Assembly (NCBI RefSeq): GCF_018127805.1
Contig: NZ_CP072334.1
Coordinates: 2,496,309-2,560,308, forward strand
Direction: 5' to 3'
DNA length: 64,000 bases
Origin: Prevotella sp. oral taxon 475
GTDB taxonomy: Bacteria; Bacteroidota; Bacteroidia; Bacteroidales; Bacteroidaceae
Positions 1-64,000 of the stretch are shown here, piece by piece. The notes beneath the pieces were generated by a model that saw nothing but the letters and a program-made list of their open reading frames with translations, had not been told where the DNA came from and searched no databases. The stretch's first letter is position 1, and each line of letters begins with the position of its first letter. The translations under genes and the position numbers were made by a program.

Positions 1-68
1 CACGTTCGGCGTTCCGTTCGGGCTCCGACTCACGTGGTGACGAGATTTTCCGCTTTCCTAAATACACA

Positions 69-100
69 TTTGGAAATGTTGGAAAAATGTCGTATATTTG
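69..100 (+). promoter_or_regulatory. Promoter of the toxin-antitoxin pair
   Basis: TTTG at 69-72 and TATATTTG at 93-100 are separated by 20 bases. This matches the Bacteroidota primary-sigma consensus (-33 TTTG, -7 TAnnTTTG). The start point should fall near 107, about 23 bases before the antitoxin ATG. The tracrRNA promoter in this window has the same -7 octamer and the same spacing. Confidence 0.65.
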
Positions 101-129
101 CCAAAAAGGAATCAAAGAAAGGAGTAAAG

Positions 130-390
130 ATGACAACTCTTCAATTGAACAATGAATTGCAACGACAATTGAGCTACATCTCTGACGACGCAATTTTACT
201 GAAAAAGGCCATCAACTATATTAAACAGTTGGGTAAAGAACGCCATGCGGCATACGCACAAGAAGACTTGAACGCAGATATCGACAAACTGCTGACCGTC
301 TTTCACGTAGAAAACATTACCCAAGAGGAGATCAACCGTGAATGCGAAATGGTGAGGAGGGAGCAATTCAGTAAGAAAACTGCGAAATGA
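130..390 (+). CDS. Putative antitoxin of a PIN-type toxin-antitoxin pair
   Basis: This is a small, charged, probably helical protein of 86 residues with no signal peptide. The reading frame is open from position 34, but ATG 130 is preferred because AGGAG lies just upstream and the promoter's predicted start point is at about 107. Its stop overlaps the start of the PIN-domain gene by four bases (ATGA), the usual arrangement of an antitoxin upstream of a translationally coupled toxin. It begins with alternating polar and hydrophobic residues (MTTLQLNNELQ), which could form a short strand followed by helices as in many antitoxins that bind DNA and the toxin. I do not recognise the family, so the antitoxin role rests on position and size. 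An autoregulatory operator near the promoter is expected but I could not identify it. Confidence 0.7.
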   Translation: MTTLQLNNELQRQLSYISDDAILLKKAINYIKQLGKERHAAYAQEDLNADIDKLLTVFHVENITQEEINRECEMVRREQFSKKTAK

Positions 391-794
391 AAGTCGTTAT
401 TGACACGAATTTATGGATTAGTTTCTTGATGGGAGGTTCTTCTTCAGATCGTTTGGAGAAACTGTTCCGAAACCATTCCATCAAAATTGTCATGTCAGAA
501 CAATTGGAATCTGAAATCATGAATGTTGTGCAGCGTCCTAAATTCCGCAAATATTTCACGGAGAAAGATTATCAACATTTACTTTATTTTATACGAAGAC
601 GCTCCGAATACCATGAACCTCCGAGAGTCAATCGCTATTGCCGCGACCCCAAAGATGATTTCCTACTCGAATTAGCTCTCGTATCTAACGCCCACTTTCT
701 ATTAACTGGAGATGAGGATTTACTGATAGTGGAACACGTTGGTAAATGTTGTATTCTTACACTCTCTGCATTTGAACAGCATTACAAAATTTAG
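387..794 (+). CDS. PIN-domain toxin, putative ribonuclease (COG1569-like)
   Basis: This 135-residue protein begins MKVVIDTNLWISFL, the typical first strand of a PIN domain with the acidic metal ligand at Asp6. A second acidic cluster, CRDPKDDFLLELAL at about residues 86-98, and LLTGDEDLL at about 108-116 supply the remaining conserved acids. The pattern resembles the 'putative toxin-antitoxin system toxin component, PIN family' group, whose members cleave RNA in a metal-dependent way. Length and motif order are complete, so the nuclease fold looks intact. It overlaps the upstream antitoxin by four bases and should be co-translated with it. The RNA target cannot be predicted from sequence. Confidence 0.85.
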   Translation: MKVVIDTNLWISFLMGGSSSDRLEKLFRNHSIKIVMSEQLESEIMNVVQRPKFRKYFTEKDYQHLLYFIRRRSEYHEPPRVNRYCRDPKDDFLLELALVSNAHFLLTGDEDLLIVEHVGKCCILTLSAFEQHYKI

Positions 795-921
795 CCTGAA
801 GGTAAATGCCTAAGATAAGGGAGAGCTATCCGTCTCATATCCCTCCTTTTCCCTCTCTTTCCTTGCAGTCTTTTCCTCGATTTCGCCTCTTTATCCATAG
901 AGACGAATCAACGAAAAGACG

Positions 922-2004
922 ATGTACAACCTACAAGACTATCTATATAACGGACTGATATTTGTCAACAACATCCTGCGAAAACGGCATAAGAAACTCA
1001 CTTCGCTGATGATCTATTCTACCACCAGCTGTCAGTCGCGTTGCCAACACTGCTCCATTTGGAAGAAACCAACCGTCCATTTAACTCTGAACGACATTAT
1101 CCAACTGATGAACAGCCGATGTATCACCCCTCAAACAGTCGTGGGACTGGAGGGCGGAGAGTTTGTTCTGCATCCCGAGGCCGACGAAATCATGCAATGG
1201 TTCGACACGCATCACCCCAACTACACGCTGCTTACCAACGCTCTGGCCGTAGAAAAGGTGATCGCTGCCGTGAAACGCCATCGCCCCAAACATCTGTATG
1301 TGTCTCTCGATGGCAAGCGGGACACCTATTTATATATGCGCGGCAGAGATGGATACGACAAGGTGATGCAGGTGATCGAGGCCTGTAAAACACGCTTGCC
1401 GGTATCGTTGATGTTCTGTCTTTCTCCCTGGAACACGTTCGAAGACATGACACACGTCATCGAGATAGCCCAAAAATACGGGATCGATGTGCGTATCGGC
1501 ATCTACAGTACGATGTCTTTCTTCGACACAACAAAGGGCCTGATGGAGACGAACGACAACGATTTTCTTTCGAAAATACCGCCCGGCATCCATCAAACAA
1601 AGGAGAACTACGACTTTGTGGCTCTGTATGACGAGTGGAAAAACCAACGACTGCAACTGCGTTGTCACAGCATTTTCAGTGAGTTGGTGGTGCACTCCAA
1701 TGGCGATGTGCCATTATGCCAAAACTTAGATGTGATCTTGGGCAACATTCATCATAACACATTGGACGAGATTTTCAACTCTCGCCCAACTCGTAAGACG
1801 CAATGCCGCTATTCGAACACCTGCAACAACTGCTGGATCAACTACCATCGGAAATACGACATCATCCTTTTGCGAAACCTCGAAAAGATGTTTCCCAAAC
1901 GATTGATCGAGCTTTTCTACGGCAAATATCAATGGACGAACTGTCGCCACACCACCTATCGCCGCCATATCAAAAGTATAACCGCTTCAACATTCACACG
2001 ATGA
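922..2004 (+). CDS. Radical SAM protein with SPASM-like C-terminus
   Basis: The 360-residue protein carries the radical SAM cluster motif C37-x3-C41-x2-C44 (CQSRCQHC), which binds a [4Fe-4S] cluster and S-adenosylmethionine. It also has the GLEGGE glycine-rich strand and a C-terminal cysteine group (RCHS, PLCQN, CRYSNTCNNCW) typical of SPASM/twitch domains that hold auxiliary clusters. The sentence-like HSNGDVPLCQNLDVILGNI segment is characteristic of this class. The substrate is unknown; SPASM enzymes modify peptides, proteins or small metabolites. Its stop overlaps the start of the downstream Gfo/Idh/MocA oxidoreductase (ATGA), so the two are probably translated together in one pathway. No precursor peptide was seen next to it. 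Confidence 0.85.
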   Translation: MYNLQDYLYNGLIFVNNILRKRHKKLTSLMIYSTTSCQSRCQHCSIWKKPTVHLTLNDIIQLMNSRCITPQTVVGLEGGEFVLHPEADEIMQWFDTHHPNYTLLTNALAVEKVIAAVKRHRPKHLYVSLDGKRDTYLYMRGRDGYDKVMQVIEACKTRLPVSLMFCLSPWNTFEDMTHVIEIAQKYGIDVRIGIYSTMSFFDTTKGLMETNDNDFLSKIPPGIHQTKENYDFVALYDEWKNQRLQLRCHSIFSELVVHSNGDVPLCQNLDVILGNIHHNTLDEIFNSRPTRKTQCRYSNTCNNCWINYHRKYDIILLRNLEKMFPKRLIELFYGKYQWTNCRHTTYRRHIKSITASTFTR

Positions 2005-3059
2005 ACTATTTGAAGAGCCTCATCACCCGATATAAAAATCGTCGCAGCAACTCCGTTTTGACCGACTGCTACACACACTCATATGCTCTTGTGGGGTTAG
2101 GAAACCATTGCATCGAGAATCTCTTGCCCGTCATCCACCATCTGCAATTGCCTTTAAAGTATGTTTGTTGCACGTCTAAGCAGAAAGCAAACTTCATCAC
2201 GAGAAAGTATCCAGGCGTAAAAGGAACCGTCTCTCTTCCCGAAATCTTGAACGATAGGGCTGTTTCGGGTGTCTTTGTAGCCACCCATCCGCAGGCACAT
2301 TTCGATATTGCAGGCAGCATGATCGAAGCCGGTAAAGCTCTTTTCATCGAAAAACCACCCTGCAAAGACGGTGCACAGCTCTCGGCATTGCTCGAAAAGA
2401 GAAAGCAATATGGCGAACAACCCATCATCGTGGGCCTGCAACGACGTTTTGCTCCGGCAACGCACATCCTGCGAAAACAACTGAAGAAAGACGCCGCTTA
2501 CCACTATCATTATCGCTATCTCACAGGGCTCTACCCCGAAGGTGATGCTTTGCTCGACCTGATGATTCATCCACTCGATTACGTTTCCTTTCTCTTCGGA
2601 CCGGCAACGATCAAGGCTTCCGAGTCCATCCAACTCAAAAACGGCGGGCAGACGTGGTTCATTCTCCTGCAACATCAACGAGTGACGGGTATCATCGAAC
2701 TGTCTACGGCCTACTCTTGGGCACAATCTGAAGAGCAATTGGACATCAATACCAATGGCGGACGTTATACTTTGCACAATCTCGAACAGCTGAATTTCTG
2801 CCCAAAGCAGCCTTCTCCGTTTGGGATTCCTTTGGAAAAGGTCTTTACCAACAGCTCTACCCGCTGTCTATACAGCCCAAACAGTTTCATTCCGACCGTC
2901 CGCAACAACTCCATCTATACACAAGGATTCCTCACAGAGATAAAAACCTTTGCCGAAATGGTAGAGAAAAGGCGCGAAGATACGGGTCTATTCGGCTTGG
3001 AAAGCCTTGCAGGCACCTACGCTCTGATCGATCAACTGCGCAAAAAAGAAAACGTTTAA
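2001..3059 (+). CDS. Gfo/Idh/MocA-family NAD(P)-dependent oxidoreductase
   Basis: This 352-residue protein has a Rossmann-like start, YALVGLGNHCIENLLPVI (about residues 27-44), then VFVATHPQAHFDIAGSMIEAGKALFIEKPP, the hallmark EKP motif of the family. A C-terminal sheet domain follows, containing the MIHPLDYVSFLFG segment with the usual catalytic-region histidine. Such enzymes oxidise or reduce sugars, inositols or related polyols. The start at 2001 was chosen because it overlaps the radical SAM stop by four bases; the frame is open further upstream inside that gene, but that portion has no homology-like features. Pairing with a radical SAM enzyme suggests a two-step modification pathway, but the substrate is unknown. 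Confidence 0.85.
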   Translation: MNYLKSLITRYKNRRSNSVLTDCYTHSYALVGLGNHCIENLLPVIHHLQLPLKYVCCTSKQKANFITRKYPGVKGTVSLPEILNDRAVSGVFVATHPQAHFDIAGSMIEAGKALFIEKPPCKDGAQLSALLEKRKQYGEQPIIVGLQRRFAPATHILRKQLKKDAAYHYHYRYLTGLYPEGDALLDLMIHPLDYVSFLFGPATIKASESIQLKNGGQTWFILLQHQRVTGIIELSTAYSWAQSEEQLDINTNGGRYTLHNLEQLNFCPKQPSPFGIPLEKVFTNSSTRCLYSPNSFIPTVRNNSIYTQGFLTEIKTFAEMVEKRREDTGLFGLESLAGTYALIDQLRKKENV

Positions 3060-3142
3060 AGTGCCGGAACGCGACCACATGCAAAAGCATCCGCTCCCTT
3101 TCGGCCAACCATAATGACCATTTTTTAACGAATAAAACCATC

Positions 3143-3664
3143 ATGATGAAGAGAAAAATGCTGTATGTGCTGATGAGCCTGTTAGGTTTCTCGGCCTGTT
3201 CTTCCGAAAACGCAGTGCTTGACGCCCCGCAAGTGTATGATGTTTCACGCTCGGACTGTAAACGAAATGCCTCGAAAGCAGACAGCCGACCCGAGTATTA
3301 CGAAGCTGTTGAGCAAACAAAGGCCACACTCAGTCTGACCTTAGCAACAGACGGAGTTTTGAAAGGACGCTTCGAAAACGTAACGGATCTCTGCGGAGTC
3401 GACCGCTTTTCGGTAGAAGCGCGTATGATTTCGGGGAACATCAGATTGATTCTACGCCCCAACTACCTGCCAGGCAGCGAGCTACTCGACTGCATTTGCG
3501 TGTACGATGTGGACTTTAAAGCCCGTCGATTCACGTCGGGTAGCCATCGTTTGCAGGTCTACAAGGCCTTGGAGGGCGAGTCGATCGACCGCGCAAGAGT
3601 GCTTTATGACGGTCAGATGACCCTTCAACAGGGTCAAACCATACAACTCGAGCTCAACCGATAG
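3143..3664 (+). CDS. Small secreted lipoprotein of unknown function
   Basis: The 173-residue product starts with a charged N-terminus and hydrophobic stretch ending in a lipobox (LLGFSAC), so it should be a lipoprotein with lipidated Cys19. The mature part contains four further cysteines (DCKRN, DLCGV, DCICV), which could form disulphides in the periplasm or at the surface. It is predicted to be mostly beta strand. I do not recognise the family. It lies 83 bases after the oxidoreductase gene on the same strand and is followed by a strong hairpin terminator, so it may be the last gene of that transcript. Two adjacent ATG codons (3143 and 3146) are possible starts. Confidence 0.75.
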   Translation: MMKRKMLYVLMSLLGFSACSSENAVLDAPQVYDVSRSDCKRNASKADSRPEYYEAVEQTKATLSLTLATDGVLKGRFENVTDLCGVDRFSVEARMISGNIRLILRPNYLPGSELLDCICVYDVDFKARRFTSGSHRLQVYKALEGESIDRARVLYDGQMTLQQGQTIQLELNR

Positions 3665-3794
3665 TCTGCTTCCAACAGACCGTCTGCCATCCTTTGCCCC
3701 GCAACGCACAAGCTACTGTGCGGGCATCGGTCGACAATGATGTCGAAAAAGACCTTTCACACTCATACAATTGGGCTTCCATCCCCACCCGATC

Positions 3795-3830
3795 CCCCTC
3801 TTTCGACACCACCGAAAGAGGGGTTTTATT
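3795..3830 (+). terminator. Rho-independent terminator
   Basis: A perfect 11-bp stem (CCCCTCTTTCG at 3795-3805 with its complement at 3813-3823), a 7-base loop and a following T run form a classical intrinsic terminator. It lies 130 bases after the lipoprotein stop. The bases between, 3665-3794, show no gene. Confidence 0.85.
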
Positions 3831-3883
3831 GTGCGAAAGCACAAAAAGACGGCCTCAACAGTCGTTAACTCATTTATTTTCAC

Positions 3884-4092
3884 TACCTTTGCAGCGTTCA
3901 AACGAAGGCGTTGTCTGTTATGGCTGGGTGGCAACGAATGGTTGAACGAGTGATAATAGACAGAGTTTCTGTGCAAGTTGGCAAGCAAACAGCCCCGCAA
4001 ACGGGCAGCTTGCAAGAACAAAACCGGTGAGCGCACAGGTTGTTTCGATACGCAAACGGCAAGCGGGGAAACTCATAAACGCAACAAAACAT
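3884..4092 (+). promoter_or_regulatory. Promoter and long 5' leader of the DEAD-box helicase gene
   Basis: TACCTTTG at 3884-3891 fits the -7 consensus TAnnTTTG; no good TTTG lies at the expected -33 position. Transcription from there would give a leader of about 195 bases before the likely TTG start at 4093. The leader contains short self-complementary words such as GCAAG/CTTGC near 3973-4015 and no convincing upstream ORF. Long structured leaders are common for cold-regulated RNA helicases in other bacteria; regulation here is inference. Confidence 0.45.
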
Positions 4093-5985
4093 TTGAAGAC
4101 ATTTGAAGAATTGGGCGTGAGCGAGCAGATTTGCCGCGCCATTGAAGAGCTGGGCTTCGAGCAGCCCATGCCAGTTCAGGAAGAAGTAATCCCCTATCTG
4201 TTGGGAAATGGTAACGATGTCATCGCTCTGGCGCAAACAGGAACGGGCAAGACCGCCGCTTATGGCATACCCGTACTGCAAAAAACAGATCCCCAGAGCA
4301 AACAAACACAAGCTTTGATTTTAAGTCCGACGCGCGAACTTTGCCTGCAAATCGCCGACGACCTGGCCGACTTTTCCAAGTATATCCAGGGTTTACACGT
4401 CGTGCCCGTTTACGGAGGAGCTTCCATCGAGATGCAAATCCGCCAACTCAGAAAGGGTGCACAGATCATCGTTGCTACTCCGGGACGCCTCATCGACTTG
4501 ATGAAGCGCGGCGTAGCACAGCTCGATGCCGTGAATAACGTGGTGCTCGACGAGGCAGACGAGATGCTCAACATGGGCTTTACCGAAAGTATCAACGCCA
4601 TTTTCGAAGGTGTTCCCGCCGAAAGGAACACGCTCTTGTTCTCGGCCACCATGAGTAGAGAAATCGAAAAGATTGCCAAGAGCTATCTGCACGACTACAA
4701 AGAGATTGTCGTCGGCAGCCGGAACGAGGGTGCAGAGAAGGTGAACCACATCTATTATATGGTGAATGCGAAGGACAAATACCTGGCTTTGAAACGCCTG
4801 GTCGACTTCTACCCGCGCATTTTCGCCATTATCTTCTGCCGAACGAAGGTAGAGACGCAAGAGATTGCCGACAAACTGATTCGAGATGGCTACAATGCAG
4901 AAGCCCTTCACGGCGATTTGAGTCAGCAACAGCGAGACCTCACGATGCAGAAGTTCCGTAATCACAACGTGCAGTTCCTTGTTGCCACCGATGTAGCGGC
5001 CCGTGGGCTCGACGTCGACGACCTGACGCACGTCATCAACTATGGTTTGCCCGACGACATCGAGAGCTACACCCATCGAAGCGGCCGTACCGGGCGCGCC
5101 GGAAAGAAAGGAACGTCGATCTCCATCATCCATACCCGCGAACGCTCGAAGGTGAAAGCCATCGAGAAAATCATCCAAAAAGAGTTCGTAGACGGCACGT
5201 TGCCCTCGGCAAAAGAGATCTGCAGCAAACAGCTTTACAAGGTGATGGACGAGATTCTCAAGGTAGACGTCAACGAAGAAGACATTGCGCCCTTCCTGGA
5301 GGAAATCAATCGCCACTTTGAATACATCGATAAGGAAGACCTGATCAAAAAGATTGTGAGCATGACCTTTGGTCGTTTTCTCGATTATTATGCCAATGCG
5401 CCCGAAATCGAAAAGCCTTCGGGCAAGCGAAGCGAACGAAACGCGGGCAGATCGGAGCGCGGCGGGCGTACGGAACGGGGCACAAGAGGACAGCGAAAGG
5501 CCGAAGCGGGCTATTGTCGCCTCTTTATCAACCTCGGAAAAGACGACGGTTTTTATCCCGGCGAGGTGATGCAGTTCATCAATCGCCATGTGCACGGCCG
5601 GCAAGAGGTGGGTCACATCGATTTGCTGGGCAAGTTTTCGTATATCGAAGTGCCCGAGACCGACGCGCAAAAGGTGATTCGTGCCATCGACGGAACCCAA
5701 TACAAAGGGCGCGATGTGCGCTGCAACCATGCCGATGAGCCCGGCCATGGCCGTGCCTACGGTGGTGGAAAAGGCGGCAGAAAGACCGGGCGTTACGACG
5801 TTTTTAAGGGAAAACCGAACACCGAAAGCAACGGCAAGCGTGGCAAACGCCAACAACGCAGCTTGGAAGAAGAGGCCAACACGGGCGACTGGCGACAGTT
5901 TTTCCAGCACAACACGCCGAAACTGAAAGGCGAGGAGCCCGATTTCTCGGAAGAGGGATGGGCCAGACGCCGCCCCAAGAAATAG
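4093..5985 (+). CDS. DEAD-box ATP-dependent RNA helicase, CsdA/DbpA type
   Basis: All helicase motifs are present in order: the Q motif (FEQPMPVQ), Walker A (AQTGTGKT), PTREL, TPGR, VLDEADEML, FSAT, and HRSGRTGRAGKKG in the second RecA domain. A helical region follows, then an Arg/Gly-rich linker (RSERGGRTERGTRG) and a DbpA-like RNA-binding domain (GYCRLFINLGKDDGFYPGEV to about RDVRCNHAD), then a basic disordered tail. It should unwind structured RNA in ribosome assembly or mRNA decay. The start is uncertain. No ATG lies in frame near the conserved N-terminus; TTG 4093 aligns with the usual MKTFEELG start of Bacteroidota homologues, and GTG 4027 is the alternative, adding 22 residues. Confidence 0.92.
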   Translation: MKTFEELGVSEQICRAIEELGFEQPMPVQEEVIPYLLGNGNDVIALAQTGTGKTAAYGIPVLQKTDPQSKQTQALILSPTRELCLQIADDLADFSKYIQGLHVVPVYGGASIEMQIRQLRKGAQIIVATPGRLIDLMKRGVAQLDAVNNVVLDEADEMLNMGFTESINAIFEGVPAERNTLLFSATMSREIEKIAKSYLHDYKEIVVGSRNEGAEKVNHIYYMVNAKDKYLALKRLVDFYPRIFAIIFCRTKVETQEIADKLIRDGYNAEALHGDLSQQQRDLTMQKFRNHNVQFLVATDVAARGLDVDDLTHVINYGLPDDIESYTHRSGRTGRAGKKGTSISIIHTRERSKVKAIEKIIQKEFVDGTLPSAKEICSKQLYKVMDEILKVDVNEEDIAPFLEEINRHFEYIDKEDLIKKIVSMTFGRFLDYYANAPEIEKPSGKRSERNAGRSERGGRTERGTRGQRKAEAGYCRLFINLGKDDGFYPGEVMQFINRHVHGRQEVGHIDLLGKFSYIEVPETDAQKVIRAIDGTQYKGRDVRCNHADEPGHGRAYGGGKGGRKTGRYDVFKGKPNTESNGKRGKRQQRSLEEEANTGDWRQFFQHNTPKLKGEEPDFSEEGWARRRPKK

Positions 5986-6040
5986 TCTTCGTTCCGCCGT
6001 TTCTGCGAAAGGGGAAACGAACATTCGATCAAGGCTCCGA

Positions 6041-6123
6041 CAAAAGCTTAGCTTTCACATCCCAAAAGCTAAGAAAATGCAATGCAAAAGCTAAGAGATG
6101 GCTGTGCCATCTCTTAGCTTTTA
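6041..6123. repeat. Interspersed CAAAAGCTAAG repeat cluster A with hairpin
   Basis: The cluster contains one palindromic unit (CAAAAGCTTAGCTTT), direct units around AAAAGCTAAGAAAATGC, and a final pair forming a perfect 17-bp hairpin (6086-6102 with 6106-6122, loop TGT) followed by TT. It lies between the convergent helicase and S46 peptidase genes, so the hairpin could end transcription from both sides. It is one of eleven related clusters in this window. The rest of the gap 5986-6252 shows no gene. Confidence 0.9.
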
Positions 6124-6252
6124 AAATATCTTTTATAACCACCTGTATTTCAAGGGCTTGCCAAGCTGCATACGTTCGTCCGCTAAGCAGGAGCGAAACG
6201 GGCGGTATCTGCCGCCGCACAAACCCTTTGAGGACGGAGGGAAAATACTTGT

Positions 6253-8364
6253 TTAGAGTCCCATCTCGCGCAACAGACGGTGGGCATGGCCCCATTTGTC
6301 CATCATGAAGAGCACGAAACGAATGTCGACACCGATGCAACGAGCCAGTCGGGCGTCGAAGTTGATGTCGCTCGAGAGGCTGTCCCAATTGCCGTCGAAA
6401 GCCAAACCGATGAGTTCGCCCTTACCGTTGAACATGGGCGAACCGCTGTTTCCGCCGGTGATGTCGTTGTTGGTGAGGAAGCAGAGATGCATTTGACCCG
6501 TTGTTTTGTCGGTATATCGACCGAAATCGCGGGCCGAGAGCAGTTCTTTCATGATGGGTTCGGCCTCGTAGTCGGTGATGTGTGCCGCGCGATTCATCTT
6601 CTCGACGATACTCTCGGGGGTGGTATAATAGCCCGAGGGCTTGCCGCCGAGCTCGAATTCCTTCACCTGTCCGTAGCTCAGACGCATGGTAAAGTTGGCG
6701 TCGGAGTAGTGAGGCAGGTCGGCTTCCATCCGCAATTTAGCCGCACAGAGATAGCGTTCTTGTGTCTCGATGGAATCGTTGATGGCCCCCATTCCCTCGT
6801 TGAGATCATAGAAAACATCCATCACGTCTTGTCCGAAACGCACACCGGGATCGGCTTTGTAGGCTTTGGTGTTGTAATAGAGCTTCGCCCCCTTCTTCAT
6901 GAGCAGCGAACGGGTGTAGAGATAGTCGACAAAGCGGGTGTAGTCGCCCTCGAAACGGGTGTCGATAGTGGTGTAGAATTTAGGCAGATAGCGGGCATCG
7001 ACATGCTCACGGTAGTTCTTGAGAAGGACAGAAAGCACCTCACGGTCGAGCGCAGCGTCCCATTCGTTGCTATTGTCGGCAAAAGAATGATATTTTTTAG
7101 CTGCGTTTTTCTTCGGTCCTTTCACCTCCATGCCCGTGGCAAGTTGCATGGCACGGGTAGAGAACTCATTGGTTCGGCGGAAGGTTTCGCGCCAATACAT
7201 CATCGTTCGCACCCGCTCCTGCCGGCGGGCATAGAGCTTTTCGAGCAGCGGAAAACTGAGTTGGCCCTTGAGAAAACCTGTAGAGTCTTGCCATTGACGG
7301 AGCCGTGCCTCGTAATCGCGCTTCTGTTGAATGATGCCTATCGAGTCGATACATTTGTTCATACCGATAGAGTTTTTCCAATAGTTGGCACTTTGGGCAA
7401 ACTTCGAGTCGTATTTGATGCGCACAGCCTCGCTGGCACGCATGTATCGGCGCATCACTTCCTGCTTCACTCCTCGCACTTGGGCACGCGGAGTGTTCTC
7501 TGCGTCGCGCCGTTCGACAATGCCATAACTCGAGATATAGCGGCTGGTGCTGCCCGGATAGCCCATGGTCATGGCGAAAGAGCCGACCTGATAGCCCTCA
7601 AGTGATGGGCGTGCCCAGTGCTGCGGGTGGTAGGGCACGTTGTCTTTCGAGTAAGCTGCGGGACCGTTTGTCTTGGGATCGGCATAGATTCTAAACACGG
7701 AGAAGTCGCAAGTTTGGCGTGGCCACATCCAGTTATCGGTCTCTCCGCCGAACTTTCCCATCGATTTGGGCACGGTGAAGACCAGTCGCAGGTCGGTGAA
7801 ATCTTGGTAGACGGTGGCGTAATGCCGGTTTCCTTCGTAGAAAGGGTCGATGTCTACGTGCAGCGTAGGGTCGATTTGCCTAACAGAATCGGTGAGCGCA
7901 CGCTGCAAAGAGTCGACCATCGCCGCCTGTTGGTCCTTTCCGCAGCGGCTATATCCTAAACTTTCGAGCTGCGGGGTGACATCTTTCTGCTCGCGCATAA
8001 AGCTCACAAACATATCTTTGTTGGGCAGTTCGTCGGCCAAGGTTTTGGCAAAGAACCCGTTCAACATATAATCGTGCTCTACGGTAGAGTGGCTTCGGAT
8101 GGCTTCGAAGCCGCAATGATGATTGGTAAAGACGAGTCCGTCGGGCGAAACAACTACTCCAGAGCAATATCCAGAGAAGTTAACCACGGCGTTTTTAATA
8201 GCGTCTTTGCTCTCATAAAGGTCGCGATAGGGCAACAAGAAGCCTTCGCTTTGCATCTGTCGGTACACTGCTTGCGGCAGATTGTACAACGTCCACATGC
8301 CCTCATCGGCCTTAACGGTACCGAATGTCATGAGGGCGGCAATGAGTAATGTCGATTTTTTCAT
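6253..8364 (-). CDS. S46-family dipeptidyl-peptidase (DPP7/DPP11 type)
   Basis: The 703-residue protein starts with a signal peptide (MKKSTLLIAALMTFGTVKA) and has the two hallmark S46 motifs: TNHHCG with the catalytic His near residue 84, and GGNSGSP with the nucleophile Ser near residue 641. A C-terminal VDIRFVLFMMDKWG segment is typical of the family. These periplasmic enzymes remove dipeptides from oligopeptides and feed amino-acid fermentation in Porphyromonas and Prevotella. I could not place the specificity residue (Gly in DPP7, Arg in DPP11), so no symbol is given. The frame is open to 8541, but that N-terminal part translates repeat DNA; ATG 8364 just before the signal peptide is the likely start. 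Confidence 0.9.
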   Translation of the reverse strand: MKKSTLLIAALMTFGTVKADEGMWTLYNLPQAVYRQMQSEGFLLPYRDLYESKDAIKNAVVNFSGYCSGVVVSPDGLVFTNHHCGFEAIRSHSTVEHDYMLNGFFAKTLADELPNKDMFVSFMREQKDVTPQLESLGYSRCGKDQQAAMVDSLQRALTDSVRQIDPTLHVDIDPFYEGNRHYATVYQDFTDLRLVFTVPKSMGKFGGETDNWMWPRQTCDFSVFRIYADPKTNGPAAYSKDNVPYHPQHWARPSLEGYQVGSFAMTMGYPGSTSRYISSYGIVERRDAENTPRAQVRGVKQEVMRRYMRASEAVRIKYDSKFAQSANYWKNSIGMNKCIDSIGIIQQKRDYEARLRQWQDSTGFLKGQLSFPLLEKLYARRQERVRTMMYWRETFRRTNEFSTRAMQLATGMEVKGPKKNAAKKYHSFADNSNEWDAALDREVLSVLLKNYREHVDARYLPKFYTTIDTRFEGDYTRFVDYLYTRSLLMKKGAKLYYNTKAYKADPGVRFGQDVMDVFYDLNEGMGAINDSIETQERYLCAAKLRMEADLPHYSDANFTMRLSYGQVKEFELGGKPSGYYTTPESIVEKMNRAAHITDYEAEPIMKELLSARDFGRYTDKTTGQMHLCFLTNNDITGGNSGSPMFNGKGELIGLAFDGNWDSLSSDINFDARLARCIGVDIRFVLFMMDKWGHAHRLLREMGL

Positions 8365-8493
8365 ATGTAATTGGTTATGATTTCTTTGAGGAGTGAAAGG
8401 AGTAAAAGAGTGAAAGGAGTAAAGACGTATGTAATTGGTTATGATTTCTTTGAGGAGTGAAAGGAGTGAAGGAGTGAAAGGAGTAAAGACGTA
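8363..8493. repeat. Two-copy 66-base direct duplication upstream of the S46 peptidase
   Basis: The segment beginning TATGTAATTGGTTATG and ending GTAAAGACG occurs twice in tandem, at about 8363-8428 and 8429-8493. The copies differ by a few bases in the GAGTGAAAGGAGT part. The first copy touches the peptidase start codon, so the duplication doubles whatever upstream signal it contains. No clear TAnnTTTG promoter was found in it. Confidence 0.8.
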
Positions 8494-8543
8494 TGTCTTA
8501 TTGTTTGAGTTGTCATGCTCCATCATACAGAAGAAGCTCATGT

Positions 8544-8799
8544 CTTGACTTCTTTCACTCCTCCACTTCTTTCACTCCTGGATTTGTCTTCACTCCTTCC
8601 ACTCCTCCACTTCTTTCACTCCTGGATTTGTCTTCATTCCTTTCACTCCTCCACTCCTTTCACTCCTGGATTTGTCTTCACTCCTTCCACTCCTCCACTT
8701 CTTTCACTCCTGGATTTGTCTTCACTCCTTTCACTCCTTCACTTCTTTCACTCCTGGATTTGTCTTCACTCCTTTCACTCCTCCACTTCTTTCACTCCT
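8544..8799. repeat. 44-base tandem repeat (minisatellite)
   Basis: The unit begins GGATTTGTCTTCACTCCTTT and its GGATTTG start recurs at 8580, 8624, 8668, 8712 and 8756, giving five full 44-base units plus a partial unit before 8580. Because 44 is not a multiple of three, the overlapping open frames shift between copies and are not real genes. The unit is made of CACTCCT words, the complement of the AGGAGTG words at 8390-8490, so the two regions could pair. It fills the gap between the flippase stop (8813) and the peptidase. Confidence 0.92.
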
Positions 8800-8812
8800 A
8801 AAAATATCTTCT

Positions 8813-10276
8813 TCAATTCCTCCTCCTCAGATCCCATTTCACAAAATGCGCCACGAACAAAAGGATGAGTGCCGTGTTAGCTACGAGTGCCCAAAGGGTG
8901 GACAAATGTCGATTGGTATAGCCCATCAGGAAATAGAAAAAGGCAGCGATCGCCACATAAACAGCGATGCTCTTCAACGGATAAGCAATGGGATATTTAC
9001 GCTGACCCACCACATAACTCAGCACCATAGCCGTTGCATAGCCGGCGAATCCGGCCCAAGCGCAAGCCATATAGCCATAACGTGGCACAAAAAGAAGGTT
9101 CACTGCCACGAGCACCGCACAGCCGATGCCCGAGAAATAGGCCCCCCAGATAGTTTTATCGATGAGTTTATACCAGAACGAGAGATTGAAATACACGCCC
9201 ATCATCAGTTCGGCCGCCATCACGATAGGCACCACTCGCAGTCCGTCCCAATAGTCGCGACCGATGATATGACGCAAGATGTCCATATATCCCACCACCA
9301 CCAAGAAAGCCAACAGCGTAAAGATGATAAAATACTTCATTGCTTTAGCATAAGTTTCCCGGTTATCTTGGTCTTTGGCCTTACTGAAAACGAAAGGTTC
9401 ATAAGCATAACGGAAAGCCTGAGTAATCATCGCCATGATCATCGCAATCTTGCTGGCAGCCCCATAAATGCCCAATTGTGCATGCGCATCGTCCCCTTTG
9501 TAGATATAGGGAAAGAGGATTTTGTCGGCCGTTTGATTCAAGATACCGGCGATTCCGAGTATCAAGATAGGCATGCTATACGAGAGCATACGCCGCAGAA
9601 GCTGCCTGTCGAAGACGTATCGGAAGCCCGTCAGCTCCTTATAAAAGAAGAAAGTGATGGTAGCCGTGCAAGCCAAGTTGATGTAAAAGGCATATCCTGC
9701 GCCGACAGAAGGGTCGTAAACCCGTCCGATCACCTCGGGATAACTCCTGTAAAGAGCCGGAAAGACGAGGAAAAACAACAGGTTGAGCGCAATGTTGAGC
9801 ACGATAAAGAGCAGTTTGAGGGCTGCAAACTTCATCGGTCTTTTCTGATAACGCAGATAAGCAAAGGGAATACACTGAAAAGCATCTATGGCAACCACCA
9901 TCGCCATGACCCAAACGTAAGACGGATGACTGCCGTAGCCCATCGCCGAAGAGAGCGGCGAGAGGAACAACAGCACCAAAACGACGAACACTATCGACGT
10001 GGTCCCCACCGAAAGCAGAATGGTGGAATAGACCTTCGTGGGGTTTTCGCCGCTCTTATTGGCAAAACGGAAGAACGTAGTCTCCATTCCATAGGTCAGA
10101 ACAACGAGCAGCAACGCCGTGTAGGCATAGATATTGGTGATGACGCCATAGCCGCCACTGGCCGCTGTGAGAGCATCGGTGTAGAGCGGAACGAGCAGAT
10201 AGTTGAGGAATCTGCCTATAATGCTACTCATTCCATAGATGGCGGTATCTTTCGCCAGTGATTTTAAGTTTGCCAT
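8813..10276 (-). CDS. Polysaccharide/oligosaccharide flippase-like membrane protein (MOP superfamily)
   Basis: The 487-residue product is almost entirely hydrophobic, with about 12-14 predicted membrane segments. It starts MANLKSLAKDTAIYGMSSIIGRFLNYLLVPLYT, the typical opening of Wzx/RfbX-like lipopolysaccharide biosynthesis proteins. Such proteins flip undecaprenyl-linked oligosaccharides across the inner membrane for O-antigen, capsule or surface glycan assembly. No glycosyltransferase genes are adjacent, so it is an isolated flippase here. The frame is open to 10342, but the preferred start at 10276 fits the family N-terminus. The end of the gene abuts the 44-base minisatellite. Confidence 0.88.
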   Translation of the reverse strand: MANLKSLAKDTAIYGMSSIIGRFLNYLLVPLYTDALTAASGGYGVITNIYAYTALLLVVLTYGMETTFFRFANKSGENPTKVYSTILLSVGTTSIVFVVLVLLFLSPLSSAMGYGSHPSYVWVMAMVVAIDAFQCIPFAYLRYQKRPMKFAALKLLFIVLNIALNLLFFLVFPALYRSYPEVIGRVYDPSVGAGYAFYINLACTATITFFFYKELTGFRYVFDRQLLRRMLSYSMPILILGIAGILNQTADKILFPYIYKGDDAHAQLGIYGAASKIAMIMAMITQAFRYAYEPFVFSKAKDQDNRETYAKAMKYFIIFTLLAFLVVVGYMDILRHIIGRDYWDGLRVVPIVMAAELMMGVYFNLSFWYKLIDKTIWGAYFSGIGCAVLVAVNLLFVPRYGYMACAWAGFAGYATAMVLSYVVGQRKYPIAYPLKSIAVYVAIAAFFYFLMGYTNRHLSTLWALVANTALILLFVAHFVKWDLRRRN

Positions 10277-10380
10277 TGTTGCAGGATAAGGGTTGAAAAG
10301 GGAGGATCGGCGGTTGCAGAATAAGGAAATCGAACACCGCACCTATCTCTCTGATTATCAGTTTCTTACAAACTACATTT

Positions 10381-10464
10381 CAAAAGCTTAGCTTTTGCAA
10401 GCCATTTTCTTAGCTTTTGGAAGGCGTTTTCTTAGCTTTTGCACGCCGAAAGCTTAGCTCTTGC
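10381..10464. repeat. Interspersed CAAAAGCTAAG repeat cluster B
   Basis: Four units: a palindromic CAAAAGCTTAGCTTTTG, two inverted units (TTTTCTTAGCTTTTG) at 22-base spacing, and a diverged AAAGCTTAGCTCTTG. It lies between two minus-strand genes, upstream of the flippase and downstream of the SpmA-SpmB gene. Nothing else was seen in 10277-10517. Confidence 0.9.
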
Positions 10465-10517
10465 CCATCGGTCTGTCGATTTTACTGCGTTGACCATCAT
10501 GATTCACGTGTTGGTTG

Positions 10518-11750
10518 CTAAGCAAAGAAGAGATAACAGATGCCGATAGCCGCCACCACACCGGCCAGATCGGCCAGCAGTCCGCAAGCCACGGCATGGC
10601 GAGTGTGGCGTATTCCCACACTGCCGAAGTAGACAGCCAACACATAAAACGTTGTGTCGGTGCTGCCTTGGAAGATGCAACTGAGTCGACCTACAAAAGA
10701 ATCGGCCCCGTATGTGGTCATGGTGTCGATCATAATGCCCCGTGCGCCGGCTCCGGAAAGCGGTTTCATCAAGGCCGTGGGCAAAGCTTCCACGAAGTCG
10801 GTGCTACCTCCGCAGACGGCCACCGCCCAGCGAATGCCGCCCACCACGAGGTCCATCGCGCCCGATGCACGAAAAACGGCCACGCCTACGAGTATCGCCA
10901 CGAGATAGGGAATGATGCGAACGGCCGTCTGAAAACCCTCTTTCGCCCCCTCGATAAAGGTGTCGTAGACGTTGATACGCCGCCATACGCCCGCCAGAAT
11001 AAAGGCCACGATGATGCTCATCAGTAGGATATTGGCCACGCTGGTGCTGAAAAGGTTGATCTGCTGCTTGTCCATCTGGCCGAATCCCCAGATGATGGCA
11101 CTCACCATCGCACAGGCTCCCAACAACGCGAAGAGCACTTTGAGGTTGAGAAGGTTGATTTTCTGATAAATCGAAGTCACCACAATACCGGCCAAAGTGG
11201 AGAAAAATGTGGCCAACAAGATGGGAATAAAGATGTCGGTAGGTTGTTCTGCACCCAACTGTGCACGATAGGCCATGATGCTGACCGGTATCAATGTGAG
11301 ACCCGATGTGTTGAGAACCAGGAACATGATCATCGGGTTGCTGGCCGTATCTTTCTTCCGATTGAGGGTTTGCAGCTGCTCCATGGCTTTCAGTCCCAAA
11401 GGCGTGGCGGCGTTATCCAGGCCTAACATATTGGCTGCGATGTTCATAAAGATACTGCCCGTTACGGGATGACCCTTCGGAACATCGGGGAACAATCGCG
11501 AGAAAACCGGACTTAATCCTCGGGCCAGGGCGTTGATCACGCCTCCTCGTTCGCCTATTTTCATCACTCCGAGCCAAAGCGAGAGGATGCCCGTTAGTCC
11601 GATGGAGATTTCAAAGGCCTTTTTCGACATTTCGAAGGTGCCGTCCATCATCGCGGGAAATACCGTTGCGTCGCCCATCAGCACGAGTCTGAACAATGCT
11701 ACAACAAAGGCAATGATGAAAAAAGAAATCCAAATATAATTGAGAACCAT
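10518..11750 (-). CDS. SpmA-SpmB fusion, nucleoside-recognition (Gate) domain membrane protein
   Basis: The 410-residue membrane protein contains two similar halves. The first has SLWLGVMKIGERGGVINALARGLSPVFSRLFPDVP and the MNIAANMLGLDNAATPLGLKAM motif of spore maturation protein A. The second has FIEGAKEGFQTAVRIIPYLVAILVGVAVFRASG and GSTDTTFYVLAVYFGSVGIRHTRHA of spore maturation protein B. In Bacillus these are separate genes; fused forms are common in non-sporulating Bacteroidota, where the function is not established and transport of a small molecule is suspected. The gene stands alone between an inverted repeat and repeat cluster B. The reading frame is complete with a plausible ATG at 11750. 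Confidence 0.9.
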   Translation of the reverse strand: MVLNYIWISFFIIAFVVALFRLVLMGDATVFPAMMDGTFEMSKKAFEISIGLTGILSLWLGVMKIGERGGVINALARGLSPVFSRLFPDVPKGHPVTGSIFMNIAANMLGLDNAATPLGLKAMEQLQTLNRKKDTASNPMIMFLVLNTSGLTLIPVSIMAYRAQLGAEQPTDIFIPILLATFFSTLAGIVVTSIYQKINLLNLKVLFALLGACAMVSAIIWGFGQMDKQQINLFSTSVANILLMSIIVAFILAGVWRRINVYDTFIEGAKEGFQTAVRIIPYLVAILVGVAVFRASGAMDLVVGGIRWAVAVCGGSTDFVEALPTALMKPLSGAGARGIMIDTMTTYGADSFVGRLSCIFQGSTDTTFYVLAVYFGSVGIRHTRHAVACGLLADLAGVVAAIGICYLFFA

Positions 11751-11779
11751 CTTCTTGCTGTTTTGCTGTTAGGGAAAAT

Positions 11780-11860
11780 GAACTGAGGAGTCAAAGAGTG
11801 AAGGATGTGTCTTCACTCCTTTCACTCCTCAACTCCTTCACGTCTAAATTCCCTCAGTTC
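11780..11860. terminator. Nested inverted repeat of GAGTGAA type
   Basis: GAACTGAGG at 11780-11788 pairs with CCTCAGTTC at 11852-11860, and inside it GAGTGAAG (11796-11803) pairs with CTTCACTC (11811-11818). The outer right arm includes the stop codon of the metalloprotease gene (11854-11856). It may end that transcript before the SpmA-SpmB gene. The sequence is related to the GAGTGAAAGGAGT repeats at 8.4-8.8 kb. Confidence 0.55.
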
Positions 11861-14352
11861 ACCTTTGTTCTTCTGTCTTTAATCAGTTGGATCTGCTGCA
11901 ATAAGTCTTTGATGTGCAAAGCCTGAATTCCCGAAGCCGCAGACATCTGCCCTTTCAAATAATTCTCCAGCTTATCAAGATGCGCAGCCACATAAAGCAA
12001 CGCGTCGCTGTTATAAGCCGCAGCACTGCGACCTGCCTTATCTTTCTCCGTTGGGTTGAGCAATCGATTCAGATTCTCCACATACTGCCGTTGTAAAGCT
12101 CGCCGCGTGATGTTCTTCATCTCGTCGGCCGCATTGGCAGAAGTCCATACTTGCGCAAAGAGATCATTCAGATAGTCGGGCAAACGATAGGCCTTTGCCG
12201 AGCGTTGCGAGTCGTTATAAATAGTATTGAGCATGGCAGCCGTCATCGTTACGTCCAAAACCGACTTCTGAAGTGTGTTGAGTTCGCCCTGAACATCAAT
12301 GCCCGTCTTCTCCGTTATCGCCATGGGGTAGAGCCAAAGCGGAGCATCGAACACCTGTCGGCCCAGATATTCGAGAGCCTCCTTCTGCTTCTTGGCCGGT
12401 GCTATCTCGTAAGGAGCTCGTCCAGGCAGGTTGTTGAGGTATCGTCCGCCTAAGTTTTTCATCACATGCCGCATGTAACGGGTAAACTGTTGACGAACGT
12501 TGGCATACATTTCTCTAAGATGATCGTACCGTCCGTTGGTTTGTTGCGTCCACACGGGCAAGCCAGCCACCACACGTTTGAGGTTTTTCACCCCATAGTC
12601 GCTGGCTTTTACATTGTCGTCGCCCAAGTCTTCGGTTTGCGCACGCGGGTCTTCGTTCTTGCCTTCGCCGCCGAACCACAAGCGCGGATTTTGCGAAAGG
12701 ATAGCCGTCGTCTCGGTCATGAGCTTCTCTTTCTCCTCAAACTCATCTTTAAATTCAGGTCGATACTGATAGCCCCACTTAATGGCCCACTTGTCGTAGT
12801 CGTTGATTCGGGGGAAGAGACCTTGCTCTCCGATGTGGTCTTCGGGCTGAGCCACGTAGTTGAATCGGGCATAATCCATGATCGAAGCCGTGTGTCCGTG
12901 TTTCTCCACCCAAGCCTTATCGCGTAGTTTCTCAACAGGCGTAGCGTGACTGGCGCCCATATTGTGACGAAGGCCCAAAGTATGGCCCACCTCGTGCGAG
13001 GAAACAAAACGGATCAGCTGCCCCATCAGCTTCTCATCGAAGTCCATTTGCTGCGCACGTCTGTCCAATGGACCGCACTGCGTCATGTACCACTTCGTCA
13101 AAAGGTTCATCACATTGTGATACCAACAGATGTGACTCTCGATGATTTCGCCGCTACGAGGATCTTTTACATGAGGTCCGTAAGCATTCTCGGCCTCCGA
13201 AGGCAAGTAGCGCAGCACGCAATAGCGAGCGTCGTCCAGGCTCATGGTCGGGTCGTTGGGCCACTCTTTGCCCACGATAGCATTCTTAAAGCCGGCCGCT
13301 TCGAAAGCAACGTTCCAGTCATTGATACCTTTTATCAGATAGGGCACCCACTTCTTGGGCGTGGCCGGGTCGATATAATAGACAATAGGTTGAACGGGCT
13401 CCACCAGTTCACCGCGCAAATACCTCTTGACATCTTTCGGAACCAGTCGGTAACGCGAGATAAACAACTCGCGTTGACTTTTGTGTTGCCGGTCGGAGAA
13501 GAGCGTCAGAGGCGTTGTGAAATAGCCTACGCGCTCGTCCCACAGTCTTCTTCGCATCGGTTCTTTGGGCAACACGACGATAGAAGTATTCAGAGCGAGC
13601 GTCAAACTCCCCGTGCCCGATGCCCGTGACGTACCAATCGTGGCACCATAGGTGCGTGTCGTCATCACCTCCACATTGATCGGATAAGTCTTGATGGTGT
13701 CTACAAAGGTGCGATCGGTCTGTTGTCCGCTCAACTTAGCTTTGGTTGCAATCCGTTTATTGATGCCGACGATGTTGTTGTCTCGCACAAAAAACGAGGT
13801 CACATCAATGAGATTCATCCCCGGATGAGGGTTTTTACCGATGACAGGAAAGGCTGCCACGATAGGATCGGCCGTGCTTTGCTTGAGCGTTTGGTAAATG
13901 CGGTCGTTCGAATTGGCCTCTTGTGTGCGCACGAAAGCCCTGAGCAGCATCGTCTTCTCGTCGCGTTTCTCGAAGTAGACGGTCTCATCGTTCACCTTCT
14001 CTCCACTGAAAACGCCGAAACCTTGCGGCACACTGGCAAAGCGGGTCACAGCCAAGAGATAACGACCGATGAGCGAATCGGGCACCTCGAAATACCATTT
14101 ATCTTTGATATGCCGAACGGTGAACAAACCTTTCACCACCGTTCCGCTGTCTTTCATCAATTTTTCATACTCGTTTTCCTTTTTCTTCGCCTCGACAGCA
14201 GGTGCTTTTTTCGCGCCCGCACTGTCTGTTTTGGTCGTCTGGGCCGTCGTATCGTTCTGTGCCACCGACTCTTTTACGCTCCCGGCATAAGCCGAACAAG
14301 CCAGAACCACTACCGAAAACGCCACCGCCCACTTCTTGTTGATATGCATCAT
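11854..14352 (-). CDS. Secreted zinc-dependent metalloprotease (DUF5117/DUF5118 type)
   Basis: The protein of about 832 residues has a signal peptide (MMHINKKWAVAFSVVVLACSAYAG) and a low-complexity linker rich in Thr, Ala and Lys. A large N-terminal domain precedes a metzincin-like zinc motif HEVGHTLGLRHN near residue 452. This arrangement matches the Bacteroidota 'zinc-dependent metalloprotease' family with DUF5117 and DUF5118 domains. It is probably periplasmic or surface-exposed and degrades proteins for nutrition. The frame is open to 14463, but that extension has no signal peptide at its front; ATG 14352 (or the adjacent 14349) places the signal peptide first and follows an AAGG stretch. 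Confidence 0.88.
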   Translation of the reverse strand: MMHINKKWAVAFSVVVLACSAYAGSVKESVAQNDTTAQTTKTDSAGAKKAPAVEAKKKENEYEKLMKDSGTVVKGLFTVRHIKDKWYFEVPDSLIGRYLLAVTRFASVPQGFGVFSGEKVNDETVYFEKRDEKTMLLRAFVRTQEANSNDRIYQTLKQSTADPIVAAFPVIGKNPHPGMNLIDVTSFFVRDNNIVGINKRIATKAKLSGQQTDRTFVDTIKTYPINVEVMTTRTYGATIGTSRASGTGSLTLALNTSIVVLPKEPMRRRLWDERVGYFTTPLTLFSDRQHKSQRELFISRYRLVPKDVKRYLRGELVEPVQPIVYYIDPATPKKWVPYLIKGINDWNVAFEAAGFKNAIVGKEWPNDPTMSLDDARYCVLRYLPSEAENAYGPHVKDPRSGEIIESHICWYHNVMNLLTKWYMTQCGPLDRRAQQMDFDEKLMGQLIRFVSSHEVGHTLGLRHNMGASHATPVEKLRDKAWVEKHGHTASIMDYARFNYVAQPEDHIGEQGLFPRINDYDKWAIKWGYQYRPEFKDEFEEKEKLMTETTAILSQNPRLWFGGEGKNEDPRAQTEDLGDDNVKASDYGVKNLKRVVAGLPVWTQQTNGRYDHLREMYANVRQQFTRYMRHVMKNLGGRYLNNLPGRAPYEIAPAKKQKEALEYLGRQVFDAPLWLYPMAITEKTGIDVQGELNTLQKSVLDVTMTAAMLNTIYNDSQRSAKAYRLPDYLNDLFAQVWTSANAADEMKNITRRALQRQYVENLNRLLNPTEKDKAGRSAAAYNSDALLYVAAHLDKLENYLKGQMSAASGIQALHIKDLLQQIQLIKDRRTKVN

Positions 14353-14534
14353 ATTGCCTTTTTTAAGTCTAAAAACGATTTCCTTGCGCACAGCCATCTC
14401 TGTCCGCGGCGTCTTTCTGCTCACACCATCACGGCCGGAAATGCCCCATAGTCCCTTCATCAACCAACCGAAGGCCTTCCGCCAAACATAAAAGTGTTGT
14501 TCACCTTATCTAAAAGGAGAAGACAAAAGACGTG

Positions 14535-14542
14535 CAAAGATA
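14535..14542 (-). promoter_or_regulatory. Candidate -7 promoter element of the metalloprotease gene
   Basis: On the minus strand this reads TATCTTTG, a match to TAnnTTTG. Transcription would start near 14528 and give a leader of about 175 bases. No TTTG was found at the -33 position, so the call is tentative. The gap 14353-14816 otherwise holds only repeat cluster C. Confidence 0.4.
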
Positions 14543-14677
14543 ATGATTTTCGGTCGAATTTCTCCACCTGTCGCCCATAAAACGCCTCCTTCCCGTCCCT
14601 CTCTTCCCTCACCTTTCGTCCTCTCTTTCCATCTGCTTTCAACCATTTGGTAGTCAAGCCCTTAGAAAAGCACGTTG

Positions 14678-14760
14678 CGAAAGCTAAGAAAACGCAGGCT
14701 AAAAGCTAAGAAAATGAAATGCAAAAGCTAAGAAAACGCTGTGCGTTTTCTTAGCTTTTG
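14678..14760. repeat. Interspersed CAAAAGCTAAG repeat cluster C with perfect hairpin
   Basis: Three direct units (GAAAGCTAAGAAAACGC, TAAAAGCTAAGAAAATG, CAAAAGCTAAGAAAACGC) are followed by one inverted unit. The last pair forms a perfect 18-bp stem (14722-14739 with 14743-14760) with a TGT loop, the same loop as in cluster A. It sits between two minus-strand genes. Confidence 0.92.
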
Positions 14761-14816
14761 TCGTGTAACCCCAGGTCTATCGATGAGCGAAGACCGACAT
14801 AGGGCACAAAGAATCG

Positions 14817-15731
14817 TTATTCGGCCACTACCGGACGAATAGAATCGCCGCAGCGACAGTTCTCGCCATTGGTGTAGTAAACATCATCATTGTCGAACGT
14901 CAGACTGCAAGCATAGTCTTTATCCTCTCCAAACAGGATGGAAGAGAAGTAATATCCGCCGTATCCGGCATATCTTACAGCCTTCGTATTGTCGTATCGA
15001 GAACCCGCACAAGGCAGAAACAGACCTTTGGAAAGGTCTTCCGAGGTCAGTGCTTTAGGGAATCGAATCGTCATGGGAAACTCTCCCTCGCCCGGTTCGG
15101 TCACCAAATAGCCGTAGATGCGGTTGGTTCCGTCTACGATGACGTAGCCAAACTGCCACTTTCCGCGCTGTGCCAGGTCTTGAATCTCGGTATAACGCGG
15201 CAGTCGATACTGGCCCTTGGTGGCCCAATAGGCAATGTCGCCAAAGGTGGCTTGAGAGAAATCGGTGGTCTCATTCAAGAATTGATCGTCCGTATACATC
15301 TTTCCGGCGATGTCTTTCTTCGTCGTATTTCCATACACCGCAGCCGAATAGGTGAGCGCATTGCTGCCGCAGACGCCGAAGTTGAAGTGGTCTATCTGGT
15401 CGTCGGCCTGCATAATGGTGTGGTTATAGGCCTCGGTCGAGTTTCGATGAATCCCGTAACGGGGTTTGAAATAGTCCCACTGATGGTCGGCTATCTTCCA
15501 TGTGCCCTTGTCGTATTGCAAGTTTCCCGTGGCCCACTTCACTCCGAAGAGAGTGACATACTGCGTGGTCGACTGCGAAGAACCGCTCGTTTCGAAGCTG
15601 ATGCCTTCGATGTCGTCGGCCGGAATCTCCACCACCTCGCCTCCTTTTTTGGCGATTTTCATCTTGTAGGTTTGTGCAGAAAGGGTGGTAAAGGTGAAAG
15701 AAAGGATGAAAGCGTATAGATATTTTTTCAT
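14817..15731 (-). CDS. Secreted protein with FISUMP-like C-terminal domain
   Basis: The 304-residue product has a signal peptide (MKKYLYAFILSFTFTTLSAQ) and a short segment ending IPADDIEGISFET, common at the N-terminus of Prevotella surface proteins. The remainder contains WATGNL, YWATKGQYRLPRYTEIQDL, GYYFSSI and a terminal GDSIRPVVAE. These words resemble the Fibrobacter major paralogous (FISUMP/TIGR02145) or related fold of secreted proteins, but the match is by eye. Function is unknown, perhaps ligand binding. It is the last gene of a minus-strand run that begins with the SusC/SusD and M16 protease genes and lies 47 bases after the next gene upstream. Confidence 0.7.
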   Translation of the reverse strand: MKKYLYAFILSFTFTTLSAQTYKMKIAKKGGEVVEIPADDIEGISFETSGSSQSTTQYVTLFGVKWATGNLQYDKGTWKIADHQWDYFKPRYGIHRNSTEAYNHTIMQADDQIDHFNFGVCGSNALTYSAAVYGNTTKKDIAGKMYTDDQFLNETTDFSQATFGDIAYWATKGQYRLPRYTEIQDLAQRGKWQFGYVIVDGTNRIYGYLVTEPGEGEFPMTIRFPKALTSEDLSKGLFLPCAGSRYDNTKAVRYAGYGGYYFSSILFGEDKDYACSLTFDNDDVYYTNGENCRCGDSIRPVVAE

Positions 15732-15778
15732 TTTCGTTGTTGTTTTAAGTTGTGAATCACTGCGTTTGTTCTCGTCGA

Positions 15779-16279
15779 TTATTGATTGTTAACGGCCACT
15801 TTCAGGTTGCCGGCCGGCGTGCAGAGCACATAGATGCCGGAAGGACTGGCAGAAAGGTCGATGTCGAGCCGCCCGTCGGCCGACGAACGACCCTTGAACA
15901 CCTCTCGACCGTCTATCGTCACTACGCGGACAGCTGCTCCGGCGGAGAGTCCACTCAGGCGAATGTGCCCCTCGGAAAAGTCTGTCTGCGGCTTGCCGGC
16001 ACGCTGTTCGGTCGGTGTAGAGAGGCCCGTCGTCGTGCTTTCCACGCTGAACGTGTAGCGAACCACGTCTGCCAAGGCCGCCGTAATACTCTTCCCGGCA
16101 GTAGAAGCAGTCATGTTTCCGCCCGAAAAGGAAAGTTGAGGCTTGGCAGAAAGAGCAAATTCAGCCTTCGTTCCGTCGCGAAGTTCGATGCAAAAGAACT
16201 TCACTGCCTCGGCCGCTCGCATGCTGAAAGGCGTGAGAAGCCAACCGAGCAAAAGTAAATAAATCAGTTTTCTGTTCAT
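15779..16279 (-). CDS. Small secreted protein with Por/T9SS-like C-terminal tail
   Basis: The 166-residue product begins with a signal peptide (MNRKLIYLLLLGWLLTPFSMRAAEA). It is followed by ELRDGTKAEFALSAKPQLSF, an N-terminal segment often seen in Prevotella surface proteins. The C-terminal part (IRLSGLSAGAAVRVVTIDGREVFKG to SGIYVLCTPAGNLKVAV) resembles type-A sorting domains used by the type IX secretion system. Almost nothing separates the two ends, so the exported cargo is very short. Start ATG 16279 was chosen over the longer frame because the signal peptide follows directly. Function is unknown; it is transcribed with the ChaN-like and M16 genes. Confidence 0.68.
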   Translation of the reverse strand: MNRKLIYLLLLGWLLTPFSMRAAEAVKFFCIELRDGTKAEFALSAKPQLSFSGGNMTASTAGKSITAALADVVRYTFSVESTTTGLSTPTEQRAGKPQTDFSEGHIRLSGLSAGAAVRVVTIDGREVFKGRSSADGRLDIDLSASPSGIYVLCTPAGNLKVAVNNQ

Positions 16280-16351
16280 TTTTGTTGATTTTATAAATTG
16301 AAATAGAATATTTTGATGCATTGAAAAAAGAGAGCTTGGGCAACCATCGCT

Positions 16352-17239
16352 TTAGTAAGACATGCTCATGTCTTCGGGCACGCAGATGTAAAAGTCGGCC
16401 AAGCTCTTGTAATCAGGCTCCAGTCGCGACACGTCTTCTTGCCGCACAGCCCGCAAGGTCTTGATGGTGGTGCCCGGACGGTAACGTAACAAATAGGGAA
16501 TAATGCCTTCCCGCTGGTCTGAATGATAGCTGCCGTTGATGTGCAGCATCTTTCCGCGTAGATTTTTTGAGATATGCCAGGCCATCGTGGCATCTTTCAA
16601 GGCCTGGGCTTGGGCCATTCGTTCGGGATTGGCTTCTTTATTCTTACCCATCAGTCCCATCAAAGCGAATCCTGAGGTTGCGTTCGCATTGGCAACATAG
16701 GGTATCGGCAACGGCGGAAGATAGCTCTTGGCCTCCGCCGACAACGAATCGAGATACGCCCAGCCACGGTTCTTCACCACATTGGCATACCGTCGCGGCA
16801 CGTTCGTCGCTATGAGACGCACGTTTTGCTCCTTCAGAAAGGTCACAAGCGGAGCGTAGTCGGTGCTGTAGTTGGGCCAAAGGCGCATCTCGGCTTCAAA
16901 ACGATCAGACGAAATCACACCGTGCATATACTCATCGAGTATCAACTGATTGTCGGCTTCGAACATTTCCATGCCCACCGCTAAGTCTTGACCGTGCATT
17001 CGGTACAGATCTTCGAGCAATTTCAGCTCCAACCAATGGGTCATGGCACAGTTGTGCATCTCGCCAAAGAAGACAACGTCGGGCAAAGCGAGCGCTTTCA
17101 CCAACGTTTGATAAGAGATCTCCCGACCGTTGGCATCGAACAGCCGATAAGCCACAGGCGTTTTCTGTGCCCATATCAGATGGATGGGCAGCAGCAACAG
17201 AGAGAGCAAGAGGGGTTTGAAAAGAGAGAAGGGTTTCAT
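16352..17239 (-). CDS. ChaN-like haem-binding/TIKI-superfamily secreted protein
   Basis: The 295-residue protein has a signal peptide ending near residue 24 and then VVFFGEMHNCAMTHWLELKLLEDL (Glu60, His62, His68), the conserved opening of the ChaN/DUF399 family. A central helical region includes VGMEMFEADNQL, and LHINGSYHSDQREGI near residue 237 supplies a second conserved His motif. Campylobacter ChaN is a haem-binding protein linked to iron uptake, and the broader TIKI/EreA/PrsW-like group includes metal-dependent proteases. The start overlaps the stop of the M16 protease gene by four bases (ATGA), which indicates coupled translation and a shared role. Haem or iron handling after import is the preferred inference. 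Confidence 0.82.
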   Translation of the reverse strand: MKPFSLFKPLLLSLLLLPIHLIWAQKTPVAYRLFDANGREISYQTLVKALALPDVVFFGEMHNCAMTHWLELKLLEDLYRMHGQDLAVGMEMFEADNQLILDEYMHGVISSDRFEAEMRLWPNYSTDYAPLVTFLKEQNVRLIATNVPRRYANVVKNRGWAYLDSLSAEAKSYLPPLPIPYVANANATSGFALMGLMGKNKEANPERMAQAQALKDATMAWHISKNLRGKMLHINGSYHSDQREGIIPYLLRYRPGTTIKTLRAVRQEDVSRLEPDYKSLADFYICVPEDMSMSY

Positions 17240-20091
17240 TTCTTGGTTTTATAAAGTAAGATTCTGCTTTCCCAGCGCAGTTTTTCGGCAAACGCGCGGC
17301 ACACCTCTTCGGGAGTGATGGCGTTGAGACAAGCAGTGTAGTGGTCGAAGTCGGCCAATTGTTCGCCGTTCCTCACCAACGAGGTGAGTGTCGTTTTCCA
17401 TTCAGAGGGCGATTTGTCGGATAGCATCCTACGTTTCGTCACGATAAACGAGCGTTTCATCTTCTCCAACTCGGCCATCGGTACGGGATGGCACTGCAAA
17501 TCGGTAACGATAGCGTGCAAAAGAGTCTCTGCTCGCTCGCGATTGTCGGGCTTTACCGATACCGTCAGCCTGAAATGGAACTTCTGTTGCGGACATCCGC
17601 TGTAGTAAAGATCGGCATACGGCGAGTAAACAATGTTCTCTTGCTCGCGCAATACACTGAGCAGACGATCTTGTAGCAGGTCTCGCATGAGCTTCAATTG
17701 AAGAGATGAGCGCAGCGAAGGGGCATAATGGCCTGCAAACACATAGTTGAGCACGAGCCGTTCGTCGTTCTCGTCGTAGAAAGTCTCTGTGTAGGGCGCA
17801 CTGTTGGGCTGAAACGGCACCTCCGAAAAGCAGAAAGCATCGGGCAAAGGCTTCATCCTGGCAAACGTAGCCACAGCTATCGGCACCACATGGGCGACAT
17901 TGAAATTGCCGGTAAGGATGAGTGTGAGTTGCGAAGGGTCGACAAACAGCCGCCGATAATAAGAAGTGAGCGTGTCGAGACAGAGCTCGTCGATGTCTTT
18001 AGACGAGAGAGGCATCGCCGTTGGACCGTCTATATCGCCCACAAGAGAGTCGATTCGATTAGCGATCAGTCTGTCTGCGTCATGCAGCATCATACGTTCG
18101 AGCAACGTTTGCTTACCGATGCTCTCGCTTTCGGCCTGTCTTGCCTCCTCGAAGTCGGTGAGATGGGTGCCCGGACGGCACATTTTTTCGTATACAAGGT
18201 TGAAAAGTTGCTGTGCGTTCTCTGCCGGGGCAGATGCCAAAACCTGGTGCCAATAACGGTCTTCGCCCACTGCCATGGAGAGCTGAAGCCTGCTCATAAC
18301 GGCCAAAAGAGTGTCGGCAGCCACCCGTTCAAGGCCATTCATGTCGACATAACTCACGGCATCGTGATATCGTTTGGCTTCTTCGGGGCTTAAATCGGCC
18401 GTTCCTCCGCGTCCGATAGCCGTGAGAAAGATGGTTTTCTCTTCTTCTTTCGTAGGTTTTACAAGCAGCGTTATGCCGTTGCGAAGCCGCAGTTCCTGCA
18501 CGTCAAGGTCTGTGTATACGGTGCGATGGGTCACTTCTTCGTCGGCGGGAGCATGCTTCTGGGCGATGCACGACGGTATTTCTACCGGCAATTCTTCGTT
18601 CTTAACGGCGTGGAACACATATTTTTGCAGTTCCCGAGTTTGCCCTTTGCGCCATGCTTGTTGAACATCTGCCGCTGTAAGACCGTCTTTTTGCGATACG
18701 TCGGAACAGGTATAGGCCAGCAAACAGGTGTTTTGCAGGCACCGTAACAACGATTTGAGTCGAGATTGAAGCTGCCGATTGGTGGTGGCGAGCAAGCCTT
18801 TGCGCACCGCTGCCACGTTTTTGGGCGAAGAAAGGTGGCGATCTCCGGCGGTGATATAGTCGATCAGGTCTTCGCAAAGATCGGCAGAGAGCCGCTGTGT
18901 GGTGTCAGATTCGAGTCTTTGCAGCCTACTATGAATGGCCATTTCCAGTTCTCCGGGGCAGAATCCGCTGGCTAAAACCCGTTTCATCTCGGCCGAAACA
19001 GCTGTAATTCGTTGAAGAAGTTGCCGTTGATCGGGAGCCGAAAAGGCCATGACAAAGTGATTCTTGTCGGCCAGATACCATTGATCGGTTACATCGCAAT
19101 CCGTCTTCATGGCACGCAAACGGTTGGAAAGACAGATGGAAAGCACGTCGGAACGCTGTTTCTCAATAGCCTTTTCGATACCGTTTTCCACCGTTGTGGG
19201 ATGCGGAACAATGATTTCCAGCTTGCAACCGCGCTGCAAACTATCGTTCACCGCCTGCCATTGCACTCCCTTTCCATAGTGTAAGGGATAGACCGGGGCT
19301 GTTTTTAGAAGTCCGGAGGGCACCGATGACAGGCATCTTCGCAGCTTTTGGAGCGTCGCCGCTGCGTCTACGTTGCCTACGATCACAACGGTGGCCAACT
19401 GCGGAACATACCATTGCCGATAGAAATCTCGCAACGTGGCACTGTCGATGCGGTCAATGTCGTCCTCATTGCCCAGCGGCATGCGACGCCCATACCGTCC
19501 TCGACCGATCTTCAGACCGTAAAAATCGTCGCCAGTGCTGTATCCTCGCAATTCCTCGAGGATGACTCCGCGTTCTTTTTTCACTCTTTCCGACTCGAAG
19601 GCGATGCCGCAGAGCCAGTCTTTGATGGCCAAGAACGTAGTATCGAGCACACCATCGTCGGTCTTTTCCAAAGGAACGGAGAGCCAATAGATGGTGCGGT
19701 CGAAACCGGTAAAGGCGTTAATGTCTCGCCCGAACTTCATTCCCAGACGCTCGAAGTAGTCGACCATCGACCGTCCGGGGAAGTGTTGCGTACCGATAAA
19801 GGCACTATGCTCCAGGAAATGGGCAGCTCCTTTCTGCCGTTCGTTCTCCATGAGCGACCCAACCCGCATCACCAGTCGCACCTCGACGTTGTGTTTGGGT
19901 GCTGCATTGGGCAGAATGAGATAGCGAAGCCCATTCTCGAGCCTTCCCTCCACCGTACCTACGGGCAGCGAAATCGGTGTTTCGGAGCCGCCGGGACGCA
20001 GTTTTGAAGGGGCACCCAACAGCCCTGCCGGCATCACCACAGCCACAAGAAACAGCCAAAGGCGGCGAACGATGTGTCGCATCCTACTCAT
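17236..20091 (-). CDS. M16-family (pitrilysin/PqqL-like) zinc protease
   Basis: The 951-residue, four-domain-length protein has a signal peptide and the inverted zinc motif H91-x2-E94-H95 (AAHFLEHSAF). The second Glu-containing motif KKERGVILEEL (about residues 171-181) completes the M16 active site. Size and signal peptide match PqqL/FusC-type periplasmic proteases rather than cytosolic processing peptidases. FusC in Pectobacterium cuts imported ferredoxin to release iron, and PqqL in E. coli is linked to siderophore-independent iron use. The gene lies 6 bases downstream of a lipoprotein gene and overlaps the ChaN-like gene, within the SusC/SusD locus, so it probably digests an imported protein or peptide. 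Confidence 0.9.
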   Translation of the reverse strand: MSRMRHIVRRLWLFLVAVVMPAGLLGAPSKLRPGGSETPISLPVGTVEGRLENGLRYLILPNAAPKHNVEVRLVMRVGSLMENERQKGAAHFLEHSAFIGTQHFPGRSMVDYFERLGMKFGRDINAFTGFDRTIYWLSVPLEKTDDGVLDTTFLAIKDWLCGIAFESERVKKERGVILEELRGYSTGDDFYGLKIGRGRYGRRMPLGNEDDIDRIDSATLRDFYRQWYVPQLATVVIVGNVDAAATLQKLRRCLSSVPSGLLKTAPVYPLHYGKGVQWQAVNDSLQRGCKLEIIVPHPTTVENGIEKAIEKQRSDVLSICLSNRLRAMKTDCDVTDQWYLADKNHFVMAFSAPDQRQLLQRITAVSAEMKRVLASGFCPGELEMAIHSRLQRLESDTTQRLSADLCEDLIDYITAGDRHLSSPKNVAAVRKGLLATTNRQLQSRLKSLLRCLQNTCLLAYTCSDVSQKDGLTAADVQQAWRKGQTRELQKYVFHAVKNEELPVEIPSCIAQKHAPADEEVTHRTVYTDLDVQELRLRNGITLLVKPTKEEEKTIFLTAIGRGGTADLSPEEAKRYHDAVSYVDMNGLERVAADTLLAVMSRLQLSMAVGEDRYWHQVLASAPAENAQQLFNLVYEKMCRPGTHLTDFEEARQAESESIGKQTLLERMMLHDADRLIANRIDSLVGDIDGPTAMPLSSKDIDELCLDTLTSYYRRLFVDPSQLTLILTGNFNVAHVVPIAVATFARMKPLPDAFCFSEVPFQPNSAPYTETFYDENDERLVLNYVFAGHYAPSLRSSLQLKLMRDLLQDRLLSVLREQENIVYSPYADLYYSGCPQQKFHFRLTVSVKPDNRERAETLLHAIVTDLQCHPVPMAELEKMKRSFIVTKRRMLSDKSPSEWKTTLTSLVRNGEQLADFDHYTACLNAITPEEVCRAFAEKLRWESRILLYKTKK

Positions 20092-20097
20092 CGCCCG

Positions 20098-21321
20098 TTA
20101 TTTGTGCATCGTATAGGTGACACGCACTTGCTCATAGTCGTTGGCAGCATCGAAATCCCAGGGGAAAACGAACGTCATCGTCCCCTTCGAGAAGTCGAAA
20201 TGACCCTTGGGCTCTATCCAATTGGAGGGTGTCTTGCCGAAAGTGTCGCGACTGACATCGCTAAGGGCGAGCCAACGCTTGGGATCTATCGAGCCGCCGG
20301 CTTTGAGAAACTCGTCGGTTACCTGATAACCCACCAACTTTCCGTTCTCCTTCACGTAGACCGTTGCCCCTTTATCGCGCAACTCTTTCACCCTTTCCCA
20401 AGCCGAAAAGCGATAGACAAAGGGCAGAGCCGTGATCATATCGTCGTAGATATCGGGCTGTTGAACGAGGAATTCCACTTTTCCGGTAGACGGAACGAGC
20501 CGGATGCTGTCGAGCGTCATGCTGAACTGCTCTTTGGACGCATCGTATTGGATGGCCTGAACGATAGCACTGCCATAGGGTTGCTGGAGAAAGAACTCGG
20601 TGTCTTCCACCGTTTTGCGTTTCAGCACGTCGTAGAAGAACGAGGTAAGCCCCATCGGATTGTCCACCATCTTTAACACCGGCGTATCGGCCGTGGCCTT
20701 TTCGCTGAGCGTGATGATGCTAAAGCCCTTGAAGGTTTTCTGCGGCTCGCCGTTGAAATAGCTCTCTTTGTCTTCGGTGTTGAACAAAACCGTAGCCTCG
20801 ACAGCCACCTTTCCGAGCAGAGAAGTGAGGTCGAAGCCGTATTTTTGTTGGTATCCGGCAATGAGTTGCAGCTGCGCAGGGGTTAAGGCCGGTATGTCCG
20901 AGTCGGGCTTAACGGTGATTTTCACGCCTTCATCGGCCGCTTTTATCTGAGGGTTGGACGTATGGCCAACCGTCAGCGTGATGATTCTGGGCACCGAGAG
21001 GGCGTGCTTTGCGTTAGACAACACCTTGACGGTGGCCTCTTTCTGGCCGGCTTTGAAGGTGAGGGTTTTGTGGTCTAAGCGCACGATGTCTCCCTCGTTG
21101 CCCGCCAAAACGAGCTCAATGGTTTCGTCTTTACTGGGCGCAAAGGCCATCAACACGTTGAGTGTGATGCCCTGCGCATCGTCTTCGGACATGAATGCAT
21201 TGCCTACCACAGAGAGAGCAACGCCATTTGTCATCTGTACATCGTCTTTGTTGTCGTTGCCGCAGGCTGCTGCCAGGAAAGCAACAACGGCCAACAGGAG
21301 AGTTGTTTTTATGAACTTCAT
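20098..21321 (-). CDS. SusC/SusD-associated lipoprotein (DUF4929-like)
   Basis: The 407-residue protein has a lipoprotein signal (MKFIKTTLLLAVVAFLAAAC) with predicted lipidated Cys20. A beta-rich N-terminal region with VTLxVGH-type strands (RIITLTVGHTSNPQIK) resembles an Ig-like or Calx-beta-like domain. A larger C-terminal domain ends TFVFPWDFDAANDYEQVRVTYTMHK. I believe this corresponds to the DUF4929 group of Bacteroidota surface lipoproteins, but this is by memory. Its position between SusD and the M16 protease suggests a surface-exposed accessory that helps bind the ligand. It is separated from SusD by repeat cluster D and may have its own promoter or depend on read-through. Confidence 0.75.
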   Translation of the reverse strand: MKFIKTTLLLAVVAFLAAACGNDNKDDVQMTNGVALSVVGNAFMSEDDAQGITLNVLMAFAPSKDETIELVLAGNEGDIVRLDHKTLTFKAGQKEATVKVLSNAKHALSVPRIITLTVGHTSNPQIKAADEGVKITVKPDSDIPALTPAQLQLIAGYQQKYGFDLTSLLGKVAVEATVLFNTEDKESYFNGEPQKTFKGFSIITLSEKATADTPVLKMVDNPMGLTSFFYDVLKRKTVEDTEFFLQQPYGSAIVQAIQYDASKEQFSMTLDSIRLVPSTGKVEFLVQQPDIYDDMITALPFVYRFSAWERVKELRDKGATVYVKENGKLVGYQVTDEFLKAGGSIDPKRWLALSDVSRDTFGKTPSNWIEPKGHFDFSKGTMTFVFPWDFDAANDYEQVRVTYTMHK

Positions 21322-21370
21322 TTCGATTTATTTTTATGTTGTACTTGATCTTTCTAACTTCCGTATTCTA

Positions 21371-21473
21371 TTTTCTTAGCTTTTGCAGGCCATTTTCTTA
21401 GTTTTTGGCGTGCGTTTTCTTAGCTTTTGGGTTGCATTTTCTTAGCTTTTGCAACACGCTTTCTAAACGTTTG
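21371..21473. repeat. Interspersed CAAAAGCTAAG repeat cluster D
   Basis: Four same-orientation units (TTTTCTTAGCTTTTG type) recur at an exact 22-base period from 21371, followed by a diverged fifth unit ending near 21473. The 4-5 bases between units differ each time. It lies in the 237-base gap between the SusD and downstream lipoprotein genes, which are on the same strand. Confidence 0.92.
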
Positions 21474-21558
21474 ATTTTCAACTGTTTAGAAGTAGACATC
21501 CCAACGCGGGCAAAAAACCGCCTCGGTGCTGCTTCGAAGGGCTTTGGAGTGGGGAGCT

Positions 21559-22944
21559 TCACTTGTTCATCGCCCAGCCCGCGTTCTGCGTAACGTTGTC
21601 ATTGAAGCGATATTCGGAGCTGGGGATGGGGAAGGTCCACCGATAATCGTCGACAGTGATGCGGGCGTTGAAGGCTCCACCCCACTGCGAGAGTCGGTCG
21701 AGCGGGTGTCGACGGGTGCGCTTCAGGTCGAAGAAAGCCACGCCCTCGCCCACAAATTCGCGCTGCTTATCGGTCAGAATGCGCTCCAACAAACTGTCGG
21801 CAGTGATGCCCAGGGGGGCTTCCGGCACACCCACCAGTTGCCAATAGTGGTTCATCAGGCTGCGAGCTGCCTCCACATCGCCCTGCCGACAGAGGGCCTC
21901 GGCTGCGATGTAATAGGCTCCGGCGTAACGAAAAGTGTTGATATAGGAGGAGGTTCGGCCCTCTTTGTTCATCTTGTTATACTTGCCCAACAGGTTTCGC
22001 AGATTGCCGTTCATCGTCATCGGATAGACCCAATAGGCTTTTCGCAGGTCGGAAGCCGCGAAATGGAGGGCGGGATTGAGGGCGAAATAGTCGCCATCGG
22101 TAGGCGAATATTGTATCGCAGCATAGACCTGGGCGGTGGTGTTGAAAGCAAAGATCCGACCTTTGTAGGTGTCGTTCTGCCAAAGACGGGCCAATGCGTC
22201 GGCGGTGAAATAGGCATCGCTGCCCCGACTGATGACTTGCTGTGCGTAACGAGCGGCTTCGGCATAGTCGGATGCATAGAGGGCGAGGTCGGCCAGGAGG
22301 TATTTCACGGCCGTTGTAGAGAGCCATCCATTGCGATCGGGGTTGTTTTCTACGGCTTCTGCCTCGGTGAGCAACTGTCGAATGGCGGCCACGCAGGTGC
22401 GGATGGACGAGCGGCGGTTGGTTTCAAGACCTAAAAAGTTTTTCAGAATCACGCCGTCTCCATCGGGATTCAGACTGTAGGCCGGGGCAAAAATCTGCAA
22501 AAGCCGGAAATAACACAGGGCCTTCAGGGTCTTGACTTCGGCCTCTATCAGGGCCTTCTCTTCGGCATCGGCGGCTTTTGGCGTGACTACGTTCGACAGT
22601 CGCTCGAGCAAAGCGTCGCAGGAAGCAATGGTGTTGTAGTAAGAAAGCCACACGGTGGGGGCCAGTTTCCCGATCTCTTTCTCCTGCCAATTGTAGAGAT
22701 TCAACAGAGAAACGTCTTTGATGGAGACGGAAGTGGGGCAGAAATCGCTGCCAAGCACCGAGAACTCGTATTCGTAATGCGGGTAAGACAGATAGGCAGA
22801 AGACAGCAACGAACGAGCATTCTCTACATTGGTGATGGCAGAGGGATCGGAAAACTGATCTTGCGGAGGGATGTTGAGCGAGCAAGAAGCCAGTATGGCT
22901 GTCGTTACACCTATTATATATATATGGATTCGTTGGAATAACAT
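21559..22944 (-). CDS. SusD/RagB-family nutrient-binding lipoprotein
   Basis: The product of about 461 residues has a signal ending in ILASC (lipidation site) followed by NIPPQDQFSDPSAITNVENARSLLSSAY, the usual SusD N-terminal pattern. TPR-like helical segments follow (ALCYFRLLQIFAPAY), and the family's C-terminal region (GVAFFDLKRTRRHPLDRL) is near the end. It should form the hinged lid over the SusC pore at the cell surface and bind the imported ligand. ATG 22944 is preferred over the upstream TTG at 22953. The SusC stop is 14 bases upstream, so the pair is co-transcribed. The neighbouring M16, ChaN and chelatase-like genes suggest that the ligand is not simply a glycan. Confidence 0.9.
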   Translation of the reverse strand: MLFQRIHIYIIGVTTAILASCSLNIPPQDQFSDPSAITNVENARSLLSSAYLSYPHYEYEFSVLGSDFCPTSVSIKDVSLLNLYNWQEKEIGKLAPTVWLSYYNTIASCDALLERLSNVVTPKAADAEEKALIEAEVKTLKALCYFRLLQIFAPAYSLNPDGDGVILKNFLGLETNRRSSIRTCVAAIRQLLTEAEAVENNPDRNGWLSTTAVKYLLADLALYASDYAEAARYAQQVISRGSDAYFTADALARLWQNDTYKGRIFAFNTTAQVYAAIQYSPTDGDYFALNPALHFAASDLRKAYWVYPMTMNGNLRNLLGKYNKMNKEGRTSSYINTFRYAGAYYIAAEALCRQGDVEAARSLMNHYWQLVGVPEAPLGITADSLLERILTDKQREFVGEGVAFFDLKRTRRHPLDRLSQWGGAFNARITVDDYRWTFPIPSSEYRFNDNVTQNAGWAMNK

Positions 22945-22958
22945 GCAGCACAATGGGG

Positions 22959-25900
22959 TTAAAAAGTGAGGTTGAGGTGAAAGGTGAAGATGGGTTGAAC
23001 CGTTCCTGCCAGCGTGCCACTTTCGGGATCGGACTCCTTATAAGCCGTCCATGTATAGAGATTGGAACCTTGCAAGCCTACATTGGCATACTGCACAAAG
23101 GGCAACACGCGATGAAGCACCGCCGCAGGAAGGCGATAACGCAACGAAAGGCTCGATAGTTTCAAGTAATTACTGTTGCCCACGGTGCGCGAATTGGGGT
23201 AGAGAGCAAGGTTTTCTTCGGCGATGGTCTGCGTGTAAAACGGCGTCCAGTATTCTTTATTTTCGTCTCCACGCTTCAACCACATTCGTTTCGTCTGCCC
23301 GGCAACGGCATTGTAGTGGGCGTTGTCTCGATTTCTGACATACTGATAGTTGAATCGTTGCTTGCCGCCGAGCACATAATAGAAAGAGATGTCGAAGTCG
23401 AACGAGCGGTAAGACCAACTTGCGTTGAGGCTTCCGCTGTAAGGCGGTGTGAGATGTCCGAGCGAGACGAGGTCGTTTCGGGTGAGGGGCTCGGTGGCTT
23501 GCTTCTCTTTTCCGTCGGAAGTGAGGAACACCGGATAGCCCGTTAGCGGATTGATACCCAGCGAATGGGCTCCGTATATCATGTCATAAGCCTTTCCCGT
23601 CTCGTAACTGGGCATGAGCGACTGCTCGTCGAGATAGAGTTTATCGGTGTAATAAAGGCTCAACACTTTGTTTTCGTTATAAGAAAGGTTGGCACCAAGA
23701 CGGAGTCGGCAGTCGTAAGTGTCGATTATCCGCGCATTCAAGCCCACTTCTATACCTCGGTTTTGCAGCACGCCGATATTCCGTTTGAGGGTAGAGAAAC
23801 CCGTACTTGTGGGTATCGGCACATCGAGCAAGGCTTGTTCGGTGCGCCGATTGTACCAGTTCACGTCGAAAGAGATGCGTTTCCAAAGTTCCATCGACAG
23901 TCCGATGTCGGTGGCTTTGTTCTGTTCGGCCTTCAAATCCTTGTTGTAGAGCGAGAGAAGAGAGAGCGAACGACTCGTTTCATAAGCCTGTTCGGAGAAA
24001 GAAAAGGTGCCGACGGTGTTCGAAACACTCACTCCGCTGAGGTTGGCCGTTACGCCATACGAAGCTTTCAGGTTGAGATGGGTAAGGGTTTTGTTGCCTT
24101 TCAGCCATCCATAGTTCGTGGGAGTCCATCCGATACCTGCAGCCCAAGCTCTGTTCCACCGCTTATCGGCGGGCAAGATGGAAGAGGCGTCGGCCTTATA
24201 GGTAAGATAGAAGTCGTAGATTTCATTGAATGTGTAGCCGGCAACAGCCCCAATGCCCAACTGTGCGTTCTTATCTCGCGGGTTTCTTACCTCTGGTTGT
24301 CGATAGCCATGCAGCGAACGATTGATGGCTGATGGGGCATCGACATTCCCAACGCCGTAACCGGTGATGCCCACCGCATCGTATTGAAATCTGTAAAAGT
24401 CGATATTGGCTCCGAGTGTGAGGTCGTGCAGTTGGGAGAAGATGTGATTATAGGTTGCACGAAGGTTGCTCGAGAGATTGATGGTAGTAGACTTCGTTCG
24501 GCTATAGATGCCTCTTGCCAGGGTCAGAACGCCCGTTTTGGCCTCCGAATAAGAAGAGGCCGGTGTGAATTGGTGGTTCTCTCCGGCGGAGAAATCCAGT
24601 CCACCGACATAAGCAAGAGTAAGTCCGGAGATCGGAGTAAGGGTCAAATTGACGCTCGCTCCTGCTTCTTTGTCGCTGGTATCGGCTTGATACTGATGCG
24701 TAAGATCGTCGTATGTGCGGTTGGGATAGGAATAAAGCTCGCCCGTTTTTCGTTCATAAGGATTGAGATTGTAGACCAACGAAGTAGGATCGAAGCTTGT
24801 TCCGTTGGGTGTTTCTGCCTTAGCATAACCTCCATTGACGCCTAACATGAGATAACCCATCTTTCCCAGCTGTTGGTCTAAGCTCATTCTGAGCCCGAAA
24901 CGCCGTTTGTTGTTGCCCTCGATTCGGCCTCCTTGATAGGTATAATTGCCCGAAACATAATACGTAGTAGCCCCGTTTCCGCCCTTCAGGCTGAGGTTCT
25001 GCTTTTGATACACGCTGTTGTGAATGAGCTCTTTGAACCAATCGGTGTGGATATTTCTCAGCTCTTCAAGTCGACGTTCTCCCTCGGCGATGAGTCGTTC
25101 CTTATCGGGATCGGTGGAATGGAAGCGTTCATAGTAGTCGCGGCTATAGCGATAGCCCGGCGTAGCGGGGTTTTGGAGCAGTCGTTCGAGCTCCAATTTC
25201 TCGGCCGAATCCATCATTTTGATACCCCTTCGACCGGTAGAAGTAACGCCAACATCGAGCCCATAGGTCACCGTCATTCGTCCATGATAGCCACGTTGCG
25301 AAGCAATCTCGAGCACACCGTTGGCTGCTTTGATGCCATAAAGAGCACAAGCGGCGGCATCTTTGAGCACTTTGATGCTGCTGATGTCCTGCGGATTGAG
25401 ATTATAAAACGTCTCGGCAGAGATGATTTGCCCATCGAGCACGTACAAAGGCTCGTTCGCCTCGTTGCCACGGCGCAGCGAAGAGTTGCCGCGGATGCGT
25501 ATTTTGGGCGTAGAACCCAGTTCGCCGGTGTTGACAACGTTCAGTCCTGCCACCATGCCCTGTAAGGCTAAGCCGAGGTCGATCATAGGTTTGTCGGTGA
25601 GTCGTTTCATGTCTACGCTCTCCACCACCCCCGCCTTGGCGCGCAGGTCGATAGCATTGATATTGCTTTTGGCCCTTACCACCACTTCGCCCAGTCGGTT
25701 AGCATTCTCTTCGAGCTGAACGTTGAGTTGTCCGGAGCGGTCGAATCGAACATGGCGCGTGGCATATCCGATGTATGAAAACACGAGATCGGTTCCTCGT
25801 CGCCATGTTCCGCTGAGTTGATAACGGCCGTCTGCGTTTGTCACGGTCATGACTTTGCTGCCGTTCACCTTGACGCTCACGCCCACGAGAGGCTCGTTTT

Positions 25901-26009
25901 TCGCATCGGTGACATAGCCGAACACTCTGCTTTCCTGCGCAACGACACGGTACGACGCCGCCCAAAGCAGCACCGCCACAAGGCAAACGACTCTTAAGGC
26001 CCTCTTCAT
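22959..26009 (-). CDS. SusC/RagA-family TonB-dependent outer-membrane transporter
   Basis: The 1016-residue protein has a signal peptide (MKRALRVVCLVAVLLWAASYRVVAQ) and a CarboxypepD-reg-like domain (VFGYVTDAKNEPLVGVSVKV). A plug with IRIRGNSSLRR, LYVLDGQI and VLKDAAACALYGIKAANGVLEI follows, and then a long beta-barrel ending in HLNLTF with a terminal aromatic residue. There is no STN signalling domain, so it is probably not a transcriptional transducer. It should work with the downstream SusD to import a ligand using TonB energy. It begins 36 bases after the chelatase-like gene on the same strand. ATG 26009 is preferred; the frame is open 33 bases further upstream. Confidence 0.92.
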   Translation of the reverse strand: MKRALRVVCLVAVLLWAASYRVVAQESRVFGYVTDAKNEPLVGVSVKVNGSKVMTVTNADGRYQLSGTWRRGTDLVFSYIGYATRHVRFDRSGQLNVQLEENANRLGEVVVRAKSNINAIDLRAKAGVVESVDMKRLTDKPMIDLGLALQGMVAGLNVVNTGELGSTPKIRIRGNSSLRRGNEANEPLYVLDGQIISAETFYNLNPQDISSIKVLKDAAACALYGIKAANGVLEIASQRGYHGRMTVTYGLDVGVTSTGRRGIKMMDSAEKLELERLLQNPATPGYRYSRDYYERFHSTDPDKERLIAEGERRLEELRNIHTDWFKELIHNSVYQKQNLSLKGGNGATTYYVSGNYTYQGGRIEGNNKRRFGLRMSLDQQLGKMGYLMLGVNGGYAKAETPNGTSFDPTSLVYNLNPYERKTGELYSYPNRTYDDLTHQYQADTSDKEAGASVNLTLTPISGLTLAYVGGLDFSAGENHQFTPASSYSEAKTGVLTLARGIYSRTKSTTINLSSNLRATYNHIFSQLHDLTLGANIDFYRFQYDAVGITGYGVGNVDAPSAINRSLHGYRQPEVRNPRDKNAQLGIGAVAGYTFNEIYDFYLTYKADASSILPADKRWNRAWAAGIGWTPTNYGWLKGNKTLTHLNLKASYGVTANLSGVSVSNTVGTFSFSEQAYETSRSLSLLSLYNKDLKAEQNKATDIGLSMELWKRISFDVNWYNRRTEQALLDVPIPTSTGFSTLKRNIGVLQNRGIEVGLNARIIDTYDCRLRLGANLSYNENKVLSLYYTDKLYLDEQSLMPSYETGKAYDMIYGAHSLGINPLTGYPVFLTSDGKEKQATEPLTRNDLVSLGHLTPPYSGSLNASWSYRSFDFDISFYYVLGGKQRFNYQYVRNRDNAHYNAVAGQTKRMWLKRGDENKEYWTPFYTQTIAEENLALYPNSRTVGNSNYLKLSSLSLRYRLPAAVLHRVLPFVQYANVGLQGSNLYTWTAYKESDPESGTLAGTVQPIFTFHLNLTF

Positions 26010-26045
26010 CTGTATGTCTTTTTGGATGAACGTCCTCACCAAACA

Positions 26046-26942
26046 CTACCGTGCACTGTGCAACCACTGTGCGGTTTGTTCCACCACCCAGTTGGTTACG
26101 AGGTCGGAAGAGGCCGGAAGGATGCCCTCATTGCTGTAAACGATCTCCACACCGCGGGTCTTTACCAAGTCAGCTTGCCGTTCCTGCATCTTGTGACGGT
26201 CGGCCATGCGCTTCACATCCGACGTGAGATAGATGCCTTGAACAAAGATGCGCTTCTTCGTTTGAGCCGCTTTTTCAAGCAGTGGCATGAGTTCGTTGCC
26301 GAAGTTATGCCCCATTTCGATAAGTTCGCTGTCGACGTATGTCACGCCGCAATTTTCCTTTACATATTTAGAAACATTGCCTAAGAGCGATTTCCAAAAG
26401 CCGATGCGCTCTTCATCGCCATGTGCCAGGAAGATGACAGCCTCGTTAGCAGCATCTTTCGAGAAAGATTTGACACGTTGCGCCATCACCTTTTCCAGCA
26501 CATAACTATAATAAAAGGTGGGCCCGAGCACGATAGGCAGCTTGCTTTTCACCATCTCCGTTTTCTCCTCGGCCAGTTCTTCGCGCACATAGGGATTGTA
26601 TTTCCAACCCAAAATGTTGGGCAAATCCTCCTCGGTGTGGCCCGACGGGGCGATGAACAGCGGCAGAGCGAAGATAGAATCGACACCTTGTGCCTCGCAA
26701 TCTTTCACCACCGAGGCCACCGACGGTTCGGTATATTCCATCAAAGCCACGCGAACATAGTCGATACCCTTTAGTTTGGCCGCCTTGATTTGATTGCGAA
26801 CAGAGGTTTCGAGTTCGAGAACGGGCTTGCGCCAGCTCTCCATCGGCGACCCGTGTGCGATGACAACAAGGGCGTTTTTGGCCTCGGCCACGCTCACCGC
26901 AGCGCACAAAAAGAGAATCGAAAACAGTATTTTCTTCATCAT
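26046..26942 (-). CDS. Periplasmic sirohydrochlorin-chelatase-like protein (CbiX/CbiK clan)
   Basis: The 298-residue protein has a clear signal peptide (MMKKILFSILFLCAAVSVAEA), unusual for a tetrapyrrole chelatase, which is normally cytosolic. The mature part has two chelatase-like halves. One has VVIAHGSP (His30) and FIAPSGHTEEDLP (His102); the other has IFLAHGDEE (His174) and IEMGHNFGNEL (His212). Such His residues bind metal or the tetrapyrrole in CbiX and CbiK. A periplasmic CbiK that binds haem is known from Desulfovibrio, so a haem- or metal-handling role is plausible. It is the first gene of a run with SusC, SusD, an M16 protease and a ChaN-like protein. No other cobalamin or sirohaem biosynthesis gene is nearby. 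Confidence 0.82.
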   Translation of the reverse strand: MMKKILFSILFLCAAVSVAEAKNALVVIAHGSPMESWRKPVLELETSVRNQIKAAKLKGIDYVRVALMEYTEPSVASVVKDCEAQGVDSIFALPLFIAPSGHTEEDLPNILGWKYNPYVREELAEEKTEMVKSKLPIVLGPTFYYSYVLEKVMAQRVKSFSKDAANEAVIFLAHGDEERIGFWKSLLGNVSKYVKENCGVTYVDSELIEMGHNFGNELMPLLEKAAQTKKRIFVQGIYLTSDVKRMADRHKMQERQADLVKTRGVEIVYSNEGILPASSDLVTNWVVEQTAQWLHSAR

Positions 26943-27101
26943 TGTCTATACTTTTAGTTGTTATTCTTTTTCGTTTATCCTGTGTATACAAGCGCTTATG
27001 AGAGGCGTGCGCTTGTGTTCGGCTCAAGACCTGTTGCATCTTGACCAACCGACAAAAAGCATCTATTCAACAGAAGACTCTTTAAAAATCGTTTCGATGT
27101 G

Positions 27102-27109
27102 CAAAATTA
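27102..27109 (-). promoter_or_regulatory. Candidate -7 promoter element of the chelatase-SusC/SusD operon
   Basis: On the minus strand this reads TAATTTTG, matching TAnnTTTG. The start point would be near 27095, giving a leader of about 150 bases before the chelatase-like gene. No clear TTTG lies at -33. No Fur or other regulator box could be recognised in 26943-27220. Confidence 0.4.
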
Positions 27110-27221
27110 TGAAGAAGCAACAAGTCACACAATACCCAATAATGGGGATATTTGAAATCTTCCGCCCGGCGATCATCCCCTATCTGCTACTCCCATCCAA
27201 GCCCAACACGGCCAGACTGAT

Positions 27222-27307
27222 TGCCAAAGCTAAGAAAACGCGATGCGAAAGCTAAGAAAATGAAGTGCCAAAGCTAAGAAAACGGCATGCGTTTTCTTAG
27301 CTTTGGC
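27222..27307. repeat. Interspersed CAAAAGCTAAG repeat cluster E with hairpin
   Basis: Three direct units (CCAAAGCTAAGAAAACG, GAAAGCTAAGAAAATG, CCAAAGCTAAGAAAACG) are followed by an inverted unit. The last pair forms a perfect 18-bp stem (27267-27284 with 27290-27307) with a 5-base loop. The unit carries a co-varied change: CCAAAG on one arm is matched by CTTTGG on the other. Confidence 0.92.
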
Positions 27308-27368
27308 AAGGCTCTTTGTAAGTGGCTGAAAATAAATAGGTTGCCAAGAAGCTTCGAACCGAGAAGCC

Positions 27369-27923
27369 TCACGCCAGTCGTTTCTTCACCACGGCGGGGT
27401 TTCCGGCAGCCATACAGTCGTCGGGAACATCGCGTATCACCACCGAACCGGCTGCGATGATGCACCGCCGGCCAATGGTGACGCCGGGACAAACCACCAC
27501 GCCGCCGCCCAACCACGTGTCGTCGCCGATGGTTATAGGGAAAGCCGTCTCTCGTGGCTCTCTTCTCTGCCGATAGTCGATGGGATGCTGGGGCGTGAAA
27601 AGCTGGCAATGCGGCCCAATCTTAACGTGATGGCCGATGGTGACGAAAGCTTCGTCGAGCACCACGCAACCATAATTGATGAAAGAATGTTCGCCCATGC
27701 GGATGCCATGCCCGTGATCGCAGGTGAAAGGCGGGCAAATCTCCGACGAGGCGGGTAGCCCCGGCACGAGCTCTTCTATCATTTCACGATAGCCTTCGTC
27801 AACACTACTGATGCGGTTGAGCCTGGCACACAGCTTCTTGGCATGCACAAAACTGGCCCGAATCTCGGCATCGGCAAAGGCATAGGCCTCCCTACTGCGC
27901 ATCTTTTCCATTTCTGTTTTCAT
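27369..27923 (-). CDS. Maltose/galactoside O-acetyltransferase-like protein (LacA/Maa family)
   Basis: The 184-residue protein has an N-terminal maltose-acetyltransferase helix region (MRSREAYAFADAEIRASFVHAKKLCARLN). A left-handed beta-helix of hexapeptide repeats follows, with PFTCDHGHGIRMGEHSFINYGCVVLD and the signature ITIGDDTWLGGGVVVCPGVTIGRRCIIAAGSVV. The conserved His in LFTPQHPID is the expected catalytic base that transfers acetyl from acetyl-CoA to a sugar hydroxyl. Length and motifs match the family. The start at 27923 was chosen over an upstream in-frame ATG at 27986 because the conserved region begins there. It is an isolated gene between repeat cluster E and the hsp20 region. Confidence 0.9.
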   Translation of the reverse strand: MKTEMEKMRSREAYAFADAEIRASFVHAKKLCARLNRISSVDEGYREMIEELVPGLPASSEICPPFTCDHGHGIRMGEHSFINYGCVVLDEAFVTIGHHVKIGPHCQLFTPQHPIDYRQRREPRETAFPITIGDDTWLGGGVVVCPGVTIGRRCIIAAGSVVIRDVPDDCMAAGNPAVVKKRLA

Positions 27924-28278
27924 CGTTTTCTTGTTTTGAGATGTTGCAAAAATAAGAAAACTTCTGCATTCGCTCCTTCTCTTCACAACAAGAAAACAGC
28001 CCGCTCCGCCGTCGCTTGCGTCTATCCGGAAGACAAAAACCAGGGAAATAAACGAAAATAGGCGGCACCTCCCGGCACCGCCTATCCCTGTTCACTCTCT
28101 CAAGAGTTACTTCTTCCAAATAAAAACTAAATATCTATCAAACTTCTATGTTTCTTTTCAGCCTCTTGCAGAGGGCCTCCGCCGACCCGGGCAACCCTCT
28201 AACGAACGTTACCGGGCTAAATGGTGGCATTACAGACCTATGCAGACAGCTTTCTGTTCGAGGCAAAACGCTCGATGA
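27924..28278. other. Gene-free gap with GC-rich self-complementary segment
   Basis: No gene was seen. At 28062-28085 ATAGGCGG and CCGCCTAT can form a hairpin. From about 28164 to 28272 a GC-rich block contains paired words: AGAGGG with CCCTCT, CCCGG with CCGGG, and TCGAG with CTCGA. The first two pairs interleave like a pseudoknot. It could be a structured RNA or the trailer of hsp20. I cannot assign it to a known RNA family. Confidence 0.35.
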
Positions 28279-28707
28279 TTAGTCAATCTCGATGGGGCGG
28301 AACAGCTTCTGCTCTTCTTTCTTCACCTTGGGAAGATCTACCCTAAGAACGCCATCGTTCACGCGGGCGGCAATGCCTTCGCGGTCGACATCTTCGGGCA
28401 GGAGCAACGTTTGCTCGTATTTCGAGTAGCTAAACTCCCGACGCAGATAGTGTGTCTTCTCGTTTTCCTCTTTCACTTCGTTCTTTTGCTCCATCTTGAT
28501 GGTTAGATTTCCATCTTCGTTGACGTGCACTTGGAAGTCTTCTTTCCGCAAACCGGGAGCGGCCAGCTCCACAATATATTGCGTTTCGTTTTCCATCACG
28601 TTGATGGCAGGTGCCGTTGCGTTGGTGCGTTGCATCAGACCATTGGTGAGAAAATCGTCGAACACTTCGGGTAACCAAGAATTTTTACGCATAACTGGTA
28701 ACATCAT
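28279..28707 (-). CDS. Small heat-shock protein, Hsp20/alpha-crystallin family
   Basis: The 142-residue protein has a short N-terminal arm (MLPVMRKNSWLPEVFDDFLTNGLM) and then an alpha-crystallin domain from about residue 35. It includes YIVELAAPGLRKEDFQVHVNEDGNLTI and the conserved NDGVLRVDLPK near the end. A short C-terminal tail carries the I-x-I/V-like anchoring segment FRPIEI. It should hold unfolding proteins in large oligomers in the cytosol until ATP-dependent chaperones act. It is a single gene, with an inverted repeat about 110 bases upstream that may be regulatory. ATG 28707 is used; the next codon is also ATG. Confidence 0.93.
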   Translation of the reverse strand: MMLPVMRKNSWLPEVFDDFLTNGLMQRTNATAPAINVMENETQYIVELAAPGLRKEDFQVHVNEDGNLTIKMEQKNEVKEENEKTHYLRREFSYSKYEQTLLLPEDVDREGIAARVNDGVLRVDLPKVKKEEQKLFRPIEID

Positions 28708-28816
28708 TTAATCTCCTATCTTTTAAATTATTGTTTTATTTTTTGTCTTCACACCTCTGCTTTCACTTCGGTGTTCGCAGATCTATTCACAAGTTTTGTA
28801 CCAACCCCTTATCGGC

Positions 28817-28852
28817 TGACATTTTGTCGCTCATGTCTGACAAAACGTCAGA
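28817..28852. promoter_or_regulatory. 13-bp inverted repeat upstream of hsp20
   Basis: CTGACATTTTGTC at 28817-28829 pairs with GACAAAACGTCAG at 28840-28852 with one mismatch and a 10-base loop. It does not match the CIRCE element. Its position about 110 bases upstream of hsp20, in the divergent gap with the hydrolase gene, would suit an operator. It lacks a T run, so a terminator is less likely. The gap 28708-29249 also holds repeat cluster F. Confidence 0.4.
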
Positions 28853-28886
28853 TTCATAAATAAAAGCCCCTCTCCCACCGCCCGCA

Positions 28887-28975
28887 TTCCCATCTCTTAG
28901 CTTTTGGGGTGCATTTTCTTAGCTTTCGCCCTGCGTTTCCTTAGCTTTTGAGGTGCAAAAGCTAAGAGATGGGAA
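28887..28975. repeat. Interspersed CAAAAGCTAAG repeat cluster F with terminal inverted repeats
   Basis: The outermost units form perfect 20-base terminal inverted repeats (28887-28906 and 28956-28975) containing CATCTCTTAGC and its complement. Two internal units (TTTTCTTAGCTTTCG, TTTCCTTAGCTTTTG) lie between them at 22-base spacing. The cluster lies in a divergent gap between hsp20 and the hydrolase gene, so it is not simply a terminator. Confidence 0.92.
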
Positions 28976-29104
28976 ATGCACCTGATAAGTTATTGATTAT
29001 CAATGGCGTATAAACGCAGAGGAAACCGTCCCCATCGGAATGCCCCAAAGAGCCCCCGTCAAGGGGAATGATACCGAAGCGTTTGCCCGATTTTCAACGG
29101 TTTG

Positions 29105-29136
29105 TTTGCAAAATTCAAGAAAAATTCGGACCTTTG
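29105..29136 (+). promoter_or_regulatory. Candidate promoter of the secreted hydrolase gene
   Basis: TTTG at 29105-29108 and GACCTTTG at 29129-29136 are 20 bases apart, the same spacing as in two other promoters here. The first base of the -7 octamer is G instead of T. Transcription would start near 29143, about 107 bases before the gene. Confidence 0.5.
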
Positions 29137-29249
29137 CCTTGAAATCGGGCCGCACTCCTCCATCGCTTGCAAAGAGAGGCGGGCTCTCTGTGTTTTCAAT
29201 TGGAATCTAATCGACAGAGATCAACATAAAATGAATGAACCTTATAGAA

Positions 29250-30689
29250 ATGAATAAGACTTTTGTAAAAGAGCCTCATCGCCTGCTTTGCGTGGCGGTA
29301 GCGATGTTTCTGAGCGTTTCTGCCGGGGCACAACGCGACTTTTCGTCTATCCATACCGGTATCCATGCCTCAGATATCAGGGTGATCGAAAGCGGCGTGA
29401 AGCCCTTCCCGACTCCTCAAAAACCTGCGGGCACGCGGGCAAACAGCTTCGACGACGACAACAAAGATCATCACGCCTCGACCGGATGGGGCTTGGACTA
29501 TGAGTATTATCGATACACCTATCCCAGTATCAATGCCAAAGGCGAAGCCATCACACTGACTGCCTTGGCCGCTATGCCCACTAATTATTCTGTTCCGATC
29601 AACAATATCATCCTGGGATGCCATATTACCATCACCGATAACAAAAGCACACCCTCGGAATATATCACCAGCGGCGACTGGCAAAGCGATGTTGGCATGC
29701 TCGTGATGCACGCTAAAAGCAAGAGTGCCTCTCACTTGGCCTACAATTGCTTGGTGATTCTGCCCGACTATCAGGGGTATGGGCTAACACGAGACCAGGC
29801 ACATCCTTATCTGGCACAAGAAATCACCGCCCGACAAAGCGTGGACGCTCTGCGCTATGGCATCGAACTGTATAAAACCAGTAAGAAAAACCGCGCCAAA
29901 ATTAGAGATAACTGGAAGACGATCTGTATCGGTTATTCGCAAGGAGGGGCCGTAGCAATGGCCTGTCAGCGATTTATCGAGACCAACTTCTTGGATCAAG
30001 ACTTGCACTTGGGCGGGTCGGTGTGCGGCGACGGACCTTATGATCCTATCGCCACGCTGCGAACTTATCTCTCCGAAGACAAAGTGTATATGCCTGTGGC
30101 TCTGCCGTTGATTATCAAAGGTATGCTCGACTATAATCCTTATATGAGGAAATATGCCCTCAAAGACTTTTTCACGCAGCAGTTTCTCGACACCGGCATT
30201 CTCGACTGGATAGAGAAAAAGGAGAAAAACACGACCGACATACAAAAGGAACTCAAAAAGCTATATTCCTTTCAGAAAGACAGCAAGGGCGAATATATCA
30301 AGGTGTCCGAGATATTCCAGCCCGATGCGTTTGCCTTGATGACAAAAAAGATAAAGGGAGAGGCCACGGAGAAGAATCCGAAATGCGACGATCTCTACAC
30401 GGCTCTGACCGTGAACAACCTGACGGAAGGCTGGAAACCGCAATATCCCGTTTATCTTTTCCACTCGAAAGTGGACGAGGTGGTGCCCATCAGCAATGCC
30501 GAAAGTGCCTACGAAAAGCTGAGAACAGACCGCCGTCCCGACCTCGTGAAACGCACTTATCTGGACAAAGGCAACCACACCGACAACGGAACGGCCTTTT
30601 ACTTCAGCTGGTGGGGCAAATGTTATGAGGAAAAAGCCGTAGAGGCTATTGCCGGTGGAGAAGACGCTTGGCGAAAGTTCACCCCCTAA
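29250..30689 (+). CDS. Secreted alpha/beta-hydrolase (lipase-like)
   Basis: The protein of about 479 residues has a signal peptide (MNKTFVKEPHRLLCVAVAMFLSVSAGAQ) and an alpha/beta-hydrolase core. VILPDYQGYGLTRD precedes the nucleophile elbow CIGYSQGGAVAM (Ser in GYSQGG), and VYLFHSKVDEVVPI supplies the usual acid. A C-terminal KGNHTDNG holds the likely catalytic His. The overall layout resembles secretory lipases, which cut ester bonds, although peptidase activity is also possible in this fold. It is probably periplasmic or exported. ATG 29250 is preferred because the signal peptide follows; ATG 29235 in frame is an alternative. It lies 49 bases before a BspA-like LRR gene on the same strand, which may be co-transcribed. 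Confidence 0.8.
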   Translation: MNKTFVKEPHRLLCVAVAMFLSVSAGAQRDFSSIHTGIHASDIRVIESGVKPFPTPQKPAGTRANSFDDDNKDHHASTGWGLDYEYYRYTYPSINAKGEAITLTALAAMPTNYSVPINNIILGCHITITDNKSTPSEYITSGDWQSDVGMLVMHAKSKSASHLAYNCLVILPDYQGYGLTRDQAHPYLAQEITARQSVDALRYGIELYKTSKKNRAKIRDNWKTICIGYSQGGAVAMACQRFIETNFLDQDLHLGGSVCGDGPYDPIATLRTYLSEDKVYMPVALPLIIKGMLDYNPYMRKYALKDFFTQQFLDTGILDWIEKKEKNTTDIQKELKKLYSFQKDSKGEYIKVSEIFQPDAFALMTKKIKGEATEKNPKCDDLYTALTVNNLTEGWKPQYPVYLFHSKVDEVVPISNAESAYEKLRTDRRPDLVKRTYLDKGNHTDNGTAFYFSWWGKCYEEKAVEAIAGGEDAWRKFTP

Positions 30690-30738
30690 GCCACATCTAA
30701 CAAATATGGCTATCGACAATCATCAACATAGAAACGAC

Positions 30739-32712
30739 ATGAAAAAATATATCCTACTGCTGCTATTGGCAGTATGCACACAGTTCTCTGCCGAAGGCTT
30801 TGGCAAAGATTCCATCATGAAAGGGACGGCCCAGCTGAACGGGAAAAATATCTCCATCTGGATCAACATTACCGAAGAGGGAACGGCAGAGATAGGTAAC
30901 GGGCGGAATGCGGCGATCAGTCAGTATGCCGAAGGAAAGCTGGTGATTCCCGCCAACATCGTTGACGAAACCGAGAAACGCAGCTATCGGGTGACGAAGG
31001 TGGGCAACTTCGCTTTCAGTCTTTGTAGTCGGCTCACGGAAGTGGTGCTCGAAGAGGGCATCACCGCTATAGGCGAGCAGGCCTTTTCGGGTTGTAACGG
31101 CCTGAAAACCGTTCGTTGTCCGGCCTCGCTTACCACCATCGGCAGAGGGGCTTTCATGGGATGCAAAAACCTGAAACACGATCGTTTGCCCGAGAATCTG
31201 TCAACGATGGGACAAGATGCGTTCGTCGGAAACCAATTCGTCGACCATCAAATGCTGCTGCCGAAAGGGGTGACCACCATTCCTTCTGCGGCTTTCGAAG
31301 CTTGCAACTTGAAGGTAGTTGTGCTGCCTCCGACCTTAACCAGCATCGAAGATGAGGCTTTTGCCCAAACGGGAGATTGCGATTTTTATCGATTTGACGG
31401 GACTGACGCTCCCACAATTGCCGACAATAGCATCAGCGCAGCTGGACATTGGTGGGCCACGAAACCGAAGATCTATGGCAAGAACAGTTTCTGTAACGGG
31501 CTGTTGCCTATCCGTGCCATGGTGCAGGAAAGCGAGTTTACTACAGAGAATATCACCTACCAAATGGTGCAAACAGGCGAATATCCCGGCGTCTTTGCGG
31601 TTTCGGCCCATCGGAAAAGCGGAGAGAGCGATTGGGACAGTGAGTTGAAAGACTTGAAAACGACGGTGCTCCATCCTTCTTTTCCCGGTCAGTGGAAGCC
31701 AGAATTTAAGGTTATCGGTATTGAACCCAACTTCTTTAGCGGCTCGGGAATAGAAAAATTGCACCATATCGTTCTGCCGGCGAGCATCGAAGCGGCTCAA
31801 GCCCAGGGAGCCTTTGCCCAATGCAAGGCTTTGGTTTCACTGGATTTGTCGGCCATGAAGCCGCTTAGTAAGGAGGAAAGCGATGCTCTTCTCGTCGGGA
31901 TTCCCGACAATGCAGTGGTCTATCTGCCCAAAGGTCAGACGCAAGAACATCGCGCTTACAATGCTGTTCTGACGCAAGAAGACGGTCAACGCCGAACAAG
32001 CCACCTGAGAATCAGCCTGAACGAGGCATTCGACAACCTGGCCCTCGCCGGTAATATCGACTATCGCCTGCCCTATTCATTCCTGGCGGAGAAGGCAACA
32101 TTCTATCGTTCGTCATTCCAAAACAAGAAGATGGAAACCGTTGTGCTGCCGTTCACCGCCCAGGCGCACGGAAAGGCGTTCGCTTTCGAAAGACAACAGG
32201 AAGAGACGGGAGGAGAGAAAACAATGATTTTCACCAAGAAAGAGGAGCTGCAGGCTCACACTCCCTATTTATATAAGTCGGATGGTACGGAGATTTCAGC
32301 AGAGAATGTGATGGTGAACACTCCGGCAACGGAAACGAATCTCTCGGAAGAAACCAATCTATACGGCTCTTACACAACAGGAAAGGTAAAGGCTCTGGCC
32401 GCCAAACAAGCTCTCAACGGAGCGATTTTCACGTTCAATACGACGGGAAACAAAGGAAACGGTGCTTTCGAACAGGCAGACGACAATACGGAAATCATTC
32501 CTTTTCAAGCCTTTTTCCATTTCAACGATTTACACGTAGGGCAAAAACTGAGGTTCTTACTCGAAGGAGAAGAGACCACTGGCATACAAAACCCAACGGA
32601 AACGGAGAGTCGCAACGATGCGTTATGGTTTAATCTACAAGGCATGAAGCTCAATGCTCAACCCCGAAAGGGTATCTATCTTCAAAAGGGCAGAAAGCTC
32701 TTGGCACGATAG
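30739..32712 (+). CDS. BspA-like leucine-rich-repeat surface protein
   Basis: The 657-residue protein has a signal peptide (MKKYILLLLLAVCTQFSAEG) and a block of LRR_5 repeats such as VGNFAFSLCSRLTEVVLEEGITAIGEQAF and SLTTIGRGAFMGCKNL. The repeats continue over roughly residues 80-240, with a partial repeat block near residue 360. The C-terminus (WFNLQGMKLNAQPRKGIYLQKGRKLL) is the short sorting-like tail common to Prevotella surface proteins. BspA-like proteins of Tannerella and Treponema bind host matrix or other bacteria, so adhesion is the best inference. ATG 30739 was chosen because the signal peptide begins there; the frame is open further upstream inside the hydrolase gene. Confidence 0.88.
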   Translation: MKKYILLLLLAVCTQFSAEGFGKDSIMKGTAQLNGKNISIWINITEEGTAEIGNGRNAAISQYAEGKLVIPANIVDETEKRSYRVTKVGNFAFSLCSRLTEVVLEEGITAIGEQAFSGCNGLKTVRCPASLTTIGRGAFMGCKNLKHDRLPENLSTMGQDAFVGNQFVDHQMLLPKGVTTIPSAAFEACNLKVVVLPPTLTSIEDEAFAQTGDCDFYRFDGTDAPTIADNSISAAGHWWATKPKIYGKNSFCNGLLPIRAMVQESEFTTENITYQMVQTGEYPGVFAVSAHRKSGESDWDSELKDLKTTVLHPSFPGQWKPEFKVIGIEPNFFSGSGIEKLHHIVLPASIEAAQAQGAFAQCKALVSLDLSAMKPLSKEESDALLVGIPDNAVVYLPKGQTQEHRAYNAVLTQEDGQRRTSHLRISLNEAFDNLALAGNIDYRLPYSFLAEKATFYRSSFQNKKMETVVLPFTAQAHGKAFAFERQQEETGGEKTMIFTKKEELQAHTPYLYKSDGTEISAENVMVNTPATETNLSEETNLYGSYTTGKVKALAAKQALNGAIFTFNTTGNKGNGAFEQADDNTEIIPFQAFFHFNDLHVGQKLRFLLEGEETTGIQNPTETESRNDALWFNLQGMKLNAQPRKGIYLQKGRKLLAR

Positions 32713-32833
32713 CAGAAAGCTCTTGACATGATAAAAGACACGCTCGAAAGAGCCAGAAAAGTAAGAATGAACCGGCAAATGCACGTTTCGCGTATTTTAA
32801 GGTTTTATCTATCCGAGACTAAATAATAATCTG

Positions 32834-32841
32834 TATTTTTG
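32834..32841 (+). promoter_or_regulatory. Candidate -7 element upstream of dut
   Basis: TATTTTTG matches TAnnTTTG and lies 18 bases before the dut start codon. No TTTG was found at -33. The predicted start point near 32848 would leave a very short leader of about 12 bases. Confidence 0.45.
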
Positions 32842-32859
32842 CAGGAAGTAAGTCTATAG

Positions 32860-33300
32860 ATGATGTTGAAAGTACAAATCACCAACAAGGGAAGGCAACC
32901 TCTGCCCACATACGCCACCGAACAAAGTGCAGGAATGGACTTGCGGGCAGACGTGAGCGAATCCGTTGTGCTACATCCAATGGAAAGACGGCTCGTGCCT
33001 ACAGGGCTTCACATCGCTCTACCTCCGGGGTTTGAGGCACAAGTAAGGCCCAGAAGCGGGCTGGCTTTGAAACATGGCATCACCGTTCTCAACACGCCCG
33101 GAACGATAGATGCCGATTATCGTGGGGAAATTAAGGTGCTTCTGATCAACTTTTCCAACCAAGACTTTGTGATCAACGCCGGCGAACGCATCGCACAAAT
33201 GGTGGTGGCACGCCACGAACAGGTGGAATGGGTTGACGTAGAACAACTCGATGAGACTGCAAGAGGCGAAGGAGGATATGGTCATACTGGTGTAAAATAG
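32860..33300 (+). CDS. dut: dUTP diphosphatase
   Basis: This 146-residue protein has the five dUTPase motifs in order: [22 protein letters not shown] (with the Ser-Gly pair), [14 protein letters not shown] (with the catalytic Asp and Tyr), RIAQMVV, and the C-terminal [10 protein letters not shown]. It hydrolyses dUTP to dUMP and pyrophosphate, which keeps uracil out of DNA and supplies dUMP for thymidylate. Length matches the trimeric family. Motif V has Tyr and His where Phe and Ser are usual (GGFGSTG), a common minor variation. It is the first gene of a plus-strand run with TPR, DUF4292 and EnvC-like genes, an order I recall as conserved in Bacteroidota. Confidence 0.96.
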
Positions 33301-33305
33301 ATAGA

Positions 33306-35078
33306 ATGAAACTGAACTTACGACATTTTGCCTTGCTCTTGGCTGTCGGTTCGGCGGCTGTGCTCCTGGCATTCCCTGCTTTTGCAGGAAGAAAAAGATC
33401 GGTTGCAACCGTGGCTGCGCCGACGGATAGCCTTTCGTATAACGACCGGCGAAGATTCGACTACTTGTTTCTCGAAGCCGTCCGACAGCAAAACGCCGGG
33501 CATTACACGGCTGCATTCGACCTGCTGAGTCGTTGTCTCTCCATCCATCCCAAAGCTGCCGAAGCGTATTATATGCAGGCTCTCTACTTCTCTCAGCTGA
33601 AAAACGACTCCATGGCGTTGGCCAACTTAGAGAAAGCTGCAGCTCTACGCCCCGACAACAGTGCGTATGTGGAGCGCGTGGGACAGTTTTATATCAACAC
33701 GGGAAACTATGATAAGGCAATCGAAGCTTACGAAAAGCTCTGCCAGAACAATCGGGAGAACGAGGATGCACTCAACATCTTGGTGCAACTTTACACCAGA
33801 AAGAAAGACTATCAGGGGGTGTTGCGAACACTGAACCGACTCGAAGAGCTCAATGGAAGCAACGAAGAAACTACCCTTTCCAAAGTTCGCGCCTATGAAA
33901 TGATGGACAACCGAAAGGCTGCCTATAATGCTTTGAAACGTCTTTCGGAAGAACATCCCAATGATCCAGGCTTCCGTCTGATGCTGGGAAACTGGCTTAT
34001 GCAAAACGAAAGGCAGAAGGAGGCTTACAGAATCTTTATCCATGTGCTGGAAGAAGAACCCGATAATGCCTACGCACAGGCTTCGCTGTACGACTATTAC
34101 AGGGCTAAGGGGCAGGACTCACTGGCCGTTGGGCTGCGCGAGAAAATGCTTCTGAGCAGTAAAACGGAAACACAGAGTAAGCTGACACTGCTCAAACAAA
34201 TCATACAAGACAACGAAAACGAGGGCGGAGACAGTACAAAGGTGCTTCATCTCTTTGAACGCATATTGCAAGCAAACCCTACTGACGGCGATATTGCCGA
34301 GCTACAGACGGCTTATATGACCTTGAAGCAAATGCCGGACAGCCTTATCAATAAGGCTTTAGAAAAGGTGTTGGCCATCAATCCCGACAATGCCGGGGCG
34401 CGGTTGCAATTGATTCAAAACAAATGGAAACAGAAAAGCTGGGACGAGGTCATCGCTCTGAGTAAGCCGGCACAGGCTTATCATCCCGACGAAATGGCCT
34501 TTTATTATTTCATGGGCATTGCTTATTACGAGAAAAGCGATAAGGACAAGGCCTTGGATGCTTTCCGTCGGGGTGTAAGCGAAATCAATCCGCAAAGCAA
34601 TAAGAACATTGTTTCGGACTTTTATGCCATCATGGGCGACATTCTTCACCAGAAAGGGCGAGCGGACGAGGCTTTCGCAGCCTATGATAGTTGCCTGCAA
34701 TGGAAGCCCGATAATATCGAATGCCTCAACAACTATGCTTATTACCTGAGCGAATCGGGAAAAGACTTGAGCCGTGCAGAGGCGATGAGCCACAAAACCA
34801 TTCAGCATTCGCCCACCAATGCCACTTATCTCGACACCTATGCTTGGATTTTATTCTTGCAGAAACGTTACTCCGAAGCCCAGACTTACATCGATCAGGC
34901 TTTGGCAAACGACACCGATAGCGTGCAGAGCGCTGTCGTCATAGAACACGCCGGAGACATTTATGCCATGAATGGGAATACGGATCGGGCGGTGGAATAT
35001 TGGAAAAAGGCTTTGGAAAAAGGTGGTGGCAGCGCGCTTTTGAGCCGAAAGATCAAGCTGAAAAAGTACATAAAATAG
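33306..35078 (+). CDS. Exported tetratricopeptide-repeat protein
   Basis: The 590-residue protein has a signal peptide (MKLNLRHFALLLAVGSAAVLLAFPAFAG) followed by TPR units through most of its length. Examples are AAEAYYMQALYFSQLKNDSMALANLEKAAALRPDN, AYVERVGQFYINTGNYDKAIEAYEKL and ADEAFAAYDSCLQWKPDNIECLNNYAYYLSES. TPR superhelices bind partner proteins, so it probably serves as a periplasmic scaffold. It starts 5 bases after dut and is followed, after a 260-base gap, by a DUF4292 lipoprotein and an EnvC-like protein, which suggests a role in envelope or outer-membrane assembly. The precise partner is unknown. Confidence 0.87.
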   Translation: MKLNLRHFALLLAVGSAAVLLAFPAFAGRKRSVATVAAPTDSLSYNDRRRFDYLFLEAVRQQNAGHYTAAFDLLSRCLSIHPKAAEAYYMQALYFSQLKNDSMALANLEKAAALRPDNSAYVERVGQFYINTGNYDKAIEAYEKLCQNNRENEDALNILVQLYTRKKDYQGVLRTLNRLEELNGSNEETTLSKVRAYEMMDNRKAAYNALKRLSEEHPNDPGFRLMLGNWLMQNERQKEAYRIFIHVLEEEPDNAYAQASLYDYYRAKGQDSLAVGLREKMLLSSKTETQSKLTLLKQIIQDNENEGGDSTKVLHLFERILQANPTDGDIAELQTAYMTLKQMPDSLINKALEKVLAINPDNAGARLQLIQNKWKQKSWDEVIALSKPAQAYHPDEMAFYYFMGIAYYEKSDKDKALDAFRRGVSEINPQSNKNIVSDFYAIMGDILHQKGRADEAFAAYDSCLQWKPDNIECLNNYAYYLSESGKDLSRAEAMSHKTIQHSPTNATYLDTYAWILFLQKRYSEAQTYIDQALANDTDSVQSAVVIEHAGDIYAMNGNTDRAVEYWKKALEKGGGSALLSRKIKLKKYIK

Positions 35079-35338
35079 GTCCAACAGGTCTGCTATGCCC
35101 TGCGTTCGGCACGTTTATACTCTACCGATACGCTTTGAAAGATTCTGGGAAGATAGATCTTGCGAGGTTCGTCAGTCTGAGAATCGTCCCTCTATCATCA
35201 GGCTGAATCAGAGTGAAAGTTGCTTTATAGAACACGTCTCCTCACCGTTAGCAACCCATTGGAGAAAGTAAGGATAAAGAAAAGGCAACAGGGTGGAGAC
35301 GATTTCCTCACCGTTGCAGTAGAATTTGACCCCATAAA

Positions 35339-36235
35339 ATGATGAAAAGAATAACCCTTATCAAGTTATTACTCCTCTGTATGCCCCTTTTCGGAGCAGC
35401 ATGCAGTGCCAAAAAGGCTGTTGTCGATCATGCTAAAAGTACATCCTCGACAACCCAACAAGAGGATGCGCAAGCCCTAGCAGTGAAGAAACTCACCTTT
35501 GTACAAAAGGTTTCCGATAACCAAGTCTATGCAAAGAACATCGTCGGAAGCATGTCTTTCAACATCCAAGCAGGCGATAAAGACATCACAGTGCCTGGTT
35601 CGGTACACATGCGCAAAGACGAAGTGATACGTTTGCAACTCTTTATCCCCCTGATTGGCAGTGAAGTGGGGCGCATAGAGTTCACACCCGACTATGTCTT
35701 GGTGATAGATCGCATCCACAAAGAATACATCAAGGCCGACTATTCACAACTCGACTTCCTCAAAAAGAACGGTCTTACCTTCTACAGTCTTCAGGCTTTG
35801 TTTTGGAATCAGCTCCTCATACCCGGCGCACAGCGGGTGACCGAGAGCGATTTGAAGAAATTCGACGTCGTCTTCAACAACCTTTCCTCCAATTTAGTCT
35901 CGTTCAATAGCGGCAACATCAGCTATACCTGGAATGCCGATGCGGCTACAGGACAAATCAATACGGCCGATGTGGTCTATTCTCATGCGGCACATGGCAC
36001 CTCGAAACTCAACTGGCAATACAGTAATTTCAAAAGCGTGGGTGTGAAAAACTTCCCCGCCACACAGACGTTCACCATGTCTTCTTCGGCCGTAAAGGGC
36101 GGAGCAGCACTGCAAGTGACCCTCAAGATGAACGAAGTGAAGACCGATGACAACTGGGAAACCCACACCATCCCATCCGACAAGTATAAAAAAGTAGAGG
36201 CCGAAGATGTTTTCAGCAAGATATTAAGTCTATAA
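35339..36235 (+). CDS. DUF4292-family lipoprotein
   Basis: The 298-residue product starts with a lipoprotein signal (LIKLLLLCMPLFGAAC) and predicted lipidated Cys23. The mature region resembles DUF4292, with NIVGSMSFNIQAGDKDITVPGSVHMRKDEVIRLQLFIPLIGSEVGRIEFTPDYVLVIDRIHKEYI as a run of long antiparallel strands. The fold suggests LolA/LolB-like lipid or lipoprotein binding, an inference from general features of the family. The gene is directly adjacent to the EnvC-like gene, whose ATG follows its TAA with no spacing. Together with the TPR gene it forms a recurrent envelope gene group. Confidence 0.87.
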   Translation: MMKRITLIKLLLLCMPLFGAACSAKKAVVDHAKSTSSTTQQEDAQALAVKKLTFVQKVSDNQVYAKNIVGSMSFNIQAGDKDITVPGSVHMRKDEVIRLQLFIPLIGSEVGRIEFTPDYVLVIDRIHKEYIKADYSQLDFLKKNGLTFYSLQALFWNQLLIPGAQRVTESDLKKFDVVFNNLSSNLVSFNSGNISYTWNADAATGQINTADVVYSHAAHGTSKLNWQYSNFKSVGVKNFPATQTFTMSSSAVKGGAALQVTLKMNEVKTDDNWETHTIPSDKYKKVEAEDVFSKILSL

Positions 36236-37951
36236 ATGAAGTATATTCTCACGATAAGTCTCGCCATCTGCATCGTTTTTCCAGCAGTTGGTCAGAACAA
36301 ACGAACTACCTCGAAACCGCATTCAACTGTTACGAGCAGGACTTCTGCCGCCAAAGACCACTCCCCACAGACTCCATCTTCTTTAAAAAAGGGAACGAAA
36401 ACTCTGTCTAAGAAAACTGGGAAAGGTCAAAACGCAAAGAAGAATGCCCCCCGACAAAAGAGCACAGCAGCCTATACCAACGCCTCCATACGAGGTTTGC
36501 AAGGGCAACGTGAAGCCATTAAGAAGCAGATTCGCCAACAAGAAGCTGCCTTACGAGCCAATCAGGCCGACGTCAAGAAGCGTTTGCAAAATCTGATGGT
36601 CATCAACAGCGAAATAGACGAACGCAAGAAGTCTATCGAAGACATCCAAAACGACATCCGACACATCGAGGGAAACATCGGCATTCTCAACTCGCAGCTC
36701 TCTACTCTCGAAGAACAACTCGCCGACCGGAAGGCTAAATACATCCGTTCGATGCGTTATATGGCTCGCCATCGCACCACGCAAGACAATCTGATGTTCG
36801 TCTTCTCGGCCCAGAACTTCACCCAATTCTATCGCCGCCTGCGGTTTGTACGCGAGTATGCTGCCTATCAAAAGGCGCAAGGAGAACGGGTAAAAGCCAA
36901 GCAACAGCAAGTGAATGAGAAACATGTTCAACTGGAACAAGTGAAGGGACAGAAGAACACCATGCTGTATAAAGACCAACAAGAACATGCTGCCCTGCAA
37001 AACAAACAAGGCGAACAACAAAAAGCCGTGGAGGGACTTCAACGACAGCAAAAAACGATTCAAACCATCATCGATGATCAGCGGAAGAAAGACGCCGCGC
37101 TAAACGCCGAAATCGATCGTCTGATCGCCATCGAAGTAGAGAAAGCACGCGTCCGCGCCGAAGCAGAAGCTAAACGAAAAGCCGAGGCAGCGGCTGCAGC
37201 GAAACGCAAAGCAGAGGAGTTGGCCCGTAAAAAGGCGGCCGCCGAGGCTGCCGAACGGGAAAATGCACGCCGCATAGCCGAAGCAAAAGCACGTGAAGAA
37301 AAGCTCAGAGCCGAGGCGCGCGCTGCGGCCGAAGCTGCCGAAAAAGCCAAACGCGAGGAGGCTGCCCAGGCCCAACGCGAGGCTACCGACCGGAAAGCAC
37401 GGGCCGAACAGGCTGCCCGCGAGGCCGAAGCGGCACGTGTTGCCGCCGAGAAAAAGGCTGAAGCAGAACGCTCTCGCAGTCAGCGTGACATTGCCGAAAC
37501 AAAAAAAGAGGTGGAGGAAGTACAGCACCTGAGCACCGTAGACCGCATGCTCAGTGGTGGTTTTGAAGCCAATCGCGGCCGATTGCCCATGCCCATCACC
37601 GGCAACTACCGCATCGTGAGCCACTTTGGACAATATAACGTAGAGGGCTTGAAGGGTGTTCAGCTCGACAATAAAGGCATCAACATCCTCGGTTCGGCCG
37701 GTTGCATGGCGCGAAGCATCTACGACGGCGAGGTGAGTGCCGTCTTTACCTATGCCGGAACAAACGTTGTGATGGTTCGACACGGTGCCTATATCTCGGT
37801 CTATTGCAACCTCCGGTCGGTGAGTGTCGGCAAAGGGCAAAAGGTTTCTACACGTCAAGCTCTCGGAACGGTAGGTGCCGACAACATCCTTCAATTCCAA
37901 TTGCGCAGAGAAACGGCCAAACTCAACCCCGAAGTATGGTTGGGCAGATAG
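36236..37951 (+). CDS. EnvC-like murein-hydrolase activator with degenerate M23 domain
   Basis: The 571-residue protein has a signal peptide (MKYILTISLAICIVFPAVG) and long coiled coils at about residues 80-280. An Ala/Glu/Lys/Arg-rich helix with repeated RKAEAAA-like words runs to about 430, followed by a C-terminal LytM/M23 fold. The metal ligands of active M23 enzymes are missing. The first motif reads LDNKGINI instead of H-x3-D, and the last reads ILQFQLRRE instead of HLHFE. This matches EnvC, which activates amidases for daughter-cell separation rather than cutting peptidoglycan itself. The partner amidase is not in the window. It is the last gene of the dut-TPR-DUF4292 run. Confidence 0.88.
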   Translation: MKYILTISLAICIVFPAVGQNKRTTSKPHSTVTSRTSAAKDHSPQTPSSLKKGTKTLSKKTGKGQNAKKNAPRQKSTAAYTNASIRGLQGQREAIKKQIRQQEAALRANQADVKKRLQNLMVINSEIDERKKSIEDIQNDIRHIEGNIGILNSQLSTLEEQLADRKAKYIRSMRYMARHRTTQDNLMFVFSAQNFTQFYRRLRFVREYAAYQKAQGERVKAKQQQVNEKHVQLEQVKGQKNTMLYKDQQEHAALQNKQGEQQKAVEGLQRQQKTIQTIIDDQRKKDAALNAEIDRLIAIEVEKARVRAEAEAKRKAEAAAAAKRKAEELARKKAAAEAAERENARRIAEAKAREEKLRAEARAAAEAAEKAKREEAAQAQREATDRKARAEQAAREAEAARVAAEKKAEAERSRSQRDIAETKKEVEEVQHLSTVDRMLSGGFEANRGRLPMPITGNYRIVSHFGQYNVEGLKGVQLDNKGINILGSAGCMARSIYDGEVSAVFTYAGTNVVMVRHGAYISVYCNLRSVSVGKGQKVSTRQALGTVGADNILQFQLRRETAKLNPEVWLGR

Positions 37952-38204
37952 TGCTCCATCGTTAAGCAGATTGCCTAACTTCGCATTCTCATCATACAGT
38001 TTTCTTCATTCGATGGCACAAGATGGCAGGATAGCTTATACGGCATGTCCAAACACGCCCCGCTGTGTCGTTACACTGGGTATGTTGCATGGCTAAACAT
38101 GCTGCACTGCGTTGTCGGACAGCATATGCAATGCTATCGAATACATCACACACCAACCGTTTACCACACCATCAGTAGCCAACAGACACTCGATTCACCC
38201 AACC

Positions 38205-38241
38205 AGAAAGGGATGACATCCACCTGATGCCATCCCTTTCT
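38205..38241. terminator. Hairpin downstream of the EnvC-like gene
   Basis: AGAAAGGGATGACATC at 38205-38220 pairs with GATGCCATCCCTTTCT at 38226-38241 with one mismatch around a 5-base loop. It is 250 bases after the EnvC stop. There is no long T run, so termination is likely but not certain. The sequence 37952-38204 shows no gene. Confidence 0.55.
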
Positions 38242-38280
38242 GCTGGATATAGTCGCCTATTCTCATGGATCAAACAATGC

Positions 38281-38480
38281 GCTTGCCTGAGTTACGACTT
38301 CCTTCTTACTACTGATTCCTCCCCTTTTTCACCTATCGATAAATACAATTGCCAGGATTACGACTTCCTTCCTACTTGATTTCTTCCCTTTTCTCATCTA
38401 TCAAAAGTACGATTGCCAGGATTACGACTTCCCTCTTACTACTGATTCCGCCATTTTCTCAACTCTCGAAAAGTGCGCTT
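38281..38480. repeat. Three imperfect 64-67-base tandem repeats, non-coding
   Basis: Three copies begin with a GATTACGACTTCC-like phrase at about 38281, 38348 and 38412 and continue with TCTTACTACTGATTCC and a C/T-rich stretch. Copies differ by several substitutions and small gaps. No open frame spans them. They lie between the EnvC terminator and repeat cluster G, in the approach to the CRISPR array. Confidence 0.75.
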
Positions 38481-38561
38481 AACAGGGAAATCGGAAAAGA
38501 ACTTTTCTTTCAGATCATCCCATTTTGATCAACCATATTACAGCATTTGAACGTTTGTTGT

Positions 38562-38645
38562 CCCATCTCTTACCTTTTGCATTGCATTTTCTTAGCTATT
38601 GGGTCGCATTTTCTTAGCTTTTACGTCTCATTTTCTTAGCTTTTG
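38562..38645. repeat. Interspersed CAAAAGCTAAG repeat cluster G
   Basis: Four same-orientation units: CATCTCTTACCTTTTG, then TTTTCTTAGCTATTG, TTTTCTTAGCTTTTA and TTTTCTTAGCTTTTG at 22-base spacing. It begins with the CATCTC flavour that marks the edge of several clusters. It lies 112 bases before the CRISPR array. Confidence 0.9.
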
Positions 38646-38756
38646 AAAATCATCTCCTCTACACTTGATTCTCAAGCATCTAACATCCCTATCTTGGTTG
38701 ATCACTTCTTGTCGTATACTTCATCTCACTTTGATTCCTCTTCAAATCTATTCGTA

Positions 38757-39111
38757 GACATCATTTGCTTGAAAATTATTACCTTTGTACTACAATCAAC
38801 AACGAACTTGTTCATATACTTGCGTTGGTCGAGGTTGTGATTTGCTTGAAAATTATTATCTTTGTACTATAATCAACAACGCGGCACGATTTGACTACAC
38901 CGAGGGTTCGGTTGTGATTTGCTTGAAAATTATTATCTTTGTACTATAATCAACAACATCCCCGATGGATGCAAGGTGGTGATTGAGGTTGTGATTTGCT
39001 TGAAAATTATTATCTTTGTACTATAATCAACAACTTAAAGAAATTTTTATCACAATTACAAAGAGTTGTGATTTGCTTGAAAATTATTATCTTTGTACTA
39101 TAATCAACAAC
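38757..39111 (+). CRISPR. Type II-C CRISPR array, five 47-base repeats and four 30-base spacers
   Basis: Repeats are at 38757-38803 (degenerate), 38834-38880, 38911-38957, 38988-39034 and 39065-39111. The last four are identical, starting GTTGTGATTTGCTTG and ending AATCAACAAC. All four spacers are exactly 30 bases. The first repeat differs at about six positions, mostly in its first six bases, which marks it as the old, distal end. Repeat bases 2-19 are perfectly complementary to the tracrRNA anti-repeat, so crRNA is read on the plus strand. Each intact repeat contains TATCTTTG, a -7 promoter match, preceded 19 bases upstream by GTTG. No spacer matched elsewhere in the window by eye. Confidence 0.98.
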
Positions 39112-39183
39112 TGAATACTTGTATTCATCTCATACTCAGCGAATTGAAAAGAATAGTAGAAATCAAAAAGAATAGTACAAAAC

Positions 39184-39216
39184 AAAGGATCTCACTCTGT
39201 TGAGTGGGATTCTTTA
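39184..39216. terminator. Hairpin terminator between the CRISPR array and cas2
   Basis: GGATCTCACTC and GAGTGGGATTC pair around a TGTT loop with G-U pairs, flanked by AAA and TTTATTT. It can end array transcripts from the left and cas gene transcripts from the right, since the two converge here. Confidence 0.7.
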
Positions 39217-39219
39217 TTT

Positions 39220-40500
<1,281 letters not shown>

Positions 40501-40511
40501 CTTCCAAAAAT

Positions 40512-43500
40512 TTAATCATTAACAATTTCACCTAGTAGATCTATCTTTATTTTATGTGGGTTTTTATCAAAGAAAGCCTGAAAACTTTGAATATTAAAGA
40601 ATCTCTTGTCTGGTTTATTCATTCTTTTTGAGTCGAATATAGTCGTTGTAGCGAGGCAAAAACGATAAACCATACTTGAAATATTTTGTACGACATAGAG
40701 ATTTTTCCCCAATGCAATATAGTCTTTTTCAGCCATCGCACGTTGATAATCGTCTTCCTCCATTCCTAAAATAAAAGATTCATTCTTTTGCATGCTTACA
40801 ACAAATGTCCATTCAGGTTCAGGAAATGTTTCTAAAACAGATGGTGGGATTTGTTGTTGCGAACCGTTAGAAATTGCTTCCCATAATGTTGAAGGTTGCT
40901 CTATAATAACAGGAATACCATACCTCTTCCTATTTACTGCTTGCCAGAAAGTAACGATGATTTCATGATAATTCCCCTGCCTGTCTCTATAAATTGCAAC
41001 ATGATGGTTATTTCCTGTTTTTACAAAACCAATAGCTTGCCCTTTTTCATTATAACGTAGAGGCACTACTGCAGACAGTCCGGTACGACATCGTACAGAT
41101 TTGATAGGAATCTTACAAGCATCATCAGCATATAATGGATGATCGTCTAAATTTCTCAGATTGTTCAATGCCTTTTTGGGATCATTTCTATAGTCTTTAC
41201 CCTCAGGAAATCCAATATTAAGACGTTGCTTGATTCGGTTTCTTATATTTCCATCAACAATACTCATAAGTGTATTCGCAATATCGTCTTTTACCTTAAC
41301 CTCATCTAATCCCGTTTTTCTATTGGGTTTGATTGTTTCTTCATAAGTCTCCTTCCCGGTAAAGACAAATCCTACAGCGCCCACTCCTAATTTATATTTT
41401 AGAACATAGCTCGGGTTCAAATCTCCTTGGATTTTAATCTTTCCATACACAGAATCTTCATGCAACACACCTCTTGGAATAAGAATTCCTCTTTGAACCA
41501 CTTCCCTTTTCCTTTTAGAGTACACTGCTCGAGTTCCCGGAGAAGTAATTTTTCTATTGACTTTATAAGATACCAACGTCTTTGCAATCGCCCTTTGAAC
41601 TTCTTCTACACTAAAATGTTTCAATTCACGCAGCCATTGTTCTAACAAAGAATAATCATCCCGCCATTCCTTTTTTTCACTTTCCACTTCTTGATACATC
41701 TCATCACGACATGTATTCAACGTATTAAGGCGCTGAATCACAGATTGTTTTGTCATAGCAATAACCAAGGCATCTATGGCATGATGGCGATGATCCAAAC
41801 GTTTACTCCAACCAGAGATTACCTCTCTCTCATGCTTGCTACCTCGATGTTCAAACTGAACGATTTCAGTAAGTCCGCCTTGTTTATATCGATTAAAGTT
41901 CAACTGATGTAAGATAGTATCATACCCCCAAGTATGTCTGATAAAACTGGTGACATGACCTGATGTTGCCGTTACATCATAACAAATCTTTTTCAGCAAC
42001 TCCATTGCTTTTCGGGAAATATACTGTGTCTGTCTGAGATCTCTATTTATAAAATCCTGTGGTATATCTTCTGATTTCATTAAGAGTCGATCCATTTTTG
42101 TCTTGCTTATTTTTCCCTCGTCATAAAGCATTTTAACTACATTTAAGTAGACTTCAAACCGCTCTTCACCCAGTGAACTTACATACTCATAAGCAGTTCT
42201 CCGCCCTTTCTTTCTATTGCACTCTCTGCAAGAGCATGTTTTATTTGAATAGCTATTATCAAAGAGCAAGGCCTTAGGAATAATGTGTTCTGTTTCTACT
42301 TCTCCTCCACGTAAAAATTCATTCAGATTAATTCCGTTACCACAATACATACATCTCTCTCCTGTCTCTTTCCAAAGACGATACCTTTCCAATCGATTTT
42401 TAGTAGGGGGTATTTCCTTCTCTTCTAAAATCTTACTATCTCTTTTCTTCTCTTTCTCCCGAGCGGCAATACCATCACTCATCAATTTTCGCTCCTCTTT
42501 ACTTTGTTTTAATTCACGCGCAAGCTCCACTCTAATCGTGTCAGGCCTACCGTATTTAAGAATAATAGCATTGACTACATTAATCATCTGATTAAGAATT
42601 TTCTCTACAATGGGTTGTCGAAGTTCATTCTTACGGATAGGAGGCAGTTTGTCTAATAGCGTTCTTTGCATATTTTCTTCCTTCGTCAAGCTGTTCGAAT
42701 GATTGATTCCGATATATTCACATGCCTCATTATACTTCAATCCTGCCTGCAAGTAAGGCAAAAGACGCCTGATCACTTTTACAGATTTATTGCCGTAACC
42801 ATCTTTCGTAAAATCTATATTATACAACATATTTATAGTTGTATCATCCTCTATCCTAAAGTTTTTCCGCAGAGTGTCTCTCAACTGTTTTTTATCCTTA
42901 ATAGAGTATATCGCATGCCATAAACGGTACAAAGGCTGTTCGATACAATCCGGATTCACAACTTGCAACAACTCTCCCGTCACCTCATCGCATACAACGG
43001 TTGACAGGTTATTCAACTCGAATCTCAACAATTTCTCACTATCCTCAATTCCTTCAAGAGCCTTTTGTAGTTGAACAAATGTTTTATTGCCCTTAAGCCC
43101 TCTTTTTATCGCATCATTGGCAGACCATCCATCTCGTTTACTAATCCCGAGAATCTTGTAAAGCACAGTCAGTCTGAGTATTTCATGCGTATTTAAATAA
43201 TTAAAGAGTTCTCTTTTCTGGGCAAGAGTAATTTCTAACTCCTCACCTTTCTTATTACGTAAAGAAATATTATTCACTTCCTCCCATATCTTCTCTATCT
43301 GATAGAGAGGATTAGACTTAGCTGCCACCTTAGGTCCATTATAGAAAACCTTTCCTTTTTCATCCTTATAGGGCTTTCTTTCAAAGTCACACACAGAGAC
43401 AAGGTGTTTACACGACTTGCCATGCCTTTGATAAAAGATAATATAATTGCGCAATTTGTCAATCACTTTATCTGTAAGTAGCTCTGGGTAAAAATTTCTC

Positions 43501-44144
43501 TGACATTCTATCACTCGGTCAAACTCCTCTTCATAAGCCTCACGAGGAAACACCTGATCTTTGATTCGGAAAGTATAGAAAACTCCTTTCTCCGAAGTAA
43601 CAGCAGTTTCTTTCAATTTCAAAGCAAAATATTGACCAATCGTTTGCTGCTGTTCTTGTATCATAAGATACCGTGCATTGACCGCTTTTACATATTCTTT
43701 TTGCTTACTATCTGAAGAAACATCCGACTTTGCGTGTTTATAGCCCCGTCTCTGGTTGATATGATATAACACTCTACCTATCTCACCCAAAGACAGTTTC
43801 ACACCTTCTGTAGCTGCATTTGCCCGCAACTGCCACAAATCAAGTACAGGTAGTTTGATTAATGCTTCATTAGGCATCATCCCCAAGTGTCTTAACTCAG
43901 CTGTCAGAGCCTCTCGTCGTTGCACATATCTAAAATAACCTTTACGAATTGTCTTTGCCTTGGTCTTTTTCTGATTTAAAGTACAAGTTGCACCTGTGGC
44001 AAATTCTTTTGAATTGTCTGGATCTATAGATACAATTCTCTCCCCTAACGCCAGAATTTTTATGGGTTCACCATCATCTGTCGTAAAGATAAGTGCCCAT
44101 CCTATAGAGGCAACACCTAAATCTAAGCCTAGAATTATTTTCAT
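40512..44144 (-). CDS. cas9: CRISPR-associated endonuclease Cas9, subtype II-C
   Basis: The 1210-residue protein has RuvC-I (ILGLDLGVASIGWAL, Asp8) and an Arg-rich bridge helix (about residues 61-80). RuvC-II is IRVELAREL (Glu540), the HNH domain has TEHIIPKAL with His620 and Asn634, and RuvC-III is HRHHAIDALVIA (His788, Asp791). The HNH domain is flanked by C598-x2-C601 and C639-x2-C642, a probable zinc site. All catalytic residues are present, so the nuclease should cleave DNA guided by crRNA and tracrRNA. It is shorter than the roughly 1,400-residue Cas9 proteins I recall from many Bacteroidota. The gene is visibly more AT-rich than its neighbours. cas1 and cas2 follow on the same strand. 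Confidence 0.97.
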   Translation of the reverse strand: MKIILGLDLGVASIGWALIFTTDDGEPIKILALGERIVSIDPDNSKEFATGATCTLNQKKTKAKTIRKGYFRYVQRREALTAELRHLGMMPNEALIKLPVLDLWQLRANAATEGVKLSLGEIGRVLYHINQRRGYKHAKSDVSSDSKQKEYVKAVNARYLMIQEQQQTIGQYFALKLKETAVTSEKGVFYTFRIKDQVFPREAYEEEFDRVIECQRNFYPELLTDKVIDKLRNYIIFYQRHGKSCKHLVSVCDFERKPYKDEKGKVFYNGPKVAAKSNPLYQIEKIWEEVNNISLRNKKGEELEITLAQKRELFNYLNTHEILRLTVLYKILGISKRDGWSANDAIKRGLKGNKTFVQLQKALEGIEDSEKLLRFELNNLSTVVCDEVTGELLQVVNPDCIEQPLYRLWHAIYSIKDKKQLRDTLRKNFRIEDDTTINMLYNIDFTKDGYGNKSVKVIRRLLPYLQAGLKYNEACEYIGINHSNSLTKEENMQRTLLDKLPPIRKNELRQPIVEKILNQMINVVNAIILKYGRPDTIRVELARELKQSKEERKLMSDGIAAREKEKKRDSKILEEKEIPPTKNRLERYRLWKETGERCMYCGNGINLNEFLRGGEVETEHIIPKALLFDNSYSNKTCSCRECNRKKGRRTAYEYVSSLGEERFEVYLNVVKMLYDEGKISKTKMDRLLMKSEDIPQDFINRDLRQTQYISRKAMELLKKICYDVTATSGHVTSFIRHTWGYDTILHQLNFNRYKQGGLTEIVQFEHRGSKHEREVISGWSKRLDHRHHAIDALVIAMTKQSVIQRLNTLNTCRDEMYQEVESEKKEWRDDYSLLEQWLRELKHFSVEEVQRAIAKTLVSYKVNRKITSPGTRAVYSKRKREVVQRGILIPRGVLHEDSVYGKIKIQGDLNPSYVLKYKLGVGAVGFVFTGKETYEETIKPNRKTGLDEVKVKDDIANTLMSIVDGNIRNRIKQRLNIGFPEGKDYRNDPKKALNNLRNLDDHPLYADDACKIPIKSVRCRTGLSAVVPLRYNEKGQAIGFVKTGNNHHVAIYRDRQGNYHEIIVTFWQAVNRKRYGIPVIIEQPSTLWEAISNGSQQQIPPSVLETFPEPEWTFVVSMQKNESFILGMEEDDYQRAMAEKDYIALGKNLYVVQNISSMVYRFCLATTTIFDSKRMNKPDKRFFNIQSFQAFFDKNPHKIKIDLLGEIVND

Positions 44145-44159
44145 CTTTCTTCTATTTTA

Positions 44160-44191
44160 TTTGGTTGATTATTTCCAAAGCATTATATTTG
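44160..44191 (+). promoter_or_regulatory. tracrRNA promoter
   Basis: TTTG at 44160-44163 and TATATTTG at 44184-44191 are 20 bases apart, a full match to the Bacteroidota consensus. The predicted start point is 44197-44198, exactly the first base of the anti-repeat. It diverges from cas9, whose start codon is 15 bases away. Confidence 0.85.
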
Positions 44192-44197
44192 CATCAG

Positions 44198-44280
44198 TTT
44201 TCAAGCAAATCACAATAAGGATTATTCCGTTGTGAGAACATTTAGGGTGGGGCAAGACAACTTGTCTCGCCTTGTTTTGT
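44198..44280 (+). ncRNA. tracrRNA of the type II-C system
   Basis: The RNA would begin TTTTCAAGCAAATCACAA (44198-44215), 18 bases perfectly complementary to positions 2-19 of the CRISPR repeat. A nexus-like hairpin follows (AAGGATTATTCCGTTGTGAG region), then a terminal stem, GGCAAGACA with TGTCTCGCC at about 44251-44271, followed by TTGTTTTGT. Predicted length is about 83 bases. It guides RNase III processing of crRNA and loading of Cas9. Its position upstream of and divergent from cas9 separates it from the array, which lies beyond cas2. Confidence 0.92.
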
Positions 44281-44438
44281 ATCTGTACACAAGAGGTTTT
44301 ATCTCCCATTCTATTATAGATTCGGCCAATTGATGCAGACTTCTGCAAATATAGTCTTTATATCTTGCATCGCAAAGAGGTTGTCAAGATGTTGTCATCT
44401 CTCAGAAGTCCCTTCTCCAGCTCTCATCGTCGGGTTTG

Positions 44439-44522
44439 CAAAAGCTTAGCTTTTGTGCTGCGTTTTCTTAGCTTTTGCCGTGCATTTTCTTAGCTTTTGC
44501 ACCTCAAAAGCTAAGAGATGGC
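44439..44522. repeat. Interspersed CAAAAGCTAAG repeat cluster H
   Basis: A palindromic CAAAAGCTTAGCTTTTG unit, two inverted TTTTCTTAGCTTTTG units, and a final CAAAAGCTAAGAGATGG unit in opposite orientation. It is followed by an unassigned stretch to 44706. The gap 44281-44706 otherwise shows no gene; it separates tracrRNA from the convergent dps gene. Confidence 0.9.
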
Positions 44523-44706
44523 AGAGTGTTCGATCCATCGTGAACATCAAGACCTTACCAACAGACATGAAAAAAGGTGGCAGAGCCACCTTCTTCACTG
44601 TTTAATCTATTCGCTAATCAAGCTGTATCACACAGCCTTTTATCTTTCGTCGTCGGCCCATCGGCAGACTGTTAGAGTCTGCTGCGTACCGACCGACAAG
44701 GCATTT

Positions 44707-45201
44707 TTACTGATGTGCGCAGGAGCACTCTTCCAAAAAGGCAGAGATCATCCAAACGTTTTTCTCCTGTCCGGCCAGGAAGTCGTCCATCAAACCTACC
44801 GTTACCTCATCCTCTGCCTCAGAAGCGAGCTCCACGATGTGGCGTTCTTGCTTGATGAGTACAGCCAAACTGTCGAGCACCCTACGCATTCCGTCGCCGC
44901 CAGCAGGTGTAAAGCCATCTTCTTTCAGCGTAGCCACCTTGAGATATTCGCTGAAACGGTTCTCGGGAGTTCCTCCCAACTGCAAGATACGCTCGGCAAT
45001 CTCGTCCACTTTCTCGGCGGCGTCGTTGTAATAGCCCTCATATTTAGCATGCAACTGGAAGAAACCTTTTCCTTTTACGTTCCAGTGCAGTCCGCGAAGG
45101 TTGGCATAAAAAACTTGGTAGTCGGCCAACAGCTGGTTCAAAGCTACTACTACATGGCTCACTTTCTTCTCGTCGAGAGATAAATAATTCGTTGTTCTCA
45201 T
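44707..45201 (-). CDS. dps: Dps-family DNA-binding ferritin-like protein
   Basis: The 164-residue protein has the Dps signature HWNVKGKGFFQLHAKYEGYYNDAAEKVDEIAERIL. It supplies the conserved His, Asp and Glu of the inter-subunit ferroxidase site (about residues 39-70). Dps dodecamers oxidise iron with hydrogen peroxide, store it, and shield DNA during oxidative stress. A good promoter and an OxyR-like palindrome lie upstream; dps is OxyR-controlled in Bacteroides fragilis, so peroxide induction is plausible here. The C-terminus ends ECSCAHQ with two cysteines, and the N-terminus lacks a long basic tail, so DNA binding may be weak. It is a single gene. Confidence 0.95.
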   Translation of the reverse strand: MRTTNYLSLDEKKVSHVVVALNQLLADYQVFYANLRGLHWNVKGKGFFQLHAKYEGYYNDAAEKVDEIAERILQLGGTPENRFSEYLKVATLKEDGFTPAGGDGMRRVLDSLAVLIKQERHIVELASEAEDEVTVGLMDDFLAGQEKNVWMISAFLEECSCAHQ

Positions 45202-45254
45202 TTCTAATTCCTTTCTTTATTAAAGAATGATCCTTTTATTTCTGATTACTGCTG

Positions 45255-45287
45255 CAAAGATAGTGCAAGGATGGAATAGGTACCAAA
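45255..45287 (-). promoter_or_regulatory. dps promoter
   Basis: On the minus strand, TTTG (45284-45287) and TATCTTTG (45255-45262) are 21 bases apart, matching the Bacteroidota consensus. The start point is near 45248, about 47 bases before the dps ATG. Confidence 0.75.
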
Positions 45288-45305
45288 CGATAGTTCCTAT
45301 TTTTA

Positions 45306-45322
45306 GATAGAAATTTTCTATC
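45306..45322. promoter_or_regulatory. OxyR-like palindrome upstream of dps
   Basis: GATAG-N7-CTATC at 45306-45322 is a perfect palindrome and contains ATAG-N7-CTAT, one half of the classical OxyR tetra-element. Another CTAT (45297-45300) and ATAG (45290-45293) lie beside it but with non-standard spacing. It ends about 19 bases upstream of the -33 element, as expected for an activator site. Confidence 0.45.
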
Positions 45323-45365
45323 CCTTTTCCAATGCACTTTGAGAGGAATGAAAAGCAGGAAGACC

Positions 45366-48203
45366 TTAACTCAGCTTGCCCGAAGGGGGTAACGACTTGA
45401 CGATGATCTCGCGTTTGGCGGCCGTCTCGAGCACTTTCGCCGCCACAGCCTTGATGTCTGCAGGCGTGAGTGTCGAGAAGACGGGCTCAACGGCGGCACT
45501 CTCGGCGGGCGTTATCATCTCGCCCGACTCGGCATAAACGTTCAACAACCCCATCCATAGCTGCGGATTGGCGGCCGAATCATTGCCCGGTGGCGTCTGT
45601 TCGTCTACGGCCAGCGGAACAACCGCTGCTTTGAACTCGTCTTGAGAGAAACGTCCCTGCCGCACATCGTCAAGTATTTGATGCACCAATGCCAGCACTT
45701 CGTCTGCCTGTTGACGCGAGGTGGACAGGTGCAGACTGAGCGTTTCGCTCGGCGCGGGCTGCGAAGTGTAGTCGGCTTTCACACCAACGGTATAGGTGGC
45801 GTGGCGTTTTTCGCGTAGCTCTTCAAAATATCGATTCTCCAAAAGGGCACGCAACACTTCGAAAGCAGCCTGCTCTTTGTCGGTGAGTCGCAACGTATGG
45901 GTGTAAGAGAGTTCGATTTCGGCCATGTCGCCGTCCAGTTCTGCGGTGAAAGTTCGATTGATTTCACGTTCTTTCGAGGCAAAATTCATCGGCACGGCCT
46001 TGGGTTTCGGCACGCGGGCATCGCCTTTCAGCGAGGCGATATAACGTGTCACCCACTGTCGGGCCTGAGCCTCGGACACGTCGCCCACAAGACAATAGGT
46101 GAAATGAGCTGCGTTGCCATAGTGCCGATTGAACATTTCGGCAAGCCGTTCGTAGCGCATCGCGTCGAAGAAAGCCTCATCTTGTTCGGGATTGGCAGCA
46201 CTGGCGGGAAACAACAGTCGACGAATCGAATCCTGCACGGCCTCCATTCCCGTGAGGTTTCGATTGCGATAGAGATACTTACTGCGTTGAACATACTTCT
46301 CAAAGACACTCTTCGAGAAGTTCTGACGCGCCAACACCAAGTGCAAATAGCCGAAGAATGCATCGGCATCGGCCACCGATGTGTTGCCGCCAATGCCGTT
46401 ACTGTAGTCGCCAGGCGAAAGACTGAGTTCGAAATCCTTACCCTGCAACCACGAAGCCAGTTGGTTTCGGTTGTAATTGGCTACACCAGTTTGCATCAAA
46501 AGAGCGCGCATGGCGGTATAGTCGGCCACATCTTGCGGAGCAACAGCCGAGCGTCCGCCCTCCGAAGAGCCCGCAAAGAAGATGCGTCCTTTGGCTTCGG
46601 GCAAATATTTGTAAAGCACCCGCGCACCATTGCTAAGTAACCACTCTTTCGTTCCGAGCTTTTTGAGGTCTTTTTCGGCCGTAATCTTTCCCGGAACAAG
46701 GGTCGAGAGGTCGAGCCGAGCTAAGGTTTCCACCTGCGGTTCGCTTGCTTGTTTCATCTGCTTGGCAGCAGCCAGCGCAGTCAGGAAGGCGGATTGAGTG
46801 ATGTTCATCTCGTCGGGTGTACGCGAATAGGTCACGAAAGCAAGGTTGTTATCGTCGAGCAGACTGTGCATCCAAGCATTGATATCCTCCACTTCGAGCT
46901 CTACCAGTACCTCGAGATTGTGCTGAATCTGCTCGCGAAAGTCGGTGATGGGCGTGCCATAGAGGAAGTTTTGCCGGCAGAGGTCCATCACATTGTCGGG
47001 CGTTCCGAGGCCTTTCGCCTCCAAAGCCTCCTTCATTCCCTTATACATCTCGGCCTTTTGGGCTTCGAACTCCTGCCTACCGAATCCCTCTTTGCCCAAA
47101 GCAGCCCGCACGGAAAGCATCTGTTGCAGAGCCTCCTCGGTCTGTTGGGCATAGGGAACCACGTCGAACGCCACCTGATTGTTATCCCTCACCAGCGGAG
47201 AATAGCTCACCGAGGCAGCGATGAAAGCCTCTTTGTCGGCATTTTTAAGTCTTGCGAAGCGGCGCGGAGCCAACTTGTTGAACATCTGTGCAAAGAGAAA
47301 TCGGCGTGTCCGTTCATCAGTCGAAACCTCGTTGCGCACCTCTTTGCGTTGATAAAGGCCGAAAGAGGGAGCCGTATTCTCACGGTCGACGAAGCGCATA
47401 TACAGCGGTTGGGCGTTAGGAGCAATGCGTCGCGCCTCTGCATCGTAAGGAGTGGGCTTGTCGGGCAGCGTCGATAGCACCTGCTTAAGTTTGTTTTCGG
47501 TGGCATCGAGGTCAACATCGCCGATGACAGCAACGAACTGAAGCCGAGGCCGATACCACTTATCGTAAAATCGCCGCACGTCTTTCGCCGTGAAAGCGTG
47601 CAGCCGCTGCTCGCTGCCGATGACATTTCGCTGTGCATAGAGCGAGCCATTGTACACCACGCGGGCGATACTGTCGGTCAGTCGGCGGTCGATTCCTTCG
47701 CGTCTGCGCCACTCTTCGAGGATGATGCCTCGTTCTTTCTCCACATCGGCAGGCTGAATCTTGATGCCATGACACCAATCTTTGAGCAGCAGAAACATCT
47801 GATCGAGCACCTCCGGACGATCCACCGGAACGTTGTGCACGGCATAACGCGTATCGTCGAGCCCGGTATAGGCCTCGAAGTCGCTGAGATTATTTTTCCG
47901 AAGCCAAGTCATCACGCCTTGGGGGAAGTGGTCTGTGGCGTTGAAGGCCAGGTGTTCCAACACGTGGGCCAGACCTATCTCGTCGTTCTTCTCGAGCACA
48001 GCCCCCACATTCTGATACAGATAAAACTGCGCTTCACCAGGTGTACTGCCGTCGTTATAGATATAATAAGTAAGCCCATTGGGCAGTTTGCCCTGCCGCA
48101 GGGCCCGGTTGGCAGCACCGGCAGCCACCGAAAGCACGGCCAACAGCAGTGTGCAGACCGCTCTGCCCCAGGCTTTGGCCCTATGATTGTGGATTGTTTT
48201 CAT
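45366..48203 (-). CDS. M16-family zinc protease, second copy
   Basis: The 945-residue protein has a signal peptide (ending SVAAGA) and the inverted zinc motif H80-x2-E83-H84 (LAHVLEHLAF). A matching VEKERGIILEEW motif lies near residue 155, and the full four-domain length is present. It is related to, but clearly diverged from, the M16 protein encoded at 17-20 kb. It probably digests peptides in the periplasm. ATG 48203 was chosen because the signal peptide follows. It is 96 bases downstream of a thioredoxin-fold gene on the same strand and appears to be the last gene of a SusC/SusD locus that runs from 56.0 to 45.4 kb. Confidence 0.9.
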   Translation of the reverse strand: MKTIHNHRAKAWGRAVCTLLLAVLSVAAGAANRALRQGKLPNGLTYYIYNDGSTPGEAQFYLYQNVGAVLEKNDEIGLAHVLEHLAFNATDHFPQGVMTWLRKNNLSDFEAYTGLDDTRYAVHNVPVDRPEVLDQMFLLLKDWCHGIKIQPADVEKERGIILEEWRRREGIDRRLTDSIARVVYNGSLYAQRNVIGSEQRLHAFTAKDVRRFYDKWYRPRLQFVAVIGDVDLDATENKLKQVLSTLPDKPTPYDAEARRIAPNAQPLYMRFVDRENTAPSFGLYQRKEVRNEVSTDERTRRFLFAQMFNKLAPRRFARLKNADKEAFIAASVSYSPLVRDNNQVAFDVVPYAQQTEEALQQMLSVRAALGKEGFGRQEFEAQKAEMYKGMKEALEAKGLGTPDNVMDLCRQNFLYGTPITDFREQIQHNLEVLVELEVEDINAWMHSLLDDNNLAFVTYSRTPDEMNITQSAFLTALAAAKQMKQASEPQVETLARLDLSTLVPGKITAEKDLKKLGTKEWLLSNGARVLYKYLPEAKGRIFFAGSSEGGRSAVAPQDVADYTAMRALLMQTGVANYNRNQLASWLQGKDFELSLSPGDYSNGIGGNTSVADADAFFGYLHLVLARQNFSKSVFEKYVQRSKYLYRNRNLTGMEAVQDSIRRLLFPASAANPEQDEAFFDAMRYERLAEMFNRHYGNAAHFTYCLVGDVSEAQARQWVTRYIASLKGDARVPKPKAVPMNFASKEREINRTFTAELDGDMAEIELSYTHTLRLTDKEQAAFEVLRALLENRYFEELREKRHATYTVGVKADYTSQPAPSETLSLHLSTSRQQADEVLALVHQILDDVRQGRFSQDEFKAAVVPLAVDEQTPPGNDSAANPQLWMGLLNVYAESGEMITPAESAAVEPVFSTLTPADIKAVAAKVLETAAKREIIVKSLPPSGKLS

Positions 48204-48299
48204 CGTTATTCCTTTCTCGTTCCTCAACAAGTGCACTTTTTCGCCATGGCCATGCTCAAGCAAACTGAGCATGACTCATTTGACTTGACGAAAACGTTC

Positions 48300-49607
48300 T
48301 TATTTTTCCAACAGTTCCAAGGTGGCCAGTTTCTGTTTGATAGCCCCCTGAACCATGGCCTGGGGCATCTCCATTCCCTCCATACGAAGCGACTCTGCGA
48401 AGCCTTGATTGTAGTATTCGCGCGCCTTGGTATAATCTTTCAGTTCGCGATAAGAGTCGCCTATCATCACAAGATAGTTGACACGCTCCATCACAGCATC
48501 GTCTCCTTGCAGGGCTTTCTCCACCCATTGGATGGCCTGGCGGTGGTTTTCGGGCGTGAGTTTCTTGCCGGCAGCCATGTAAAGATCCTGTGCTGCCTTG
48601 CCATAGTCGGTGGGACGGGCGTTGGCACCCAACTTCGAGAGCAACGTCTGCATGGCTTTGACATAGCCTTTCACGTCTTTATTCTTATACAAATTGTAGA
48701 GAGCGTCGTAGTAGAGTTGTGCCCGGTCGTAGGGAGAGATAGCCTCCAAGCCCACCACAGCATAGGCATCTTTGTAGGCACCCTTGATTTTCTCGACACA
48801 ATCCTTATACTTCAGGTCGCCGTCCTTGGCCAAATCTTCGGCCCAAGCGTCGTTGGCCATCACCACATAGTAGGCCGCAGGGTCGCCCACGGCAGCCTTC
48901 CAAGCCGGCAGATGCTGGCAGATGAAATCCACCATCTCCTGTTTGTGTGCCTTGTCTTCATCCCCTTCGAGGGTATAGATGATGAGATAATCGTTTTTAT
49001 TGATGAGTTTCTCGCCCTTTTTGGCGGCGATATACGTCTTGTAGAGTTTCTGAATGCGCGTGGCCCACTTGTCTGCATCCATGCCTTCTTGTGCTGCCAG
49101 GAAGTTGGGCGCTTTGAGCAGAAGTTGCTGTTGGAGGTCGAGATCGGCAGGATTTTTCTTATATCCGTCATAGAGTTGCTCGAAACTGATGCTCTCTCCG
49201 GCCACAATCTTGGCCGCTTCGAGCAGTTCTTCGCGGTTCATAGCCCCCACATTCACAGCCAGGGCCTTACCGTCTGGCGCAATGAAAGCCACCGTTGGGT
49301 AGGCCTCCACCTTGTATTGCTTGGCGATCTCAACGTTTCCGGGCTTCTCGGCATCCACCTGCAACGAGATGAAATGCGCGTTGAAGTAGGCCCCCACCTC
49401 TTCCTGTGTGAACACTTCTTTAGCCATGTGCTTGCAGGGAACGCACCACACGGCGTAGAAATCGACAAAGAGCGGTTTGTTTTGTTTGTTTGCTTCGACC
49501 AGAGCCTCGGCGAAACTGCCTTTGAAGAAGCGGATTCCCTTGTCGGAATCCTCTGCCTTTGCCACCAAGGCGACAAAGAGCAATAACAGTAATATGAGCT
49601 TTTTCAT
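48300..49607 (-). CDS. Exported thioredoxin-fold protein with C-terminal helical repeat region
   Basis: The 435-residue protein has a signal peptide (MKKLILLLLLFVALVAKA) and a thioredoxin domain with VDFYAVWCVPCKHMAKEVF, where the redox motif is CVPC. The cis-Pro region is YPTVAF, and the domain ends near residue 130. The C-terminal 300 residues are helical and TPR-like, with the pattern ALQGDDAVMERVNYLVMIGDSYRELKDYTKAREYYNQG. It should act as a periplasmic disulphide reductase or isomerase, perhaps on imported proteins before proteolysis. It is separated from the upstream lipoprotein gene by repeat cluster I and precedes the M16 protease by 96 bases. Confidence 0.88.
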   Translation of the reverse strand: MKKLILLLLLFVALVAKAEDSDKGIRFFKGSFAEALVEANKQNKPLFVDFYAVWCVPCKHMAKEVFTQEEVGAYFNAHFISLQVDAEKPGNVEIAKQYKVEAYPTVAFIAPDGKALAVNVGAMNREELLEAAKIVAGESISFEQLYDGYKKNPADLDLQQQLLLKAPNFLAAQEGMDADKWATRIQKLYKTYIAAKKGEKLINKNDYLIIYTLEGDEDKAHKQEMVDFICQHLPAWKAAVGDPAAYYVVMANDAWAEDLAKDGDLKYKDCVEKIKGAYKDAYAVVGLEAISPYDRAQLYYDALYNLYKNKDVKGYVKAMQTLLSKLGANARPTDYGKAAQDLYMAAGKKLTPENHRQAIQWVEKALQGDDAVMERVNYLVMIGDSYRELKDYTKAREYYNQGFAESLRMEGMEMPQAMVQGAIKQKLATLELLEK

Positions 49608-49721
49608 ACGTTAAGTATTGAGTTGCAAAGGTGTGGATGTCCCGAGAAGAGCGGTTTCATCCGGGGCTTTTCAGACACGCCTCGCAAGTGTTTGATTTTC
49701 AGTTGCTTATAAAACACTTTC

Positions 49722-49826
49722 TCATCTCTTAGCTTTTGCATCGCGTTTCCTTAGCTTTTGAACTGCATTTTCTTAGCTTTTGCAGGTCGTTTTCTTAGCT
49801 TTTGCACATCCCAAGCGGAGAGATGG
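49722..49826. repeat. Interspersed CAAAAGCTAAG repeat cluster I
   Basis: Four same-orientation units starting CATCTCTTAGCTTTTG and continuing at 22-base spacing, ending with a diverged inverted end (AAGCGGAGAGATGG) that matches the CATCTC start in complement. It is inserted in the 228-base gap between two co-directional genes of the second M16 locus. Confidence 0.92.
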
Positions 49827-49835
49827 AAAGGAGAA

Positions 49836-50300
49836 TCAGTCTTCTTGCTCTTTCACGACGATGGTGAACACGTTTTTAAGCAAGGCCGAATGATCGTCGT
49901 TAAACACCTTGATGGAGATGTTGTAACGCCCGTTGGGAATCTCGGCCACGCCTTTTTGGAAGAGCAACACCAGGCCGCCATCCACTTTGAGATAGCCTTT
50001 GCTCACCATTTGTTCGAACCGGGCCGAGTCGCCGCCCTCTGTTGCCGTCACGCCGGCATAGACATAGTTCACCGGATTGGTGCCGGCCACGCCCTGGATG
50101 CGGGTGGAAACCCAAGGCAACTGGTTGCGATAACGATCGCTCGAGGGGTCGAGCGTGCGGTAAACGGCCAGCGTGTCGGGAGCGAAAGAGGCACCCTTGG
50201 TGCGTAGATAGCCTACAGCCATTCTACTGCAAGCGGTCAGTGTGAGAAGGATGACAAGGACTGCCAGGAGCCTTGTGCCAGAAAGTTGTATCTTTTTCAT
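49836..50300 (-). CDS. Lipoprotein of unknown function in the second M16 locus
   Basis: The 154-residue product has a lipoprotein signal (LLAVLVILLTLTAC) with lipidated Cys near residue 24. The mature part is short and beta-rich, ending PNGRYNISIKVFNDDHSALLKNVFTIVVKEQED, like a single Ig-like or DUF4843/DUF1735-like domain. I do not recognise the family firmly. ATG 50300 was chosen because the signal peptide begins there; it is 4 bases after the fasciclin-like gene. It probably sits at the cell surface as an accessory of the SusC/SusD pair. No catalytic motif is visible. Confidence 0.7.
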   Translation of the reverse strand: MKKIQLSGTRLLAVLVILLTLTACSRMAVGYLRTKGASFAPDTLAVYRTLDPSSDRYRNQLPWVSTRIQGVAGTNPVNYVYAGVTATEGGDSARFEQMVSKGYLKVDGGLVLLFQKGVAEIPNGRYNISIKVFNDDHSALLKNVFTIVVKEQED

Positions 50301-50304
50301 CGCG

Positions 50305-50934
50305 TTAAAAGTCGTTGAGTCTAAAATTATAGTCGAGCGAATGCACCACTCCCGTGAGCGTCTGGATGTTGCTTGAGGCCACATGGCTCTCTTTGGTGGT
50401 GGCGGGAGAGACGAGATAGATCTGCAGCGGACCGGCTCCCACTACGCCGTTATAGGTGTCGCGGAAGGTGTAAATCCACAGTTTCTTGCCCGAGGCCATG
50501 TCGAACGTCTCGCCACCAGTGCCGATAGGCGTGCTGGGATCGGACGATTTGCGCCCGGTTTTAAAGTCGTCGAGCATGATTCGCTTGGGAAGCACGCTGT
50601 TGAGAATAAACGTCTGGCAGTCGGCCACACTCATCTCGGCAATGCTATCCATACCGTTGGCATAGAGATAGCCGCGGATGCTGTGGTTGGTGGGCCCGAA
50701 GAAGGTCATGTCTTTGCCATAGCTGGAGGTGCCTTGGAAAAGAGAAACTAGGTTGGCTCGACGGGCCATGACGCGCAACGAGTCCCAGTTGTAGGGGTCG
50801 GTGGCGAAATAGTCCCACATCGTTGTGGCGTGATTGCCGTTGGCCGAGCCCGAGTCTTCGATGTTATACTTGGTGCAACCGGCCGCAAAGCAAAGGGCAA
50901 CGGTTGCGAAGAGGATATAAAATAGTCGTTTCAT
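50305..50934 (-). CDS. Fasciclin-like lipoprotein
   Basis: The 209-residue protein has a lipoprotein signal (LFATVALCFAAGC) with lipidated Cys near residue 20. A single fasciclin-like domain follows, including MTFFGPTNHSIRGYL (about residues 75-90) and the later segments SVLPKRIML and NIQTLTGVVHSLDY, which resemble the FAS1 H2-box region. Fasciclin domains mediate adhesion or protein contacts, and similar lipoproteins are frequent partners of SusC/SusD pairs that import peptides in Bacteroidota. It starts 45 bases after the SusD stop and is followed 4 bases later by another lipoprotein gene. It is likely surface-exposed and part of the import complex. Confidence 0.8.
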   Translation of the reverse strand: MKRLFYILFATVALCFAAGCTKYNIEDSGSANGNHATTMWDYFATDPYNWDSLRVMARRANLVSLFQGTSSYGKDMTFFGPTNHSIRGYLYANGMDSIAEMSVADCQTFILNSVLPKRIMLDDFKTGRKSSDPSTPIGTGGETFDMASGKKLWIYTFRDTYNGVVGAGPLQIYLVSPATTKESHVASSNIQTLTGVVHSLDYNFRLNDF

Positions 50935-50979
50935 ACTTGCGTTGGATGGGTGATAAACGATTGTTGCGACAGACGACTC

Positions 50980-52530
50980 TTACTGGTAGGCCTGCCAATA
51001 GGGTTTTTGACGAATCACGGTGTTGGTGATATGCCCGTCTCTATCTTGCCAGGCACTTGGCGGAATGGGCAGGACGAGCGCGCCGTCTTTGATTTCGCGC
51101 TTGGTGAGAACGGTGAACTTGCCTTGCAGTTCGTCCTTGACGTAGTTGTTGCGGAGGATGTCTGCATAGCGCGAATCGTTCTCTGCGATGAACTCTTTCT
51201 CTCTTTCCCGGAAAATAGCTTTCTGCAATCCCTCGGTATCATAGAGAGATGGATAGGTCAAGGCTCCGGCTCTGTTGCGAATCACGTTCAAGTCGGCCTC
51301 GGCAGAAGCCGTGTTTCCTAACTTGGCATAGCACTCGGCGCGCAACAGATAGAAGTCGGCCAGTCGCCAATAAACGTAGTCGGCATTGATGGTTCGATAG
51401 ACCTTGCCCGACTGCGACGACTGATCGGGGTCCATCACGGCCGTTCTGAACTTGTACATCACAGCATAGTCGATGCCGTTCGCTTTGTGTTGCTGGTCGA
51501 TTTCGTAGAAGAAGGCTTTCCGACGCAGGTCGGTAGCGTCGGGGAAGAGGGCGTCTATCGTCGATTTATAAAGCCTGTAAGAGGGATTCACGGCGATGTC
51601 GGCCGGCGTTTGGTTCTCGTCCACGGGCCAACTAACGAAACCTCGCGCCACCTCATTGGGCGAAGAGGTGTCTGCCGAACGAATTTTATCGAAGAGAAGA
51701 CTGAAGACTACCTCCGGATTGGTTTTGCTCGGGTCGGAGAGAAACTGGCAAAGCGTCTCGGGATTGGCACACAACGAGTAGTTGCCTGCTTTGCCTTCGA
51801 TGAGCCGAGTGGCATATTCCACCGACTTCGTATAGGCTTCTTGTGCATTGCCGGGCAAGCCGTAGAGATCGATGATGCTGCCTTTCCAAGCGTAAAGATG
51901 GGCCAAGAGGGCCGCACAAGTGCCTTTCGAGGCCACTTGTCGGTTGGTGATGGGCGTCCCATCGATGTCTCTGAGTTTGTCGTAAGTGGGCAAAAGATCG
52001 TACGCTTTCAGGGCATGCGCAATAGCAGTGTTCACTACTTCGAGCTGCGGAGAGGCCGGATAGGCTTTGATGACCCACGAATTCTCGGTGATAATGGCAT
52101 CGCCGTAACGCTGGGCAACAAGAAAATAACCCAAGCCTAAGCCAAATTCGGCTTGCCCCTTGTGGTAGTTAGCGCGGTCTTGGCTCAGATTCTCGGTGCG
52201 ATGGATGTTGTCTAACAGCAGATTCGACTCGAAAATCAAGTCGTAAAGACCCTTCCATGTGTTGTCAGTGCTCATCACCGAGCGTGGATTCCACTGTCTT
52301 ACCTGTTCCGATCCCTGCACTTCGTCTACTTTTAATCCGGCCAATGTGAAGGTGGGATTATTGCCAACGGTGGTGTTGATATAAAAATGTATCGACGTAG
52401 TGGTGGTGTTCAGCTCTCTCTCTGTTCTGAAAGAGTTGGTGTAAGTGAGGGCGTTCTCAGGTTCCAAGTCGAGCTTGCACGAGCCGAACAAGGTAAGAAC
52501 GGTCAGCGGAAGAAGGAATATCTTTTTCAT
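50980..52530 (-). CDS. SusD/RagB-family nutrient-binding lipoprotein, second locus
   Basis: The 516-residue protein has a lipoprotein signal (LPLTVLTLFGSC) with lipidated Cys18, then LDLEPENALTYTNSFRTERELNTTTT, the usual SusD N-terminal strand-helix pattern. TPR-like helices follow, and conserved late segments LADFYLLRAECYAKLGNTASAEADLNVIRNRAG and FIAENDSRYADILRN lie near the C-terminus. It should bind the ligand at the outer surface above the SusC channel. SusC ends 3 bases upstream, so the two are tightly coupled. The partner genes (fasciclin-like, thioredoxin-fold, M16) point to a peptide or protein ligand rather than a glycan. Confidence 0.92.
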   Translation of the reverse strand: MKKIFLLPLTVLTLFGSCKLDLEPENALTYTNSFRTERELNTTTTSIHFYINTTVGNNPTFTLAGLKVDEVQGSEQVRQWNPRSVMSTDNTWKGLYDLIFESNLLLDNIHRTENLSQDRANYHKGQAEFGLGLGYFLVAQRYGDAIITENSWVIKAYPASPQLEVVNTAIAHALKAYDLLPTYDKLRDIDGTPITNRQVASKGTCAALLAHLYAWKGSIIDLYGLPGNAQEAYTKSVEYATRLIEGKAGNYSLCANPETLCQFLSDPSKTNPEVVFSLLFDKIRSADTSSPNEVARGFVSWPVDENQTPADIAVNPSYRLYKSTIDALFPDATDLRRKAFFYEIDQQHKANGIDYAVMYKFRTAVMDPDQSSQSGKVYRTINADYVYWRLADFYLLRAECYAKLGNTASAEADLNVIRNRAGALTYPSLYDTEGLQKAIFREREKEFIAENDSRYADILRNNYVKDELQGKFTVLTKREIKDGALVLPIPPSAWQDRDGHITNTVIRQKPYWQAYQ

Positions 52531-52533
52531 TTT

Positions 52534-55500
52534 TCAGAATTTCAAGTTGATACCAAATGTCATTTTGCGATTCAAGGGGTATTGCGTTCCGTCGTCTTTA
52601 CCCGTATAAGGATTGATAACTTCAGGGTCTACACCCGAGTAATTGGTCAGAAGGAAGAGGTTTTCTCCCGACAAATACACATTGATGTCTTTGATGAAGA
52701 AGCCTTTGAGCCACTTCTTGGGGAAGGTATATCCCAGCACCAACTGCTTGAGACGCAAGAAATTGACACGCTCGATGTTCGAGTCTACATCGCCATCAAA
52801 CTGCCCTGTATAACCCATATCGGCAAATTCGAGCGACGGTTGCTTGGCATTGGGATTCTGTGGCGACCAATAATCGTTCTTATTAAAGCGGTTCATCAAC
52901 ACGCCAAAGTCTTTAGTGAAGGAGAAAGCACCACCTTTCACCATGTTCATCACCTTTCTTCTGAGCAGATAACTAAAGAGAACGTCTAAGCTAAAGCCGT
53001 TCCAATCGAGATGAGTGCTCAAACCTCCGAAGGCAAGCGGCAAGGTGCTGCCGGCATAATAAAGGTCTTTGCTGTCGATAACACCATCCATATTCTGGTC
53101 TTTTATCTTGCGTCCGCCCACTCGTAAGGGGTAGTTCTCGTTGGTAAAGTAAAGCGGCATGCGCTTACCTGCCTGGTTATAATAATAAGGTATCTCGCTT
53201 TCGCTCTTCACGATGCCCTCATCTTTATAGGTGTAAATGCCGTAAACAGGACGTCCTAACACCTTATCGTTGAGATCTTCGTCGCCTACGGACTTGCGGA
53301 AAAGGTTGCGATTGTGCGAGATATTGAACCCAACCGACCAGTTCCATTCCTTATTTCGGATGATGTCGGCCTGCACTTCGAATTCGATTCCTTCGTTAGA
53401 GATCGCCGAAGCGTTGTTCCACATCTTGTCTGCCATGAAGACATCGCCCGGCAAATAGGTTTGCATGAGCAAGTTACTCGAGTATTTATAATAGTAGTCG
53501 AGCTTGAATTTGAGTCTGTAGTCGAGCACTTGGAAGTCGAGTCCCAGGTCATATTGATCGCTTTCTTCCCATGTCAAGCGTCTGTTGGCCATGAGTTGCG
53601 GAATCAATCCCAGGCGTCCGTTGAAAGTATTGCTCTCTTGCATGGTGCCGAGAGCCAAGTAAGGCTCCTGGAATTTCTGACCCGAACGCCCCCAAGAGGC
53701 CCGCAGTTTGGCAAAGCTGAGCCACCAAATCTTCTTCATCATCGGTTCTTCGCTGAACGCCCAGCCCAGTCCTATGGAAGGGAAAGTGCCCCAACGAACA
53801 TCTCTTCCGAAGACAGACGAACCGTCGGAACGAAGCGAGAACTCGCCCAGGTACTTCTTTTTGTAGTTGTACGCCATACGACCTAAGAAACTAACGAGTG
53901 CCTGTTCTTCTTTATTGCTGGAGAAAGTCTGCGCCGCTTTCACCGTTCCCGATCCGTCGGTGATCAGCTGTGGCCAGCCATCGCTTACGTATTTCACCCG
54001 ATTGGTAGGACCTCCTTTGCCCGTTCCGCCCAGCGTTTGCATCAAGTCATAGTTGTAAGTGAGACCCGCCAAGAACTCGAATGCATGCTCGTGAGGCAGC
54101 TTGAGGTTGTAGGTCAGCAAGTTTTCGGTTTGCAAACCGGTCATTCCGACGTTTGTTCCGCGTGCTTCCGACAACAAGTCGGACATGAGATAATTGGGCC
54201 GGAAGACGTAAACCCGCGTAAAATAATGGTCTAACGAGAAGGTGCTCGTCCATCTCAGGCCTTTCAACGGGCGATAGTTCAGGCCCACATTCAGCCTGAT
54301 GTTATAGTTAGAATTGTTCTGATCCACATCGCGCAGTTGCTTCACAGCCTCTCGTTCGGCCGTACTGCCCTTACCGGGGAGCATCGATGGCGTTTGCTTC
54401 GGGTCGAAAGTGAGTCCCTGAATACGACCTCCATTGCCGCCGGCGTTCTGTGTTGTGTAGGCCAGGTTGATGCGTGTGAAGACGTCAAGCTTAGTAGACG
54501 GACTGAAATCGAGATTCGTCAGCAAACTATATCGGCGGAAATTAGAACTGATCATGATGCCCGTTTCGTCGTAAAGGCCTGCGTTGACGAAGTAGCGCAT
54601 ATTTTCTGTGCCGCCCGTGAGCTGCACATCAGCCTTTGTTACACGGCCCACGCGGAAAGCATATTTCCACCAATTGGTGCGGTTGTTATAAAAACTGTTG
54701 AGCGAATCTTGTGCTATCGGCGGCAGTTTTTTATCATCTCCGAGCACTTTTCCATTACGCCAGAGATAGTCAAACGAGCCATCTCGGTCCATATCCCAGC
54801 CCCATGTTTGGCGATAAGACCTGGGAACGACGAGTTGATCGGTCATCCAGTCGTAGTGTGCCGTTCGGTTTTGCTTAGCCATCATCAAGGCAATGTCGCG
54901 TTCGGCCTTACCGATCGTTTGCAAAGGAGTGGCCGGCAGCCACGAGAGCGACTGCGAAACGTTGATGCCCACCTCGGATTTGCCTCGTTTTCCCTTTTTG
55001 GTCGTGATGAGGATGACGCCGTTTCCGGCACGCGACCCATAGAGAGAGGCCGACGCTGCATCCTTCAACACCTGCACACTCTCGATGCTCGAGGGGTCGA
55101 GACCTGCCAACGTGTTGATGCCGCCGGTAGATTCCACCGAGCCGTTCGACACCGGCACGCCGTCTACCACAAAGAGAGGACTACCGTCATTAGCACCCTG
55201 CTGGTTCAAAGAGCTGAACCCGCGAATCACGATCTTAGAGCCTCCACCGCCCGGCGAACCCGAAAGGTTGGTCACATCGACACCTGCCATGCGTCCTTGC
55301 AGCAGGTTTTCAAGACTCGGCGTGGGAGCCTTTTGCAGGTCTTCCACCTTTACCGAGGAGATGGCTCCCACCTGTTCGCGCGTGTTTCGCTTACCGTATG
55401 CAATGACAGACACCTCTCCCAGCATGCGGGCAGAGGCCGAAAGCACCACCGTCATGGGTCGATGCACATCGTATTTCAGCGTCTTCGTGTCGAAACCCAC

Positions 55501-56004
55501 GCTCGATATGGTAACGTTTCCTTCTTCTCCGGCCACTTGCATCGTAAAGTTACCGTCCATATCGGTGGTTGTTCCCTGTTTGGTTCCTTTCACTTGCAGC
55601 GTAGCAAAGGGCACACCGGCTCCCTCTTTGTCTTTTACGATGCCCCGAACGGTGAACTTTCCCTCCGTCTTCGTCTGCATCTTAAACACCTTCACCTGCT
55701 TTCCTTCCACGCTATAGGTGAAAGGCGTGTGGGCGATGAGGCTTTGCACGGCTCCGAGCGCATCGACATGATCGAACGAGATGGTAAGGGCCAACGTGTC
55801 GTTTTTCACCTCGTCGGTGTAGTCCACCTTGTATTCGCCCTGTCGAGAAATGAAATCGAGGATGTAGGCCACGCTCTTTTCCTTAAACGAAACAGAAATG
55901 CGCTTGCCCGTTGTCTGTGCAACGGCAGTGGCAGGAAGGGTCGTTGACAGCGCAAAAGCACTGGCCAGAACGACAAAAAGAAACTTTTTCAACCTGAAAA
56001 CCAT
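52534..56004 (-). CDS. SusC/RagA-family TonB-dependent transporter with STN domain
   Basis: The 1156-residue protein has a signal peptide followed by a secretin/TonB N-terminal (STN) domain at about residues 35-110 (RISVSFKEKSVAYILDFISRQ). A CarboxypepD-reg-like domain (VRGIVKDKEGAGVPFATLQV), a plug with IRGFSSLNQQG and VLKDAASASLYGSRAGNGVILI, and a barrel ending GINLKF come next. STN domains usually signal to a FecR-type anti-sigma factor, but no fecR or ECF sigma gene is in this window. It is the first gene of the second M16 locus. A -7 element lies about 85 bases upstream, and 832 bases separate it from the divergent third SusC gene. Confidence 0.93.
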   Translation of the reverse strand: MVFRLKKFLFVVLASAFALSTTLPATAVAQTTGKRISVSFKEKSVAYILDFISRQGEYKVDYTDEVKNDTLALTISFDHVDALGAVQSLIAHTPFTYSVEGKQVKVFKMQTKTEGKFTVRGIVKDKEGAGVPFATLQVKGTKQGTTTDMDGNFTMQVAGEEGNVTISSVGFDTKTLKYDVHRPMTVVLSASARMLGEVSVIAYGKRNTREQVGAISSVKVEDLQKAPTPSLENLLQGRMAGVDVTNLSGSPGGGGSKIVIRGFSSLNQQGANDGSPLFVVDGVPVSNGSVESTGGINTLAGLDPSSIESVQVLKDAASASLYGSRAGNGVILITTKKGKRGKSEVGINVSQSLSWLPATPLQTIGKAERDIALMMAKQNRTAHYDWMTDQLVVPRSYRQTWGWDMDRDGSFDYLWRNGKVLGDDKKLPPIAQDSLNSFYNNRTNWWKYAFRVGRVTKADVQLTGGTENMRYFVNAGLYDETGIMISSNFRRYSLLTNLDFSPSTKLDVFTRINLAYTTQNAGGNGGRIQGLTFDPKQTPSMLPGKGSTAEREAVKQLRDVDQNNSNYNIRLNVGLNYRPLKGLRWTSTFSLDHYFTRVYVFRPNYLMSDLLSEARGTNVGMTGLQTENLLTYNLKLPHEHAFEFLAGLTYNYDLMQTLGGTGKGGPTNRVKYVSDGWPQLITDGSGTVKAAQTFSSNKEEQALVSFLGRMAYNYKKKYLGEFSLRSDGSSVFGRDVRWGTFPSIGLGWAFSEEPMMKKIWWLSFAKLRASWGRSGQKFQEPYLALGTMQESNTFNGRLGLIPQLMANRRLTWEESDQYDLGLDFQVLDYRLKFKLDYYYKYSSNLLMQTYLPGDVFMADKMWNNASAISNEGIEFEVQADIIRNKEWNWSVGFNISHNRNLFRKSVGDEDLNDKVLGRPVYGIYTYKDEGIVKSESEIPYYYNQAGKRMPLYFTNENYPLRVGGRKIKDQNMDGVIDSKDLYYAGSTLPLAFGGLSTHLDWNGFSLDVLFSYLLRRKVMNMVKGGAFSFTKDFGVLMNRFNKNDYWSPQNPNAKQPSLEFADMGYTGQFDGDVDSNIERVNFLRLKQLVLGYTFPKKWLKGFFIKDINVYLSGENLFLLTNYSGVDPEVINPYTGKDDGTQYPLNRKMTFGINLKF

Positions 56005-56088
56005 ATTGTTTGATGGATATGATATTGTTTAATAACAATGATGTGCATGGCAAAACGATTTGAGGTTTCCCCACATCGATTGTCGTTG

Positions 56089-56096
56089 CAAATATA
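56089..56096 (-). promoter_or_regulatory. -7 promoter element of the STN-containing SusC gene
   Basis: On the minus strand this reads TATATTTG, matching TAnnTTTG. The start point would be near 56082, about 78 bases before the gene. The -33 position lacks TTTG, which may indicate activator dependence. Confidence 0.55.
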
Positions 56097-56255
56097 ATAA
56101 AAAAAGCGTTCGGGTGTTATATATATGCCAATTTTATGCAAAAATTTCACCACTTTCTTCTTTTTTATGTAAAACTGGGGCGTTTTTCATTTCTCGTCTT
56201 TCTATTGTCAAGGGGACTTTTCGGAGGAAAGATGCTCCCTATCAGATGAAAAAAA

Positions 56256-56342
56256 CCTATATATAATAAGGTGTAAAAAGCGGTCCACTTCACTCCTCTA
56301 TCTCAACGGCGGTGAAAAGCCCCTATATATAATAAGGTGTAA
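56256..56342. repeat. Pair of 21-base direct repeats in the divergent SusC promoter region
   Basis: CCTATATATAATAAGGTGTAA occurs at 56256-56276 and again at 56322-56342, 66 bases apart, each preceded by a TGAAAA-rich stretch. They lie between the -7 elements of two divergent SusC genes, so they may be regulator-binding sites. The rest of the gap 56005-56836 shows no gene. Confidence 0.75.
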
Positions 56343-56456
56343 GATGAGCCCGTCGCCTCTATTGTCTTCTCCATAGCAGGCAACCGCTTTTCCCATGGAC
56401 AACGATTGTTTTCTCCACGCCGAACGGCGGATGGCTCCGCGTTGAGTGTTCGTCCT

Positions 56457-56546
56457 GCAAAAGCTAAGAAAACAGCTTGCAAAAGCTAAGAGATGACAGG
56501 ACAAAAGCTAAGATAACAAGATGCAAAAGCTTAGCTTTTGCATCTC
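56457..56546. repeat. Interspersed CAAAAGCTAAG repeat cluster J
   Basis: Three direct units (CAAAAGCTAAGAAAACAG, CAAAAGCTAAGAGATG, CAAAAGCTAAGATAAC) are followed by a palindrome GATGCAAAAGC-TTA-GCTTTTGCATC. It lies in the divergent gap between two SusC genes. Confidence 0.9.
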
Positions 56547-56735
56547 GAACGTTCAAGCATCTGACTATCAACGCTTTGCAAGGAGACGAGGGCCGACCGA
56601 AAAACATCCTTCCATTCTGCCCTACCCTGCATCCCGAAAAAGGGAAAACAAAAGGCTGAAAACCCGAAAAACAGACAAGTTTTGCCCGCGAAGCGTTAAA
56701 ATAAGAAAAAAAACAAATAATTAAAAATAAAGCCA

Positions 56736-56743
56736 TAAATTTG
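56736..56743 (+). promoter_or_regulatory. -7 promoter element of the third SusC gene
   Basis: TAAATTTG matches TAnnTTTG, with a start point near 56750 and a leader of about 87 bases. The upstream 40 bases are very A-rich, and no TTTG was found at -33. Confidence 0.6.
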
Positions 56744-56836
56744 CAACAGTTCCCGTTCGTGAGGGCGAGAACGAATACCAGACAAATAAAAATTAACAAA
56801 CTAAACAATCCATCAACCATCTAAAGCGTGAAACCA

Positions 56837-59800
56837 ATGAGAAAAACAAATGCGCAAAGGATGCTTATCTTGGCGTTGCCGCTCTTGTGTTGCTCTTTTT
56901 CTGCACAACAGCTTGCCGCCAAACCCTTGACTGTGTTACAGCAAGAGGCATCGAAGTTGAAAGGCAAAGTGGTCGATTCGCAAACCGGGGAACCGCTCCC
57001 CGGAGCCTACATCACCGTTGCCGGAACAAAGAAAGTAGCGGTAACCAATGCCGATGGCGAGTTTACGCTGGCGGCAAAACCGGGAGACGAACTCGTCGTT
57101 ACGTCACTGGGATATGAAAAAATGCAGGTTCGGGCCGCACAACATCTCTCCATCAGCCTCGTCTCTACAGCCACGATGATTGGCGAAACGGTGGTCGTGG
57201 GCTACAATACGCAAAAGCGCAACTCGCTGACAGGGGCTCTCCAAACCGTGAGCAACAAAGATCTGACCAACATCACCACGGCTAACGTCACGAATATGCT
57301 CTCGGGCAAGGTGACAGGACTCAACGTGGCACCGGGCTCCGGACAACCTGGTGCCTTCGGTGCCATCGTCGTTCGCGGTAAGTCTACTATCAACGGAAGC
57401 ACCGCTCCGCTATGGGTCATCGACGGTGTGATCGTAGGAAAAGACCCGGGAGACATCAATCCCAACGACATCGAGACGCTCACTGTACTCAAAGATGCCG
57501 CCTCTACGGCGATATACGGTTCGCAAGGAGCCAACGGTGTCATCGTGATCACCACCAAAGGGGCACAGGCTGGCAGGACGAGCATCAACTTTTCGGCCAA
57601 GGCGGGCTTGTCTACGCTGAACAACGGAAAGGTGAAAATGATGAACGGTGCCGAACTTTACGATTATTATAAGTCGTTTACCAACGTCTCGGAGATTGCC
57701 TTCCCGCGATGGAACGACAAACTTCGCGACAGCAATTTCGACTGGTGGAAACTGGCTTCGCACACTGGTTTCGTGCAAAACTACGACCTCGCGGTGAACA
57801 GTGGCGGCGAAAAGCTGAGTGCGATCTTTACCGGCGGCGTATATAAAGAGAACGGTGCCGTGCGCGGATACGACTATACACGCTACAACACCATGGTGAA
57901 GCTCAACTTCCGGCCCTACTCCTGGGTGTCTATCCGCCCGGCCCTGAACGGCAGCAAGAGCTTGATCGACGACCGTCAGCGGTCTACCGATGCCATGTAT
58001 TCGATGTTGCCGTGGGACAGTCCTTACGATGCCAACGGCAAAATCGTGGGCAACAAGTCGTCTTCGTGGGTCAACAGCAATTCTACCAACTATCTTTACG
58101 AACTGCAATACAACTGGAGCAAGTATGATTCTTACGCCTTTAACGGTAGCTTCGACTTCGATCTGTATCTCACCAACTGGCTCACTTTCTCGTCGGTGAA
58201 CAGCTATCGCTGGAAGACCAACCTGGATAAGACCTATACCGACGCACGAACATCGGGCGCAGAGGGGAAAGGCCGCGTGAGCGAAAGCACCAGTACAAGC
58301 ACCCGCCGCTATACCAACCAGTTGCTGAAAGCCACTCGCAACTTTGGCAACTATCACGGATTCGCTCTGCTGGGCTATGAGTTCAACGACGGAGAATACC
58401 GCCATCATGGCGGCGAAGGTACGGGTGTGGTGCCTGGTTTCTCACAGTTGGACATCACGTCGACACCCGAATCGGTGAGCGGAAACAAGTATGAATGGGC
58501 CGTTCAGTCGTTCTTCGCCAACATCAACGCCGACTACGACAACAAATATCTGCTGCAACTCTCCCTCAGAACCGACGGAGCCAGCAACTTCGGCTCTGAT
58601 GCTGCCTACGGAACGTTCTTCTCTTTGAGCGGCGGATGGGTGGCAACGGCCGAGAAATGGTTCAAAGTGCCCTGCATCGACTATCTAAAGGTGCGTGCTT
58701 CTTATGGCTCTGTGGGTAGCCGACCTAACAGTTTGTATCCTCAATACAGCCTTTACAATCTGGAACAAAGCTATAACGGGGTGCCGGGAGGTGTCATCTC
58801 GCAGCTGGAAAACAAAAAACTCACCTGGGAAAAAACCTATACTGCGGGGCTGGGACTGGACTTAAACATGTTCCATCGCCTGCGGATGACGTTCGATTTC
58901 TATCGCAAACGCACCAATAACCTGCTCTTTGCCGTGCCCATCTCGGGCGTAATGGGCGTGACAAGCATCTGGCAGAACATCGGAGAACTTACCAATACGG
59001 GCTTCGAAACGACGTTCTCGGCCGACATCATCAAGCAGAAAGACTTCACTTGGACCTTCGATGCCAACCTCTCGACCAACTCTAACAAGATCAAAAGACT
59101 CTACAACGGCCGCGATCAGATTATCGGAGACGACGGAATTGCCGGTTCTACCCATACCTTATTAAAGCCGGGACTCAGCGCAGACACCTATTATCTGCGC
59201 GAATGGGCGGGCGTTGACCCTTCCAACGGTGCTCCCTTGTGGTATACAACCGATGCCAGCGGCAACCGCGTTACCACCAATTCCTATGCCAAGGCAGACC
59301 AAGTGGCGCTCAAGCAGCATGCTTCGCCCAGCGTCTTCGGTAGCTTCTCGACGACGCTCACTTACAAAGGGTTCGACCTGAACGCTGTTTTCGGCTACTC
59401 ATTGGGGGCCAGCATCTACAACTATTCTCGTCAGGAGTACGACTCAGACGGAGCTTACACCGACCGAAACCAGTTCCGTTTGCAGAAAGGATGGAGCCGT
59501 TGGAAGGCCGCTGGCGACCATGCCACGCATCCAGTAGCCTCGTATAACAATTCATCCAACTCGAATAAAGCTTCTACACGCTACTTAGAGAGTGCCGACT
59601 TCCTGAAACTTCGCTCCGTAACCTTGGGCTATAACTTCCACCTAAAGAGCTCTATCGTCAAGGCCTTGCGCCTCTATCTGAGCGCAGAAAATCTCTTCTG
59701 CATCACCGGTTACTCGGGTGTTGACCCCGAATTGCCCGCTGCCGACAGTGGCCGCGACACTTCAGGAGAACGTTCTACGGCTCTTTCCATCTCCACCGGA

Positions 59801-59857
59801 TCGGGTGTTTATCCCTCGGTACGTAAGTTCATGCTCGGTGTGAACGTAACCTTCTAA
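56837..59857 (+). CDS. SusC/RagA-family TonB-dependent transporter, third locus
   Basis: The 1006-residue protein has a signal peptide, a CarboxypepD-reg-like domain (LKGKVVDSQTGEPLPGAYITVAGTKKVAVTNADGEF), and a plug with VVRGKSTING, LWVIDGVIVG and VLKDAASTAIYGSQGANGVIVI. The long beta-barrel ends MLGVNVTF with a terminal aromatic residue. There is no STN domain. It works with the SusD partner 14 bases downstream. The ligand is unknown because no hydrolase, protease or sulfatase gene is linked on this side. ATG 56837 is preferred over GTG 56828 because the Bacteroidota-like signal peptide follows. It is divergent from the STN-containing SusC gene. Confidence 0.92.
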   Translation: MRKTNAQRMLILALPLLCCSFSAQQLAAKPLTVLQQEASKLKGKVVDSQTGEPLPGAYITVAGTKKVAVTNADGEFTLAAKPGDELVVTSLGYEKMQVRAAQHLSISLVSTATMIGETVVVGYNTQKRNSLTGALQTVSNKDLTNITTANVTNMLSGKVTGLNVAPGSGQPGAFGAIVVRGKSTINGSTAPLWVIDGVIVGKDPGDINPNDIETLTVLKDAASTAIYGSQGANGVIVITTKGAQAGRTSINFSAKAGLSTLNNGKVKMMNGAELYDYYKSFTNVSEIAFPRWNDKLRDSNFDWWKLASHTGFVQNYDLAVNSGGEKLSAIFTGGVYKENGAVRGYDYTRYNTMVKLNFRPYSWVSIRPALNGSKSLIDDRQRSTDAMYSMLPWDSPYDANGKIVGNKSSSWVNSNSTNYLYELQYNWSKYDSYAFNGSFDFDLYLTNWLTFSSVNSYRWKTNLDKTYTDARTSGAEGKGRVSESTSTSTRRYTNQLLKATRNFGNYHGFALLGYEFNDGEYRHHGGEGTGVVPGFSQLDITSTPESVSGNKYEWAVQSFFANINADYDNKYLLQLSLRTDGASNFGSDAAYGTFFSLSGGWVATAEKWFKVPCIDYLKVRASYGSVGSRPNSLYPQYSLYNLEQSYNGVPGGVISQLENKKLTWEKTYTAGLGLDLNMFHRLRMTFDFYRKRTNNLLFAVPISGVMGVTSIWQNIGELTNTGFETTFSADIIKQKDFTWTFDANLSTNSNKIKRLYNGRDQIIGDDGIAGSTHTLLKPGLSADTYYLREWAGVDPSNGAPLWYTTDASGNRVTTNSYAKADQVALKQHASPSVFGSFSTTLTYKGFDLNAVFGYSLGASIYNYSRQEYDSDGAYTDRNQFRLQKGWSRWKAAGDHATHPVASYNNSSNSNKASTRYLESADFLKLRSVTLGYNFHLKSSIVKALRLYLSAENLFCITGYSGVDPELPAADSGRDTSGERSTALSISTGSGVYPSVRKFMLGVNVTF

Positions 59858-59871
59858 AAAGATTTTGCCTT

Positions 59872-61623
59872 ATGAAAAAGATCTATATGCTGCTTGTTGC
59901 AGCAGCCACACTGGTTTCTTGCAGTGTGGAACGCCATCCTGAATACATGATGGACGGCGATAAAGTGAGCCATGACGTTGAAGGCACCTTCCCGACACTG
60001 CTCAACGGCTGCTACGGATACCTCAAAACATGGTCGGACCCGATGTATCGCTGCGGCGAATATGCGGGCGACAACATGATGATTCGCGGTACTTCTACCG
60101 ACGCTTTCTACGAGTTCATCTCTTATTCGCGAACGCCCAACAACTACCGCCTGCAAAATTTCTGGGATTATAGCTATAAAGTGATTGCCCAGACGTCGAA
60201 CATTATCAAGTCGACTGCCGAAGGACAGAGTACCACCACCGACACTCAGCTGGGCGAATGCTACTATCTGCGGGGCATGCTTTACTTCTATCTCTGCCGT
60301 GCCTACGGTCGGCCGTATACCCAAAATCCGGAAACACACCTGGGAGTGCCCATCGTCAACGGTACGCCCGACGACCCTGCCAACGCCCAACTGCCCGATC
60401 GTGCCACCGTCAAAGAGACCTATGCTCAGGCCATCAGCGACCTGGAGAAGGCTGCTTCCTTGATGACGGAAGAGATTCATCCCGGCGAGAAGTGCATCTT
60501 TGCCTCTAAAGAGGCCGCTTGGGCCATGCTCAGCCGCATCTATCTCTACATGAGTGGAACCTACGACAGCCCCAATGCCACGTTTGCCAAGAAGAGTGCA
60601 GAGTATGCCACAAAGGTAATCAACTCGGGAAAGTTCAGCTTGCTGAGTCGAGAAGACTACGGAAAGAGCAACATGCTCGACCCGGAGAACAACTCGGAGA
60701 ACATCTTTGTAGTCAAGCGCGTTGAGAGTGAGTACTCCGGTTGGGACTATTACTACACCATCGGGGGTATGTATTCCAACATCGGAGGTATGGGATGGGG
60801 CGAGATGTATGCCTCTGCCAAATACTTAGACCTGCTCAACGAGACGGGACAAAACAACTGGTTCAAAAAAGAATACACCGACATCAGAGCCAAATTCATC
60901 GAACCGCAATACCGACAGGAGGGCAATGCCTACACGCCCGTTTTCCGTTTCATCAAGAAAGTCTTCGACAGCAATGGCACACAGGTGAACTTCAACTACG
61001 TGCAATTCCGCTATACGAAACACAGCGACGGAACCATCACTTGCGACACCACCGAAAATAAGGTAAAGAAGTCTTATCTGCTCACCCCCATCAACGCTGC
61101 GCAAAGACTCTATTCCATCACCTACGACGGCAACACCTACCAGGGTGTGCTCGACTATGAAATGAAACTCAACCGCGTATATCCCATGTTCTACGTCGTG
61201 AAATGCTCCCGACAGGGTGGCGGAGAGAACCAACTCTACTCTCCTATCATCTCTCGCCTCGACGAGATGTACCTCAATCGGGCCGAGGCCAACGTGAAAC
61301 TGGGCCAGATATCGGCCGCCATGACCGACGTGAACACCATCCGCAGCAGAGCCATCATCGGCGGAGCATACACCGCAACGCAGTTTACTGCCGCTACGGC
61401 AAAGGCTCTTGTCGACAAGGAACGGCAACTGGAACTGGCCTTCCAGGCAGAACGCAGCTACGATGTGTTCCGCAATGGCGACGTGCTGACTCGTCGTTTC
61501 CCCGGCCCGCACAAGCCGATGGTAGACGTTCCGGCCACAGACTATCGCGTGGTTTACTTCATTCCGCAGTCGGCCATCAATGCTTATAACGGCACGCTGA
61601 CCCAAAATCCCACGTCCAACTAA
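59872..61623 (+). CDS. SusD/RagB-family nutrient-binding lipoprotein, third locus
   Basis: The 583-residue protein has a lipoprotein signal (MLLVAAATLVSC) with lipidated Cys17 and the SusD pattern FPTLLNGCYGYLKTWSDPMYRCGEYAGDNMMIRG. TPR helices include GECYYLRGMLYFYLCRAYGRPYTQNP. The late conserved segment is RLDEMYLNRAEANVKLGQISAAMTDVNTIRSRA, and the C-terminus has ELAFQAERSYDVFRNGDVLTRRF. It should cap the SusC channel at the cell surface and bind the ligand. The pair is isolated; downstream there is a terminator and repeat cluster K. The lack of linked enzymes leaves substrate type open. Confidence 0.92.
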   Translation: MKKIYMLLVAAATLVSCSVERHPEYMMDGDKVSHDVEGTFPTLLNGCYGYLKTWSDPMYRCGEYAGDNMMIRGTSTDAFYEFISYSRTPNNYRLQNFWDYSYKVIAQTSNIIKSTAEGQSTTTDTQLGECYYLRGMLYFYLCRAYGRPYTQNPETHLGVPIVNGTPDDPANAQLPDRATVKETYAQAISDLEKAASLMTEEIHPGEKCIFASKEAAWAMLSRIYLYMSGTYDSPNATFAKKSAEYATKVINSGKFSLLSREDYGKSNMLDPENNSENIFVVKRVESEYSGWDYYYTIGGMYSNIGGMGWGEMYASAKYLDLLNETGQNNWFKKEYTDIRAKFIEPQYRQEGNAYTPVFRFIKKVFDSNGTQVNFNYVQFRYTKHSDGTITCDTTENKVKKSYLLTPINAAQRLYSITYDGNTYQGVLDYEMKLNRVYPMFYVVKCSRQGGGENQLYSPIISRLDEMYLNRAEANVKLGQISAAMTDVNTIRSRAIIGGAYTATQFTAATAKALVDKERQLELAFQAERSYDVFRNGDVLTRRFPGPHKPMVDVPATDYRVVYFIPQSAINAYNGTLTQNPTSN

Positions 61624-61661
61624 GTCTGCTCTCAGACGCATCCGTCTGTCTGTATACCACC

Positions 61662-61712
61662 AAAGCCACCCCGGAGAGTGTCCTTACCGGTTCTTTCCAG
61701 GGTGGCTTTCTC
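61662..61712 (+). terminator. Terminator of the third SusC/SusD operon
   Basis: AAAGCCACCC at 61662-61671 pairs perfectly with GGGTGGCTTT at 61700-61709 around a 28-base loop that can fold further (CGG with CCG), followed by CTCTTATT. It lies 38 bases after the SusD stop. Confidence 0.75.
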
Positions 61713-61810
61713 TTATTCTGCATCGACAAATCGCCGTTTTTCCCTCTCAAAACAAGATCATTCAAAACGCACCTCTCATCTTCTGATGATCCGTCGCTCC
61801 AGATAACGCT

Positions 61811-61901
61811 TTGCAAAAGCTTAGCTTTTCAGTTGCGAAAGCTAAGAAAACGCAAGGTAAAAGCTAAGAAAACGCAAGGCGAAAGCTTAGCTTTCGCAAA
61901 A
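61811..61901. repeat. Interspersed CAAAAGCTAAG repeat cluster K
   Basis: It starts with palindromic CAAAAGCTTAGCTTTTC, contains two direct units (GAAAGCTAAGAAAACGC, AAAAGCTAAGAAAACGC) and ends with palindromic GCGAAAGCTTAGCTTTCGC. It lies in the convergent gap between the SusD and RNase H genes. Nothing else was seen in 61713-61962. Confidence 0.92.
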
Positions 61902-61962
61902 CAATGATACGGCTGTTGATGCCCATCAAAACAAAATGGATGTTGGATTCCCATCTGAAATA

Positions 61963-61994
61963 AAAATAAGGAGGAACATTTTCCTCCTTATTTT
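61963..61994. terminator. Bidirectional hairpin overlapping the RNase H stop codon
   Basis: AAAATAAGGAGGAA at 61963-61976 pairs perfectly with TTCCTCCTTATTTT at 61981-61994 around CATT. It has A and T flanks, so it can work on both strands. The stop codon of the RNase H gene (61988-61990) is inside the right arm. Confidence 0.8.
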
Positions 61995-62455
61995 CTGCCG
62001 AAGTCGGCCGGTATTTCGCCCCATTTCGCTGTTTCCCACTTGACAATCGGGGTGCTGACATCGTGGGTTTGCAACCATCGTTCGGCCCGTTCTATCACTT
62101 GGAAGAGAGCTTCGGTTTGGGGAGTGCGTGCCAGTTTGGTTTTGCATTTCTTCTTTCGCACCCACAAAATGGCGTTATAGCTGTCCGAATAGACCACCTT
62201 TCCGCGAATACCTTGTTGCTGCATCAGGGCCAAGGCATGAACGATGGCGAGAAATTCGCCGATGTTATTGGTGCCGTGTACAGGACCGAAGTGGAACACG
62301 GGATAGCCCGTTTGCAGGTCGATGGCACGATATTCCATCGGCCCTGGGTTGCCCGAACAAGCCGCATCCACTGCCCACGCCTCAGCCTTTACCTCGAGAG
62401 GCAGCGGAAGAACTGTGTCTTGGCGGTGAGAAGGGGGATTGACAGGGGAATACAT
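61988..62455 (-). CDS. Ribonuclease H family protein (RNase HI-like)
   Basis: The 155-residue protein shows the RNase H catalytic acids in context: Asp30 in AEAWAVDAACSGNPGPMEYR, Glu67 in NNIGEFLAIVHALAL, Asp90 in VVYSDSYNAILWVR, and a final Asp near the C-terminus (GEIPADFGRK). It should cut the RNA strand of RNA-DNA hybrids formed in replication and R-loops. Length fits the RNase HI fold. The first 25 residues are unlike the core and may be a linker, and a start further downstream is unlikely because the first strand begins near residue 23. It lies 71 bases downstream of argS on the same strand and may be co-transcribed with it. Confidence 0.88.
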   Translation of the reverse strand: MYSPVNPPSHRQDTVLPLPLEVKAEAWAVDAACSGNPGPMEYRAIDLQTGYPVFHFGPVHGTNNIGEFLAIVHALALMQQQGIRGKVVYSDSYNAILWVRKKKCKTKLARTPQTEALFQVIERAERWLQTHDVSTPIVKWETAKWGEIPADFGRK

Positions 62456-62526
62456 CTTGTGAAATAAGACTTTTGTTGGCTATCGATTCGCGGGCATTGG
62501 GCATCCCGCCAACTCGTTTTCTCGGC

Positions 62527-64000
62527 TTACATCCGCTCGGGAACCTCGATGCCCAACAGCGACATGCCGTTCTTAATGGTCTTGGCCACGTTCTTAGCCA
62601 GAGCCAAACGCAGTGTTTTGGCTTCGATGCTCTCGGCGTTGAGGATGCTGTAATCGTGGTAGAACTGATTGAAGTCTTTGGTCAGTTCGTAGCAATAGTT
62701 GGCGATACCGCTGGGACTGTAGTCTTTTCCGGCCTGCTCTATCACCGCCTCAAAGCTGTTGAGCTTCTGAATGATTTGCACTTCCTTCTCGTTGAGAGGC
62801 AGTGTATCGGGCAAAACGGTGGGCAGAACAATGCCTTCGGCCTCGGCTTTACGCATAATGCTGCGTATGCGGGCGTAGGTGTATTGTATGAATGGCCCGG
62901 TATTGCCATTAAAGTCGATACTTTCTTCGGGATTGAAGAGCATGTTTTTGCGAGCATCGACCTTGAGAATGAAGTATTTTAATGCGCCAAGTCCCACGAT
63001 ACGGGCAATCTCGTTGCGCTCGCTTTCAGTCATATCGGCAAACTTACCCAACTCTTCGCTGGTACGACGAGCGGCAGAAACCATCTCTTCCATCAGGTCA
63101 TCAGCATCTACCACGGTACCTTCGCGACTCTTCATCTTGCCATTGGGCAGTTCAACCATACCGTAAGAGAAGTGCACCAGTTCTTTTCCCCATTTGAATC
63201 CAAGCCGGTCTAACAAGATGGAAAGCACCTGAAAATGATAGTTTTGCTCGTTGCCCACCACGTAAATCATCTGGTCGATGGGGTAATCTTTAAAGCGGAG
63301 GGCGGCTGTTCCGATGTCTTGGGTCATGTAGACGCTTGTTCCGTCGGCCCGGAGCAACAGCTTTTGGTCGAGCCCTTCGTTGCTAAGATCGGCCCAAACA
63401 CTGCCATCGGGCTTGCGGAAGAACAGCCCTTTGGCCAATCCTTCTTCCACTTTGGCCTTGCCTTCGAGGTAGGTTTCCGACTCATAATATATCTTGTCGA
63501 AGCCCACACCCATGGCTTTATAAGTCTCGTCGAAGCCTTGATACACCCAATCGTTCATCTTCCGCCACAGCGCACGCACCTCTTCGTCGCCCTGTTCCCA
63601 ACGCACAAGCATGTCGTGTGCCTCTTTCATGAGTGGCGATTCTTCCTTAGCGCGCTTTTCTGCCTCTTCGTCGGTCATACCTTCAGCCTTCAATTTGGCC
63701 GTCAGTTCAGCCAACTCGGCACGATAATGCTGGTCGAAGGCCACGTAATAGTCGCCAATAAGGTGGTCGCCTTTCTTTCCTGTGCTCTCGGGAGTAGCCC
63801 CATTGCCCCACTTTTGCCATGCCAGCATCGATTTACAGATATGTATTCCGCGGTCGTTGACGATGTTTGTCTTTACCACACGGTTGCCGTTGGCTTCCAT
63901 AATCTTGGAGAGCGACCATCCCAGGAGGTTGTTTCGCACGTGTCCGAGGTGCAAAGGCTTGTTGGTATTGGGCGAAGAATACTCCACCATCACCAATGGC
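62527..64000 (-). CDS. argS: Arginyl-tRNA synthetase, partial (C-terminal part)
   Basis: The reading frame runs off the right edge of the window, so the N-terminal domain is missing and only about 490 residues are visible. These include VEYSSPNTNKPLHLGHVRNNLLGW with the class I HIGH-like motif (HLGH), the Rossmann catalytic domain, KMKSREGTVV with the KMSKS-region signature, and the C-terminal anticodon-binding helices (PFIQYTYARIRSIMRKA to LGIEVPERM). It charges tRNA-Arg with arginine in the cytosol. The apparent start near 63996 is only the first start-like codon inside the window. It is followed by the RNase H gene on the same strand. Confidence 0.97.
   Translation of the reverse strand, partial: PLVMVEYSSPNTNKPLHLGHVRNNLLGWSLSKIMEANGNRVVKTNIVNDRGIHICKSMLAWQKWGNGATPESTGKKGDHLIGDYYVAFDQHYRAELAELTAKLKAEGMTDEEAEKRAKEESPLMKEAHDMLVRWEQGDEEVRALWRKMNDWVYQGFDETYKAMGVGFDKIYYESETYLEGKAKVEEGLAKGLFFRKPDGSVWADLSNEGLDQKLLLRADGTSVYMTQDIGTAALRFKDYPIDQMIYVVGNEQNYHFQVLSILLDRLGFKWGKELVHFSYGMVELPNGKMKSREGTVVDADDLMEEMVSAARRTSEELGKFADMTESERNEIARIVGLGALKYFILKVDARKNMLFNPEESIDFNGNTGPFIQYTYARIRSIMRKAEAEGIVLPTVLPDTLPLNEKEVQIIQKLNSFEAVIEQAGKDYSPSGIANYCYELTKDFNQFYHDYSILNAESIEAKTLRLALAKNVAKTIKNGMSLLGIEVPERM

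Follow-up and report, generated by a model that had tools for sequence, protein, structure and literature searches.

The window, meaning the whole 64-kb stretch of DNA analysed here, contains eleven arrays of short repeated sites, all eleven in gaps between genes as placed by the simple gene calling made for this analysis (Table 1). A sequence-only reading of the same DNA had described eleven repeat clusters with 22-base spacing of their units. The clusters are real and the spacing is exact: the core CAAAAGCTAAG, allowing at most one mismatch, occurs 49 times in the window compared with a mean of 1.32 and a maximum of 5 in 100 dinucleotide shuffles, and 48 of the 49 matches lie inside the clusters. 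The lone match outside them is at position 13735. Closing inverted units, also claimed, are seen at 6.1, 14.7, and 27.3 kb. The two unit flavours exist as well, although three half-sites (L, A, and B) describe the units better than a split into AAGAAAA and edge types. That the repeats never lie in genes holds for the window but not for a larger sample of 71 arrays from the same genome, in which 69 are in gaps, 1 lies inside a predicted ORF, and 1 sits at the edge of a stretch.

Table 1. Arrays and adjoining flank motifs in the 64-kb window.
Feature	Coordinates	Strand	Basis
Array 1, 4 slots (LL, LA, LB, BL)	6041..6123	+	Core matches and slot parsing
Diverged flank motif, right of array 1	6124..6160		Flank-motif score 31.3
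Flank motif CTGATTATCAG...CTTACAAA adjoining array 2	10350..10380		Flank-motif score 33.0
Array 2, 4 slots	10381..10463	-	Core matches and slot parsing
Array 3, 4 slots, final slot inverted	14678..14760	+	Core matches and slot parsing
Array 4, 4 slots, all direct	21369..21451	-	Core matches and slot parsing
Flank motif of array 4, partly readable as weak fifth slot	21452..21492		Flank-motif score 39.4
Array 5, 4 slots, final slot inverted	27224..27306	+	Core matches and slot parsing
Flank motif, right of array 5	27307..27340		Flank-motif score 33.3
Array 6, 4 slots, B halves outermost at both sides	28890..28972	-	Core matches and slot parsing
Array 7, 4 slots, all direct	38563..38645	-	Core matches and slot parsing
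Diverged flank motif of array 7	38646..38680		Flank-motif score 19.7
Array 8, 4 slots	44439..44521	-	Core matches and slot parsing
Flank motif TTTGATTTTCAG...CTTATAAAAC, left of array 9	49691..49721		Flank-motif score 39.7
Array 9, 4 slots, all direct	49722..49804	-	Core matches and slot parsing
Array 10, 4 slots	56458..56540	+	Core matches and slot parsing
Array 11, 4 slots, palindromic slots at both ends	61814..61896	+	Core matches and slot parsing

Sites, half-sites, and flanks

Four 17-bp sites at a 22-bp pitch make up 57 of the 71 sampled arrays. Each 17-bp slot consists of the half-site L (CAAAAGC), a TAA or TTA centre, and a second half that is L, A (rc GAAAACG), or B (rc GAGATGG). With slots picked by their L-type core, which makes the next two counts partly circular, A is outermost in only 5 of 71 arrays, the outermost halves being L and B, and facing non-L halves form mismatched A/B pairs in 3 of 11 cases. 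A recount over 864 kb of the genome, in which slots were not pre-chosen by the L core and a T(A/T)A centre with at most one mismatch in either half was required, yields 230 17-mers, namely 128 L-A, 64 L-B, and 38 L-L; A-A, A-B, and B-B slots are absent among these 230. Almost all of them (228) lie within 70 bp of an array. This half-site grammar was counted in one family, that of the window.

Mean identity between copies (63 arrays) is 97% in the core, 79% in the left arm, 59% in the right arm, which takes three forms, and 39% in the spacers, the last figure being the arithmetic expectation from column composition and serving only as a level. With spacers almost free to vary and a core identity of 97%, the resident copies look constrained. 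Read from alignment columns, dyad centres fall at -25, 8, 30, 52, 74, and 107, with spacings that are multiples of 11, and the conserved span including flanks is ~150–165 bp. A symmetric inverted flank motif, a candidate for MITE-type terminal inverted repeats, is visible in the column counts of this family; its score, which was trained on these flanks, picks it out clearly at only 45 of 142 sides. The motif as a general insertion target is unsupported, with 7 strict matches near arrays and 0 elsewhere in the genome's own DNA (10 and 1 for a relaxed pattern). Intrinsic curvature from phased A-tracts fits the window's family; it was dropped as a common principle because the families of two congeners, G135 and G300, do not fit.

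Arrays along the chromosome and in relatives

Extrapolation from the 71 sampled arrays gives ~198 arrays of one family on the 2.56-Mb chromosome. A sequence-blind scan of the 864 kb has lag 22 as its only prominent period, with 73 arrays compared with 10 at the next-best lag. The 69 gap arrays occupy 39 co-directional, 18 divergent, and 12 convergent gaps, and no gene-orientation bias was detected among them against gap length (chi-square p 0.32). In co-directional gaps, the median distance is 245 bp from the upstream gene to the array and 213 bp from the array to the next gene. Terminators and promoters, as candidates judged by gap orientation in these 69 arrays, were rejected.

Array density declines 2.6- to 4-fold from the contig ends towards the interior. 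Divided into thirds by distance from the ends (13, 13, and 14 of the 40 sampled stretches), the counts are 29 near, 19 middle, and 12 far, a 2.6-fold fall in density, and density correlates negatively with distance over the 40 stretches (Spearman -0.50, p 0.001). Arrays listed from exact site pairs in the first 1.23 Mb number 33, 19, 18, 10, and 7 per bin, falling 4.3-fold from 132 to 31 per Mb. Up to 1.39 Mb, 16 of 23 sampled stretches have a positive GC skew, and beyond that point 15 of 18 have a negative one; since the sign switches at ~1.39 Mb, the terminus would sit near 1.4 Mb, origin and terminus both being placed from sampled skew only. Minor families of the same genome (~ten arrays, too few for a gradient test) are not visibly gathered near the contig ends.

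In relatives, the pitch recurs with other letters. The sequence-blind scan finds it in 14 of 22 sampled congeners, lag 22 giving 82 arrays in 1217 kb of unique DNA compared with 9 at the next-best lag, and detects no lag-22 array in 200 kb of E. coli or in 272 kb from ten genomes of other families. Because the scan ignores dyads, some of its matches are other 22-bp repeats. The congener dyad score, which counts some arrays twice in overlapping stretches, is 14.4 of 22 compared with 11.8 after shuffling, and 30% of 69 arrays individually reach p 0.05. Exact site pairs of the window's family number 339 in its own genome and 1 in 29 relatives. Among 99 other congeners, 11 have three copies of the core GCT(A/T)AG at 22 bp, and 5 of 100 genomes contain the reversed control pattern; thus, the core letters are not a genus trait. 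A genome may hold several array families, with at least four in G321. As relatives carry the same design with different letters, the distribution suggests a widespread type of element that is poorly described so far, and not a one-off repeat. Occurrence in viral contigs was discarded, the 3 matches looking like one chance match in related contigs.

Close relatives share array positions. Of 8 arrays in 100 kb of G157, 7 have a counterpart in the same G359 gap, and sharing falls with distance, the scan flagging a same-gap array for 4 of the 8 in G143 and for 3 in G321. Orthologous arrays evolve more slowly than their flanks, with 64 substitutions in 1390 positions compared with 529 in 6688 (Fisher p 7e-6) and slower arrays in 14 of 16 comparisons; these 16, drawn from the 8 of 9 arrays found in G359, are non-independent, the flanks include coding DNA, and the length filter leaves out large indels. 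The difference is modest, and homogenisation between copies could yield the same result. Copy numbers of one family differ: exact site pairs number 112 in G321, where many have identical spacers, and 37, 40, and 30 in three near relatives. The gap of array 9 is nearly closed in G300, G380, and G185, the three congeners closest by the neighbouring protein. No target-site duplication is readable, and the gaps compared present no clean boundary between filled and empty states.

Relation to named repeat families

BIMEs are intergenic palindromic repeats that are maintained within a genome and vary from lineage to lineage. The earlier description of the arrays as BIME- or MITE-like points to the right neighbourhood, that of interspersed intergenic repeats, but the hairpin is not in every copy and there is no tie to a RAYT. 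REP and REPIN populations with RAYTs are likewise intergenic, palindromic, persistent, and lineage-differing (PMC3116915, PMC8049555, PMC3733652). The arrays differ from REP, BIME, and REPIN elements by their helical pitch, their mostly fixed site number, the lack of a tied RAYT, and their all-direct copies: 19 of 71 arrays have only direct slots, with neither an inverted nor a palindromic one. The BrickBuilt MITE of Porphyromonas gingivalis, by the account in PMC4596501, has a 23-bp unit repeated 1 to 22.8 times, a long leader and tail, IS5-like ends, and 19 copies. It resembles the arrays as a short tandem unit within a flanked, interspersed intergenic element; in contrast, the arrays have pitch 22, mostly four sites, and a short palindrome as flank. 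In the 864 kb, the 73 arrays at lag 22 compare with 6 at lag 23, the length of the BrickBuilt unit.

That no named family was recognised has to be qualified, as PINSR of P. intermedia probably belongs to the same class as a sister family. The section describing it (PMC4755523) dates from 2015 and presents PINSR as a group-specific repeat whose function was unknown, intergenic and judged non-coding, 188 bp long, with 177 and 184 copies in two strains that have about three quarters of positions in common; it is given as lineage-specific, found in four species only, and stated to occur downstream of tnaA. Both families are intergenic; copy numbers are ~180 per genome for PINSR and ~198 by extrapolation here, the span being 188 bp in PINSR and ~150–165 bp here. 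That section reports neither an internal 22-bp structure or pitch nor terminal inverted repeats. The site letters of the window's family differ, and the likeness is judged from the description and one congener locus (G096), the published consensus being a figure. In G096, which is tnaA-positive, the DNA downstream of tnaA is an array of four 22-bp units, and the repeat around it has matches of 195–288 bp at eight other places in the 100 kb sampled. This array bears on a sister family, not on that of the window. A lag-22 array lies within 1.5 kb of tnaA at 7 of 30 loci scanned, in two cases downstream of the gene (G096 and G059); a tnaA search in 24 genomes gave one positive genome, whose locus has no array. 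The gene itself scores above cut-off in 66 of 398 congeners and is not specific to the P. intermedia group. The data suggest that the genus has many sister families with one common frame, PINSR being one of them. On that view, an isolated repeat becomes a comparative system. As species have the frame in common but differ in letters, co-variation offers a route to the reader protein, and mobility can be separated from host use.

A putative binding platform and its alternatives

Our best explanation, held with about even confidence, is a once-mobile, non-autonomous intergenic element that serves as a phased, putative DNA-binding platform. Each cluster would be a single copy of this small element, its four 17-bp sites lying on one helix face at a pitch of two turns (22 bp), with a palindromic flank motif at one or both sides whose dyad would be three turns from the outer site. 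A sequence-specific, dimer-type protein would read the element as double-stranded DNA, needing an L half-site and accepting L, A, or B as the second half. Copies would have spread in bursts, mobilised in trans, and later been inherited vertically; purifying selection would keep them as binding platforms, with a possible benefit to the host, and different lineages would place different site sequences on the same frame. What was observed is the pitch, the number of sites, the half-site grammar in the window's family, the spread over several families, array positions common to close relatives, change slower than in the flanks, and placement between genes; protein binding, mobilisation in trans, and a host benefit are inferred from these. 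Among the three roles offered by the sequence-only reading, the tests favour sites for a DNA-binding protein, whose binding is here predicted. Neither such a protein nor a mobilising enzyme was found in searches for Y1, Rep3_N, and Pfam families in flanking genes. With several families in one genome, several proteins or one sequence-tolerant protein would be needed.

A broader form of the binding-platform reading, which we advance tentatively and consider rather unlikely, envisages an intergenic class across Prevotella and some neighbouring Bacteroidota genera, whose frame (four dyad sites, 22-bp pitch, 5-bp free spacers, and a primary-plus-secondary half-site grammar) would be conserved while the letters turn over, the arrays acting as chromosome-organising platforms that co-evolve with a DNA-binding protein family.

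Hairpins acting at the RNA level, in 3′-end protection, attenuation, or termination, find support in 52 of 71 arrays, which hold a palindromic or inverted slot and whose folding is far stronger than that of base-shuffled DNA (mean z -4.7). For the all-direct arrays, however, folding does not exceed that of base-shuffled DNA (mean z -0.74), and we counted them for a DNA-level reading. Further, arrays show no 3′-end bias, 18 of 69 occurring between divergent genes, and lie at the median distances given above from co-directional neighbours, and Rfam gives zero matches in the window at gathering scores. An RNA role is very unlikely. Protection of mRNA 3′ ends is disfavoured because no orientation bias was detected and the all-direct arrays have no hairpin-forming slot; conserved RNA structure was rejected as a general feature, and the proposal that structure is conserved does not hold as stated, given the same arrays and the mismatched A/B pairs. 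Farther still from probable is an iteron-like array of sites for a Rep_3-type initiator. Site length, number, and phased pitch are strikingly close to plasmid iterons, for which PMC4980987 gives 17 bp in RK2, 22 bp in R6K and pPS10, and four iterons in F and pPS10. However, the arrays are many chromosomal copies scattered between genes with slots in both orientations, and Rep3_N, present in 5 of 9 genomes searched, has no match in the window's own genome; a Rep/iteron origin was rejected on this ground.

The contig-end gradient bears on a specific host-function version of the binding-platform explanation, in which the dyad sites would organise the chromosome like nucleoid-occlusion sites (Noc, SlmA) or those of other nucleoid factors, dense at the origin and sparse at the terminus. 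Both density falls and the terminus suggested by GC skew would agree with this, and for SlmA a greater abundance of sites close to the origin is described in PMC4117426. The gradient, however, comes from one genome with origin and terminus placed by sampled skew, its minor families are not visibly gathered near the ends, replication dosage or insertion bias could also create it, and fast sequence turnover would be unusual for such sites; we regard this version as distinctly improbable. If the gradient does reflect the origin, ~200 phased arrays would offer a handle on the organisation of such chromosomes.

A purely selfish MITE- or REPIN-like element, with slots as recognition sites of a trans-supplied transposase and with no host role, is a somewhat stronger rival, though still unlikely. 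On this reading, sites would look conserved simply because it was intact copies that moved. Intergenic placement, lineage specificity, burst-like copy numbers, near absence of the sequence from relatives, inverted flank motifs, and the nearly closed gap of array 9 all speak for it. Against it stand the constraint on resident copies and the slower evolution of orthologous arrays. Moreover, among 112 flanking genes (of 136, the others excluded because an end was cut or the length fell outside 60–700 aa), no listed Pfam family is found in more than 2, with 25 of 166 families listed, so that a single transposase could be unseen. The RAYT link proposed from the sequence did not hold for the two Y1 transposases (Y1_Tnp) of the genome, which were rejected as cognate enzymes: the immediate neighbours of both genes are a different REP family, and arrays begin ~520 bp from one gene and are absent within ~1.4 kb of the other. 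The genome holds a probable REP/Y1 pair that is separate from the arrays.

Copy number and half-site grammar of the arrays

In the window, the core CAAAAGCTAAG matches 49 times at up to one mismatch versus 1.3 matches expected, an excess over the shuffled-sequence rate, and these matches form the same eleven clusters that the sequence-only reading had claimed, plus a single lone match at 13735. Neither a tRNA nor an Rfam family at gathering scores was found in the window, which forms the end of a single contig of 2,560,308 bases (C1). Exact AAAGCTAAG pairs at 22-bp spacing occur 339 times in the source genome (193 and 146 by strand) and once in 29 relatives. A sample of 864 kb (34% of the genome), composed of the window and 40 evenly spaced 20-kb stretches, contains 71 arrays: 57 with four slots, four with three, two with two, one with six, and seven with five, some of which count a weak outer slot belonging to the flank. 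Sixty arrays lie in the 800 kb sampled outside the window; the genome total is thus ~198 by extrapolation. Array density in the window is about twice that of the remaining sample.

Each 17-bp slot consists of a left half, a TAA or TTA centre, and a right half, and 5-bp spacers separate the slots. Across 63 aligned four-slot arrays, mean identity amounts to 97% in the core, 79% in the left arm, 39% in the spacers, and only 59% in the right arm because the latter takes several forms. Read toward the centre, the half-sites are CAAAAGC (L), CGTTTTC (A), and CCATCTC (B). When all 864 kb were scanned for T(A/T)A flanked by any two of these halves, with at most one mismatch per half, 128 L-A, 64 L-B, and 38 L-L pairs were found, but no A-A, A-B, or B-B pair; 228 of the 230 matches are located within 70 bp of an array. 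In 5 of 71 arrays an A half takes the outermost place. Beyond the slots there is a recurrent, symmetrically placed palindromic flank motif of the TGATTATCA...CTTACAAA type, whose dyad, as read from aligned columns, is 33 bp away from the centre of the first or last slot. According to a score that was trained on these very flanks, the motif is clear on 45 of 142 array sides; its strict pattern occurs seven times near arrays and nowhere else in the source-genome sample. The dyad distances of slots and flank motif are all multiples of 11 bp. Further, an imperfect tandem tract rich in purines (TAAGGAGAGAAGTAG-like) begins at the array end in 12 of the 63 aligned arrays by right-side reading; in the chosen orientation it lies mostly to the right, with a few cases on the left.

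Features associated with the arrays and other repeats of the source genome
Feature	Stretch	Position	Remark
Y1 transposase gene 1	L051	C1:42770-46111	adjoins second repeat family, hairpin around CAACCGCGTAGCGGTTGGTCTGTT
Y1 transposase gene 2	L052	around C1:1098172	adjoins second repeat family, hairpin around CAACCGCGTAGCGGTTGGTCTGTT
Longer array		C1:60958-61076	several consecutive spacers identical
Array pair	L026	C1:1887211, 1887980	770 bp apart
Second 22-bp family, CGGGAGATGACCTCCCG-like, with examples of others	L013; L014; L030; L037; L039	262317; 382345; 2390946; 813351; 1081106	genome coordinates
Purine-rich tract, TAAGGAGAGAAGTAG-like	L033; L029	319005; 2260269	examples
Cas9-like protein		window 40512-44144 (-)	1210 aa; RuvC_III and HNH_4 domains

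The 22-bp frame in congeners, and a comparison with published repeats

A self-similarity scan, which is blind to dyads and in which a few shift-22 matches look like other repeats, covered shifts from 15 to 33; in the source-genome sample, shift 22 gave 73 arrays and no other shift more than 10. For 19 congeners (1016.7 unique kb), shift 22 gave 63 arrays and no other shift more than seven. The shift-22 arrays occur in 11 of these congeners; for the eight that lack them, the sample covered 6-20 kb in seven cases and 40 kb in one. Three further congeners, selected for tnaA, hold 14 arrays in 100 kb, three in 60 kb, and two in 40 kb. No shift-22 array was found in the controls, 200 kb of E. coli and 272 kb of ten genomes from other families of the order. 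Thus, the 22-bp frame is general beyond the main family of the window, with different site sequences: The letters vary from TTCCA..TGGAA (congener G300) to TTCCC..GGGAA (G135), G321 carries four or more families, and the source genome carries minor ones as well. Further families also coexist in G096 (L328, L329), e.g., as repeated AAATATGACGTCATATTT sites. Three copies of GCT(A/T)AG at 22-bp spacing match 222 times in the source genome and a few times in 11 of 99 others; the reversed control matches in 5 of 100 genomes. This literal core is therefore not a genus trait. A pattern scan of named genomes returned at least 119 stretches. Among the matches listed, 59 of 80 titles read as Bacteroidota, including Prevotella brunnea, Bacteroides, and Mediterranea, and others resemble unrelated tandem repeats. 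The P. brunnea arrays have both core and flank motif in common with the main family, which suggests a Prevotella as the source of the window.

PINSR is described as an intergenic repeat of 188 bp that has ~180 copies in P. intermedia and also occurs downstream of tnaA (PMC4755523). Downstream of its tnaA, congener G096 carries a 4 x 22-bp array; the repeat that contains this array has eight further matches of 195-288 bp in 100 kb. Lag-22 arrays occur in 7 of 30 tnaA loci (~4.4 kb each) and on the downstream side in 2 of 30, and tnaA is present in 66 of 398 congeners; the identification therefore needs place, length, and copy number together. On these three, rather than on consensus letters, PINSR is probably a sister family of the arrays. 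Tandem repeats of 22 nt in P. gingivalis W83, mentioned in PMC4596501 without their locations, may also be related. A literature search for the frame and for PINSR, with most subscription journals outside its coverage, returned nothing closer among its listed papers.

Inheritance, spread and apparent constraint

Along 100 kb of chromosome shared by four close congeners, the gaps that hold eight arrays in G157 also hold a flagged array in seven cases in G359, four in G143, and three in G321. Substitutions amount to 64/1390 inside arrays versus 529/6688 in flanks for eight of nine G359 arrays, the remaining one being without a match. The array is the slower part in 14 of 16 comparisons and contains no gap column, where flanks include coding DNA, all comparisons share G359, and the length filter drops large indels. 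Of one family, G321 carries 112 exact pairs, many of which have identical spacers, versus 30-40 in each of its three near relatives; this points to recent spread. In G300, G380, and G185 the gap orthologous to that of array 9 is nearly closed; in G135 and G321 it contains arrays of different sequence. Together, these patterns show that new copies form and are passed on by inheritance, and that they seem to be kept under constraint; homogenisation between copies may also account for their slower change.

The identical spacers of the longer array in the table are a sign of recent unit amplification. The array pair shares its left flank and first spacers, so that one seems to be a recent copy of the other.

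Genomic setting and candidate function

Of the 71 arrays, 52 fold well. The other 19 are all-direct and show no unusual fold; RNA hairpins, as proposed from sequence, are therefore common but not required. Mobilization by a linked RAYT had likewise been considered, but both Y1 transposases of the source genome are embedded in a REP family distinct from the arrays, and these genes with their hairpin repeats probably constitute a separate REP/RAYT system. No Rep_3 initiator was found in the source genome. Arrays show no detectable gap-orientation bias (chi-square p 0.32), and their flanking genes are diverse. Arrays become sparser inward from the contig ends, by 2.6-fold across the sampled stretches and by 4.3-fold when exact pairs are listed over the first 1.23 Mb. 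Judging from sampled GC skew, the origin would lie close to these ends and the terminus at about 1.4 Mb. Considering orientation, folding, neighbouring genes, transposase and Rep_3 results, and density, we favour the arrays as a DNA-level, helically phased candidate binding platform on a once-mobile element.

Array 8 is located immediately upstream of the gene for the Cas9-like protein.
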